Shown here: in pieces, positions 1-64,000 of the stretch
Layout: every line of letters begins with the position of its first letter
How positions within the stretch are numbered: position 1 is the stretch's first letter
Assembly (NCBI RefSeq): GCF_932294415.1
Contig: NC_065539.1
Location: forward strand, 33,916,001-33,980,000
Source: Quercus robur
Taxonomy: Eukaryota > Streptophyta > Magnoliopsida > Fagales > Fagaceae
Length of the DNA: 64,000 nucleotides
Direction of reading: 5' to 3'
Position numbers and translations under genes: made by a program
The notes under the pieces: model-generated
Database searches by the model: none
What the model was told of the DNA's origin: nothing
Seen by the model: the letters and a program-made list of their open reading frames with translations, nothing else

Positions 1-167
1 CAGTGGACTCCGTTTGCCACATCAGCAATTTCTGTTAAGTGAGTAATGGTAAGAACCAAAATGGAACGCGTTAATTGATTTAGGGACTAAAAGTGATAAA
101 ATGAAAATGTAGGGACCAAAATGGAAAAGATGCAAAATATAGGGACCAAAAGTGCATTTACGCCTTG
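1..167. repeat. Edge of an interspersed repeat rich in 'gggaccaaaa' motifs
   Basis: The motif 'gggaccaaaa' or close variants recurs several times here. It is typical of the ends of dispersed plant repeats. The sequence runs off the left edge of the window, so the class cannot be decided. At about 168 it gives way to DNA homologous to 45410 onward, which is the left boundary of the duplicated DHNAT block. Confidence 0.35.
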
Positions 168-236
168 AACCTATGCAAAAAGGTAGAAAGGCTTTTTGAA
201 GTTTGTTTCATATGCTAGCCTTTGAGCTCAAAATTG

Positions 237-1110
237 GGAGATTCTAGCCTTTTGCCCTTAATTTTTAAAAAATTTAGCAATATACCCCTATTTCGAAACT
301 ATAAAGGGATATGCCCCTGTTTCAATACTCGATTACCTTAAAATCGAGTTTCATTGAAATACTCGATTCGTAGAAAATCGAGTTATGCCGAATAAAACTA
401 CAAAAAAAAAAAAAAAGCAAGGAACTCGATTTTAGGGAAGTCGAGTTCCAAAACGCCGCTATAGGGCTTTAAAACGTCACTATAGGGCTTAAAAACGCCA
501 CTATAGGGCCCCTTGAACTTGGTATGGGGATTTATAAAAAAATTTTGCAGGAAAACGCCGCTATAGGGCTTTAAAATGTCACTATAGGGCTTAAAAACGT
601 CATTATAGGGCCTAAAAAGCCAATAGGGCACCCAGAACAGAAAGATTACACTTATAAAAAAATTTTGCAGGAAAACGCCGCTATAGGGCCTTAAAACGTC
701 ACTATAGGGCTTAAAAACGCCACTATAGGGCATCCTGAATATGGGCCAATCACACTTATAAAAAAATTTGTAGGAAAACGCCGCTATAGGGATTAAAAAC
801 GTCACTATATGGCTTCAAAACGCCACTATAGGGCTCCCTGAATTTAGGGCAATCACACTTATAAAATTTTTTTTTGCATAGAAATCGATTTCCTGAAACT
901 CGAGTTCCATGAAAATTTTTTTTTATTTTTTTTATATTTTTTTTAAGTTTGATCGGGCATAACTCGATTTTCTACAAATCGAGTATTTAATTGAACTCGA
1001 TTTTAGGATAATCGAGTATCGAAACAGGGGCATGCTCCTATATAGTTTGCAAACAGGGGCATATTGCTAATTTTTTTAAAAAAATTAGGGGTAAAATGCC
1101 AGAATCCTCT
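237..1110. mobile_element. Mutator-like non-autonomous TIR element with internal minisatellite
   Basis: Long terminal inverted repeats of about 155 bp (237-395 and 950-1110) enclose 555 bp of tandem repeats. A 9-bp direct repeat, tcaaaattg, flanks the element exactly (228-236 and 1111-1119), the size expected for Mutator-like elements. The homologous DNA next to gene copy C (about 45465-45490) lacks the insert and has a single target copy, so the boundaries are directly supported. No transposase is present. The element lies about 225 bp beyond the stop codon of gene copy A. Confidence 0.88.
450..881. repeat. Four-unit minisatellite inside the Mutator-like element
   Basis: Four tandem units of about 100-120 bp start near 450, 552, 672 and 775. 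Each holds three sub-repeats of about 20 bp built on 'CACTATAGGGC' or 'CGCTATAGGG', followed by an AT-rich spacer ending 'ttttgcagg'. The open frame across this array on the minus strand (398-805) is a by-product of the repeat and not a gene. Confidence 0.85.
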
Positions 1111-1334
1111 TCAAAATTGTGGTTACAAAGGAGAAACATGAAAGTGCCAATTCAGAACAGCGAAAAAGTTAAGCGCCATCAGTATCTCTCTGCAAGATAA
1201 TTTATTACTTCTCCTTTATTTCATAATACAATTATATGTCCAGGAAATCCTTATTTTACCATGGCTTTGATTTCAACTGAATGTTAAAATGTCTAGTGTG
1301 CAAATCATGCAAACATAGCACATGCATAGGTGGT

Positions 1335-2975
1335 TCACAATTTAGCATACTTCCCGATCCTTGCAGCGTCATCTATTAAGTGCTCCGGCATTGGCATGTT
1401 AGAAAGAACAGTAACCCTAGATGATGCTACCAAGGATATTCTTTGTGAGTTTGAAGGATCAATCCTCCAGAGTTGCACCTCCCACACCTGCTCAAAATTG
1501 ACATCATTTGAACTATAAGTCTTATTAGCATGAACATATATACTCCAAGAATTTAATTAATATCATTAATAGTAAAAAGTGTAAAGGGGGAGAAGAAAAA
1601 CTGAAGATATTGCATGGTTTTTCCAGAAAAGCTTGTAGTAGTTTGGTTTTATGTCATAGGAAACCCAGTTTTTCAATATGAGCTGGCTAATGGATATATG
1701 GAATTGCTATTAATAAAATAAAATCAATAGCAGGAAAGGAGGGGGAATGCATTTGGATAAATGAAAATTATGGTAACTATTGTCTTAGAAGCATCTTGCA
1801 GTAAAGAAGATTCTAATTGGAATGAGCTGATTTCGATATTGGAAATTAACCATAATTCATAATTAAAAATAAAAAGAGCAAAATTTAGGTAAAATATCTA
1901 AAATGTTGTGTTTTAGATTTCTCAATTAAATTTAACCATGTAGTTGTATTTACAAATAAATCAGATGATTGAAATAATTATCCTAACCCTGTTTTGCATT
2001 TGTTAATGAATCCATGTATTCGAAATTAATTCAAAGTCAGCATCTAAGAAACTACAACTAAGTTTCACCCTTAAAATATGTATCAATTAGTTAAGGGATA
2101 CAAGAAGTTTCACCCTTAAAATATGTTGTTAGTAACGCATAATAAAAATGGTGTTAATGAATAAGTCATTTCAAAATGTTGTTCCAAACACAACTAATGA
2201 ACTTAACCATTTGTCCTTTGAAAGTGACCGTAAAAAAATTGTCGAAAATGTTGATTTGCATTTATACATCAATCTGACAAGTCAAAACGTACAAAATATT
2301 TGTGGAGGCAAAGAATTAATAAATTTTTTTTTTAAAAAAAAATTGATATTAGGAAGCGGTGTCTCAGCTTTTGGCTCGAATATTCCACACTTTGCCTAGA
2401 AGATAAAAGCCGGAAATCCAGTGGAGTAATATTATGATGATTGAAGGGAAGTCATTCGAATGTTCAATAGCCAAGTGCCAAATTAAAGCATATATTATGT
2501 AGGGACTGAGTGTAATCGAAAATGAGCCCACCTGCATGGTTTTGCCAACATTAATAGGTGTAGCCTCTGCAAACACATGATCACCAAGATTAGCAGGCTT
2601 CAGATGGCTAATGCTCAGATGAACACCAGCTATTCTCTGATAACCCGAAGCCATGACGGCTCCTAAGCTTGCCAGAGCCTCAGCTATCAATGCTGATACA
2701 CCTCCATGTAGCCTCCTGAATGGCTGTACTTTTTTCCAAAAAAGAAAGAAAACAGACTAACATAAGAATTATTAATTTCTGACTTTCATTGGCAAATTAA
2801 TGAATTAGAGAGCAAGAGTGGTGACCTGACAACAAATCTCAGTAAGATGAAGGCGGCCGGAAACTTTTTTTGGCGAGAAGTCTTCAAACTGGAAACCCAA
2901 CGCATGAAGTGGAGCATCGAGATCGGCAGTCATGGACGACGATGATAATATTGCCGCTGTTTTCTCTTCCTCCAT
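1335..2975 (-). CDS. DHNAT1: 1,4-dihydroxy-2-naphthoyl-CoA thioesterase, copy A (three exons)
   Basis: This gene encodes a single-domain hotdog-fold thioesterase that releases DHNA from its CoA ester in phylloquinone (vitamin K1) synthesis; plant members act in peroxisomes. Exon 1 is 2975-2826 (50 codons), exon 2 is 2723-2532 (64 codons) and exon 3 is 1487-1335 (50 codons plus TGA). All junctions are GT-AG in phase 0, giving 164 aa, close to the roughly 156 aa of the Arabidopsis protein as I recall it. Visible features are LHGG at residues 55-58, the following [10 protein letters not shown] helix with the likely catalytic Glu65, the GKTMQ-VWEV junction across intron 2, and a C-terminal AKL peroxisomal signal. 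I chose the MEEEKT start because copies B and C begin at the same place; an in-frame ATG 14 codons upstream is less likely. Possible poly(A) signals (AATAAA on the minus strand) lie at 1201-1220. No disruption is seen. Confidence 0.88.
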
Positions 2976-3658
2976 GTCTGCATTGATAATTATTGTCTCT
3001 CTCGTTAAGCTAATCAAATATTTCTCATCTCATCATGTGCAAAGAAATTTGACTTCTCTTTCTTATAACTCATTTCATTGAAAAAGTATTATATACTAGA
3101 AATGATATGTCTACAATAATTTCACAATATTTTTCCAACAAGTCCTAAGTGAGAAGTTGTTACTAGTTGTTATTGTTAGAGCAAAAAAGTAATTTTAGTA
3201 TTAGATTCAAATTTGAACCAATAACAACAAACCACATATGATTGTTGTGAAAATATTGTAGACATAGCATCTCTCATTTTATATTAATAATATCACGTTA
3301 TTTGTATCAAAATTTAATAAACAAAAAATATGGGTACTTGTCTTTCATTTATTAGTGAGTTAGTTATTTTTTGTTGACATATCTCACACTTATTAGATTT
3401 TGATATCTTAACCTGGTATCATTTGATACCAAATAACTTCTCCTTTTTTTAAAAGGTTTCAACCGATAACATCTGTCCGTAATAATACATTCTCCATATT
3501 GATATGTGACTTGTGATGTGATGAATTGTTTTTAGAGGTGTCAAATTCTCAGTAGTTAATATTATTAACGGTAGGACCTTGTCCAGCAAATAAATATAAG
3601 CTGTTTTTCGTTTTGGTATGTGGAAAACTGTGATGTGATGACTTGTTTTTATTAAATA
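2976..3658. other. 5' flank of DHNAT copy A
   Basis: This AT-rich stretch holds the presumed promoter of copy A. It is homologous to the flanks beyond exon 1 of copies B and C; for example, the 'tgatgtgatgacttg' stretch near 3631 has counterparts near 44130 and 47600. It has no open frame of note. It ends at the Helitron insertion at 3659. Confidence 0.6.
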
Positions 3659-4080
3659 GTAGCATTATGCCCATGCAATGTGTGGTTTAATCAAAATTCA
3701 TATGTAAATAATCTTTTAATTAATTTACTTAAATTTAAATAATAAAATAGATAATAAATAAATGAATATTTTACTTTTAGGTTTTATAATGAATGCATAT
3801 TGTGTGAGACTAAAATGCATATAATAATAATAATAATAATAATAATTGAATGGAAGATGGTATAGATACCTTAAAAAAAATATAAAAGAATTTTGAATAA
3901 TATATTGAACTTTAATGCTCAAAATCAAGGGTTTTTTTTTTTTTTTTGGGAGAAAAACTTAGAGTTAAGACCTTAGTAATAAGTTTGTATTGATAATTGA
4001 AAAACAATCTGAACAACAATTTGTATTATTTGATCTCATCCTCTACGTCTGTATTATTGACAAAACAAAATAAGTCAACA

Positions 4081-4113
<33 letters not shown>
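4081..4113. repeat. (AT)n-(GT)n compound microsatellite
   Basis: A run of AT dinucleotides passes directly into GT dinucleotides. Similar AT runs occur at about 5485-5510, 10117-10139, 21914-21931 and 29670-29691, and an (AAT)n run occurs near 3822-3846. Confidence 0.9.
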
Positions 4114-5254
4114 GGTTTTGATAATGACCACATTCATATTTATAATTTATAAATTCTATATTTGATTTTAAAAGAAAAAAACATGTTAAGTTAATAACAA
4201 AGATGTATCCATCATACCTTGCATTTTAGCTTTGTGGCACTTTCTAATCCCTATGTGAAGCACTGGATTCAAATTCTACCCCACATATTATTTAAATTTG
4301 TGTTTGATCAACTAAAAAAAAAACTACTTAGCATATTTGCGGATAAAGTTTTAACTACAATCTCTCAAACCTATTGCAATCATCTTTGCATCTTCACTCA
4401 TGTGCCCAAAGATATCACATACGACAAAATAGAATTAATGAACTCCAATCTCTCAAACCTGTTGCAACCATCTTTGCATCTTCACTACTATGCCCCAAAG
4501 ATATCATACAAAGCAATGAAGGAACTACTATTTTTTTTTTTTTTTTTTACTCCTCGTCCAACTTTGTTAAAGGTGAATTAATATTGTTAGTGTGCATGAA
4601 CTTATCCTCACACTACTTGTGTAGTTATTTAGCCAAATGTAAGTGCTTGCACTCCAAAGGAAACTAATTAAAAGATATATTAAGGGAGCAATATAAGCGG
4701 AATAGATTAGAGAATTAACTCTCCTGTATTTACTGGAAAGTAAGTAGAGCTAGATCCAAAACTTTCCTTACCATTTCCTCAAAAAGGATAAAACTTAGAA
4801 TACTAATTTTTAATACCCCGAATGAGATGAATACAATTCATAAATGATTTTTTGTGTAGTTAATATATATTAATGATGGGTTGGCTTCAAAAAAATTCAA
4901 CTAAATAAAATGATGGCACTGCAATCTATTTATTTTGGAGATAAGATTTTATTTACTCTTAGTAATAAAAACTTAGAAAATAGGAGAAGATTATAAGAAC
5001 AAAAAAAAAATTATATCTATTTTTTAATAAAAAAAAATATTTGGTCATTAATTTTTTCTATATAATTTTTTGGAAAACAATAACTATTTTTGTCATTTAA
5101 AAATAAATATTTTTGTCATTTTTTTATACTTTATTAATAATTTTTTTTTGTGGAACTTTTTCAAATATTCTAAATTGTTAGCATTGAAATTTGCGGGAAA
5201 AAAACCCTCCAAACCACTCATTAATTAGGGCACCCAAACCCACCAATGTTAATG

Positions 5255-5413
5255 GGGTAATTATTAGGTATTCTCGGAGTACCATAAATGCGTATTCTTT
5301 CTCTCTCACATAATTGTGGGTCCCACTAATTAAATTTGTGGTAGGACCCACAATTCATGTGAGAGGGGAGGAGTACGCATTTATGGTACTCCCAGAATAT
5401 TCAATAATTTTCC
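5255..5413. mobile_element. Palindromic Mutator-type MITE, 159 bp
   Basis: The left half (5255-5330) and right half (5340-5413) are near-perfect inverted complements around 'gagtaccataaatgcg' and its partner, so the transcript would fold as one long hairpin. A 9-bp direct repeat, atgttaatg, flanks it (5246-5254 and 5414-5422), which points to Mutator-type mobilisation. It sits inside Helitron H1 and is therefore younger than it. Confidence 0.8.
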
Positions 5414-6152
5414 ATGTTAATGAGAAATTTAAATCCATGTGAGTTTTAATGCTTATTAAAAAAATTTGTTGCACTCTTAATAAACTATATATATATATAT
5501 ATATATATATAGTAGAACATATAATTTTTTAATCAAACATGAATCATTCAAGATATTTGTTGTTAGGAGCGCTCAAATAAATTGATCTATTTCTATTGAA
5601 GATAATTGTACCGTGGATTTCACATACATTAAATTTATTTTCTGGCCAATAAGTAAATCAAAGAAAAAACAAAATAACACAATAAAATGAAGAAGAAGAA
5701 AGAGGAAGAGGAGGAGAAATACATACCTTGCTGCTTTGCAGATTAAGGCAGCAACAACATTAATGAGAAGTATTTTGACTGCCTAATTAACCGAGAGTCT
5801 ATAATTCTATTTATATATGAATTACTATTATACAAAATTGTTTCAAACACGGATTGACTTTGTTACACGGTGTTTATCTGAAAACTTATCAATATAAGAT
5901 TTTAGATAAACACAGCTCAAAGGGCTTATCATTATCCATTGAATTGCTAGGCTTTATCATTATCTTGTAGCATGTTTGCTCTTACTTTATCCAAAGTGGT
6001 TGATAAGATCAAAAAATTGTTATTTTTATCTAAAACATTACATCTATTCTATCAAGCCACTTGGCACAACTTCTAAACCTTTACTGCAATTTGGTGAAAC
6101 TACTTAATGCAACCACGGTTTTTAAGCTTAACTTTTATTATATAGTATATGA

Positions 6153-8547
6153 TTTCACCACTTTAGCGGTGTCAAATTCTTAGCCGTTGATATTAAAGAT
6201 AGACCCAATCCAGTCACAACATTGTCACAACAAATCATATATGATGAGTTGTTATTGCTTCTAATTTGAAGAGATGCTTCTAATTTGAAGAGAAATGATA
6301 TGTCTACAACAGTTTCACAGCAAATCTAATTTGAATTCACAACTTAAATTACTTTTTTGTTTACTCGTAACAGCCAATAATAACCTATTATTTATGATTT
6401 ATTATGAAAGTGTTATGAAAATATTTTGGATATAGAATTTCTTTTTCTTTTTTTAGGGAAATATTTTCAAGGATAAGTCTAGTTACACATTGTCACACAC
6501 TTTGATTTGATTTGCACATGTGTCAAGTAATGATTGAATTATTTTTCACCAAGTGACAATGAGGAGTGATGGATCAATGTATAAATGATATAATTCAATC
6601 ACAAGCTAACATATGGATAAGTTGTGGTAAACTGTATGGTAAATTGTGTGAATTAGTTTCTCATTTTCTTTACACTACATTTGATTTAGCCTCGGCATTC
6701 AAATTCTTGATAATGTGATATCTTGAAATATAATTATTTATATGTTTGCTATGATTAGAAATCTAATAACTAATAAGATTCATGAGAATATGAATTTTTT
6801 TTTTTTTTAGTTTATTCCTAAGAATCTTATAGGAAACTAGCCTCTAAGGCTTTTCTATTTTTTTTGAGTAAAAGTTAATAATTTGCATCTATTATAACTT
6901 TAAAATATATATATTTTTTATATTTCAAACAAATAAAAAGGATAAACTTTAGAGATAAACAGAAATTGTAATTTATTTTTTGAATGTGTGTTTGAAAGTG
7001 GTGTAGTTATATAGAGAAAAGTTTGGGTGGGAAAAATAAGATAAAAGTGAGGGGGAAGAAAGCTAAATTTTAGGAGTTCTCTTAGTTTTTTGTTTCTTAT
7101 TTTTTAAATTGGGGGTGTTTTACTTTTATTCGAATGAAAAAGGAATAAAAATGCTAAATTTTAGGGACTAAAACGATGAACGTGAAGAGAAAAAAATCCT
7201 AAAGTTTAGGAGTTCTCTTTTTGAATTTAAAATAAAATTTATTATTTGACATTTATAACCATATTTCGAAGAGAAATTACACTTCATTAATGAGGATATT
7301 TTTGAACTATATAAAAGTCTAGTTCAAAGAGGCGAGTCCTTTTATAGATAGTATAGATTTTTTTTTTTCAAATTATCTTTATATTTGTAAACAAGATATG
7401 TGTTTTTTTTCCTCCAAATTAAGATATAAGAAAAAAAAAAAAATTTTTAAATCATTTGGCAAATTCATTAATACTATAATCTAACATTTCTGAATGACAT
7501 ATATAATACAAAAATAATTATTTAAATTATTGTTCTTCAAGAAAATCATGACATCATGTTTTGTTAATAAAAATAATATATTTTCTTTTAACATCTAACT
7601 CAATCCCACATATGAGATATAAAAAGAAAATCAAAATGACTAATTCTTAATCATAATTTTTTGAAGGAGTGTTAAATCCATAATGTTTTAAAGTTTTTTT
7701 TCTATTGGTATAGGGTATGAAGGAATGAGTAAAATTGTCACTTTATAATAATGAAACTTTTTACAGACATTGGAATGTGAATACCCACCTGTTTTAAAGA
7801 GAATCCACATTCTTATCCCACTCCGAACGCTTCCATATGTTTGGCTCTGAGTGAAGGGATGATGAAAACAATAGAGAAAAAAACGGAAAATAAAATATTT
7901 TTGTGTGGTATGTTTGGATATGGGAAAAGAAGAAGAAGAAAATATGAAAATTCTATATTTCCTTTGTTTTGTTTGTAAAGATAAGAGTGAGGAAAAATGT
8001 ATGCTTTTATGTTTATGTCAATTGGAAAAATTAGACAGTAGGGTTAATAACTATTTTGGTCCTTAATGTTTGCATTATGTATCAAAATGGTACTTAATGT
8101 TCTAAATGTATCAGTTTAGTCCTTAACGCTGAAAAATACTAATGTGGTTAACGGCTAAATTAAAAATGCTTTTGTGTGCCACTTGGGTTTCCACTTGGTC
8201 TATCACATGGAAGATTTTTAAAATAAAATTATTAATAAAAGAAAAAAAATTGAAGAATGTAAAAAATAAAATAAAATAAAAGAGTTGAAACACGATTTGA
8301 GGCATTGAAATCCCTAAGCTCGAAATTCACATTGTGGCTAACAAAATAAAATCATAAACACCATAAGTATGTTGTGAACTTGGTTGTAGGTTTGGGTGTG
8401 CTTGTAGGATGGATTCATATGACAATAGCCAACTTAACTATCTAGATGTTTATTTATTATACTATTACGAATGACCAACAAAATTATTCGTTTCACGATT
8501 TTTTTTTTTTTGTCTTAATTTTTTTTATAAAAAAAAATTAACACAAC

Positions 8548-8578
<31 letters not shown>

Positions 8579-8685
8579 CTAAATTTTATATTTGTCATAG
8601 GTTTTTTTTTTTTTTTTTTTGATAGGTATATTTGTCATAGTTGATCAATAAGGTACTAAACACTAATAGTATCTTTTATTTTATA
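6153..8685. other. Distal upstream part of the copy A duplicated block, then unclassified repeats
   Basis: From 6153 to about 7770 this matches the regions upstream of copies B and C. Examples are the 'cacatggataagttgt'-type segment at 6470-6660, matched near 44235-44420, 47870-48060 and 48830-49015, and 7460-7770, matched near 48330-48600. From about 8040 there is a dispersed repeat starting 'tttggtccttaatg'. I see no gene. Confidence 0.6.
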
Positions 8686-10309
8686 CTAGCATTATGCCCG
8701 TGCAATGCACGGCTTAATAAAAATTCATATATAAATAATTTTTTTTATTAATTTTCTTAAAATAAATAATAAAAATAAATGAATATTTTACTTTTAAGTT
8801 ACATAATGAATGCATGTTGCTTGAGACTAAAGTATTATAAAATGCATATATGTATATATATAATTGAATTGAAGATAGTAGAGGTACCTAAAAATGTATA
8901 TAAAATGATTTTCAATAATACATTAAACTTTAAGGCTCAATAAATCACATATATTTAAATGGAAAACCCTTAAATTTAATAGTTAAAAACTATCCAAAAC
9001 AATAATTAAAATCATGTTTAAGTGAAACATCAATTCAATAATTAAGAACAATCTAAATTATTAAACATTTAAAATTTTGAAATAGAGAGAGACTCACATG
9101 AGAATTTAATTTTTGTCTTTGAAAGCATGGAAGAAGGCACTAAAACTTGAGTGAGTTTCACTCTACCAAGTTTAAGTTTAAACTTAAAGTTTAAGCCCTA
9201 TGCGTTGCACACTACATGTGTGTGTATATGCACGAAAAATTATTAGAATTTAACATTTATTGCAGAAAAGAGATGATCCTTGTCTAGCTAATTCTTGTTA
9301 TAATCTCTTTATTTTGTAGGGAGAGAGAGAAACGCTTCTTTTGGAAAAAAAAAAAAAAAGTCAACGTATAATATATAATAGATAAGATATTAATCTTTGA
9401 AAGTGGTATCTTATACAGATTACTATTTCAATTGGTAGTTAGAAGTTAGCGCATAGTAGTTAATAATTAGAAAATTACTTTGAAATTTTTTTAAACCAAT
9501 CCCTAAAAAAAGTTTTAGTAGAGTTTAAATCACATTAATAAATTATCTCTCTATTCAAATTTTTTTTTTTTAAATCATGTTAATAAAAGTTACTAATAAA
9601 ACTATTATTAGTAAACATTTCTTAGGCTTATCTATTTAGCTTTGTTGCCAAATTTTTATAAACTCTTTTATTTTATTTTATTTTATTTCTTTTTTTCCGA
9701 AGAATATAACACAACCAAAAACCTATAAACAACAATTTACATTCAATATAAAGAATATAATCAAAAATTTTCATGATTTAAAATTAAGAAATTAGTACAA
9801 ATTATAAATTAAGATATAAATTTAGAAAAAAAATAACAAAGAATAAACCTGTTTATTTTCTCAATCACTTTGAGAGATGAAAGTGTGAGTATGTAACTAA
9901 AACCTTAATCAATTATTGTAGAAGAGAATAAATGAATACGAAAGTTTAATATTATGAATTGACTTAAAATGTGTGTGAGAAGTTTTTATTTATATTTTTG
10001 AAATTAAAGAAAAATAGCTTAAACAAAATAAAAAAAATAATAATGAAGAAAGAATGCATACCTGCCATGAGATTTAGGCATTCACATATTGGAATAAATT
10101 TCACTTCAAAAAGGATATATATATATATATATATATATAGGTAGAGTTTCATTTGATATAGAATTTTAATCCTATTGGAAGATTTCTAATCAATTTGTTT
10201 GTTGCTATCTCAAAAATCACATAAAAAGTGAAAAAAAGAAAAAGAAAAAAAAAAAAGGTCATATGAAGAGAAAGAAAAAGGAAAACATTTTTTTTAATGG
10301 AAAAATGGA

Positions 10310-13300
10310 AACTTTTCTTTTATAACCAAATACTTATTACCTTATTTACAATTTTTTTTTAACTTAATCCAAAAACATTTTTGGTAAATTGGTATGAACA
10401 ATAATTATCTAAAAAAAAAAAAAGTCACAAGTGAAGAGGAAGATTTTGCTGTTGAATACGTAGCTTTTTTTTTTTTTTTTGGGTATTGTAGAGGTATTGG
10501 GCCCAAGAGCTCATTATCCACGTATATATTGGGCTTGAGGCCCAAGCCGAGGACAAGAGGGTAGTCCGAGGAGGAGTAAACATTGTTAAGGGAGCTCGTG
10601 TTAGTAAATAAAGAAGTTAGTCTTGGTTATAATGGCCTGGGAGGTTGGGCCGAGAATGAATGCCTCCTCGGCTAACTAAAGCCGAGGTCCGTAGAGGTAG
10701 TCTGCCGTCTAGGGAAACATTCCAAGAAGTTTTGTTGGTACGGGTAAACATTGCAGAAACATAGAACATGAGGGAGTCCTAAAATATCTAAGGAGAAATC
10801 TGCTATCACCGCATTAAATACTCTGCAGCTAACTCTCTGGTCACTTTAATATGAAGGTGATACCTGAACAGTAGTTTTCAACCTTATAGCTACTATGTAA
10901 AGACTTTAGGATGGTGCTGATGGGACAAGTATTAAACACCAACTATCTGGTCTACATGTGGAGGGTAAAGATGAAAGGAGAAGAGAGTATAAAAGGGGTA
11001 GAAAGCAACAAGAGAAAGGGATCGAGAAAATTACGAGAAAAAGACTCTAGCAATCAAGAATTGCATTTGTAACCAAACTTGAGAGAAATATATAAAAACT
11101 GACCTCCTCAGACTGTGTTGAGGACAATTTTCTTCAGTATAAACTTGTCTATCTTCATTCTCTTGTCATCTGAATCCACTTCAGTGGTTGTCTAATTCAT
11201 TAAAGCCCAGTTTTCCAACCCATCCTCTACAAATTCATTATTTTAGGCTTTTTGAGAATAAGTCCATCCACATTTTGGGCAAGGGATTCAAATCTAGTCC
11301 TTACAGGTATTTTTATTTTTTTATTTTTACAGGAAGTAATATAATTTAAATTTAAAAAAAGAAATAGATGAAGATTTTTTTTTTTTTTTTAAATAAAAAA
11401 ATGATTAGATGAAGAGTTTGAATTGTAATATTTTTTATCAACTTATAAATTATAATAATAAAAGGATTAAATGAAGAGTTTGGATTGTAATTAAATTGAA
11501 ATTTTTATCAATTTAGAAATTATAAGAGAAGAAGATAAGTACAAAAAAAAATTATAGTATTTATTTTTTAAAAATTTTAAAAAAATTTATGCAATTTATT
11601 GCAACTATTTGACTCAATCACAGTTTCTAAACCCAACTTTTATTATATAATATATGATTCCTCCCCATGTGCATATCCTCCCAATGAAAGTGCTTTAAAA
11701 AAAAAAAAAATCATGGGATTAGCTATACTTCTTGGTACACAACTACACATTTTAATATTTTATGCTTTGGATTTTTTTTTTTCTTTCTATCATATTATTT
11801 TAGGTTTTTGTTGATAATATTTAGATAGTCACAATTGTTGTTTATAGCTATATGGCACCAACTAACTAAATTTACTTTTCAGCGAAGAAAACCAACTAAA
11901 TTCAATCTCTTTTTAAAATTTTACATTTTGTTAAATGTAGGTAGCATGTTTTGTTAAAACACTTATTTTTTAACATAAGTTTCATGCTTTGTTAAAACTG
12001 TTTTTTTTTATTTATTTATTTATTTATTATTATTCTATAATACACTACAAGTACAAATAGAGATTAGATGGAGAATTTGGATTATAATACACTACACTTA
12101 AAAAATAAGAATTAAATGGATTAGATGAAGAATTTAGATTGTAATCAAATTAATATTTTTATCCAAATTTTTTTTTTTTTTTTAGAAGAACAAACATTTA
12201 TTATATATAGAATAGATACTTTTTCTTTTAGAAAAAAGAGAAGGTGTTTACTTTAAACTCAAATACTTATTACCTTATTTACAATTTTTTTTAACTTTAT
12301 CCAAAAATATTTTTGGTAAATTGGTATGAAAAATAATTATCTAAAAAAATAGTCACGTGTGAAGAGGAAGATTTTGCTGTTGAATACGTAGTTTTTTTTT
12401 TTTTTTGTGTGGATATTATGTTTTTTTATTTTTTTACTGGAAGTAATATAATTTATATTTTTAAAAAATGAATAGATGAAGATTTTTTTTTTTAAAATAA
12501 AAAAATGATTAGATGAAGAGTTTGAATTGTAATATTTTTTATCAACATATAAATTATAATAATAAAAGGATTAAATGAAGAGTTTGGATTGTAATTAAAT
12601 TAAAATTTTTATCAATTTAGAAATTATAAGAGAAGAAGATAAGTACAAAAAAAATTATAGTATTTATTTTTAAAAAATTTTAAAAATATTTCTGCAATTT
12701 AATGCAGTTATTTGGCACAACCACAACTTCTAAACCCAACTTTTATTATATAATATATGATTCCTCCCCATGTGCATATCCTCCCAATGAAAGTGCTTTT
12801 AAAAAAAAAAAAAAATTCATGGGATTAGCTATACTTCTTGGTACACAACTACACATTTTAATATTTTACGCTTTGGATTTTTTTTTTCTTTCTATCATAT
12901 TATTTTGGGTTTTGTTGATAATATTTAGATTGTCACAATTGTAGTTTATAGTTGTATGGCACCAACCAACTAAATTTACTTTTCAGCGAAGAAAATCAAC
13001 TACATTTAATCTCTTTTTAAAATTTTACATTTTGTTGAATGTAGGTAGCATGTTTTGTTAAAACACTTATTTTTTAACGTAAGTTGCATGTTTTGTTAAA
13101 ACATTTATTTTTTAACGTAAGTTGCATGTTTTGTAAAAACTGTTTTTTTTTTTTTTTTTTTTATAATACAGTACAAGTACAAATAGAGATTAGATGGAGA
13201 ATTTGGATTATAATACACTACACTTAAAAAATAAGAATTAAATGGATTAGATGAAGAATTTAGATTGTAATCAAATTAATATTTTTATCCAAAAAAAAAA

Positions 13301-13870
13301 GAAACAAACTTTTTTTTTAGAAGAACAAACATTTATTATATATATAATAGATACTTTTGCTTTTAGAAAAAAGAGAAGGTATTTACTTTAAACTTAAATA
13401 CTTATTACCTTATTTACAATTTTTTTTAACTTTATCCAAAAATATTTTTGGTAAATTGGTATGAACAATAATTATCTAAAAAAATAGTCACGTGTGAAGA
13501 GGAAGATTTTGCTGTTGAATACGTAGTTTTTTTTTTCGGGTATTTTTTTTTATTGGAAGTAATATAATTTAAAAAAAGGAATAGATGAAAATTGTTGTTG
13601 TTTTTTGTTTTTTAAATAAATAAAAAAGGATTAGTTGAAGAGTTTGAATTGTAATCAAATTAAAAATTTTATCAACTTATAAATTATAATAATAAAAGGA
13701 TTAAATGAAGAGTTTGGATTGTAATTTAATTAAGATTTTTATCAGTTTAAAAATAAGATAAATACAAAAAAAAATTATAGTATTTATTTTTTTTAAATTA
13801 AAAAAAAAATTCTGTAATTTAGTGCAGCCACTTGACGCAACCACGACTTCTAAACCCAACTTTTATTATA
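10310..13870. repeat. Tandem 1.1-kb units (about 2.5 copies) inside H2
   Basis: Unit 1 is about 10310-12240 (it includes an 824-bp solo-LTR insertion), unit 2 about 12240-13375 and unit 3, partial, 13376-13870. Landmarks common to all three are 'gaagaggaagattttgctg' and 'aacccaacttttattatat'. Units 1 and 2 also share a segment beginning 'ttcctccccatgtgcatatc'. A further diverged copy of that segment occurs at about 37830-38500. Confidence 0.75.
10487..11305 (+). mobile_element. Solo LTR of a Tat-like element (819 bp)
   Basis: The sequence starts TGTAGAGG, ends CTTACA and is flanked by the 5-bp duplication ggtat (10482-10486 and 11306-11310). A TATA-like 'agtataaaagg' near 10986 and repeated 'gccgagg' motifs match the LTR style of TL1-TL3. 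The tandem unit at 13536-13560 carries the unoccupied site. No internal domain is present, so it is a product of LTR-LTR recombination. Confidence 0.85.
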
Positions 13871-14523
13871 TAGTACTAGTATTATGCCCGTGCGATGCAC
13901 GGCTTAATAAAAAAAATAATATAATTAAATTTAATAATAAATAAAATGAAAAAAGAATTAATTCAAAATTTAAGATTAAAAAATAAATTGTACTTGTACA
14001 CTTAAAAGAAATTTAATTTTTATTTCTTATTTTGATATTTAAATAATTTGTTTTAGTGTTGATTTCATTCAATCAAATGGTTATAATAACAAAATAGGAA
14101 ATATGTTTGGACTCAATGAAATATAAATCATGGAAAAATAAATATTCAGAGGCCTGTTGCAAGAGAAAAACCAAAAAAAAAAAAAAAAAACTATTAGAGA
14201 AGATTTTGATCCTTCCAATTGAAAAGCTTGATATTTGGTAATTTAAGATGAATAATATCATAAATAGGTAGGAAGGGTGATAAATATAACATATTATTTG
14301 TTCTTATTAACTTTTCATCTATTGTTTTATCACTTCTTAGGATAAAGTTGTGTTGTTCTTTGTGGATTTTTTAAATTTATTTTAAACTTTATACGTTTGA
14401 TAATTAGGTTTTAATTAAAAAAAAAATCATATCCTATTTCCTTGCAACCATCAATCACCTTTTTTTCCCCATCATAGACCTTTTTTTTTTTTAATTAATT
14501 CTATTTTTTTTTTAGTATGGTAA

Positions 14524-15153
14524 TGTAGGGTCACGTTTTGTAGCCCAATCCCAAGATGTATGGGATCTTGGACCTATGAGCCCTGTACAATAAATTTGTA
14601 GAGGGTGGGTTGAAGAGCTAGGCCTCAGTGCATGAATAACAGTTAATATGGTGTTTATCACAGTCAAGCAAGGATGAACTGAGTTTATCAAAGAAGGTTG
14701 GTCATCGGCACAGTTCGAGGAGCTTTTTCTAGTGCCTCTTCAGTGACCCCCCTTTTCAGCGTCCCCCCCCCCCCCTTTTTATATCAGTTTCCTTCTTCTT
14801 GATTCAGATTCATAGTGCTGATACTTGTCCCATCAGCCCCTCCCCAAAGTTGTTGGGAGTGGTTGTAAAGGCAGAAAAGCATGGCCCTATCAGGTACAGA
14901 GCACTGAATGCAATAATGGCAGCTTTCTCTTAGATATTTCCATTCTTTCCGTTGTCCTTTTCTGTCTTAGTGCTTTTCCTATTCCATGGAATGACCCGAA
15001 GTGTCATTCTCAGTGATAGGCCGTTCCCTTTGTCCTCGGCCATATCTGGCCGAGGAGGGATTATTCCTATGGCCGAGGAGGGGTTCTTCCTTGGACTGGG
15101 TCCTTGGCCCAACGTGTATATTGGTATGGGCTCCCCGGTTTGTTACCCCCACA
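14524..15153 (-). repeat. TL1 3' LTR
   Basis: This LTR is 630 bp. It is the downstream LTR because the polypurine tract abuts it at 15154. It contains a C-homopolymer run near 14765 and a minus-strand TATA-like TATAAAAAAGGGGG nearby. Confidence 0.85.
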
Positions 15154-15446
15154 ATAGCCCCTCGAGATTCTTCTTTTATTCCCCATGGGAGGAAAGGAGG
15201 ATCTCAATGTGATGATAGTCCTTTCGCGCCCATTTTGCACTATGTTTGATTGCAAGACATTCCTTTAGTTTATCCAAGTCGCGTTCCTGCCGTTTCGGCA
15301 CACGAGGCTCGCTTTCATTAAGGTTTTTTTACGAGGTGACGCAAGTCCAACGGCTGAAGACTGCTTTGGAAATTAAGCGAGATTTATCTCGCTTGTAATT
15401 CTTTCTTGGGGATTTGGGTGAATTAATTGCCACCAGGTTTGCCTCC

Positions 15447-15454
15447 TATATAAG
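15447..15454 (+). promoter_or_regulatory. TATA box of the TL1 antisense module
   Basis: 'tatataag' lies 131 bp before the ATG at 15578. Equivalent boxes occur in TL2 (23287-23294) and TL3 (35889-35882, minus) at similar distances from their ORFs. All point against the direction of the retroelement. Confidence 0.55.
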
Positions 15455-15577
15455 ACACATGGGGGGTCATTCTTCTTCATTTACAGATCCTTAAGGTCTA
15501 CGGGAGTTTCAGGCTCTTAACTTTTCAAATGTTCCCAAAGGCCCCACCAAGGTGGTGATTGAGATTTAGGGAATGAA

Positions 15578-15874
15578 ATGGCCAAGGATAAGAGTGAGGG
15601 TGAAGGAACCAAGCCCTCTTCAGATGCCAAGGGCGTCGCCAAGATTCAGAATGACACAATTAAGGTAAGGGAAGCAGAGGCCAAAGATATTTCTCCCCTT
15701 CAACCGGACAAGAAAGAAGTCTCTCTTCCTTCAGCCAAAATCCGAAGCAGGTGTAGGTCACATCAGATTTTTGGTGCGACAAAATTTGGATTTCATCCAG
15801 CGCCGTGTGTCACGCGTGTGCAGATTTGGATTTCTCATCGCCGGTACTATCCATACTTACTTGATCGCTGCTAG
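15578..15874 (+). CDS. TL1 antisense ORF, 98 aa, unknown function
   Basis: I do not recognise this protein. The first 60 residues are charged (MAKDKSEGEG…, rich in K, E and D). At residues about 50-65 comes SLPSAKIRSRCRSHQIFG, which parallels the KIRS/RIRS…FG segment of the antisense ORFs of TL2 and TL3. It lies downstream of a TATA box and upstream of an AATAAA at 16164-16169, opposite in direction to TL1. After that segment the reading frame is probably degraded, since TL1 is old. It could be a decayed form of the ORF carried by the other two elements. Antisense genes are known in Tat/Grande-type elements, which is the basis for the comparison. Confidence 0.4.
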   Translation: MAKDKSEGEGTKPSSDAKGVAKIQNDTIKVREAEAKDISPLQPDKKEVSLPSAKIRSRCRSHQIFGATKFGFHPAPCVTRVQIWISHRRYYPYLLDRC

Positions 15875-16085
15875 AGCAATATTTGCTCGATTGCTGCTAG
15901 AGCAAAATTGTGGATCTGGCGTCTCTGCTTCTTCTCTCCCATCGTCGGTACCATCCATACTTGCTCGATTGCAGCTGGAGCAAAATTGTGGATCTGGCGT
16001 CTCCGCTTCTTCTTCTTTCCTATCGCCGGTACCATCCATACTTGCTCGATTGCTGCTAGAACAAGATTGTGGATTTATCGTTCCC
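15835..16085. repeat. Three short tandem repeats in the TL1 antisense module
   Basis: Three imperfect copies of a roughly 60-95-bp unit share 'taccatccatacttgctcga' or close variants, each followed by 'gctgctagagca'-like sequence. They lie between the antisense ORF and the conserved 3' stem-loop. Confidence 0.7.
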
Positions 16086-16592
16086 ATGGACTGCTTTTCA
16101 TAGTTAGCTTTTGAAACAGGCTTGTCTAAGCCCTTTTATGTACAATGTACTTCTTCTTTATCTAATAAAAAGATGACTTTATTTTACTTTGCAAACCTTT
16201 CCTTTTCTACAATAATTGTTTTATGAATGGGTGTGTTGGTATCTTTTCTTTCGAATAGTATTTAGAATTGATGCCGTTGATGGTAAAGAGTTGTCACCCT
16301 GAATTTATCAAATCTGACGGGCACACCACCGCTAACTTTAAATAAGTTAACTATATAGGACTAATCAGGAAAATAATCGTGTGCTCTACATTGCGAATAG
16401 CGCAACCGCCAGAGGACGTGTAATTTAAAGTAAACAGTCCGAGGGGATCATCGGGTACTAAGGTTCTTTTCAACATTTACAATGATGTTTATAGCGTTAA
16501 CTTCCTTTAAGCGTCTAGTCTGAGGACCGAGGCATGATTGAATTTAGCTTAAACACTTAGAAAGTTGCCAGTGCGTGTTAATTTCCACAAAA

Positions 16593-19545
16593 CAAGTAGT
16601 CCAAGGACCATGCAAGACCTTGGTTCTGTCTAGTACTTAGGTTTTTCTTGAAGTAACTAGTTTCCCTATAGGTTTGAGTCCGAGGACCATGTAAGACCTT
16701 GGTTTTGTCTAGTACTTAGATTCTTCTTGAAGTAGCTAGTTTCCCCATAGGTTTGAGTTCGAGGACCATACAAGACTTTGGTTCTGTCTAGTACTTAGGT
16801 TTTTCATGAAGTAGCTAGTTTTCTCATAGGTTTGAATCCGAGGACCATGCAAGACCTTGGTTCTGTCTAGTACTTAGATTCTTCTTGAAGTAGCTAGTTT
16901 CCCAATAGGTTTGAGTCTGAGGACCATGTAAGATCTTGGTTTTGTATAGTACTTAGATTCTTCTTGAAGTAGCTAGTTTCTCCATAGGTTCGAGTCCGAG
17001 GACCATACAAGACTTTGGTTCTGTCTAGTACTTAGGTTTTTCATGAAGTAGCTAGTTTTCTCATAGGTTTGAATCCGAAGACCATGCAAGACCTTGGTTC
17101 TGTCTAGTACTTAGATTCTTCTTGAAGTAGCTAGTTTCCCCATAGGTTTGAGTCCGAGGACCATGCAAGACCTTAGTTCTGTCTAGTACTTAGGTTTTTC
17201 TTGAAGTAACTAGTTTCCCCATAGGTTTGAGTCCGAGGACCATGCAAGACCTTAGTTCTGTCTAGTACTTAGGTTGTTCTTGAAGTAACTAGTTTCCCCA
17301 TAGGTTTGAGTACGAGGACTATGCAAGACCTTGGTTCTGTCTAGTATTTAGATTCTTCTTGAAGTAGCTAGTTTCCCCATAGGTTTGAGTACGAGGACCA
17401 TGCAAGACCTTGGTTCTGTCTAGTACTTAGATTCTTCTTGAAGTAGCTAGTTTCCCCATAGGTTTGAGTCCGAGGACCATGCAAGACCTTGGTTCTGTCT
17501 AGTACTTATATTCTTCTTGAAGTAGTTAGTTTCCCCATAGGTTTGAGTCCGAGGACCATGCAAGACCTTGGTTCTGTCTAGCACTTAGATTCTTCTTGAA
17601 GTAACTAGTTTCCCCATAGGTTTGAGTCCGAGGACCATGCAAGACCTTGGTTCTGTCTAGTACTTAGGTTGTTCTTGAAGTAACTAGTTTCCCCATAGGT
17701 TTGAGTACGAGGATTATGCAAGACCTTGGTTCTATCTAGTACTTAGATTCTTCTTGAAGTAGCTAGTTTCCCCATAGGTTTGAGTCCGAGAACCATGCAA
17801 GACCTTGGTTCTGTCTAGTACTTAGGTTGTTCTTGAAGTAACTAGTTTCCCCATAGGTTTGAGTACGAGGATTATGCAAGACCTTGGTTCTGTCTAGTAC
17901 TTAGATTCTTCTTGAAGTAGCTAGTTTCCCCATAGGTTTGAGTCCGAGGACCATGCAAGACCTTGGTTCTGTCTAGTACTTAGGTTGTTCTTGAAGTAAC
18001 TAGTTTCCCCATAGGTTTGAGTACGAGGATTATGCAAGACCTTGGTTCTGTCTAGTACTTAGATTCTTCTTGAAGTAGCTAGTTTCCCCATAGGTTTGAG
18101 TCCGAGGACCATGCAAGACCTTGGTTCTGTCTAGCACTTAGATTCTTCTTGAAGTAACTAGTTTCCCCATAGGTTTGAGTCCGAGGACCATGCAAGACCT
18201 TGGTTCTGTCTAGTACTTAAGTTGTTCTTGAAGTAACTAGTTTCCCCATAGGTTCGAGTATGAGAATTATGCAAGACCTCGGTTCTGTCTAGTACTTAGA
18301 TTCTTCTTGAAGTAGCTAGTTTCCCCATAGGTTTGAGTCCGAGGACCATGCAAGACCTTGGTTCTGTCTAGTATTTATATTCTTCTTGAAGTAATTAGTT
18401 TCCCCATAGGTTTGAGTCCGAGGACCATGCAAAACCTTGGTTCTGTCTAGCACTTAGATTCTTCTTGAAGTAACTAGTTTCCCCATAGGTTTGAGTCCGA
18501 GGACCATGCAAGACCTTGGTTCTGTCTAGTACTTAGGTTGTTCTTGAAGTAACTAGTTTCCCCATAGGTTTGAGTACGAGGATTATGCAAGACCTTGGTT
18601 CTGTCTAGTACTTAGATTCTTCTTGAAGTAGCTAGTTTCCCCATAGGTTTAAGTCTGAGGACCATGCAAGACCTTGGTTCTGTCTAGTACTTATATTCTT
18701 CTTGAAGTAGTTAGTTTCCCCTTAGGTTTGAGTCCGAGGACCATGCAAGACCTTGGTTCTGTCTAGTACTTAGATTCTTTTTGAAGTAACTAGTTTCCCC
18801 ATAGGTTTGAGTCCGAGGACCATGCCAGACCTTGGTTCTGTCTAGTACTTAGGTTGTTCTTAAAGTAACTAGTTTCCCCATAGGTTTGAGTAAGAGGATT
18901 ATGCAAGACCTTGGTTCTATCTAGTACTTAGATTCTTCTTGAAGTAGCTAGTTTCCCCATAGGTTTGAGTCCGAGGACCATGCAAGACCTTGGTTCTGTC
19001 TAGTACTTATATTCTTCTTGAAGTAGTTAGTTTCCCCATAGGTTTGAGTCCGAGGACCATGCAAGACCTTGGTTCTGTCTAGTACTTAGATTCTTCTTGA
19101 AGTAACTAGTTTCCCCATAGGTTTGAGTCCGAGGACCATGCAAGACCTTGGTTCTGTCTAGTACTTAGGTTGTTCTTGAAGTAACTAGTTTCCCCATAGG
19201 TTTGAGTACGAGGATTATGCAAGACCTTGGTTCTGTCTAGTACTTAGGTTGTTCTTGTAGTAACTAGTTTCCCCATAGGTTTGAGTCCGAGGACCATGCA
19301 AAACCTTGGTTCTGTCTAGCACTTAGATTCTTCTTGAAGTAACTAGTTTCCCCATAGGTTTGAGTCCGAAGACCATGCAAGACCTTGGTTTTGTCTAGCA
19401 CTTAGATTCTTCTTGAAGTAACTAGTTTCCCCATAGGTTTGAGTCCGAGGACCATGTAAAACCTTGGTTCTGTCTAGCACTTAGATTCTTCTTGAAGGAA
19501 CTAGTTTCCCCATAGGTTTGAGTCCGAGGACCATGCAAGACCTTG
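16593..19545. repeat. TL1 tandem array, 79-bp period, about 37 copies
   Basis: Starts of 'gtttgagtcc' at 17146, 17225, 17304 and 17383 give a period of 79 bp. The core GAGGACCATGCAAG plus 'ccttggttctgtc' is shared with the arrays of TL2 and TL3. Variant monomers ('tacgaggattatg' versus 'tccgaggaccatg'; 'gattcttc' versus 'ggttgttc') recur in groups, so blocks of several monomers were amplified. Read on the minus strand the array lies directly downstream of the primer binding site region. Confidence 0.92.
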
Positions 19546-19857
19546 GTTCTCGACTTCTTTCCCCAATGGGGATTCATCAAGCCAGGTTACTAGACCTGCG
19601 AGAACTAACCCCTTGACATATGTACGGGGCATATACTTGATGTCAGAAGCCCCTAGAACTATGCCCCATTTAGCAACCCTCTCCCAGTAATCAGTACCTC
19701 GAAGAGTAGCCCTGAGCGGAAGCTGAGTTATGACAATAACTGTGTATTCTTGGAAATGATGGGGAAGCTTCCGTGTAGCATGCAGCATCGCCAAAATGGT
19801 CCTCTCGAGGGACTCTTGCTGATAGGAACTTAATCCCACCATGGTTAACCGTTGCAC
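19540..19857 (-). pseudogene. Fragment of Ty3/Gypsy RNase H in the TL1 leader
   Basis: This is an open frame in the sense direction of TL1, about 20 bp after the primer binding site. Its order of motifs matches the end of a plant Gypsy RNase H domain: an alternating 'E…LAM…ATRKL' helix, 'HHFQEYTVIVIT', 'QLPLR', 'KWGIVLGASDIKYMPRT' and 'VKGLVLAGLV'. No reverse transcriptase, protease, integrase or gag is seen in TL1. The frame runs on into the tandem array, where it ends. It is likely a remnant left by an internal deletion or recombination rather than a working gene. Confidence 0.6.
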
Positions 19858-19895
19858 TCACTAACACATGAGCTCTCCCCACAGATGGCGTCAAT

Positions 19896-20516
19896 TGTAG
19901 GGTCATGTTTCGCAGCCCAAACCCAAGATGTATGGGATCTTGGACCTATGAGCCCTGTACAATAAATTTGTAGAGGGTGGGTCGAAGAGTTAGGCCTCAG
20001 TGCATGGATAACAGTTAATATAGTGTTTATCACAGTCAAGCAAGGATGAACTGAGTTTATCAAAGAAGGTTGGTCCTCGGCACAGTTCGAGAAGCTTTTT
20101 CTAGTGCCTCTTCAGTGATCCCCCTTTTCAGCGTCCCCCTCCCCCCGTTTATATCAGTTTCCTTCTTCTTGATTCAGATTCATAGTGCTGATACTTGTCC
20201 CATCTGCCCCTCCCCAAAGTTGTTGGAAGTGGTTGTAAAGGCAGAAAAGCATGGCCCTATCAGGTACAGAGTACTGAATGCAATAATGGCAGCTTTCCCT
20301 TAGATATTTCCATTCTTTCCGTTGTCCTTTTCTGTCTTAGTACTTTTCCTATTCCATGAAATGACCTGGAGTGCCACTCTCAGTGATAGGCCGTTCCCTT
20401 TGTCCTCAGCCATACCTAGTCGAGGAAGGATTCTTCCCATGGTTGAGGAGGGGTTCTTCCTTGGACTGGGCCCAACGTGTATATTAGTATAGGCTCCCCA
20501 GTCCGTTACCCCCACA
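19896..20516 (-). repeat. TL1 5' LTR
   Basis: This LTR is 621 bp. It adjoins the primer binding site at 19877-19895. The 9-bp length difference from its partner comes from small indels. Confidence 0.85.
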
Positions 20517-22192
20517 GGTAATATAATATGTTGATTAATAATTCTATTTTCAATAAGATTTAAATTTTATAATAAATGGGACTCTAAAAATATATATTCT
20601 TAAAAAAGAAAAGAAAAAATCTATCTTATATCCTTATTGCCTCAACCATCAATCAAGTTTTTTTTTTCTTTGATTCTATTCATATGATGTTTCTTTTTTT
20701 AATTCTATTTTTTTTAGTATGGCAATATAACACGTTTTTTAACAATTATATTTTTAATAGGATTTAAATTTTATATCAAGTGGGACTCTAACAATAAGTA
20801 TGCTTTCATCCACCCAAAAAAAAAAAAAAAAAAACAAAACAAAACAAAACGTAGGAAAAAAAAAAATGCAACCCAAATTACTAAACATTAAAAAATAAAA
20901 GTAGATACACTTACATAATAATTGAATTTTTGTCTTTGAAAATGAGGTAGGAGGCACCGAATTTCACCCTATCAAAACAAAATGTGTAAATATAAACTTT
21001 AAGAATTCTTTTTTGGGAAAATCTCAATACCAAGAGTATTGTTTGATCGAGTGCTTCGAAACCTCAAGGAAACTCCAAAAAAAAAAAAAAAAAAGAGAGA
21101 GAAAAGAACAGGAATAATATAAACAAACAAACAAAATTAAACAAATAACAAATAACCTAAAAAATGATAGATATTTGGACGTTCAAAATATTAATGAAAA
21201 AATCATGAATCTGGCCTTATTATTTATAGTGTCCTCGAACTCTAAAGATGAGAGTCATGGTATAATAAAACAGTTATCTATAATCATTCCTATATTTATC
21301 CAACAAACAAAATTACACTTCAACCAAAAAACAAAAGTTGATAAGAAGTTGTTTCCAAAACGATAATTTTAAGTTGTAAAGAAGCTAATATAAGCAAAAA
21401 AAAATAAAAAAAAATTAAAATTAAAATTAAAATCCAATACCATGAAAATCAAGTTGGATAAATATCAAACAACATAATTTTTACGGTATAACAGGAAAAA
21501 AAAAAAAAAAAACGTAATTAACGTTATCTACTTTTTTTTTTCAAATATTTTTTAATTTAATTTTTTAGATAAATATCAAATTTTTTGATAACAAAAAAAA
21601 GGCTAATAACGTTAATTAACAACATGATTTGTATGACTTTTTTTTTTTTGGTATAAAGTAGAAACAGTGAAGCACTACTTTTCTATTAAGCCGTGCGACT
21701 TGAGCTAAAAATTTAATTCTATTGTAATATTAATTTTCCAGGAAGGCACATGTTTGCAAGTTAAGGTTGTATATGGGATAGAACTTTAATGTGTTTCTTC
21801 CTAATGCTAATTCTTATCATCAACCAATGGACTGTAATCAAATTAAGATAGAAATTGGATTGTAATCAAATTATGATTTTATCGACTTAGAAATTATAGG
21901 AGAAGAAAAATTATATATATATATATATATATTTAAAATCTAAAAATCTAGAATTTTTTTTTTAAGAGATGCACTTACTTTATGATGACAATGAATTAGA
22001 GATGAGAATGAATTAGAGTCCTGATTAATCTAATATCCATTTAAAAATTATAGGAAAAGTAAATTTTCTTTTTTTTCTTAAAATCTAAAAATTTAATAAA
22101 ATTTCTACAATTTGGTGAAACCACATGGCACAACCACGGCGTTTAAGCTCAATTTTTATTATATATAATATGATTTGATATGATATAATATG
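20517..22192. other. 5' part of H3, AT-rich, no gene
   Basis: After TL1 the Helitron sequence resumes. It contains long homopolymer A/T runs and an (AT)n near 21914. The 21905-22110 stretch is duplicated at 29670-29880 on the other side of TL2. I see no gene. Confidence 0.55.
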
Positions 22193-22950
22193 TGTAGGGA
22201 CACAAAATCTTCAGCGGCCCATCAACGTTGTTGGGCTCGCGCAAGGAAAATCCCTCACAATGATATTTGTAGAGAGTGGGCTTAACAAAAGGCCAGCGTT
22301 GGGTCGCGGGGCGGCATCTCGGGCCGGACTACAGGCATACCGACATGAGGAAGAGCTTCGGGCTGGATATTCAGGCCCTTCAATCTTGTATCTAGGAGGA
22401 TTTGGCTCTTCGGATATGATCCGAGGCGTGAGGGCGCTGTTCCCGGTCACCCATCGGTGGGATTTTAGGTGATGTCCGGCGTGTCTTATCCAGACCCTCA
22501 CTTTTATCAAGTCTTTCTCCAGAAGCCAGATGGGAGTCCCCTCTTTGGTCACATAACATTCTCTTTTATACTAGCCTACGTTAGTTGTCCTTCGTCCACG
22601 TGTAGGGTCGATCTTTCCGGGACAGATATCTGTCCCATCAGTCTAGTCCCAAATTAGCTGGAGATGATCCATAAAGCCTAAGATCCCGGCTCTGTTAGGG
22701 GCAGTGTCATGTCAAGGAAGGGTATTAAGGACTATTTCCATGAGATATTTTCTGACCTCTCAAGCTCGCCTGTATCCCATTTTCGTCAGTGGGGTTCTGG
22801 GCTTTCCGAGGACGAAGTGGTCCTCGGACGTGTCTTTGAGCCATATCGAGCTCACTACTTTTGGGCTTGGGCCCTGGCCTCCTTTAGTTTGGGGGCCTGT
22901 GGATTCCCTATAAGTGAGCGAGCCGGGCCCATAGACTCTTGGGCCCCACA
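22193..22950 (-). repeat. TL2 3' LTR
   Basis: On the minus strand this LTR begins TGTGGGGCCC and ends CCCTACA. A minus-strand TATA box (TATAAAAGAG, near 22560) marks the promoter side. Short open frames repeated identically at 29184-29628 are LTR sequence, not genes. Confidence 0.9.
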
Positions 22951-23286
22951 ATAGCCCCTCGAAACCCTGCTGTCCAACGTCCTGGTTGGAGAGGTGGGTT
23001 TCGGTAACTCCGAGCCTTAACTGCGGCTCATTTAATTCGGCCCTTGATCAACGTTGGTGACTCTTCACCTCCCCGAGGAATGCGCCGGTCTACGAGCCGT
23101 TTTTCCCAGATTTACGTACGTTGCCGTTATGCCGCGTGGTTATCTGCAACGTGCCTTTAATCTTTTACCATTTACGAGACCTTCTGGATGTAGCGGTTAC
23201 TGATGGTGTGGGAGAACGAAGCGACGCGTTATACTCTGGATTTCCCTGGGGATTTGAATGTGTCACATACCCTCTTCTTCGTCCCC

Positions 23287-23294
23287 TATATAAA
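23287..23294 (+). promoter_or_regulatory. TATA box of TL2 antisense module 1
   Basis: 'tatataaa' followed by 'gagagaaga' lies 123 bp before the ATG at 23410. The TL3 counterpart has 'ttatataaag' in the same relative place. No TATA-like match is claimed for the opposite strand here. Confidence 0.6.
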
Positions 23295-23409
23295 GAGAGA
23301 AGACACAGGGTGACTTCTTCATATCTGAGTTCTTCGCGTTCTTCCCTGAATCCACTTTCTCCATCCCGTTACTCCTCCTTCTATAATACTTATCTCATAG
23401 TAATCCACC

Positions 23410-23748
23410 ATGAACAAATCCTTCCTTTCCCAGAAACGCCATATCCCAGCAAAACTCGAGATGGCTCGGTCTGGGCAAGGATGGCGGAGGCTTAAGATTT
23501 GCCTCCCCATTCTTTTAGCCAGAATCCGAAGCAGGGACTCGTCATACCCCACTTCTGGTGTGACTGAGTCGGAAACCTCCCTTGTCATCTCCATCCGCTC
23601 TCTCACGAGCATACCTAATAAGGCTCCCCTTCTCCCTCTTTTGCTCCTTTTACTTTCTTTTCATTGCTTCACTCTTCTTCTCCTCCTTCCCGCTCATGTC
23701 CTCCATCTTCTTTTTCCCTTGCATTCTTCAGTAACAAGAGCTTGCTGA
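23410..23748 (+). CDS. TL2 antisense ORF 1, 112 aa, unknown function
   Basis: The function is unknown to me. The N-terminal half is conserved with the TL3 ORF at 35740-35513: M(N/K)K at the start, SQK at 7-9, the invariant block LEMARSGQGWRRLKICL at about 16-32, then an (A/S)(R/K)IRS(R/K)DSS segment and a TE motif. Beyond residue 70 the TL2 protein is Leu-rich (LLPLLLLLLSFHCF) and could form a membrane segment, whereas TL3 stops earlier, so the C-terminus may not be real. It is transcribed, if at all, from a TATA box at 23287 towards AATAAA at 23985, antisense to TL2. It is basic and small, with no enzyme motif visible. Confidence 0.5.
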   Translation: MNKSFLSQKRHIPAKLEMARSGQGWRRLKICLPILLARIRSRDSSYPTSGVTESETSLVISIRSLTSIPNKAPLLPLLLLLLSFHCFTLLLLLPAHVLHLLFPLHSSVTRAC

Positions 23749-23937
23749 AGTGCTTCCATGTCTTCCAATTCGTCTTCCTTCTCCTTCATTATTTTTGTAT
23801 AAGGATCTTCTCCTGATATGAGCAGTACTGAGGCATAGATTTCAGAAAGACTTTGAAGGCGAATTCAGAGGACACCTGATGGTTTATTTACTTGTATTAC
23901 GGATATTGTTATTGTTTTAGCAGTTCATTTTTTGTAT

Positions 23938-23990
23938 AGGCTTGTTTAAGCCCTTCCTTGTATGTTGTAACCATTTGTTATATTAATAAA
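23938..23990 (+). terminator. 3' region of TL2 antisense module 1: stem-loop and poly(A) signal
   Basis: A stem-loop GGCTT-GTTT-AAGCC is followed about 35 bp later by AATAAA (23985-23990). The same stem-loop and spacing occur in TL1 (near 16120-16169, loop GTCT) and TL3 (near 35135-35085, minus). Confidence 0.55.
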
Positions 23991-24399
23991 AGTTATTGTT
24001 ATTCTACTTCTTGTGTCTTGTTTATATATTTTAATAAGCATAAAAGCGCTGCTCGGCATAATAGTATAGCATTTGAATCAATAATGACTAAGACCAAAGT
24101 AATCCTTAATAAAAAGATGCCACGATAACTTTAAAGAGATTACTATTCAACATAACAATCCGACCAGTGAAGAATGAGACTTATCTTAAAGTTAGCCGTG
24201 ATGTGTGTTGAATGCTCGATAAGGTGTAGGAAGTACTTGTCCGAGGACATATTACCCACCGGGTGAATGGCCTCCTTAGGTTGACGATCATTAGGTTATT
24301 CCGCCATCTCCATGATACGCGAGCCTTAACCTTTTCCAGTATTTAAACCGAGAAATTTCTTCATTCGGGCAGTTGATTTCCCAAGAAGCCTGAGTCCGA

Positions 24400-25315
24400 G
24401 GACTTTGCAAAATCTGGGTTCTGTTCAAGACTTATGCGTTTTGTCTTATGTACTTGACTTTTCTCTTAGGCTTGAATCCGAGACTTGTGTCCGTATTGGT
24501 ACTTGGTTTTCCCTTTTTAACTTGAGTCCGAGGACCATGCAAGCCTTAGGTTCAGTTCGAGACTTGTGTCTACGTCAGTACTTGGTTTTCCCTTTTAGCT
24601 TGAGTCCGAGGACCATGCAAGCCTCAGGTTCTGTCCAAGATCAATGTCCGCATCAGTGCTTGGTTTTCCCTTTTAGCTTGAGTCCGAGGACCATGCAAGC
24701 CTTGGGTTCTGTCCAAGACCAATGTCCGCATCAGTGCTTGGTTTTCCCTTTTAGCTTGAGTCCGAGGACCATGCAAGCCTTGGGTTCTGTCCAAGACCAA
24801 TGTCCGCATCAGTGCTTGGTTTTCCCTTTTAGCTTGAGTCCGATACTTGTGTCTTTATCGGTACTTGGTTTTCCCTTTTAGCTTGAGTCCGAGGACCATG
24901 CAAGCCTCAGATTCTGTCCGAGACCAATGTCTGCATCAGCACTTGGTTTTCCCTTTTAGCTTGAGTCCGAGGACCATGCAAGCCTTAGGTTCTGTCCGAG
25001 ACCAATGTCTGCATCAGTACTTGGTTTTCCCTTTTAGCTTGAGTCCGGGGACCATGCAAGCCTTAGGTTCTGTCCGAGACCAATGTCTGCATCAGTACTT
25101 GGTTTTCCCTTTTAGCTTGAGTCCGAGGACCATGCAAGCCTTAGGTTCTGTCCGAGACCAATGTCTGCATCAGTACTTGGTTTTCCCTTTTAGCTTGAGT
25201 CCGGGGACCATGCAAGCCTTAGGTTCTGTCCGAGACCAATGTCTGCATCAGTACTTGGTTTTCCCTTTTAGCTTGAGTCCGAGGACCATGCAAGCCTTAG
25301 GTTCTGTCCAAGACT
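24400..25315. repeat. TL2 array 1, 78-bp period, about 10-11 copies
   Basis: Monomers start with 'ttgagtccg' at 24961, 25039 and 25117, so the period is exactly 78 bp, that is 26 codons in every frame. This explains the long open frames here on both strands. The core GAGGACCATGCAAG is shared with the other arrays. Early monomers (from 24381) are degenerate and later ones nearly identical. Confidence 0.92.
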
Positions 25316-25692
25316 TTGAGTTCAGATCTTCCCTTTCATTGAGCATTTCCCGAGGTGCCAAACAGGGTGTCCCTAGGCCTTCACGCCAAGAACCCGCGGA
25401 TCAAGATACATTTCTGCAAACTCTGGCCACGCAGTACTTCTCTGACGCCCCAGGGATCGAGGCGCGCCTTCACGAGGCTTCTTGAGTCTCTAGACTGCAG
25501 TTGACGTTGGAAGTTGAGCCAAAGCCACTTTGTCTGTAGTGTTCCTTGGGACACCGCGTGAGTTGACTGCCATCATCTTGTCTTTTCAAATAAATAGGAG
25601 GGAGAGAGGGTTGCTTTATATATACACCCATCCTTTTATTTTTCTCTCATATCACGCTCCCCATATCCGTAGCTCTCCTTTCTTGGCATAAC

Positions 25693-25932
25693 ATGTGGAA
25701 AGCGAGGGTTGGGAAGAAAGAACCTTCTCCGCCGCAGAAGCGCCGTGTCCTCATGAGGCTTATAACAGTAAGGTATGGGCACAGGAAGCACAAGTTCAGA
25801 AGAGTACTCCATCTCCACCGAGGGGGAACGGCGTCTCTCCCTCTTTTAGTCAAAATCCGAAGCAGGCTCTGTTCATGCCAGCACTTTGGTATGTCAGAAG
25901 AAAGATTCTCCGCCATCAGCGCCTCTGCTTAG
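25693..25932 (+). CDS. TL2 antisense ORF 2, 79 aa, unknown function
   Basis: I do not recognise this basic protein. It aligns over its first 55 residues with the TL3 ORF at 33677-33510: a shared AR residue pair at 4-5, KE at 9-10, then SPPQ, RRVL, RL, VRYG, HKF and finally LLVKI. Many differences between the two DNAs fall at third codon positions (for example agg/gga-type changes with the residue kept), which suggests past selection on the protein. TL2 reads on for 22 residues (…RSRLCSCQHFG) where TL3 has a stop. A TATA-like 'caaataaata' lies about 108 bp upstream in both, and AATAAA follows at 26214-26219. It runs antisense to TL2. Confidence 0.5.
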   Translation: MWKARVGKKEPSPPQKRRVLMRLITVRYGHRKHKFRRVLHLHRGGTASLPLLVKIRSRLCSCQHFGMSEERFSAISASA

Positions 25933-26523
25933 CAGCAGGCGAATATTTAGAGAAAGCCCCTCAGTTTCCCACTCCCTGCATCTTTCCTTCAACGGTGCCA
26001 GGCTCAAGTTGGGTTTCTTTGGCTGCCTGAGTTATGGGCATGTAGGAGCGCGGGGGAAGAATAAGGTCTCGGAGCTGTAACCAACCTTTCCTCCGACATA
26101 CCTCCTCGGCTTTCTCCAGCTTTCTTGTATTTTTCTTTTTCTTGCTTCTGTAGTAAGCTTTGACGTAGGCTGATTCCAGCTTTTCATTGTACTCTGTACT
26201 ATTTCTTCGTTGTAATAAAAATGGAAATTGACTTACATGTTTTAAGTGTTGATCTATTGGGCAATACCACTTTGTGAACGAATGTGCTCTATGTATGCGT
26301 TGTTTTGAAAATATTTGTAACAAAGCTATTTTGAAGTATAATCTAACCAACTCTCATCTACCAGCACTATCAGGTATTACATCGATAATTTGTAATAAAT
26401 CGAACTTAGGAAACTGACCGAGATATCAGTTGTGTATTCTGTGGTGAGCGCATGAATATCGTCCAAGGCTGATGATTTCTAAGCAATCCATCTGAGCAAT
26501 TGACTGGGACATAGGGGACTCCG

Positions 26524-28644
26524 ATGACGCTTTCTTGTATTCGGTTTCCCCATAGGCTTCGGTCCGAGGACCATGCAAGGCCTTGGTTCTGTCCATTACT
26601 TTTAAGATGTCCTCTTTGTACTTGGTTTCCCCACAGGCTTGGGTCCGAGGACCATGCAAGGCCTTGGTTCTGTCCATTACTTATAAGAGTTCTTCGTTGT
26701 ACTTGGTTTCCCCACAGGCTTGGGTCCGAGGACCATGCAAGGCCTTGGTTCTGTCCATTACTTATAAGAGTTCTTCGTTGTACTTGGTTTCCCCACAGGC
26801 TTGGGTCCGAGGACCATGCAAGGCCTTGGTTCTGTCCATTACTTTTAAGATGTCCTCTTTGTACTTGGTTTCCCCACAGGCTTGGGTCCGAGGACCATGC
26901 ATGGCCTTGGTTCTGTCCATTACTTATAAGAGTTCTTCGTTGTACTTGGTTTCCCCACAGGCTTGGATCCGAGGACCATGCAAGGCCTTGGTTCTGTCCA
27001 TTACTTTTAAGATGTCCTCTTTGTACTTGGTTTCCCCACAGGCTTGGGTCCGAGGACCATGCAAGGCCTTGGTTCTGTCCATTACTTATAAGAGTTCTTC
27101 ATTGTACTTGGTTTCCCCACAGGCTTGGGTCCGAGGACCATGCAAGGCCTTGGTTCTGTCCATTACTTTTAAGATGTCCTCTTTGTACTTGGTTTCCCCA
27201 CAGGCTTGGGTCCGAGGACCATGCAAGGCCTTGGTTCTGTCCATTACTTATAAGAGTTCTTCGTTGTACTTGGTTTCCCCACAGGCTTGGGTCCGAGGAC
27301 CATGCAAGGCCTTGGTTCTGTCCATTACTTTTAAGATGTCCTCTTTGTACTTGGTTTCCCCACAGGCTTGGGTCCGAGGACCATGCAAGGCCTTGGTTCT
27401 GTCCATTACTTATAAGAGTTCTTCGTTGTACTTGGTTTCCCCACAGGCTTGGGTCCGAGGACCATGCAAGGCCTTGGTTCTGTCCATTACTTTTAAGATG
27501 TCCTCTTTGTACTTGGTTTCCCCACAGGCTTGGGTCCGAGGACCATGCAAGGCCTTGGTTCTGTCCATTACTTATAAGATGTCCTCTTTGTACTTGGTTT
27601 CCCCACAGGCTTGGGTCCGAGGACCATGCAAGGCCTTGGTTCTGTCCATTACTTATAAGAGTTCTTCGTTGTACTTGGTTTCCCCACAGGCTTGGGTCCG
27701 AGGACCATGCAAGGCCTTGGTTCTGTCCATTACTTTTAAGATGTCCTCTTTGTACTTGGTTTCCCCACAGGCTTGGGTCCGAGGACCATGCAAGGCCTTG
27801 GTTCTGTCCATTACTTATAAGAGTTCTTCATTGTACTTGGTTTCCCCACAGGCTTGGGTCCGAGGACCATGCAAGGCCTTGGTTCTGTCCATTACTTTTA
27901 AGATGTCCTCTTTGTACTTGGTTTCCCCACAGGCTTGGGTCCGAGGACCATGCAAGGCCTTGGTTCTGTCCATTACTTATAAGAGTTCTTCGTTGTACTT
28001 GGTTTCCCCACAGGCTTGGGTCCGAGGACCATGCAAGGCCTTGGTTCTGTCCATTACTTTTAAGATGTCCTCTTTGTACTTGGTTTCCCCACAGGCTTGG
28101 GTCCGAGGACCATGCAAGGCCTTGGTTCTGTCCATTACTTATAAGAGTTCTTCGTTGTACTTGGTTTCCCCACAGGCTTGGGTCCGAGGACCATGCAAGG
28201 CCTTGGTTCTGTCCATTACTTTTAAGATGTCCTCTTTGTACTTGGTTTCCCCACAGGCTTGGGTCCGAGGACCATGCAAGGCCTTGGTTCTGTCCATTAC
28301 TTATAAGAGTTCTTCGTTGTACTTGGTTTCCCCACAGGCTTGGGTCCGAGGACCATGCAAGGCCTTGGTTCTGTCCATTACTTTTAAGATGTCCTCTTTG
28401 TACTTGGTTTCCCCACAGGCTTGGGTCCGAGGACCATGCAAGGCCTTGGTTCTGTCCATTACTTATAAGAGTTCTTCGTTGTACTTGGTTTCCCCACAGG
28501 CTTGGGTCCGAGGACCATGCAAGGCCTTGGTTCTGTCCATTACTTTTAAGATGTCCTCTTTGTACTTGGTTTCCCCACAGGCTTGGGTCCGAGGACCATG
28601 CAAGGCCTTGGTTCTGTCCATTACTTATAAGAGTTCTTCGTTGT
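26524..28644. repeat. TL2 array 2, 81-bp monomers in a 162-bp dimer pattern, about 26 copies
   Basis: 'gggtccgagg' occurs at 26641, 26722 and 26803, giving a period of 81 bp (27 codons). Two monomer types, one with 'ttttaagatgtcctctttg' and one with 'ttataagagttcttcgttg', alternate almost throughout. The exceptions are two adjacent second-type monomers near 26690-26780 and one hybrid monomer near 27571. The 707- and 694-residue open frames across this array are by-products of the 81-bp period, not proteins. Confidence 0.95.
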
Positions 28645-28887
28645 TGATAGTCTTTTCTCTATACTGACTTATTCCTTGAAGGTCAGCCCCTAGACCAGAG
28701 AGGGAAGAGTTGGCTCGAGGCCGCAAGCCCCTAGAGCTGTCCACTCCGTTGGCAGTGCACGGCGCAGCTCCTAGCGGTGGCTCATGGCGGAGTAACAACC
28801 GTACGTCGCCGGGAATGGGAAAAACCCGTGAGCCTCTGTTTGCTTGAGAGCTGACTCGTGCGCCACCCGTGCCAACGCGCAAGCCCT
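28645..28887 (-). other. TL2 leader between primer binding site and array
   Basis: This GC-richer stretch is related to the TL3 leader at 31335-31546: translations from the primer binding site share QLAPSVGK and LLL…PL(G/E)A. It may be what is left of a leader or gag start. I see no complete domain. Confidence 0.4.
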
Positions 28888-28907
28888 TTCCCACAGACGG
28901 CGCCAGT

Positions 28908-29665
28908 TGTAGGGACACAAAATCTTCAGCGGCCCATCAACGTTGTTGGGCTCGCGCAAGGAAAATCCCTCACAATGATATTTGTAGAGAGTGGGCTTAA
29001 CAAAAGGCCAGCGTTGGGTCGCGGGGCGGCATCTCGGGCCGGACTACAGGCATACCGACATGAGGAAGAGCTTCGGGCTGGATATTCAGGCCCTTCAATC
29101 TTGTATCTAGGAGGATTTGGCTCCTCGGATATGATCCGAGGCGTGAGGGCGCTGTTCCCGGTCACCCATCGGTGGGATTTTAGGTGATGTCCGGCGTGTC
29201 TTATCCAGACCCTCACTTTTATCAAGTCTTTCTCCAGAAGCCAGATGGGAGTCCCCTCTTTGGTCACATAACATTCTCTTTTATACTAGCCTACGTTAGT
29301 TGTCCTTCGTCCACGTGTAGGGTCGATCTTTCCGGGACAGATATCTGTCCCATCAGTCTAGTCCCAAATTAGCTGGAGATGATCCATAAAGCCTAAGATC
29401 CCGGCTCTGTTAGGGGCAGTGTCATGTCAAGGAAGGGTATTAAGGACTATTTCCATGAGATATTTTCTGACCTCTCAAGCTCGCCTGTATCCCATTTTCG
29501 TCAGTGGGGTTCTGGGCTTTCCGAGGACGAAGTGGTCCTCGGACGTGTCTTTGAGCCATATCGAGCTCACTACTTTTGGGCTTGGGCCCTGGCCTCCTTT
29601 AGTTTGGGGGCCTGTGGATTCCCTATAAGTGAGCGAGCCGGGCCCATAGACTCTTGGGCCCCACA
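28908..29665 (-). repeat. TL2 5' LTR
   Basis: This LTR is identical in length to its partner (758 bp) and differs by one base in my comparison. It adjoins the primer binding site at 28888-28907. Confidence 0.9.
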
Positions 29666-29888
29666 ATATGATATATATATATATATATATATTTGAAATC
29701 TAAAAATCTAGAATTGTTTTTTTTTTTTTAGAGATACACTTATTTTATGATGACAATGAATTAGAGATAACGATGAATTAGAGTCTTGATTAATCTAATA
29801 TCCATTTAAAAATTATAGGAGAAGTAAAAGTATATTTATATTTTTTCTTAAAATCTAAAAATTTAATAAAATTTCTACAATTTCATGT
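29666..29888. repeat. Copy of the 21905-22110 segment on the far side of TL2
   Basis: After the atatg duplication and an (AT)n run, the sequence 'aaatctaaaaatctagaatt' and the following 180 bp repeat what lies at 21930-22110. TL2 therefore inserted between two copies of the same Helitron-derived segment. Confidence 0.65.
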
Positions 29889-30262
29889 GGCCCGTGTAAT
29901 GCACGGCTTAATAAAAAATATTTTGATAATATATTTAAATTTAATAACAAATAAAATGAATAAAGAATTAATTCAAAATTTAAGATTAAAAAATAAATTG
30001 TACTTATACACTTAAAAGAAATTTAATTTTTATTTCTTATTTTGATATTTAAATCATTTATTTTAGTGTTGATTTCTTTCAAATGGTTATAAGTTATATA
30101 AACTCTAAACCAGCATATGTATACATATGTAAATTTCTAAATTAATAATAAATAAAAATATAATACTCTAACTTAATGTAACATTCTAACTTACTAATAA
30201 ATAAATATAACATCCTAACTTAAAGTAATGTTTGTAATTGTATTGTACTTTAGCCTTTAAGA

Positions 30263-30302
<40 letters not shown>

Positions 30303-30671
30303 TTTTTTTTTTTATCATAAAAAAAACACAGATATTAATATTATACATGAAAAAATAATGAATTCAATAATTGAAACAGTTGAAACAAAATTAAGCCAAA
30401 ACCTCAATTCATTAATGAAAAAATATCCAAATTTTTGAACTTAAAAAAAAAATGGAGCTAAGTAAAGATAGACTTACATAGATATTTGGACGAATGGATT
30501 CTTTTGTATTCAATTTCATGTTTGACAGCAAATTTTACTTTTATTAAAGAATATAGATTACATAGAACAAAGCACCAAACAAAAGCCATAATAAAATATT
30601 GATGTCAATAACAAATAATCATGTAATAAGAAATTAAAAAATACAAATACATTGTTTTCTATATTGACTTC

Positions 30672-31314
30672 TGTGGGGCCCAATAATTTATGGGCCAGGC
30701 CCACTTATTCATGGGGAGTCCTAAGGCCCAAGCCGAAGAAGGCTATAGTCCAAACTCAATAATGTAAAGCACAAAATGGCCCGGAGAAGCAGCCGAGGAC
30801 AGTCCAGTCCTCGGCTGACCCAAAGCTCCACCGAGAAGAAGGGCAAAAACGGTATAGGGACAAACTTGAAAGAAAATCTAAAATATCTAGGAAAGGCTGC
30901 CCTTACTACCCTCCCCATACACGGCTCTGCACCTAACAGAGCCGTATTCTTCAGCTTTATCAACCACTCCCAACGACTCTGGTCTTGGACTGACGGGACA
31001 AGTATCAGTCTTGGAAAGGTCGACCCTACACGTGGACGAAAGAAAGCGAACGCAGGCTAGTATAAAAGAAAAAGTAAGTAATCTGGATAAGGGGGCTGGA
31101 AAAAATGGCCAAAAAGAAAGGGCCTCCCAGTCCACCTCCAGGAGAAAGACTCCAGGGGTGAAGACACCTTAAACACATATGAACACCACAAAAACCCACC
31201 GCTGGGTAACCAAGGCCTAGCCTTTCAAACCCACTCTCTACAAATGATATTGTCTGGGCCTTTTTACGTGCGAACCCAACACTGTTGTGGTTCGTTGCGT
31301 ATCGCGTCCCTACA
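30672..31314 (+). repeat. TL3 5' LTR
   Basis: This LTR begins TGTGGGGCCC and ends CCCTACA, like TL2. A TATA-like 'agtataaaag' lies near 31058 and marks the sense promoter. Confidence 0.9.
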
Positions 31315-31334
31315 ATTGGCACCGTCTGTGGGAA

Positions 31335-31546
31335 AGGCTTGCGCGTTGGCTCAGGCGACAGTGGAGTTAGGCTTTTGTCGAGCAAGAGTATATGAGGATG
31401 CCTTTATGACTGGCGACACATTGTTGTTGTTCCAACATAAGTTCCCACTAGAGGCTACGCCTCGTAGTGCCAGTGGCGTGGGCAAGTCTAGGGGCTTCAA
31501 ACATCAAGCTGACTTCCTCCACCTTATTCGAGGAGCTAACCTTTAG
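31335..31546 (+). other. TL3 leader after the primer binding site
   Basis: An open frame from the LTR continues through the primer binding site and ends at 31546. It parallels the TL2 leader but shows no recognisable gag motif. It is probably a non-coding packaging or leader region, or the stump of a lost gag. Confidence 0.35.
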
Positions 31547-31570
31547 AAAATAAATAAATAAATGAACAAA

Positions 31571-32610
31571 TACAAGTTTTGGACAGAACCAAGGCCTTGT
31601 ATGGTCTTCGGACTCAAGCCTCTAAGGAAACCAACTACTTACAAAGAAAATACAAGTTTTGGACAGAACCAAGGCCTTGTATGGTCTTCGGACTCAAGCC
31701 TCTAAGGAAACCAACTACTTACAAAGAAAATACAAGTTTTGGACAGAACCAAGGCCTTGTATGGTCTTCGGACTCAAGCCTCTACGGAAACCAACTACTT
31801 ACAAAGAAAATACAAGTTTTGGACAGAACCAAGGCCTTGTATGGTCTTCGGACTCAGGCCTCTGGGGAAACCAACTACTTACAAAGAAAATACAAGTTTT
31901 GGACAGAACCAAGGCCTTGTATGGTCTTCGGACTCAAGCCTCTGGGGAAACCAACTACTTACAAAGAAAATACAAGTTTTGGACAGAACCAAGGCCTTGT
32001 ATGGTCTTCGGACTCAAGCCTCTGGGGAAACCAACTACTTACAAAGAAAATACAAGTTTTGGACAGAACCAAGGCCTTGTATGGTCTTCGGACTCAGGCC
32101 TTTGGGGAAACCAACTACTTACAAAGAAAATACAAGTTTTGGACAGAACCAAGGCCTTGTATGGTCTTCGGACTCAAGCCTCTGGGGAAACCAACTACTT
32201 ACAAAGAAAATACAAGTTTTGGACAGAACCAAGGCCTTGTATGGTCTTCGGACTCAAGCCTCTGGGGAAACCAACTACTTACAAAGAAAATACAAGTTTT
32301 GGACAGAACCAAGGCCTTGTATGGTCTTCGGACTCAGGCCTTTGGGGAAACCAACTACTTACAAAGAAAATACAAGTTTTGGACAGAACCAAGGCCTTGT
32401 ATGGTCTTCGGACTCAAGCCTCTGGGGAAACCAACTACTTACAAAGAAAATACAAGTTTTGGACAGAACCAAGGCCTTGTATGGTCTTCGGACTCAAGCC
32501 TCTGGGGAAACCAACTACTTACAACGAAAATACAAGTTTTGGACAGAACCAAGGCCTTGCATGGTCTTCGGACTCAAGCCTCTGGGGAAACCAACTACTT
32601 ACAAGGAAAA
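31571..32610. repeat. TL3 array 1, 80-bp period, 13 copies, partly trimeric
   Basis: 'acaagttttgg' occurs at 31572, 31652 and 31732, so the period is 80 bp. Because 80 is not a multiple of three, the frame rotates through all three phases and gives three overlapping open frames of 330-350 codons; none is a gene. Monomers with 'caggcct' recur near 31857, 32097 and 32337, the latter two as 'caggcctttgg', separated by two 'caagcctctgg' monomers: a 240-bp higher-order unit. Confidence 0.93.
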
Positions 32611-33509
32611 ACTACATTACATGGACCTTAGGATCTATCCGAGGAAAAACTCTCCACTAACAATTGGGTTAATTCCTAAATTGCGAGGATCCTTAAGTCT
32701 GCTCTCAGATCTTCAGCACCAAAGGGATCGATGCAATATAGAGCAATATGTTGCCTGAAACACAATCGGAGTTCCCTACTGCTCAGTCACCTCCTCGGAT
32801 GGATTATTTAGAGATTATCATTCTCGGACGGTATTCTCGCACTTATTACAGAATATTCAACTGTTACCTCGGTTAGTTTCCTAAATTTACCTTACTATGA
32901 ATTATCGTTATAATGCCTGGTAGTGTCGGTAAATCAGAATTAGTTGGATTATGTCTCAAGTTTTCCTGCTCTAAGTATCATTGAAGTAAAACACACATGG
33001 AGCACACCCATTCACAAAGTAGTGTTGCAAAAAGAAAGGTATTCAAAACAAGTAAATAAATTTCCATTTTTACTAAAACAAAGAAATAGTACAGCGTACA
33101 ATGAAAAGCTAGAATCAGCTTGTATCAAAGCTAATTACATAATCGAAAAGAAAGGTACAAGAGAATAAGATAAAGCCGAGGAGGTGGCACAGAGGAGAGG
33201 TTGGCTGCTGCTTCAAGACCTTGTTCTTCCTCAATACTTTTACATGCCCATAACTCAGGCAGCAAAAGAACCCAGCTTGGGGCCTGCACCATCGAAGAAA
33301 AGGTGCAGAGAGAGCCCAGCTTCAGGCTAGCGTAGCTGAAGAAAAGGTGCAGGGAACCCAACTTGAGGCTCACATCGTTAAAGGAAAGGTGCAGGGAGCC
33401 GGAAGTTGTGGAGCCTACCCCAAAATTTGCCTGCGACAAGGCAGACGGCGCTGATGGCGGAGAATCTTTCTTCTGACACACCAAAATTCTGGCATGAACA
33501 GAACCTGCT

Positions 33510-33677
33510 TCAGATTTTGACTAAAAGAAGGAGAAACACCATTTCCCCTTTGTCGAAACGGAATATTCTCTTGAATTTATGCCTCCTTTGCCCGTACCTC
33601 ACTTCTTTGAGTCTCAGGAGGACACGGCGCCTTTGTGGAGGAGAGAGTTCCTTCACCCCACCCCGCGCCTCAAACAT
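33510..33677 (-). CDS. TL3 antisense ORF 2, 55 aa, unknown function
   Basis: This is the counterpart of the TL2 ORF at 25693. It begins MFEARGGVKE and contains SPPQRRRVLLRL, VRYGQRRHKFKR and ends in LLLLVKI. The stop TGA at 33512-33510 replaces the CGA found in TL2, a C-to-T type change that probably shortened the protein. A TATA-like 'taaataaata' lies about 100 bp upstream (near 33775). A downstream minus-strand frame (33484-33131) starting MVCQKKDSPPSAP is also shared with TL2 at 25886, but in a different phase, so which frame is translated is open. Confidence 0.45.
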   Translation of the reverse strand: MFEARGGVKELSPPQRRRVLLRLKEVRYGQRRHKFKRIFRFDKGEMVFLLLLVKI

Positions 33678-34075
33678 GTTATACTAAGGGAGGATAGCAC
33701 CGAATATTGGAGTTGTGATTTGGGAGGAAACTGAAGGATTTGTGTATAGGTAAAGCAACTTCCTCTCCTATTTATTTAAAAAGATAAGGTGGTGGCATTT
33801 AATTCACGCAGCGTCCCAAGGAACGCTACAGACAAAATGGCTTCGGCTCAATTTCCAACGCCACCTGCAACCATGAGATTAGAGGATTCTCGTGAAGGCG
33901 CACCTCGAACACTGGGACACCAAAGGGTACCGCGTGACCGAAGACTACAGAAATGCCTCTTAATTTGTGGGCCTAGTGAATTCGCGACCCAGGCCCATTC
34001 TGCGTGGGAGCCCAGGGGCTACGGCCCACGCCGAGGAATAGCCATTGCCAAGGACAACCTCCTGCTCGGCACCTA

Positions 34076-34710
34076 TACAAGTTTTGGACAGAACCAAGGT
34101 CTTGTATGGTCCTCGGACTCAAGCCTCTGGGGAAACCAACTACTTACAACGAAAATACAAGTTTTGGACAGAACCAAGGCCTTGTATGGTCATCGGACTC
34201 AAGCCTCTGGGGAAACCAACTACTTACAACGAAAATACAAGTTTTGGACAGAACCAAGGCCTTGTATGGTCCTCGGACTCAAGCCTCTGGGGAAACCAAC
34301 TACTTACAACGAAAATACAAGTTTTGGACAGAACCAAGGCCTTGTATGGTCTTCGGACTCAAGCCTCTGGGGAAACCAACTACTTACAACGAAAATACAA
34401 GTTTTGGACAGAACCAAGGCCTTGTATGGTCCTCGGACTCAAGCCTCTGGGGAAACCAACTACTTATAACGAAAATACAAGTTTTGGACAGAACCAAGGC
34501 ATTGCATGGTCCTCGGACTCAAGCTTATGGGGAAACCAACTACTTACAAAGAAAATACAAGTTTTGGACAGAACCAAGGCATTGCATGGTCCTCGGACTC
34601 AAGCCTATGGGGAAACCAACTACTTACAAAGAAAATACAAGTTTTGGACAGAACCAAGTCATCGCATGGTCCTCGGACTCAAACCTATGGGGAAACCAAC
34701 TACTTGGATG
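34076..34710. repeat. TL3 array 2, 80-bp period, 8 copies
   Basis: This array has the same monomer as array 1 and lies between the two antisense modules. Later monomers carry 'gcattgcatgg' and 'aagcctatgg' variants. The open frames here are products of the repeat. Confidence 0.92.
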
Positions 34711-35289
34711 GGGAAAGTCCTTGGCTCAAATACTGTAAAAGGTTAAGGCCAATAAGAGTGTTAAAAAGATAGTGAAACGCCCCACTACTCAGTAGCCTAA
34801 GGGGGCTGTTCATTTTTGCGGGTGATATGTCTTCGGATGGTTACTTCCTACACCGCATAGAGCATCCAGTTCTCATCTCGGCATGTTTTGGGGTAAGTAT
34901 CGTTCTTCACAGGTCGGCATTGTTGTGCCAAACAATTCTATTAAAGTTATGGTGACATCTTTTTATTAGCAAGTATTTTGGCTCTAGTTGTCATTGATTC
35001 AAATGCTATATTATTGTGCCGAACAGCACTTGCAAATTTGTAAAAACATAGAGATAGAACATGCGAAGTAAAATGATAACAATTTTTATTAATATGAAGA
35101 TGTATTACAACGTACAAAGAGGGGCTTAAACAAGCCTATACAAAAGGTGAACTGCCGAAACAATATAAAAAAAAAAAATTAGCAATACAACTAAGTAAAT
35201 GGTCAGGTGTCTTTTAAACTTGTCTCCGAAGTCCCTCCTAACTCTGCCTCGGTATCGCCCATATTGAGAGAAGGACCTTCTTTAGAAAA

Positions 35290-35480
35290 AGATGGAGGAG
35301 ATGAATGAGGAAGATGGAGGAGATGAATGAAAAGAAGGAGGAGAAGAAGAGGGAAGAGATGAAAAGAAAGAAAAAGGAGCAAAAGAGGGAGAAGGAAAAG
35401 CACCAAGATGGATCTGGTGGTGGAAAGAAGAAGAAAGAGAGGCAAAAGGAGGCGCCAGTGAACAAAGAGAGGAAGAAGCA
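35290..35480. repeat. Purine-rich (GAA/GGA) low-complexity tract in TL3
   Basis: The plus strand is almost all A and G, giving a lysine/glutamate-rich frame on one strand and a Leu/Phe/Ser-rich frame on the other. It corresponds to the Leu-rich tail of the TL2 antisense ORF 1 and probably reflects expansion of that region rather than a separate gene. Confidence 0.6.
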
Positions 35481-35512
35481 GGGGCACTTAGTCCCTGCCC
35501 CAGTCCTGACTC

Positions 35513-35740
35513 CTAACACACTGGTGCCATGTTAGATATGCTCATGAGGGAGCGGGTGGTACTGATAATGGGTGTCCTCGGCTCAGTCATGCCGAAAGTG
35601 TGACGTGACGAGTCCTTGCTTCGGATTTTGGCTGAAAGGAAGGTGAGGCAAATCTTGAGTCTCCGCCATCCTTGCCCTGACCGAGCCATTTCGAGCTTTA
35701 TTAGAACATGGTATTTTTGGGAGGGGAATGGTTTCTTCAT
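35513..35740 (-). CDS. TL3 antisense ORF 1, 75 aa, unknown function
   Basis: This is the counterpart of the TL2 ORF at 23410. It has MKK, SQK, the invariant block LEMARSGQGWRRLKICL (about residues 16-32), AKIRSKDSS and MTE. A TATA box (tatataaa, minus strand, 35889-35882) lies 142 bp upstream. The stem-loop GGCTT-GTTT-AAGCC lies near 35135-35122, followed by AATAAA at 35090-35085. It runs antisense to TL3. The function is unknown, no catalytic motif is visible, and it ends before the Leu-rich tail of the TL2 version. Confidence 0.5.
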   Translation of the reverse strand: MKKPFPSQKYHVLIKLEMARSGQGWRRLKICLTFLSAKIRSKDSSRHTFGMTEPRTPIISTTRSLMSISNMAPVC

Positions 35741-36226
35741 TGCTTATGACTGTGGTGAACGTATTACAGGTTGAGGTATAATCAGAAGGTAAAAGTAAAC
35801 TCTGGGAGGAATCTAAGGATTTCAGATTTCTGAGGGATTAAAGGGATTCATATATGGGAGAAACAACTCTCGTCTTTCCTCTTTATATAAGGGATGAAGA
35901 GGAGGGTACTAAATGTGTTCAGATCTCCAAGTGAACCTGCAAACAAGAATGTGCCCGTTCCGCTCCCCCACACCATCAGTAACCATTGAATCTGAGAGGT
36001 CTCGTGAAGGGAAACCATTAAAGACATGCTTCGGATAACCAAACGGCATGAACGTATCGTGAATAAATCAAGAAGGACATCTCGTAGACCGGTGCATTTC
36101 CTGGGCAAGTGGAGAATTGCCAACGTCAGTGAAAGGTTGAATTAAATGAGCCGTAATAAAGGCTCGGTATTATCAAAACCCCCCTCTCCAACCAGGAGGT
36201 CGGACAGCATGGTTTTGAGGGGCTAT

Positions 36227-36869
36227 TGTGGGGCCCAATAATTTATGGGCCAGACCCACTTATTCATGGGGAGTCCTAAGGCCCAAGCCGAAGAAGGCTA
36301 TAGTCCAAACTCAATAATGTAAAGCACAAAATGGCTCGGAGAAGCAGCCGAGGACAGTCCAGTCCTCGGCTGACCTAAAGCTCCACCGAGAAGAGGGGCA
36401 AAAACGGTATAGGGACAAACTTGAAAGAAAATCTAAAATATCTAGGAAAGGCTGCCCTTACTACCCTCCCCATACACGGCTCTGCACCTAACAGAGCCGT
36501 ATTCTTCAGCTTTATCAACCACTCCCAACGACTTTGGTCTTGGACTGACGGGACAAGTATCAGTCTTGGAAAGGTCGACCCTACACGTGGACGAAAGAAA
36601 GCGAACGCAGGCTAGTATAAAAGAAAAAGTAAGTAATCTGGATAAGGGGGCTGGAAAAAATGGCCAAAAAGAAAGGGCCTCCCAGTCCACCTCCAGGAGA
36701 AAGACTCCAGGGGTGAAGACACCTTAAACACATATGAACACCACAAAAACCCACCGCTGGGTAACCAAGGCCTAGCCTTTCAAACCCACTCTCTACAAAT
36801 GATATTGTCTGGGCCTTTTTACGTGCGAACCCAACACTGTTGTGGTTCGTTGCGTATTGCGTCCCTACA
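36227..36869 (+). repeat. TL3 3' LTR
   Basis: This LTR has the same length as the 5' LTR. It is preceded by the polypurine tract and followed by the acttc duplication. Confidence 0.9.
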
Positions 36870-37806
36870 ACTTCTATAAAAAAAAACACTAAAATGTGTG
36901 ATCAAACCTAGAATTTCAACCTATTTATAAAACTTGTTGATAAAAATCATATTATATATAATAAAAAGGCAACAAATACACAAAATCTATTCAATTTGAT
37001 AAAAGAAAAAAAAAATTACCTGCAAGGTTGTAGGTAGGGCAAAGAGGAGAAAGGAAAATTATAGAAAATAATTGTAAAATACGTAGTAGAAATAATGAAA
37101 CACCAAAAAATTGTGTATATATAGTGGGAATTTTAGGTTGTGAAGAAGATGATATGAACAAAAAAAAGTAATTTAGGTGAAACTCAAATACTTTTTTTTT
37201 TTTAATTTTATAATATGATATGATATAGACATATAGATTTTTTTTTTTTTTAAACCTTTACTAACCAAATTTTTTTTTTTTTTTTTTATATTCATTCCGC
37301 CGTCAATACCTTCACTCCACAGAATAGGTTAATTGATTTTCTTTTATTTTTTATTTCGTTTTGTTCATTGTTTTGTCTCTTTCTGATTTCAATTTTTAAT
37401 TACTTAACAGTGCACAACTTTTCTATTTGCTTTTTCTTCTATTCTCATGTTATTATATTATTTTTAGTTTAACAAATCCCTAGCTAGATCTAATTTTTTT
37501 TCCTTTTACGTTTTGTAAAGAAACGTTTTTTGCATTTTTTTTATCTCTCTTTTTTATTTAAATTCTATCCTTAGGTAATTCTATTCTATTGATTTTAGGG
37601 TTTATTGACAACATTTAGATAGACACAAATGATATTGATTTGTCATATTTATCCAAAAAATATGTATATATCTATTCTTAAAATCTAAAAATTTATTAAA
37701 ATTCCCGCAATTTGGTGAAGCCACGTGGAAAATTTCTACAATAATTGGTGAAGTCACGTGACGCAACAATGGTATCTAAGCCCCACTTTTATTATATATA
37801 ATATGA

Positions 37807-38500
37807 TATAATATAATATGATATGATTCCTCGCTGTGCATATATCCTCCCAATGAAAGTGCTTTTTTCATCTTCTTCTTTTTTCTTTTTTAATTCATGG
37901 GAATGGCTATACTTCTAGGTACACAACTACACATTTTAATATTTTATGCTTTGGATTTTTTTCTTTCTATCTTATTATTTTAGGTTTTGTTGATAATATT
38001 TAGATAGTCACAATTGTAGGTTGTAGTTGTATGGCACCAACCAACTAAATTTACTTTTCAAAGAAGAAAACCAACTAAATTTAATCTCTTTTTAAAATTT
38101 TACATTTTGTTGAATGTAGGTAGCAAAAACACTTTTTTTTTTAATGTATGTTGTATGTTTGTTAAAATTGCTTTTTTATAATACATTGTAGATACAAATA
38201 AGGATTAGATGGAGAATTTGGATTATAATACATTACACTTTAAAAATAAGAATTAAATTGATTAGATGAAGAATTTAGATTGTAATCAAAATTAATATTT
38301 TTATTAACTTAGAAATTATAGCAGATAGATTAGATGAAAATTTTGGATTGTAATCAAATTAAGTGTTTTATCAATTTAGAAATTATAGGAGAAAAAAATT
38401 ATATACATATTTTTAAAATTTAAAGAAATTTATTCTATTTGGTGAAGTCACTTGGCGCAACCACGGTTTCTAAGCCCTACTTTATTATATAGTATATGAT
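37807..38500. repeat. Diverged copy of the H2 tandem unit
   Basis: The sequence from 'tgcatatatcctcccaatg' (about 37845) through 'ttgttgataatatttagat' to a Helitron-like 5' end near 38490 matches units 1 and 2 of H2 (11661-12230 and 12766-13330). There is no gene. Confidence 0.6.
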
Positions 38501-38606
38501 ATGATTTAGCAAATAAGCTACCTTCTCCGAATGCATAATTTTTAGCAATTCGCCCAAATTCAAAAGATGAAATCAATCTTATTCTTATACAAACGTTTTC
38601 GTTTAC

Positions 38607-38649
<43 letters not shown>

Positions 38650-40680
38650 AAGGATTCAAGATATGAACAAGTCTAACGTTGGCACACAACGTTCACGGAA
38701 AAAGCAAAATATATATATATTTATTTTCAAAATTCACAAAAATTACAAGAGGAAATAAACTCTATCTTCAGATTGTTGGAATTATTGTACAATTTTTTTT
38801 TTTTTTTTTGGTGATCATGTAAACAAAAAGACAAACATCTTGTATAATCAAGAACACAAATAGATGCTGTAAATATAATCAACAAACATGATCTAAACAC
38901 AATGCCTAATACAACAAATAAAAATTTGTAGAATAAATAAAATTAGTCACTTTCAGCGCAAGCACCCTAGACGGGTCCCCACCTTTTCTTGTGGAGAGTA
39001 TGCATTAGCCGAGTGGATTGAGGCGAAGGGAATGTTGGTAAGGTCATATTTTCATGTAATTGGCATATCCTATGAGTCTATGACAAAACACACTTTACTT
39101 ATATTTAGGTAGATCTAAGTGGATTCAAGAATATCATGAAGTACTTTAAAGAAGTATATCAAGCAGTAGTATTGAAGACATGAAGAGTGCACAAAGAAAC
39201 AAGTTGTGAAAAGTTGAAAATTGGGATCTCAACACCTATCTTGATAGCTCTATTTGTTGAGAATAATGAAACTTGACACCTCTCAATACCTCTCAATCTT
39301 TTGAGTTTCGTAGATTCTAAATTCTTATATATGATTTTCAGCCCATGATGACAAGATTTTTCTAGGGTTTCATTCTCTAACTTACTATATGATATAAAAG
39401 CTTTATTTTACTATCGTCATTATACACAGAGACATTCACAAAGAATCTACATGCATTTTGTAAAGCTATTACATTCTTATGCGTCTTAGGATTTTGTAAT
39501 TAAATTGCCTTCAATCCTAAGAGTGTTTAGTAAAGAACTTTGCATCCATTAATGAACTACAGGTTGCTGGGAGTTAGTTATAGATTGGAAATTTGTGCAT
39601 TGAAGAAGTCTCTAGAAGATCAATTCTAGTTGGAGATTAGCATAATAGTTTAACTGTAGATTGGTATTTTGGGATAGGCAAGACAGTGGTAAGATTTTTT
39701 ATCCTTATAACTGCTTGTTCTTGATTAATGGATTCTTAGGAGTGGTAAAGATTCCTTATACCTTGTAAAAGTTTTCCCCATTAGTCAACAAATTACTGTT
39801 TCAAATTTAATTTCCGCTGCATCTAGATTAGATTTGTGGTTTGTTTGTGCCTTCACGTTATGTGCATAAAATCTAAATAATTATCAACTTGAGTAATTAA
39901 ATCAATTAATTGAGATCAATCTATAACCTAATAAATGTAAATAGAGTCATCACCTAAATTAGGTCTTGAAACCATAAATATGAGCGCTCCTTGTGGAGAG
40001 CTTGATCTTACTAGAGCATGTGTTCAGAGTTTAAGTATAGGGATGAGAAAGTGTTAGGCATTCAACCCCACTCGATCCATAGATCAGCCTCCAATCATTG
40101 TGTTCCACATCTTAAGTCTATCAAAAAGTCCTCTAATTGATTATTCTATACACATACACTCTAAGTCAACCCTAATATACATCTAGCATCCACCCTAACA
40201 TTCATCTAATCAGGGTATATCACATACATCTTATTGCATCATATGGCTTCTCATATTCATCATCCATCTCATCACATCATCATCATATGCATGTCAACAT
40301 GGTATATGTCCTTACTTGTGAGATGGAGGAACTTCACACGGAGGTGTGGTTTCTTCACTCTCCATGTGTAGCCTTGCCTTTTTTTTTTATATCTTTTTTT
40401 CTCTTATTTAAATAGAATACTTTATAACTAGTTAGGCCATTTTGATAATCTTTAGTTTACCCGGAATAATAACTTTATGTTGATACTATCTAAATGTTTG
40501 ATTCATAGAAACAACAATTCTCAAGAATCTCAACAAATTTTGCCAATAGGTGAAGTGTGATTTTTAAAATTGTTTACCCAAATAGACACAAAGTGAGTAA
40601 TTACTAAAGTTACTGAATTAATAAAGTTAGAGCATTAACGTATGTACTAAAATAGCTAAAATGTTACATTTACATCAGTA
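38501..40680. other. Unclassified intergenic DNA with poly(A) run
   Basis: A pure A run of about 40 bases lies at 38610-38648. The stretch 39000-39850 has the composition of an old LTR but I cannot define ends. The stretch 39960-40340 is a non-coding interspersed repeat with no recognisable terminus. No gene or RNA is seen. Confidence 0.4.
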
Positions 40681-40837
40681 TCTATGTGCAAAATATATAA
40701 TTTATTACTTCTCTTTTGTTTCTTAATACAATTATGTCCAGTAAATCCTTATTTTAATTACTATGGCTTTGATTTCAATTGAGTCCTAAAATGTCAAGTG
40801 TGCAAAGTCATGCAAACATAGTACATGCACAGGTGGT

Positions 40838-43593
40838 TCACAATTTTGCATACTTCCTGATCCTTGCACTGGTATCTTTTTCGTGCTCCGGCATTGGCAA
40901 GTTACAAAGAAGAGTAACCCTAGATGATGAATTGATGATACCAAGGATTTGCTTTGAGTTTGAAGGATCAATCTTCCAGACTTGCACCTCCCACACCTAC
41001 TCAAAATTGACATTATTTGAAAAATAAGTCTTAAAATTAGAATATAAATCCTATATACCGCTTTTTGTGTTCTACTTTGTGTTCCACTAATTACAATTTG
41101 TCATGTGTATTTATTTTTTTTCCATTTTAAATTTTGACTATTTTATAAGAAAAATTAAACAAATACATGGCAAGTTGTGACTAGTGGAACATAAGAAATG
41201 GTACAAAAGATTTGTATTGGTCTTATATATGTTAATATATTAACATATATACTCCAAGAATTTAATTAATATCGTTAAAAATAAAAACGTATAAAGAGGG
41301 AGAATAAAAACTGAAGATGTTGCATAGTTTTTCTAGAAAAGCTTGTAGTAGTTTGGTTTTATGTCATAGGAAACCCAGTTTTTCAATATGAGCTGGCTAA
41401 TGGATATATGGAATTGCTATTAATAAAATAGAATTAATAGCAGGAAAGGAGGGAGGATGCATATGGATAAATGAAAATTACAGTAACTAGGGTCTTAGAA
41501 TGCAACTTACGGTAAAGAAGATTCTAATTCGAATGGGCCGATATATATTGGAAATTATCCAGAATTAAAAATAAAAGAACCAAATCAGTTAGGTAAAATA
41601 TCTAAAGTACTGTATTTTTTATATTTCATAATTAAATTTAACAATGTAGTTGCATTAACAATTAAATCAGAATATTGAAATAATTATCCTAACCTTGTTT
41701 TGCACTTGTTAATGAATCCATGTATTCGAATTCAATTGGTAATCAACATCTAAGAAACTACAGCGAAGTTTCACCATTAAAATATGTACCAATTAGTTGA
41801 GGGACACCAGAATTTTCATAAATGGATGTGATCAATTGTTAAAAACGTATAATAAAAGTGGTGTAATGATCAAACCGTCTCAAAGTAATATTGTTTCAAA
41901 CACAACTTGCGACCTTAACCACCTATTCTTTAAAAATTACAGTGAAAATAATTGTCCCTAAATGTTGATTTGCATGTATACACATCAATCTGAAAAGTCA
42001 AAACTGTTGGGAGTTGCACGGCACCTTGAAGTCTAGCCCGTATAGGACTTGTATTTGAGCATTGAAGGAATCCTATTTCATATAGAAATAGGTGTACCAA
42101 TTGCACAAGAAATCAAAGACTTCTATTTCTAATTGAATTAGGAGTGTCAGGCGGCAAAGCTTTTATCTAAATCTTGTCCATGTGGTTTCACGTAGATAGA
42201 GAAAAAGAGAGATTCGGAGATACTAAAGACTGAAGCACGGTTTTGAAGCACTAAGGGAAAAAAGAAAAGGTAATTTTTCCTTTGCTCAAAACGCACAAGG
42301 AAGATAAATTGGAGATTTTTCTAGGACGATTATTTGGGTGCTACAACCACAGAGAGTTGAAGTATTCAGAGTGGAAGATCTTACTACCGGATTTTGTGGT
42401 GAGGTTGTATTTGTTCCTAGAAATATTATTGTATTTTCCCAATTTATTGTGAACTCAGGTTTTAGGTATAACTTGGGTGTTGTAATCTCTATTTTATTAT
42501 AATGGATTGATCAAATTTGTCTCACGATTTTTCCCTCTACACTGGAGGGTTTTTCACGTAATTTTTTGGTATTCTTGTTGGTTGATTTTTTTATCACTTC
42601 CGTAGATTTCTATTTTCTCTGTTACTTGGGTTGTATTTAATTTAATTCACACATAGACGTGGATTTATCCCAACAAAAGCTTACAAAATATTTGTGGAGG
42701 GAAAGAATTATTATCATTATTTTTCTTTTATATTAGGATGTAGTGTCCAGCTTTTGGCTCTACTATTTCACAGCCTCATGCCTCAGTAAGATAGGCCAAA
42801 AATCCCATGGAGCGATAGAGTGATGATGGAAGGGAAATAATTCGATAATAACGTTTGGGTTAAGATGAAAAATGAAAATTATTTCACTATTTAGCTTACT
42901 TTTGCTATTATTCATGGGCTCCACTGCACTTTTTGGCATTATTCATGTGCTCTACTATATTATTTCAACTAAAATTTACCTTTATCTACAGTACTTTCAA
43001 CAATAATTTTTTAGTTTCAACAAAATAAACGGTATCCAAACAAATAAGTACCAAATTAAAGCATAAATTATGTAGGGACTGAGTGTAATCTAAAATGAGC
43101 CCACCTGAATGGTTTTGCCAACACTAAGAGTGGTAGCCTCTGCAAACACAGGGTCACCAAGCTGAGCAGGCTTCAGATGGCTGATGCTAAGATGAACACC
43201 AGCTATTCTCTGATAACCCGAAGCCATGTGGGTTCCTAATTAAGCTTGCCATAGACTCAGATATCAGTGCTGATACACCTCCATGTAGCATCTTGAATGG
43301 CTGTACTTGTTTCCATTTCATCAATCATGTTAATTATAATTACAAAAAACAAAAAAAAAAAAAAACAAGTTAACATAAGAATTATTAATTTTTGTCTTTC
43401 ATAAGCGAATTAATGAATTAGAGAGGAATAGTGATAGTGATAACCTGACAACAAATCTAAGTAAGATGAAGGCGGCCGGTAACTTTTTGTGGCTAGACAT
43501 GTTCAAAATGGAACCCCATAGCATGAAGCAGAGAATCGATAGCCACAGTCAAGGACGATGATGATTTATTGCTGCTGTTTTCTTTTCCTCCAT
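40838..43593 (-). pseudogene. DHNAT1: DHNAT copy B, pseudogene
   Basis: The exons align with copies A and C: exon 1 43593-43445, exon 2 43300-43105, exon 3 40996-40838. Exon 1 is 149 nt, not a multiple of three: a 1-nt loss near codon 10 leads quickly to TGA, and in the original frame a GAG codon near the end of the exon has become TAG. Exon 2 is 196 nt, with a net gain of 4 nt next to the 'GSLG/ASLGA' helix, shifting the frame. Exon 3 is still open and ends KYAKL. Splice sites are intact (GT-AG). Intron 2 carries a solo LTR (42006-42675). The gene cannot make the full enzyme, though transcripts are possible. Confidence 0.9.
42006..42675. mobile_element. Copia-like solo LTR in intron 2 of DHNAT copy B
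   Basis: The insert starts TGTTGGGA and ends TCCCAACA, perfect 8-bp inverted ends. The flanks aaaac (42001-42005) and aaagc (42676-42680) are a 5-bp duplication with one change. Copies A and C lack the 670-bp insert (A reads 'gtcaaaacgtacaaaat' at 2280). The 'acactggagggtttttcacg' stretch near 42540 is reminiscent of Copia LTRs; that assignment is inference. No internal domain is present. Confidence 0.82.
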
Positions 43594-45409
43594 GTCTGTA
43601 TTGGTAATTATTTTCTCTGTCGTTAAGGTAACTAACTTGTAAACTCGTGCATATGCATGGATACACTTAAAGATATACAATAAGATGCACAATATAATTC
43701 CTATATATATATATATATATATAATTTAAATACTATTGATAGTCATTTTTATATTTTGTTAACTCTTTAAAAAAATTTGTAAGGATATTATTAGGTTTTT
43801 TTTTTTTTTAATTATTGTGAAACACTTTTTTTTTACGATCAATTTATTTTAAACTCTTTGGATTTTATACTTAATAACTCACTTGGATGAATATTTATAA
43901 TGTGACCCCACATTTGGTTATAAAATTAAGAAATAAAAGTCTTTAAGAATAAATAATTTAGGACACATGACGCAAAATTGAAACTCTTATTTGGAATTCT
44001 AATTTGAATTTCTTTCAGTTTCACCTATTATAAATATATATATAGATTATCAAATCTTTTTTATCTTATCACGCCGAAAGAAATTTGACTTCTCCTTTTT
44101 CTTCTTCTCCTCGTTTTGGTATGTTGACCTGTGATATGATGACTTTTTATTACTAAATGGAGGTGTCAAATTCTCAGCGGTGGATGATAAACCAAACCAG
44201 CCAATAAAAACATACTGGTTTTCAGGAGGAAACGTCCAATTAAACACTTCGAAATAATTTGCATATGTGTCAAGGAATAATTGAGTTACTTTTTACCTTG
44301 CAACAATGAAGGATCAATATAGAAGTTATGTTATCCAATAATAAGTTAACACATGGATATAAGTTGTGGCAAAGTGTATAGTAACGTATGTGTGATAGTA
44401 TAAGAATTGGTTTTTCAACTTCTTTACACTGTTCGGTTTGAGGAAATCCATATTACCTCCTATATTCAAATTCCTGGGAATATGATGCCTCAAAATCTAG
44501 GTGTCTCAAAATGTAATTATACCTATATTTGATTTAATTAAAAATCTAATAAGATTCTTGAGAATATGAGATTTTTTATTTTTGGTTTATTCTTAAGAAT
44601 CTTATAGAAAATATTTTTTTTTTCAAAATATCCTTGGATCTGTGAACACAATACTAGTTTTTTTTTTTTTGGTTAAATCTTCCTCCAAATTAAAAAAATA
44701 ATAATAAGAAACAAAATATAAATTATAAATCATTCCCATACAAAGAGATTTGGTAATTTTGTTACTTATAACCTTGCTAGTACTAGACATGTTAAGAGTT
44801 AATTGGTGTAAATGGAAGATATTCCTTCACGTTTCAATGTTGTAATCTTAAAATTTTAACAAAACTAGTTTTTTAAAATAAATAAGCTAAATTTTATATT
44901 TGTCGTATATTTAGCAATTAAAGATGCAGAAGGCACTGGCGGTGGAAGACTCCAGCTCTTTTGTATTTTTAACGTGGACTTCATCAGGTCATAACAATCA
45001 TTACTAATCTGTAATCCCCTCTGCAACCACTTTGTAACCTTCTATGATATTTATATGGTATTAAAAATAAAAAATAAAAAAGAGAGAGAGAAGAACAGCA
45101 GCAGAAAACAAATTACAAAGGCACTAAAAAACTGCATCATACTCAAAAAAAAAAATTAACAAAAAAAATGTATAGAGGGCAAGATAATTAAAGCAAAAGG
45201 CATGGTATGGGCTAAAGGCTAATCTCTTTCATTGCGTCAAAAATAATGTCACTAAAAGAAAGGAGATGGTCATAATATATATATAGATAGAGAGAGAGAG
45301 AGAGAGAAGCAAGGAATCTTTTGCTTCATTGAGAGCATTGTTAGTTGAAACTAACATCATGTAGATTACATTTGAAATTTTGCAGACAACTACTTCTACT
45401 TTATTTTGA
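43594..45409. other. Upstream part of the copy B block and spacer
   Basis: 43594-44900 is homologous to sequences upstream of copies A and C, including the 'cacatggatataagttgtgg' segment near 44350. 44900-45409 is AT-rich with a (GA)n/(TA)n stretch near 45277-45306. There is no gene. Confidence 0.55.
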
Positions 45410-45690
45410 ATCTATGCAAAAAGGAACAAAGGCTTTTTGAAGTTTGTTGCATATGCTAGCCCTTGAGTGCAAAGTTGTGGTTACTAAGGAGAAACATGAA
45501 AATGCCAAATCAGAACAGCGAACAAGTGAAGCACCATCAGCATCTCTGTGCAGAATAATTTATTACTTCTCTTTTGTTTCATAATACAATTATGTCCAGG
45601 AAATCCTTATTTACTACGGCTTTGATTTCAATTGATTGTTATAATAAATAGGATGCAAAATCATGTAAACATAGTACATGTACAGGTGGT

Positions 45691-47471
45691 TCACAATTTT
45701 GCATGCTTCCCGACCGTTGCAGCGGTATCCTTTAAGTGCTCCGGCATTGGCACGTTAGCAAGAAGAGTTACCCTAGATGATGATACCAAGGATTTGCTTT
45801 GTGAGTTTGAAGGATCAATCTTCCAGACTTGCACCTCCCACACCTGCTCAAAATTGACACCATTTGAAAAATAAGTCTTATTAGTGTTAACATATATACT
45901 CCAAGAATTTAATTAATATCATTAATAGCAAAAAACTGGAGAAGGAAAACAGAAGATATCGCATGGTTTTTCCAGAAAAGATTGTGGTGGTTTGTTTTTA
46001 TGTCACCCTTAAAATATGTATCAATTAAACACGAGAATTTTATAACTTCTGTTGTAATTGACTCATAGTAAAAGTGGTATTAATGGTTAAAGTTATCTCA
46101 AAGTAATATTATTCTAAACACAACTTGTAACATTAATCAACTATGCTTTGAAAATAACAGTAAAAAAATTGTCCTAAATGTTGATTTGCATGTATACATC
46201 AATAAAAGAATTAATTTATTTCTTTATTTTTGAATATTAGGAAGCTTGTCCCATCTTTTGGCCTGACCATTTCATTCACTGCCTACAAGATAAGCCAAAA
46301 ATCCAATGAAGCGATGGTGTGATGATCTATGAAGTACGGGTGCGTTTCTAGATTCGGGTGCGAGTGTAGGTGTGGGACTCGGCAATTTTTGAAAAAATAG
46401 GGTGCAGGTGCGGCAGGGTGCGGCGATTAAAAATATTTTTATTTATATTTTCTATATATTTTTACTATTAAAATATTCTTAAAAAACACATTACTATGTC
46501 TTGATTCACAAAACAAAGAAAGAAGAAGGCAAGAAACACAAAACACAAAAGAAGTAACAAATATTCATAATAAAATTGAAAAATGACAGATTTAGGATGT
46601 TTGGACCTCATTCAAAGCCGATTTTGGTTGTTCTGGCATGATTCAAGGCCGATTTTGGCCTATTTCGATCACCAGCCAATACGACCCAATACGACTTGAT
46701 TCTATCCAAAACTTCCCGGTTCGGCGCAAATCAGTGAGAATGGAAGCCAAGTCAGCGCGAATCGAGCAAAGTCAACGTGAATCCGTTAAAAAAAAAAAAA
46801 AAAAAAAAAAAAAGCTCAAACGCGGCATCGACACATGGGCAACTGCGTCGGACTCCAATGCGGCACCCTCCCAGCCGTGTTTGTGCTTCATAGGTGATGA
46901 TTGAAGGGAAGTCATTCAAATATTCAATACCCCAAATGACAAATTAAAGCATATATCATGTAGGGAATAGTGTAATCGAAAATTAGCCCACCTGGATGGT
47001 TTTACCAACACTAAGAGGGGTAGCCTCTCCAAACACTTGATCACCAAGTTGAGCAGGCTTCAAATGGTTGAGGCTGATATGAACACCAGCTACTCTCTGA
47101 CAACCCGAAGCTACGAGGGCTCCTAAGCTTGCCAGAGACTCAGCTATCAATGCTGATACACCTCCATGCATCATCTTGAAGGACTGTACTTTTTTCCATT
47201 CCATCAATCATGTAAATTATAATTGAAAAAAAAAAAAAAAAAAAAAAACAAATTAATACAAGAATTTTTTTTTTCTTTCATAACTCATAAGCAAATTAAT
47301 GAATTAGAGAGGAAGAGTGGAGACCTGACAGCACATCTGATTAAGATAAAGGCGGCCGGTAACTTTTTCTGGCGAGACGTATTCATACTGGAAACCCATC
47401 TTATGAAGTATATTATCAAAAGCAGCTGTATTGTACGATGATGCTGCTGCTGTTGTTTTCTTTTCCTCCAT
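45691..47471 (-). CDS. DHNAT1: 1,4-dihydroxy-2-naphthoyl-CoA thioesterase, copy C (three exons)
   Basis: This is a second intact gene for the same hotdog-fold thioesterase. Exon 1 is 47471-47325 (49 codons), exon 2 47183-46992 (64 codons) and exon 3 45843-45691 (50 codons plus TGA), giving 163 aa. All junctions are GT-AG, phase 0. MHGG is at residues 54-57, [10 protein letters not shown] with likely catalytic Glu64 follows, and the protein ends in KHAKL, again a peroxisomal signal. Compared with copy A the N-terminal 30 residues are the most diverged (for example [11 protein letters not shown] against [11 protein letters not shown]), while exon 2 is well kept. Intron 2 holds a hAT element. 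A possible poly(A) signal lies at 45564-45559. Whether both intact copies are expressed cannot be told from sequence. Confidence 0.88.
46327..46893. mobile_element. Non-autonomous hAT element in intron 2 of DHNAT copy C
   Basis: Terminal inverted repeats start CTATGAAG (46327) and end CTTCATAG (46893), extending with mismatches to about 18 bp. An exact 8-bp duplication, gtgatgat, flanks it (46319-46326 and 46894-46901), the hallmark of hAT elements. Copies A and B have one uninterrupted 'tgatgat' at this place. A poly(A) run lies at about 46784-46813. No transposase is present. Confidence 0.88.
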
Positions 47472-48830
47472 GTCTGTATATTGATAATTATTGTGTATGT
47501 TGTTAAGGTAATCAAATATTTCTCATCTTAATTATCATGTGGAAAGAAATTTTGCTTCTCCTTCTTAGTTCTTATACCTCCTTTTGGTATGTGATTTGTG
47601 ATGTGGTGACTTGTTTTTACTAAATATTTCACAACTTTAGAGTTGTCAAATTCTCAGCAGTTGATATTAACTATAGACTCGGTCCAGACAATAAATACAA
47701 GCTTAATTTTTTTCGTTATAGAAAGTAATTAACTTGTGATATGATGACTTTGTTTAATTTTTACCAATTATTTTACAACTTTAGAGGTGTCAAATTTTTA
47801 GCAGTTGATAATGTATTGATATTAAGGGTAGACCCAGTCCAACCAATAAATACAAGCTTTTTTTTAAGGAAAAATCTAGATACACACTTTGTCATGCACT
47901 TTGATATTATTTGCACGTGTGTCAAGTAATGATAAAATTATTTTTCACCAAGTAACAATGAAGAATGAAGGATCAATGGATAAGTGATATGATTCAATCA
48001 CAGTTTAACACATGGATAAGTTGTGACAACGTGTATAGTAATTAGTTTCTAAATTTCTTTTCACTAAGTTTGGTTTGGGAAAATCCACGTTACCCTTGGT
48101 ATCCAAATTATTGAGAATACGATATTTAATTTAATTATTTCTAAGTTTGATTTGATTAGAAATCTAATAAGATTTAGAGTTTTATTTTTAATTCCCTAAG
48201 AATCTTATAGGAAATTTTTTCCTTTCCGAAATATCTTTAGATTTGTAAACAAAATACTATTTTTTTTCCTCCAAATTAAAATATGAGAAACAAAACTTAA
48301 ATTATAAATCATTTGGAAAATTCATTAAGACTATAATCTAACATTTTTGAATAACATATATAATACAAAAATAATTATTTAAATTTTGTTCTTCATGGCA
48401 ATCACGACATCCTGTCTTGTTAATAAAAATATTTTTTTTAACATCTAACTGAAAAACAAAAAGGCTAATCCTTAATCGTAATTTTTAAAAGGAGTGTTAA
48501 ATCCATAAATTTTTAAAGCTTTGGTTCTATTGGTTAAAGGGTAGAAGAAATGGGTAAAATTGTCACTTTATAATAATGTAACTTTTTACAAACATGTTAG
48601 AAGTTTATTGGTCTGGATGGAAGATGTTTCTTCACATTTCAACTTTGTAATCTTAGCCGACATGGCTGTTTTATTTTAATAAAATTACAGCATTCCTCCA
48701 AAAAAAACATATTAATTTTGCAATAATTTTTTTCCTTAATTTTTTTATTTAAAAAATTTAACAAATTATTAATAAATTGATATTAACAGTAGACCCAATC
48801 CATCCAAAAAATACAAGCTGTTTTTATGGA
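47472..48830. other. Upstream part of the copy C block
   Basis: This is homologous to the copy A upstream region but without Helitron H1. The uninterrupted target site of H1 is at 47621-47632. There is no gene. Confidence 0.65.
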
Positions 48831-49642
48831 AAAATCTAGTTGCACACATTGTCATTCACTTTGATATAAATTGCACATGTCAAGTAATGATTGAATTATT
48901 TTTCACCAAGTAAAAATGAAGAATGAAGGATCAATGTATATGTGACATAATTCAATCACAAGTTAACACATGGATAAGTTGTGGTAGAGTGTATGGTAAT
49001 TAGTTTCTCAATTTATTTACACTACGTTTGGTTTGGAGAAAAACACATCATGCTTTGAATACATAAGTCATCAGCCTCACATGAGAATGGACCCCACAAG
49101 TCATCGGTTTATCTCTCTCTTATCTCAACCTCTCTCTCCCTACTCTCTGTTTCATTCTCTCTTTCTTCCCTCTGTCTCAATCTATCTCTCTTAGATCAAC
49201 ACGGAGATTAGGAGATCAGCATCTACAGTGGAGTCGTGGAGGTCATGGGTTGTGGTCGAGGTGGCATTTGTGGTGGAAGTCGAGGGTCGATCATAGTGGT
49301 TGTGGCTAGGTTGCAATGGTTGTGTTTTGTTCTTGGGTATAGGTCACGATGGTTGTTAGGTATGTGGCTGGTTTTGTTGTGAAGGATTGTGGCAGTGATG
49401 GTGGTGCCAATTGTGGTGGTAGTTGTGAGAGTGAATTTGCTATGAAGTATTGTGCGAAAGTTAAACAATGGGTTTTGGTGTAGTGGTGCCAATTGTTGTT
49501 GTTGGTGGTGGTTCTAGGTTTGGGTTTGGTGGTGGGTAGTTGAGAGAAATTAAGAGAGACAGAGATAGAGACAGAAGAATTGGTTTTGGTGTGATGGTAA
49601 CAATTGTAGCTGTTGGTGGTGGTTTTGGTTTTGGTGGTGGAT

Positions 49643-49684
<42 letters not shown>

Positions 49685-51596
49685 ATGGGAAAGAAGAGGG
49701 ATTGATAGTTTTATATTATTTTATTATATAATTTATATTATTTTAATGTATTGTATGGTAAAATAAAAATTGAGATATTTGGTGTATTGTAAAGTAGGAC
49801 TATATAATAGATAAAAACTAACTTTTTAGATGGTAAAATGATCATTTTTATGCAAACCTGGATATGAATGCTCTAATAAAGGGGAATTATAAACTACCCC
49901 AAACATAAATACAAAAAATACTTTTTCCCCAAAGAAAAATTATTTTTAACAAAATGTTAGTTTTAATGGCTTAATCAGTAAAAAATGAAACAAAAATTAA
50001 AAAGTTGGCAACCAAACCAAATAGATTTTTTATTTTTTATTTTTTTAAAAGTGATTTGAACAGAAGGATATCCTTGCTGTGATTTGGGCCGTTCAGCACC
50101 ATTTTGTGGGTAATAAACAATAAATTTTTGGTAATTTACACTTGATTTCTTGACACAAAATTATGTATTTTTCTTTTTTTTTTTTTGTTAATTTGTATAT
50201 TTAGTCAGTAATAATTTTGGGAAAATAATAATTATATTAAGTCCGTATAGGTTGTTCTTTTTTTTTTTTTTTTCTTTTCTGAGAAATAAGTCCATATAGT
50301 TTAGAATGTAAATAAAATTGAAGGATGTGGTTCGATCGTGATCACAATGATGCTTGACTAAAGCTTGCTCTGAAGTTGGGGAATACCACTTGTTTATTGC
50401 TTGAGCTATGGACCGTTCAGGAAGGCCTATTGATGGCTTAAAATCAAAGCTATTGTAATATTCTCTTAGAGATTGGAAGATCCTGGTGTCTCAAGATTGG
50501 CTAGTTGGGTGGGTTTCAGTTAAATGTAAAGTCTCTTATCATCAAATAAGAGATTTGAAACTCAATTCTCACCTATATAAAAAAAATAATTAATATCTTG
50601 ACTTATAAAGAGTAATCGTCACAAAGCAGCCGCCATAAATTTGAAATATTATCCTATCTATCAAAAATAGATTGGCAGGCTACTTGTTTTTTGTCATTTG
50701 TACAGAAAAACTAATTATTGTTGGTTTAGCCCTTTAACTTTAGAGAAATGTTAATTAGCACAATATTTGTACAACACTTTTATAACAAATCTTAATTAGC
50801 TAGCTGTTACCTGTAGGCAAAAAAGTAATTTCAAAAGTTGAGTTCATATTAAAATTAATAACAATTTATCACTTAAAATTTTTTGTGAAAATATTGTGAA
50901 CATAACACTTTTCTTAACTTTAATATCCCTATAAAATTGGTCCTTCAATCCATTATCTTCTATAAAATTGACACTATTTATGTATGTGATAGGACCCTTT
51001 TACTAGAGTTAACAATAATTTTACCGGCGACAATAGGCAAATGGACCAATCTAATAGAAATGTTAGTTTAAGGATTAAAATGATAAAGGATTAAGATGAT
51101 AAAATTATACTTTATAGACCAAAATAACTATTCACCCAAACTTAAAGAATGTAATTTGGATTTTGATCCAAAATCTTACATACATACATATTATATATAA
51201 CAATAAGATCCAATCACTCAAATTGTAAAGGAATCTTAATAAATAAGTAAAAATCAAGATTATAATAAAAATATGAAAATGTTGATATATAATATAAATA
51301 GTAAAACATGGAACTAAAAATACAAGCTTTGATAATTTCATTATCGTTTATAATGGAAGTATGGAACACGTTAACAAAATAAATTAATAATTATCATATT
51401 TGAAGTATTGAAACTAAGTAAAGTTCGAGTATTTTTCACACATGTAATATAGAAAATGTTTAATATGTGTTTCATACATTAAATTATAAAATAAAATTTC
51501 AGAATATTTTTGTTTTGTACCGTAAATTGGGGTTTTATAATAAAAATACATACAAACATATAATATATAGTAGAGTACGCTGCATCACTTTGACTT
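48831..51596. other. Intergenic DNA with a GA microsatellite and a possible Harbinger-related MITE
   Basis: 48830-49015 repeats the 47870-48060 segment. 49090-49700 has a pyrimidine-rich stretch followed by GGTGGT-rich DNA and a (GA)n run at 49644-49679. 49730-49870 resembles 56190-56340, the inner right part of the Harbinger MITE described below, and ends 'atgaatgctcta', so this may be a related MITE whose left end I could not find. The open frames in the G-rich part are compositional. There is no gene. Confidence 0.4.
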
Positions 51597-52635
51597 CGTT
51601 TGGGAGTTCATAAAGGAGCAGAATGGAATGGAATAAAATGATTGATCATAAGGGAATGGAAATGAATAGAATGTATTTAAGCAAGATAAAGGAATGGAAA
51701 ATAAAGAAATGGAATGAAATTAAGAGGCTGTTTGGCCAACCAAATTTGGTAACTCAATTTTCAGTTTCCATAAATCATAACTCAAAAATGGTGGGACCCA
51801 TAGCAAAAAAGTTGTTTGGCTAAACGATAACTCTGTTTCCATAACTCATAACTCAATGGCATTTTCGTAAATAAACACACATGGAGGGACCCACAGCCGC
51901 AACTTTTGACCACCTTTTGACTTTTTTTTTTCACTTGTTTGGTCTTTATTTTTTTATTTATTTTTTTATTTTTTTTTTTTTTAGCTTCGGTGAGTTTGGG
52001 TACTGAAAAAAAAAAAAAAAAAAAAGCTACACCAACTGACAGGTATGGGCCCACAAATAGTGTAAAAAATATTGAGTGATGGAAATTGGGTGATGATGCC
52101 AAACGGGTGTGAAAGATTGAGTGATGAGTTATGAGTTATGAGTGATGAGTGATGAAAATTGAGTAATGAAAAATGGTTGGCCAAAAAGGCTCTAAGTAAC
52201 CTTGTTTGGATATTTTAAAATAAAGGAATAGAATGGAATGAAAATGAATGGAATATAAATAACCTTGCTTGAAAGTAACATAGAGCGAAATTAATGAATG
52301 GAATCATTTTATTACAATATACTATTAAACCCCTATTTTAAAATAAAAGGTTGAACATATAGGAGTATTTTGAAAACTTTAGTAAAAAATTCATCAATTC
52401 TAATTCTATTCCTTCAAATTCCTCCAAATTTCGAGGAGAATGAAAAATTTGAGATTTTAAGATAATAGAAAGGAAATGGTGTTCTCTCCTACCTATTCGA
52501 TTCTCTCTCACTTAAACTTCCAAATAAGGTAATAGACTTTCAATTTCCTTCATTAAAACTCTCAAATAAAGGAAGGGAATAATATTCTAAAATTATTCAT
52601 TTCCATTTCATTTCATTACCTCCTCCCAAACATGG
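51597..52635. mobile_element. Possible MITE with 'GTTTGGGAG' ends
   Basis: The outer ends 'gtttgggag' (51598) and 'ctcccaaac' (about 52623-52631) are inverted, and the interior is rich in 'ggaatgga' and its complement. No clear target duplication was found. It is interrupted by a better-defined element at 51724-52192. Confidence 0.35.
51724..52192. mobile_element. PIF/Harbinger-type (Tourist) MITE, 469 bp
   Basis: Inverted ends GAGGCTGTTTGGCCAACCA (left) and GAGCCTTTTTGGCCAACCA (right, complement) are flanked by the 3-bp duplication taa (51721-51723 and 52193-52195). No coding sequence is present; open frames inside are short and AT-rich. Confidence 0.75.
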
Positions 52636-52715
52636 GCTTAATAGTAACTCTCAAAATAATAATAATAAAAGGTGGAAAAAAAAGTTTGAGTTTGGTCTTA
52701 TAAGCATAAATGGGG

Positions 52716-55199
52716 AGTCTTTTGGCTAAATATTGATAAAAATGAAGTTTATTTGTGATATATATATTGTTCGAAGTTATTTATCTATTTGAGAAGAGAT
52801 ATAAATTTTGGCAATATAGTGTTGCTAAAATTGTGAGAAAAAGTAAGAAAGAGAAAAGAGAAATGATGTGAAAAGAGAGGAGAGGGAAAAGCAATTACCC
52901 ATTCTCCTATTGTGACCAACTGCCATGACCGAATAAAGAGAGAAAATTTTGTATTAATGGCAATGCCATTGCTGAAATAAGAGAAAGGGGAGAAGCTAAA
53001 ATTTTGTATTTTGGGAATCTTATTCCCGAAATAGGAGAGAATGAAAACTTGCTAGCTCATAATTTAACATAAAAAATATAAACACATCTAGTAGACCACA
53101 AGACAAAAGAAAAGAGGACCATGGCCTTTTGGCCCAACGGGCTCCCCCTTTAAACCAAATTTTTTTATTAAATATTATATTTTTATACATTTCAATTTTA
53201 ACTTTGTAAACAATATTTACTACAGAAAATTAAAAAAATAAAATAAACTAGCTTATAGTTTTAACTTATAATCTTTTCAAAATAAAATTTTTATACAAAA
53301 TATTTTTAAAAAAATTGTTTTTGGTGTGCTTTTGTGTTTTATGCAGCAATGTCAAATGTGTGTTTCTTTTTTCTTTCTTTTTTCCATCAAAATTTTGATG
53401 AGATGGTAATAAATCTTAAGTACACTTCTTTTTATTCTTCACCATTTCTGTTTGAATGATGCCAAATGATTGGTAATGATTAAAATATCAACAATCTACC
53501 CTCTTATTTATAGAGTGATTGTACTTACACTTACTCTTTTTGTTTTTACTATTACTACAAGATGAGCATTTTCAATCATAAATTGTCAAAACTTGGTTCC
53601 ATAACCACAAAAAAAAAAAAAAAAGATAAAATTTTAAAATGACTATTTGATTTTGTATATTGAAAGAGAAATTAGTGCAAATTTAGTATAAAATCAATCA
53701 TATAGTATTTCAAAGATTTAAAAGAAAGCCAAATTACATTTTGATAAATGACTTATTTAAAATGTATTGAAAATAAATTATTTCATGCCTTTTCTTTTGT
53801 TAATATTGAATGGATATTGTGATGGGATTCATAAAAATTAAAAATAAAATGTAGCTTTTTCTATCTAGAAAAGAAAATAAACTTATTAATAATTTCATAG
53901 AATGCATACTGTGGGTGCTCGTGGACTGAGGATGAAGTTGAAAAATTGCAGTGTTGGTGTTGGGATGCCACGAGCCATGAGTCCAAGGAGGAATTCACCC
54001 GAGGAGAGGAAGGGATGAGTCATAGGACTCTGAAACGTTCCAGGTGGAGAGAAGGGTATGAAGAAAGAGAGAATCTGTGATCATAGGGGAAGTTTCTAGT
54101 TTGGAGTAGCCTGTTGCCTCCGCATTAAATGGTAGGCAACAGCTTTATCAACTGCATTGATGAGGAAGTGACCTGAATAGTGCATGTCACAACTAAGCAG
54201 ATTCCTTCCGCCACCTTATTCAGATATAGAGAGAAACAAGTATCATGATAGGAGGTATGTTAGGTAAGGATGGATGGTTGAGATATTAGAGAATGAGAAG
54301 TATATAAGAAAAAAGGGGGTTTACAGAAAAGAAGGAGGCAAGACACAAGTATCAAGAGATAGAGAAGAAACGAGAAGAGCAATGAGAGAAAAGAGAGTGA
54401 ACAGTAACATCTCTTATGTAAATGTGGTCTCCTTAGGCCAATTTGTATTGAGAAAGTGGTTCATCCATTTATTAAGATCTGCCTTTTCTTCCTTATTTTT
54501 CTCCTCGGGCAGAATCCCCCTTTAGTTGTTTGTTTCCCTCTCTTATAAATTCATTGTTTTGGACCACGGTTGGACGGATTCAGCCACTATTCTAAGTGGG
54601 CTTGGGCTACTAGTTTTTCTAGTCCTTACACATACAATTTCAAAGTGATTGTGTGCACTTTTTTTAATATATATTTAGGTATAATATAACTTTACTTAGG
54701 AGAAAGAAAAAAAAAAGATTTAATAAAATATTGATTGAAATTTTTTTTATTGATAAAAAAATTACTGAAATAGATTAAAATTGTGTTTTTTTTAATATAT
54801 ACTTAGGTATCCTTGCCAAAATTTAATATAAAAAAAAATTCTCTCCTATTTTCGGCATTGAGGTTGCCAAATAGAAATTTTTTTTCCTTCTCTCTCCTAT
54901 CTCCCATTTCATCAATGGTATTGTCATAATACAAAACTTTTCTGTTTCCTCTTTTTGGTAATGGGCAGTCAATCAGTAGGTCACTGGCTGAAAAATGGAC
55001 AATAGCAATTTCAGCAATACAATTGCTGAAATTCCTTTTATCTGTCCGCCCCTTTCACATCATTTAACTCTCCTCTCTCTTACTTTTTCCAATAACACCA
55101 TTGCTGAAATTCATCTCTCTCCTCAAATAGCTAAGTAATTTTAAATAGTACATATATCATAAACAAACTCAAACTTTACCCATATTTAGTCAAAAGACT
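52716..55199. repeat. Large diverged inverted repeat around a solo LTR
   Basis: The arms at 52716-53042 and 54839-55199 are inverted copies with many indels; both contain 'gatgtgaaa', 'attttgtatt' and 'aataggagagaat'. It could be a decayed TIR element of 2.5 kb or two unrelated insertions of one repeat in opposite directions. The spacer is AT-rich and contains the solo LTR at 53910-54630. No gene is seen. Confidence 0.55.
53910..54630 (+). mobile_element. Solo LTR of a Tat-like element (721 bp)
   Basis: The sequence starts TGTGGGTGCTCG and ends GTCCTTACA, with the exact 5-bp duplication catac (53905-53909 and 54631-54635). A TATA-like 'gtatataagaaa' near 54299 gives plus orientation. Its end resembles the solo LTR at 10487-11305. 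Confidence 0.85.
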
Positions 55200-55942
55200 A
55201 GGAAAAAAAATTGATATTAGAAGAATTTTCAAATACTTTGATTTTGGCCTTTTAAAAAGAAAATGGAGTTTTACAAATAGAACTCTTAGATTTTGATGTG
55301 TCAAATTATGTTTAAACTTTTGATTTGAAAATTTAACCTCTAAAATATTAATTAGGATTGTAACAAACCAAACCTTTTGTTCATATTTTCTATTAGTCTT
55401 ACATAGACTAAAGTACATTTATTTTTATTCTTAAATTTTGGAATTATTTTCATTGTGGTCTTTCATGTTTGATACCATTTTCATATTAACTATATCCTCC
55501 ATTTTTTTTTAGTAATCTTATTATTAAGTGCGCGCTTCATATTTAACTATTTTATGAAATGCTAACTCTAGAATGTTTTGGAATACATGAATTTCATTAT
55601 TGTAGGAAGAAAATAAATATATTATAGACAATCATATTACTAACAGATATGGACAATAAAGCCAATATGAAAACTGAATTAAATATGAAGGGTCAAAATG
55701 AAAATTTTGAAACGTAAAGAGTCAAAATAAAAACAACCCCATTCTTTAAGGATCAAAAGAGTAATTTAATATTTAATCTTTAGCAAAAATCCAAAAAAAA
55801 AAAAAAAATCCAAAAATGCAAAGAGAAGATGAAGGTATCTATTCAGGGTTTGTATTAGGATTATAAACTCGTTAAAAACTTAAAATAGGGAAGAGGTGAA
55901 TTTGAGCTTATAATGTCTTGGAAAGATATATGGGGTGCTTTA
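55200..55942. other. AT-rich intergenic DNA
   Basis: I see no gene, RNA or bounded repeat. The 55400-55760 stretch has the '…tcaaaatgaaaattttgaa' style of decayed dispersed repeats. Confidence 0.4.
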
Positions 55943-56336
55943 GGGCATCCACAGCAGATGTGCCAAATGCCAAATATTTGGCATATTGGCACACCAAACA
56001 CAAAAAATCCCCTTTATGAGATGTTCCAAATCTCATAATTTTTGCTACATGTGAACAGTATCATTCCATGTTGAAACAGTACGGACAAGAATGCTAAAAA
56101 AAAAAAAAAATAGTTTTTTATTCATTTCTCTCTCATCCTTTTTGACTTTGTTGTTGTTGTGCTTGATGATGATGATGGTGGGAGGAGTTTATATATTATT
56201 TTAATGTGTAGTAAATTATTTTAATGTATAGAATTGAATGATAAAACATCTGATAAATGAAATGTTGTAAAATAATAAAGTAGGCTTTTGGTATGTCAAA
56301 ATGGCATTTTCTATAGAACATCTGCTATGAATGCTC
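55943..56336. mobile_element. PIF/Harbinger-type MITE, 394 bp
   Basis: The inverted ends GGGCATCCACAGCAGATGT (left) and GAGCATTCATAGCAGATGT (right, complement) are flanked by TTA (55940-55942 and 56337-56339), the usual Harbinger target. No transposase is present. Confidence 0.82.
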
Positions 56337-56650
56337 TTACTAATTGTACTACAAAGCTCTTGATTATATAATTATTTTAATAATATATATATATACACAC
56401 ACACTAGCCTCATCACACACTAGCTACAAGTCTCTTGGGTTCAGTCTCATAATGTTTACAAGTCTCTTTGGTGTGTCAAAATGGCATTTTTTATAGAACA
56501 TTTGTTGTGAATGCTCTAAAACTAATTGTGCTGCAAAGCTCTTGGCTGTATAATTATTTTAATAATATATATACACACACACTAGCCTCATCACACACTA
56601 GCTACAAGTCTCTTGGGTTCAATCTCATAATGTTTAAAAGTGAAATAGAG
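56290..56650. repeat. Tandem duplication of about 180 bp covering the right end of the MITE
   Basis: 'gtcaaaatggcattttctat' near 56295 and its variant near 56475 start two units offset by 180 bp. Both include the MITE right end, a (TA)n-(CA)n run and 'cacactagctacaagtctct'. Confidence 0.85.
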
Positions 56651-57249
56651 ATTGTGTCCTAATTCTTAGGATCTTTCTTTATTTAACTTTTTTTTTTCTA
56701 ATTATTAATTTGTACATGAGTTAGTGGCTCATATGAATGGAAGAAACTATGCGAAACTGAAACTCTTGAATTTTTTTTCCAACTCTCATGTAAAGGCATT
56801 GGAGTTCAAAAAGGAGAAGTTATATGTCTTAAAAAAATAATACTATAATAAAATAAGTAAATAACCGAGAGTTTTTTGTTTTTTGTTTTTTATTTAAATT
56901 TAAGAAAGAGATAGGTAACATGGAATAGTGTTTAAAAGTGAGATAGAGATAGTGTCTTAATTATTTAGATCTTTCTTTACTTGAGAATTGATAAAAGTTT
57001 TAAAATTTGAATTTAAAATAAAAAGTGGTTAAAAAAAAAAAAGGAAAAAACATAAAACTTATGAACTTTTTAAAAAATAGTAAATTACTCTTTTAACCAG
57101 TTTATGTTTTTTTGATTGAAAACCTTAGATGGGGAAATAGAATTTAATCTCCTCGCTTGTAGGAGCTCTCTCTCTCGTCAGTGCGAGATATCCCTCCCTT
57201 AGGGTTTCTAAGGGTTTGAATTTTCTTTGTTTTTCATAGTGACGCTACC

Positions 57250-58578
57250 ATGGCAAATGAAGTTTCGAGTATATTGGAGAACATGCGATTGACTACAGAA
57301 GAAGAGGAGACTATCGAGATTCCGAATGATGGAAGGAAAGAAAGGCTGGAGAATTGTGCACTTAGTCTAATTGGGAAGTTCCTCACTTGTCTCCCCTTCA
57401 ATAAGAGAGCGGCTATATCTACATTGAAAAGAGCATGGAGATTGGAGGAGGCGGTCCAGATTGTTGAGGTGGGCACAAACCTGTTTCAACTCAAGTTCCA
57501 CTCTGAGTTTGAGATGAATCGGGTGCTTAAGGGTGGGCCGTGGTCTTTTGACAACCAGGTTCTGATGCTGCTTCAATGGAAGGTAGGGATGACGGCGGAA
57601 AACGTCAAATTTGAATCTGTTTCTCTATGGATACAAATATGGGGCGCTCCTTTTAATCTGATGTCGCCTAAGGTTGCAGAGGCGGTGGGAAGTAAACTGG
57701 GGTCGGTGGTCGAAGTGGAGAAGAACAGGAAAACGGAGGGGCAGAGCTATTTTATGAGGGTTAAAGTCATTGTTCCGTTAACAAAACCGATTCGAAGGGG
57801 TGCATTCTTGGCTGGTTCAAAGGGTAAGCGGCACTGGGTTACTTTCAAGTATGAAAGGCTCCCACTGTTTTGCCATTATTGTGGGTTACGAGGACACAAT
57901 TTAAAGCACTGTGCTGCATACTTCGGTGCAACTAAGAATGAAGGAGAGGTAAGGTGTCAATACGATGATTGGTTGAAGGCTTTAGGTGGCCGAAATCGTT
58001 CACCTCCTCACCGGAATACTGTCAGGGAGAATGCAAGTGGGGAGGATCACCGGGATGAGAATCGGACTACTTAGGCTAGTCAAGTAACTGAGGCGACAGA
58101 CGGTAGGGGTAGGGTATCAAACCCTAGGGAACAAGATGCGTTACATGAGGATTTGCATAACGGAAATCAAGGAGCAGAAAAGAAAGTAGCTGATGTGGCA
58201 TCTGAGATTAATGGGATGGAATCTACAAATAAGGAAGGGACGGTTTTTGGGGTAACTGAAACAAGGAGTATGGGTTTAAGTTCAAAACCGGGGTGTGGTA
58301 CTGAAGGAGAGGAGCACATGCACGTGGTTAGTGTGGACATTGGAAATGGGCCTCACAGCCCAAAAACAAAAGCAACGTGGACTAGGCTGAGGCGCATGGA
58401 CATTGGACCAATGGAATTAATAAAGGAAGGGGCTAAGTCTGTTTTGGGAAAAAGAAGTACACACAGAGAAGAACCCAATCAAGTTAGGGATGAGCAAATT
58501 GAACTAGTGAAGAGAGGGAAAAGCAATGTGGACTTTAATTCAAAGGAATCGGCGGGGGTGCCCATGCACCCTTGCTAG
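57250..58578 (+). pseudogene. LINE ORF1 (DUF4283 and zinc knuckle RNA-binding protein), one internal stop
   Basis: ORF1 proteins of plant L1 LINEs bind the element RNA. The first 140 residues have the DUF4283 pattern (SLIGKFLT…, 'FKGGPWSFDNQVLML'-type block, 'VWIQIWGAPFN'-type block). A CCHC knuckle follows at C208, C211, H216 and C221 within FCHYCGLRGHNLKHC. A TAG at 58072-58074 interrupts the frame; the same frame then runs to 58578 through a polar tail. The start ATG at 57250 follows a 138-bp leader. ORF1 ends 6 bp before the first ATG of ORF2 at 58584. Confidence 0.9.
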
Positions 58579-58583
58579 TCACA

Positions 58584-61500
58584 ATGAAACTCCTCAAGTG
58601 GAACTGCCAAGGGCTTGGGAACTCTTGGACAATTCAAAGCCTTCACAAGTTAGTGAGGGATCAAGCTCCCACAGTCTGTTTCCTAATGGAGACTAGACTG
58701 GATAAAAAAGGTTTTGCTAAACATGGTAGAGATTTGCCTTTTCAGAATAAGTTCATTGTTAAGAAACCTTATTCTGGAGGGGGGGGGGGATTAGCATTGT
58801 TATGGAAATCTGAAGTTCGGTTAGATGTTCTTAACTACATAGAAAATCACATATTAGCGAAGGTGGTTGAGGATGATGGTTTCACTTGGTTTTTGACTGG
58901 GTTCTATGGGTGGCTAGAAGATAGTGAGAAAAAGAAGTCTTGGGTGCTTTTATCTCATATTTCCTCGTTTGTGGATGGGCCATGGTGTTGTATAGGTGAT
59001 TTCAATGCAATTTTGCATCAATCTGAAAAGCAAAGTAGACATGCACCTCCGTATAAGTAGATGGAAGAGTTTCAGGCAGCATTGGAGTTGTGTCATTTAT
59101 ATGATTTGGGTTTCCAAGGGTACAAATTCACTTGGAATAATAAAAGACCAGGGGTAGCTAATACTAGAGAAAGATTGGATCGAGCTGTGGCAAACCGGGA
59201 GTGGAAAGAAAAGTTTTCAACTAGTACTCTTACCCACGGGTTCAGCCATGCATCTGACCATGTTCCAATCTTTCTCTAAATAGGTATAGACCGTGACTTC
59301 AGGAGGAGTGGGTCTCGTGGTTTCAGGTTTGAAGAATCTTGGCTGATGTGGGAGGATTGTGAAGGAGTGGTAATGGATTCTTGGACCAATTCGGGTGGTG
59401 AGGTTGCTGGTCTACGTGCAACAGTGGACAAAATTAAGGAATGTGGGGCGGATTTACTGGCTTGGGGTTCGGCCAAAACAGCTCCTGCTGTGAATGAAAT
59501 AAAAATGTTAACTAAAAAGATTGAGAAGATGAATGAAGAAGAGTTAATGGAGGAAAGTAGGGAGGAGGTACTGGTAGCAAGCAAAAAATTGGATGATCTA
59601 CTTCTTAAGCAGGAAATTTTTTGGGCACAATGTTCTCGGGTATCCTGGTTGAAGCATGGAGATAGGAATACAAAATTTTTCCATTCGAAAGCTTTTTAGA
59701 GGTGCAAGAGGAATTTCATTCAGGGTATTCAAAACCAACATGGTAATTGGGTGGAGGATATTGGAGAAGTGGCAGAGGTGGCTATTAATTATTTTGAGAC
59801 AATTTTTCACTCAGGTACTTATGAGAGAATGGAAGAATGTCTGAACACAGTCCCTCAAAAGATGACTACAGAGATTACAGAAGAGTTGACAAGGCTGTAT
59901 AGTGTCGAGGAAGTAAAAACAGCATTATTTCAGATGGGACCGACCAAAGCTCCAGGACCCGATGGTATGAATGCTCTTTTTTACCAAAAGTTTTGGCATA
60001 TAGTTGGTAATGATGTTTGTTCTGCTGTGTTGGATTTTTTGAATTCTGGAACAATGTTACCTGAAATAAATTACACTCATATTGTTCTTATTCCAAAAGT
60101 TAAGTCACCAGAGAAGATGACAGATTTCAGACCTATTAGTTTGTGTAACATAATTTACAAAATTATTTCTAAAGTTTTGGCTAATAGACTGAAAATTATT
60201 CTACCCCAGTTGATCTCCCCCACCCAGAGTGCTTTTGTGCCAGGAAGACTTATAACTGATAACGTGCTACTAGCTTATGAAACCTTACATGCCATGCATG
60301 GGAGAAAAAAGGGGAAGAAAGGAACCCTAGCTTTGAAACTTGATGTCAGTAAGGCTTATGATCAAGTGGAATGGGATTTTTTGAAGGGTATGATGATTAG
60401 ATTGGGATTTCTGGGGGTATGGATTAATAGGGTGATGAGTTGTGTCTCCACTCCTTCTATTTCAGTTCGGATTAATGGTAAAGCATATGGAAATATTATC
60501 CCTTCAAGAGGGCTCCGCCAAGGGGACCCTTTATCACCTTATCTGTTTCTTTTGTGTGCAGAAGGGTTTACGTCTTTGCTTTCCAAAGCAGAATTTGAAG
60601 GGCGGCTTCATGGGGTCCAAATTTGTAGACGGGCTCCATGTATTTCACACTTGCTTTTTGCTGATGACTCCTTAATATTCTTTCAGGCAAATCAGGAGGA
60701 AGTGCAAGAGGTCTCTAATACATTGCATTTGTATGCAGAAGCCTCTGGACAATGCATTAATTTTGAGAAGTCATCTGCATATTTTAGTAGTAATACTTCT
60801 GAGAGACAAAGACAATGGATTAAGCAAGCTTTGGGAGTAAGGGAAGTGGACAGATTTGATTCTTATTTGGGGCTGCTGACTTTGGTTGGGAGGGCCAAAT
60901 ATCAAACTTTTGCATATCTTAAGGAACGGGTGTGGAAAAAACTCCAGGGGTGGAAAGGCAAAATGTTATCTCGTGCTAGAAAAGAAGTTCTTATCAAAGC
61001 AGTGGCCCAATCAATCCCAACATATACTATGGGAGTCTTCTTGTTACCGGTAAAGCTTTGTAATGAGTTAAATGCACTTTGTTCACGGTTTTGGTGGGGG
61101 CAAACCGAAGATGAACGGAAAATTCATTGGAAGAGTTGAAATTTTCTGACAAAAACAAAGAAGGAAGGTGGTATGGGATTCCGGGATATTAGGAGTTTTA
61201 ATCTAGCTATGCTAGCAAAGCAAGGGTGGAGGCTGACTCAAGACCAAGACTCACTGTTAACTAGGTGTTTCAAGACCAAGTACTTTCCAAGATGTAGTTT
61301 TCTGGAGGCAGCTGATTGTCCTAACAGCTCCTATGTTTGGAAGAGTGTGTTGGTTGCTCAAAATATTCTACAAACAGGGTGTTATTGGAGGGTGGGCACA
61401 GGTTCCTCAATACGAGTAAAGGAAGACAAGTGGATACCAAATCATCCTGAGAATAAGGTGTTGTTTCCAACTGAAAATGATGAATGGGAATGGAGAGTCT

Positions 61501-62711
61501 TAGAATTAATTGATTGGAATGTGCACAGATGGGATAGGGAGAGGATTTATATGTGTTTCAATCAGTTTGATACTGAGGCAATTCTGAAAATTACGTTGAG
61601 CAGGAGACATGTACAAGACAGATTGGTCTGGAAGTTTGGGCGCAAGGGGAAGTACGAGGTTAAGTCGGGTTATCATATGGCTCGTATGTTAGATGGAGAC
61701 ACCAATGGAAGGGAGGAGAGTGCAGTCCCAAGGAGAAACCACCGACTCTGGAACCAACTTTGGCAACTCCATGTGCCTAGCAAAATCAAAGTTTTTGGCT
61801 AGAGGGCGTGCCTTAATATTTTGCCATCAAAGGTGAACCTAGTTCGACGACAAGTGTTGCAGGAAGATAGGTGTGATTTATGCAGACGGTATCCAGAGAC
61901 GATTGTCCATGCAATATGGGATTGTAGTGCTGCTCAGGACGTTTGGGCTGGGTCCACTGTCCGGATACAGAAGTGTGGTGGGGAGTTTGATGATTTTATG
62001 CAGCTTTTTCATGCTATGATGGCCAAACTTTCAGTTGAAGAGCTCGAGACTTTTTTAGTCCAATGCTGGCTTATTTGGCATCATAGAAACTCGCTGTTAT
62101 ATGGTGGTAGCATGCAACATCCTGTGCAGTTAAACAAGAGAGCCACAGATTATCTAAAGGAGTACCAAGAGGCTCAGAGTTCCTTGGCAGTTGGTTCGGT
62201 CTCTACTGATTTTCTGTAGAATTGGAAGCCTCCAACGGGTCAGCTATATAAGCTGAATTTTGATGCGGCTATCTTCGCTAATAGTTCAGGGATTGGTGTG
62301 GTGATCCGGAACGCTGCTGGGGAGGTTATGACAGCTCTTTCTGCAAGGGGGGCAGTGGTGATTAACAGTGAGGAAGCGGAAGCGATGGCCTGCCGGAAAG
62401 CTCTAGAGTTTGCTATTGATGCAGGGTTCTCGGAACTGGTTGTGGAAGGGGACAACTCGGTAGTTTTGTCCTCTGTTTCATCCACTAATCCAGACTGGTC
62501 GTGCTTGGGGGTGATTTATGATTATATTAGACACTTAGCAGCAGGTCTTCATTATGTCTCTTTTAATTGTATTCGGCGTGGTGCCAATTCAATAGCCCAT
62601 TCACTAGCTAGATATGCTAATGTTCTAGATGAGGAAGTTGTGTGGTTGGAAGATTCTCTGCCACCAGCTCATGATGCTTTGTACTTTGACTCTTCTTTTC
62701 TAAATGAATGA
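58584..62711 (+). pseudogene. LINE ORF2 (endonuclease, reverse transcriptase, RNase H), six internal stops
   Basis: This single frame of 1376 codons nicks DNA and reverse-transcribes the element in active relatives. The domains in order are: AP-type endonuclease (NCQG near residue 9, MET, GDFNAIL at 138-144, SDHVPI before 59277); reverse transcriptase (PGPDGMN, RPISLCN, LKLDVSKAYDQVEW, GLRQGDPLSPYLF, FADD at residues 692-695); zf-RVT (about 61755-62010, with CDLC…H…C); and plant LINE RNase H (FDAA at 62259, EAEA, EGDN, ARY). Stops are at 59058 (TAG), 59277 (TAA), 59697 (TAG), 61137 (TGA), 61800 (TAG) and 62217 (TAG). No frameshift was found. A G homopolymer sits near 58780. Confidence 0.92.
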
Positions 62712-62749
62712 AGTTTGACAGGGCTTTCAAAAAACCAGTTTATGTTTTT

Positions 62750-62858
62750 GAATTTAAAATTATTTAACTAAAAGATAGAGGTATTTTAGAGAGTTTAAGA
62801 ATTTGTATACGAATATTTTTGTACGCAAATGATGAAACTCAAACAGAGAATTCTATTA
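62750..62858. other. AT-rich spacer between LINE and SINE
   Basis: Nothing recognisable is seen here. Confidence 0.4.
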
Positions 62859-62962
62859 TTTTTTTGATGATTCAATAATTGGGAGAAGAGGGATTTGAAC
62901 CCTAGATGTCTCCTTTGGAAACACCAAGAGGTGCCAACCAGTTAAGCTATAAGGTTCTTGGC
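62859..62962 (-). mobile_element. tRNA-derived SINE
   Basis: On the minus strand a pol III A box, TAGCTTAACTGG (62949-62938), and a B box, GGTTCAAATCC (62901-62891), have tRNA-like spacing, and an A-rich tail lies at 62865-62856. The sequence does not fold as an intact tRNA that I can see, and no clear target duplication was found. Confidence 0.6.
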
Positions 62963-63900
62963 GAGCATTTTGTTATTAGTAGTATAAATAGATACTCTGT
63001 ATATATATATTTATGAATGTATAATTTCCACAACTAACAAATATAAGAAGTAAGAATATTTATTGTTATAATATATGGGTTACAGCGTTAACCATGTAAA
63101 TGAATGAAGGTTGTATCTGGACATAATTTACTAACGTGCTTTCTGTATCTCATGCAATCAGATAATTAACACTGTTATCTAGGGAAAAAACACACACACC
63201 CCTAGCTTATTAGTAGCAATTTTTAACAAGATGACATCCATCCTCTAATAAAAAAATAAAATAAGCAGTTTTATCTGCAAATCTTAAAATTTGGGTAAAA
63301 GATTTACCCAAAGATGTGGTTGTTCTTTTCCAGTCAGATCTTCCTTGAGTTTTGTTTTTTGTTTTGCTGTGTTGTTGGTTTTTTTAATAAAATCTCGAAT
63401 ACCTTTGTCTCAAAAAAATTAAATAAATAAAATAAGCAGTTATCAAGTATCTTGCACATTAATCGGTACTTTATGTTGTTTTAAAAAGAAACGTATAAAA
63501 TTTAAATTTTCTATCTCTGCTGGCCTGTAATTATTGAAATATCCAAAAAATAATAATAGTAATCTAGGCATTAGTGCCGAACAGTGCAAAAGATAACTAA
63601 AGAAAAAAAAACCGTACAAAGGTATGGGTTAATCTTTATTAATGTTGTATTATATGATTTTTCTTTTTTTTGAAAGGTGAATCTATTTCTTTATAGTTTT
63701 TTGAGAATGTATTTCTTTATAGTTTATAGACTTAATATGTCAAGATTTGGCGAGGGCCCCGATAGATTAACCTCTACATCTATGTTTAATCTAATTTTAA
63801 AAAATAGGCAAATGGCTTTTATTTTAAAAGGCAATCTAATTTGAACCATTTTGGTTGGAAAACTAGGTTTGAAGGTTTTAAATTTCTAAAGTTCAAATTG
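62963..63900. other. AT-rich intergenic DNA
   Basis: No gene, RNA or bounded element is seen. A short (TA)n lies near 63001. Confidence 0.4.
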
Positions 63901-63904
63901 CATC

Positions 63905-64000
63905 TGCTCACGGTTTTAGTTAGCTCAATTAGTTAGATAGAGCTTTTTTTTTTTTCTGTCATATAATGGATTTAAATTTCATCTACAACAAAATGTAATT
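63905..64000 (+). mobile_element. Decayed tRNA-derived SINE, cut by window edge
   Basis: An A box-like TAGCTCAATTAG (63921-63932) and a B box-like GGATTTAAATTTC (63968-63980) are followed by 'catctacaac'. The spacing suits a SINE; the right part lies outside the window. Confidence 0.5.

Follow-up and report, generated by a model that had tools for sequence, protein, structure and literature searches.

The locus analysed here raises the question of how LTR elements that lack a long gag-pol frame, and that are filled with units reading against the element, came about and how they move. The analysis covers 64,000 nt of Quercus robur (GCF_932294415.1, NC_065539.1:33,916,001-33,980,000, forward strand), hereafter called the window, in which three such elements, TL1, TL2 and TL3, occupy positions 14524-36869. 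For all three, the LTRs, PBS, PPT and 5-bp duplications described in an earlier note on this DNA were confirmed. Judged by paired LTRs, TSD, PBS and PPT, they are LTR retrotransposons (3/3), with PBS-like and PPT sequences at the expected places in each. Their ends are as follows.

14524..15153, minus strand: TL1 3' LTR (TSD of TL1, GGTAA)
19896..20516, minus strand: TL1 5' LTR, PBS directly left
22193..22950, minus strand: TL2 3' LTR (TSD of TL2, ATATG)
28908..29665, minus strand: TL2 5' LTR, PBS directly left
30672..31314, plus strand: TL3 5' LTR (TSD of TL3, ACTTC)
31315..31333, plus strand: TL3 PBS, ATTGGCACCGTCTGTGGGA
36227..36869, plus strand: TL3 3' LTR

TL1, TL2 and TL3 measure 6.0 kb, 7.5 kb and 6.2 kb, respectively, with internal regions of 4.7-6.0 kb. 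The two LTRs differ at 37 of 621 aligned positions in TL1, at 1 of 761 in TL2 and at 6 of 644 in TL3, the latter two alignments running 1-3 bp past the LTR. At least some members of the group inserted very recently, the LTR pairs of TL2 and TL3 being near-identical. The proposed mobility of the elements is supported by the single difference between the TL2 LTRs and by module copies that are 99-100% identical on several contigs.

No long gag-pol frame is present in TL1-TL3, and frames of more than 150 aa are wholly or partly translations of the tandem arrays. The earlier description of the elements as devoid of gag-pol therefore holds for long frames, but not for TL1 in full, which retains a remnant of pol beside its PBS.

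19501..19842, minus strand: sense ORF of 113 aa in TL1, containing the RNase H stub of pol and reaching into the array at its end

The stub shows 65% identity over 82 aa (E 3e-37) to a pol frame of the same genome. The idea that it is a selected mini-gene was rejected, since the other five frames span 0.47-0.77 and its own dN/dS of 0.62 falls among them; for this comparison TL1 was joined by 20 matches (21 sequences in all) chosen for being listed without stops, so that open frames are no proof. LARD-type elements are longer than 4 kb, have no functional gag-pol and show signs of mobility. TL1-TL3 fit this non-autonomous type in length, in the absence of a gag-pol frame and in the near-identical LTRs of TL2 and TL3. 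No tRNA was detected by ARAGORN anywhere in the window.

The interior of each element is composed of antisense modules and arrays.

15154..16597, plus strand: TL1 antisense module, PPT at left end
15447..15453, plus strand: TL1 TATATAA
15578..15874, plus strand: TL1 antisense ORF, 98 aa
15729..15751, plus strand: TL1 conserved 23-bp block, CTTCAGCCAAAATCCGAAGCAGG
16164..16169, plus strand: AATAAA of the TL1 module
16598..19550, plus strand: TL1 array, 79 bp x37
22951..24480, plus strand: TL2 module a, with TATATAA (23287-23293), one-change block (23513-23535) and AATAAA (23985-23990)
23410..23748, plus strand: antisense ORF of TL2 module a, 112 aa
24488..25314, plus strand: TL2 array 1, 78 bp, ~10 copies in two pieces, holding a recombination breakpoint
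25315..26534, plus strand: TL2 module b, with TATATATA (25617-25624), block (25844-25866) and AATAAA (26214-26219)
25693..25932, plus strand: antisense ORF of TL2 module b, 79 aa
26535..28632, plus strand: TL2 array 2, 81 bp x26
31568..32610, minus strand: TL3 array of module b, 80 bp x13
32611..34074, minus strand: TL3 module b, with one-change block and AGTAAA (33069-33074)
33510..33677, minus strand: antisense ORF of TL3 module b, 55 aa
34075..34705, minus strand: TL3 array of module a, 80 bp x8
34706..36226, minus strand: TL3 module a, with TATATAA (35883-35889), one-change block and AATAAA (35085-35090), PPT at right end
35513..35740, minus strand: antisense ORF of TL3 module a, 75 aa

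The layout proposed earlier, in which a TATA or TATA-like box is followed by an ORF, an AATAAA and an array, is found once in TL1 and twice in TL2 and TL3, except that in the inner unit of TL3 the TATA-like string is degraded and AATAAA is replaced by AGTAAA. TATATAA lies at offsets of +293 (TL1), +333 (TL2a) and +337 (TL3a), while the TATA-like box of TL2b is TATATATA at 25617. In the TL1 family, CTATATAAGACACA at the TATATAA is identical in all eight aligned copies. Long alignments are obtained for TL2a/TL3a and TL2b/TL3b; each of the other eight module pairs outscores all 30 shuffles, and seven of these match at one of two shared blocks. Among the five window modules the exact 23-bp block is confined to TL1 and TL2b, the other three being one base off. 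Folding of the five 85-nt poly(A)-site regions is no better than that of shuffles (z -0.7 to 0.7), and a poly(A)-side hairpin was therefore rejected as a strong structure. By eye, the pairs of this hairpin show compensatory changes between lineages.

The module architecture recurs elsewhere in the genome. The 23-bp block, searched as an exact match only, has 2,575 genome matches, and the search for copies sharing the PPT and LTR, suggested in the earlier note, returned 2,638 matches to the PPT/LTR junction; the reversed control gave 0 in both cases. Distances were taken from the first 100 listed of the 2,575 block matches and from 85 junction matches out of the 100 listed (2,638 in total), all on one contig. 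Among these listed matches, 41 of the 100 blocks have a junction at 569-619 bp, with the block antisense in 41/41, and block-block pairs at 1.57-2.24 kb are on the same strand in 26 cases and on opposite strands in 0, with a constant module order in 23 of the 26. The 100 listed blocks correspond to 74 places on the sampled contig, which, if this contig is typical, would amount to ~1,900 places genome-wide, fragments included.

The earlier note had drawn a parallel to the Tat lineage and called for a search for an autonomous relative. Retand-like candidate helpers with long pol frames are indeed present in the same genome, in line with both. Eight regions upstream of long-frame RNase H matches were sampled, and their 3' ends were read in two. 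A PBS-like site occurs in 8/8 candidates, as the strict motif in four and as a variant in the other four. The LTR end of six candidates matches the last ~100 bp of the TL3 LTR, over 81-101 bp at 78-87%, while the LTRs of the other two are similar, at 73-76%, to parts of the TL1 LTR. One candidate, whose locus has an open frame of 851 aa, contains RVT_1 (112 bits) and RT_RNaseH. The pol remnant of TL1 finds its match in the RNase H of a helper; for one helper, an LTR of ~795 bp and a distance of ~10.4 kb between the LTRs were determined. Both of the 3' ends read show an array followed by an antisense TRP28-like gene with TATA, then the PPT and finally the LTR. The helper TATAAA lies 239-241 bp inside the LTR, compared to 293-337 bp in TL1, TL2a and TL3a, and with 24.9 and 23.0 bits the TRP28 (PF04195) matches of the two helpers stay below the cut-off of 26.2.

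The five TL arrays are mutually related. Aligned to the helper array unit, the TL1 unit scores 45 (300 shuffles: 13.9 +/- 2.4, max 33) and the TL2 array 1 unit 31 (shuffle max 21), whereas none of TL2 array 2 and the two TL3 arrays is individually above shuffles. The bodies of the TL modules show no similarity above shuffles to the antisense genes of the two helpers, and the exact 23-bp block has no copy in either. For the ~50 bp beside the PPT, TL3a scores 38 against one helper (shuffle max 32) and 34 against the other (max 35), TL1 scores 30 (max 30) and 27 (max 31), and TL2a 26 (max 29) and 32 (max 33). The sampled helper LTRs match the TL LTRs only partly; that of TL2 is matched by none, so that the TL2 helper was not found among them. 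Given the similar ends, the 3' order and a helper array core homologous to that of TL1, the TLs have the appearance of Retand-type elements with internal deletions.

We consider it likely that TL1-TL3 descend from Ty3/gypsy elements of the Retand type (Tat) through the loss of gag-pol, that they are non-autonomous and moved by related helpers, and that they kept the antisense unit as non-coding sequence. They would retain what the helper proteins need in cis, namely the LTR end, PBS and PPT, along with the helper 3' landscape, in which an array is succeeded on its 3' LTR side by an antisense unit with TATA and poly(A) site; TL2 and TL3 have two of these units each. Full-length TL RNA would be copied and inserted by the proteins of pol-bearing relatives in the same genome. 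Transcription of the antisense unit is probable; its small ORFs are not detectably kept as proteins, and what persists may be a non-coding sequence in which promoter, block and poly(A) signals are conserved. Template switching, with the arrays taking part, may reshuffle the units.

Recombination itself is visible, TL2 being a recombinant with one breakpoint within array 1. Compared to TL2, three of three further elements show 97.0-97.6% identity in the LTR, 90.6-90.9% in module a and 99.7% at the start of module b. Since the breakpoint lies within an array, arrays may serve as module exchange points. The proposal that the modules were duplicated as a unit did not hold up as stated: modules a and b share short blocks only, which is compatible with an old duplication as well as with a fusion of two families. 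Origin of TL2 and TL3 by fusion of two single-module families is a credible option to which we give somewhat less than even chances. It is favored by the short blocks being all that a and b have in common and by the movement of module a between backbones, but the blocks they share are similarly placed in both modules, which duplication would predict. The constant module order (23/26 listed pairs) is explained by neither.

It is less probable that the units are inert hitch-hiking relics, whose signals merely seem conserved since the active lineages are young. This reading fits the many copies that are 99-100% identical, the neutral-like evolution of the ORFs and the shuffle-like folding of the 85-nt poly(A)-site regions. 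However, two blocks remain alignable between modules that are unalignable elsewhere, and the distance between block and PPT is nearly fixed across subfamilies, for both of which recent copying alone is insufficient.

Doubtful, but worth stating, is the view of the antisense unit as a selected non-coding RNA gene. In this case, a Retand-type lineage would have dropped its proteins and kept, then doubled, a cassette of promoter, block and poly(A) signal, whose RNA might act on its own family, e.g. in packaging or in the titration of silencing, and subfamilies would exchange sequence at the arrays. A further reading, which we regard as improbable, assumes a spliced antisense RNA and makes the conserved block its 3' splice site, with pyrimidine tract, YAG and conserved exon start. 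Consistent with it, a pyrimidine run and YAG are found in 5/5 window modules despite base variation, and an AG-to-AA variant of the block has 48 genome matches compared to 2,575. Yet 95 matches were obtained for a control in which another position of the block was changed from G to A, only twice the AG-to-AA count and partly due to shared descent, and, by eye, no donor site is conserved across the modules.

In the analysis of the small ORFs, the module copies were the best-scoring genome matches (the best 40 or 150 scored out of thousands of first-look candidates), so that young copies are over-represented; TL3a and TL3b were kept out of the copy sets and compared separately. The conservation of the ORFs in other copies, on which the earlier note had placed weight, is seen in modules a and b, where all sampled copies save the shortened ones of TL3 are open, but not throughout the TL1 family, in which a frame of more than 60 aa is found in 6/8 copies (two of them shortened) and is absent in the other two. 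dN/dS amounts to 1.05 for module a (15 copies) and 0.98 for module b (16 copies, TL3b excluded). In the other frames, most of which contain stops, it is lower (0.29-0.96 in module a and 0.46-0.84 in module b). The test is noisy and young copies give it little power; the ORF frame shows no sign of constraint, and with dN/dS of about 1 no evidence is seen that the protein matters. None of the five antisense ORFs has a Pfam match at cut-off, the one Myb-like match being at chance level (E 0.24), and none matches TRP28 (PF04195) at E up to 1. Nor does any of 30 TRP28 loci (~3.1 kb each) resemble any part of the TLs at E up to 1e-3. The notion of the TL modules as a TRP28 gene that is shortened but still recognisable was accordingly rejected, similarity to the antisense genes of the two helpers not rising above shuffles either, except for the ~50 bp by the PPT in one comparison. 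The antisense cargo, understood as protein, thus found no support. That small basic proteins with a shared KIRSR-like motif, as a reduced Retand/Grande accessory protein, are under selection appears very unlikely, for although the frames are open in 15/15 module a copies (without gap columns) and 16/16 module b copies, the motif looks similar by eye in TL1, TL2a, TL2b and TL3a, and the distant pairs TL2b/TL3b and TL2a/TL3a give dN/dS of 0.46-0.47, the other frames of these pairs are equally low (0.43-0.46), stop-free frames are expected by chance with probabilities of 0.17 and 0.10 given the variable sites, and the TL3b ORF ends at 55 aa.

In the open-access literature searched at title and abstract level, no element of this design was found. 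Dasheng, the non-autonomous partner of RIRE2, and the LARDs are long non-autonomous LTR elements thought to be moved by the proteins of a relative. The TLs resemble them in being long and non-autonomous and in the mode of movement considered here; neither, however, is known to be composed of antisense units with arrays. Within the Tat clade of Ty3/gypsy elements, the Retand lineage has been surveyed by Vicient 2025 (PMC11963269), whose account gives antisense ORFs, often with tandem arrays, between pol and 3' LTR, and LTRs of 315-1,194 bp; the ~795-bp LTR and the ~10.4 kb between LTRs of the one helper fall within the ranges of this survey. The TLs are like Retand in that tandem arrays adjoin the antisense region. 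They differ in their internal regions of only 4.7-6.0 kb and, for TL2 and TL3, in having two antisense units. As given in the same account, 10 of 63 Retand clusters are without some domains only (PMC11963269), whereas in the TLs gag is missing, pol is reduced to an RNase H stub at most and TRP28 has no match. An antisense ORF near the 3' LTR is also described for maize Grande (gene23) and rice RIRE2, and transcription from its own promoter is reported for that of Grande (PMC7264820). As portrayed there, Grande combines gag-pol with a coding gene23, while in the TLs gag-pol is gone and the ORFs are without sign of selection. Where these sources touch on why Retand-type elements carry antisense genes and arrays beside the 3' LTR, the reason is called unknown (PMC11963269, PMC7264820). 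In this respect, the TLs represent a natural deletion experiment, in which gag-pol and any detectable TRP28 are absent while antisense TATA, block, poly(A) signal and array persist in many copies, and the relative importance of antisense RNA and protein hence becomes testable.

Three LTR insertions lie close together in the window, which corresponds to contig C6, 33916001-33980000, in an assembly of 786 Mb. All three are bounded by paired LTRs within a 5-bp target duplication and contain a primer binding site (PBS) that is a variant of TTGGCGCCGTCTGTGGG, as well as the polypurine tract (PPT) GAGGGGCTAT immediately preceding the 3' LTR:

TL1, minus strand: target duplication GGTAA; LTRs differing at 37 of 621 positions
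TL2, minus strand: target duplication ATATG; LTRs differing at 1 of 761 positions
TL3, plus strand: target duplication ACTTC; LTRs differing at 6 of 644 positions

The flank matches look as if the insertions had landed in copies of older repeats. Hereby, the left flank of TL2 (21912-22113) is 90% identical to the right one (29672-29883) over about 200 bp, and 13886-14086 is 91% identical to 29890-30092. Further features of the surrounding DNA are:

450-866: nested tandem repeats of 21 bp and 103 bp (AAAACGCCACTATAGGGCTTA)
11308-13872: direct repeat with an offset of about 1.1 kb (11308-12752 versus 12417-13872, 88%), pieces of which recur near 37892-38500
57220-62708, plus strand: broken long frames that by eye resemble a plant LINE, with a reverse transcriptase stretch and others similar to endonuclease and RNase H

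The long interior frames of the TLs are accounted for by array translations, with the exception of a 113-aa sense ORF of TL1, which adjoins the PBS and contains an RNase H fragment. This stub went unrecognised in a Pfam search alone and matches a pol frame at another genomic locus at 65% over 82 aa (E 3e-37). The outline of the elements drawn in the earlier note was right, while this pol remnant had been missed. The same stub begins shortly past the PBS in twenty diverged loci (L066-L085), and this common start suggests a single old deletion underlying many families.

Searching the genome with the stub, for which the best 150 of 7,038 candidates were scored, yielded two kinds of frame. The short ones, some of them interrupted by stops, are about 57-89% identical and belong to other gutted elements; the long ones reach 1,104 aa and are about 57-67% identical. 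Upstream of eight long-frame hits an LTR end followed by a PBS variant was found. Six of these eight ends are 78-87% identical to the terminal 81-101 bp of the TL3 LTR and the other two are 73-76% identical to stretches of the TL1 LTR; the TL2 LTR matched none of the eight sampled. One of these candidate helpers, i.e. Retand-like pol-bearing elements, encodes reverse transcriptase and RNase H. In two of them the 3' region runs from an array through antisense ORFs to an LTR, which is 97.1% and 95.3% identical, respectively, to the element's own 5' LTR. The antisense ORFs of both give one match each, slightly below cut-off, to PF04195 (TRP28, the antisense protein domain of Retand elements), and a TATAAA is located 239-241 bp inside the LTR. 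The LTRs of one helper are separated by about 10.4 kb according to their coordinates, the interior having been read in part.

The helper array unit aligns with the TL1 unit far above shuffles and with the TL2 array 1 unit also above them; none of the other three TL array units individually exceeds shuffles, and these three are related to the TL1 unit. Based on the array likeness and the helper anatomy, TL1 is read as a Retand-type element devoid of gag-pol. The body of the antisense units shows no detectable resemblance to TRP28 genes. In sum, we consider it quite probable that the TLs are non-autonomous Retand-type derivatives without gag-pol, which would be mobilised by related helpers; the missing match between the TL2 LTR and the eight helper LTR ends sampled slightly lowers this probability.

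TL1 contains one antisense module, TL2 and TL3 an outer one on the PPT side (a) and a second one (b). Read antisense from the PPT, each consists of a TATA box or TATA-like string, a short ORF, a poly(A) signal and an array. The TATA box lies at +293 (TL1), +333 (TL2a) and +337 (TL3a) from the PPT, with a TATA-like string in its place in TL2b and TL3b; the poly(A) signal, AGTAAA in TL3b, lies at about +900 to +1,140. Near-full-length alignments were obtained for TL2a/TL3a (score 586) and TL2b/TL3b (704), while the remaining eight pairs among the five modules score 39-67 (shuffle maxima 27-31). For seven of these eight pairs the best alignment falls within one of two regions: one surrounds the 23-bp block TTTTAGYCAAAATCCGAAGCAGG at about +520 to +610, the other is that of the poly(A) signal. 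The best alignment of TL3a/TL3b is located outside both. BLAST also recovers the second of these two regions in several module pairs, but not in some others. The features kept across lineages are the TATA position of the outer units, the block and the poly(A) region. Possibly, the block serves as a splice acceptor, a reading that the variant counts leave undecided: its AG-to-AA variant has 48 genome matches, one control change 95. Upstream of the poly(A) signal we also noted a small tetraloop hairpin (GGCTT-GTTT-AAGCC and variants), whose pairs, judged by eye, change compensatorily between lineages and whose search pattern is matched by 41 of 45 sequences.

This arrangement recurs throughout the genome, with 2,575 exact matches for the block and 2,638 for the PPT/LTR junction; the reversed control of either gave none, and no exact copy of the block is present in the two helpers. 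Distances were determined on contig C1 between the first 100 block matches listed and 85 junctions. Hereby, a junction lies at 569-619 bp in 41 cases, all antisense; among the other 59, it lies at 1.6-2.9 kb in 20, as expected of second modules, and 39 have none of the 85 junctions within 6 kb. Block pairs 1.57-2.24 kb apart among the listed matches are all on the same strand (26 versus 0 opposite), and in 23 of the 26 the C-type is closer to the PPT and the T-type follows, matching TL2 and TL3. Among the best 40 places scored for the DNA of each of modules a and b, several are 99-100% identical. TL1-like elements occur at L009-L015 (rearranged or partial in L012, L013 and L015), and L016 holds an LTR only. 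The TL2-like element L061, with LTRs 99.3% identical, shows the TL2 order of module a, array, module b, array. The modules of the TL1-like elements L009 and L011 (contig C3, near 8.59 and 8.75 Mb) are nearly identical, which suggests a segmental duplication.

The earlier note had regarded the ORFs as antisense cargo, a claim left unsupported by dN/dS values of 1.05 for module a (15 copies) and 0.98 for module b (16 copies). The 112-aa ORF of module a is open in 15/15 copies, with 54 variable sites distributed 26/14/14 across codon positions, and its other five frames contain stops in every copy (dN/dS 0.29-0.96). In module b, where the ORF is open in 16/16 copies, two further frames are open in 15/16 and 16/16 copies (dN/dS 0.46 and 0.83). 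The probability of no stop arising under random change is 0.17 for module a and 0.10 for module b. Distant pairs give 0.46-0.47 for the ORF, and other frames score alike. Among TL1 relatives the frame is present in six of eight, two of them shortened, and absent in two. Taken together, the dN/dS near 1, the scores of other frames, the no-stop chances and the losses in TL1 relatives imply that the frames may be open mainly through the youth of the copies.

Three further elements, picked for a near-identical module b, are 97.0-97.6% identical to TL2 in the LTRs, 90.6-90.9% in module a and 99.7% in the fetched start of module b. Compared with one of them, L097, TL2 shows 94-100% identity as far as about 23,093, 80-98% from there to about 24,490, gap-rich 93-96% to about 24,900, and 98-100% beyond. 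This profile indicates an exchange of module a, with one breakpoint within array 1 of TL2. Template switching during reverse transcription would be the likely route of this exchange, gene conversion being a possible alternative.

Retand elements carry antisense ORFs in the region separating pol from the 3' LTR, their clusters contain TRP28 in 97% and arrays in about half of cases, and some elements lack certain domains (Vicient 2025, PMC11963269); gene23 of Grande is transcribed antisense from its own promoter (PMC7264820). Compared to Retand and Grande elements as described, the TLs appear as extreme non-autonomous derivatives, in which one or two antisense units and their arrays make up most of the interior. 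Relative to this background, it is this reduction of the interior largely to antisense units with arrays that is new.
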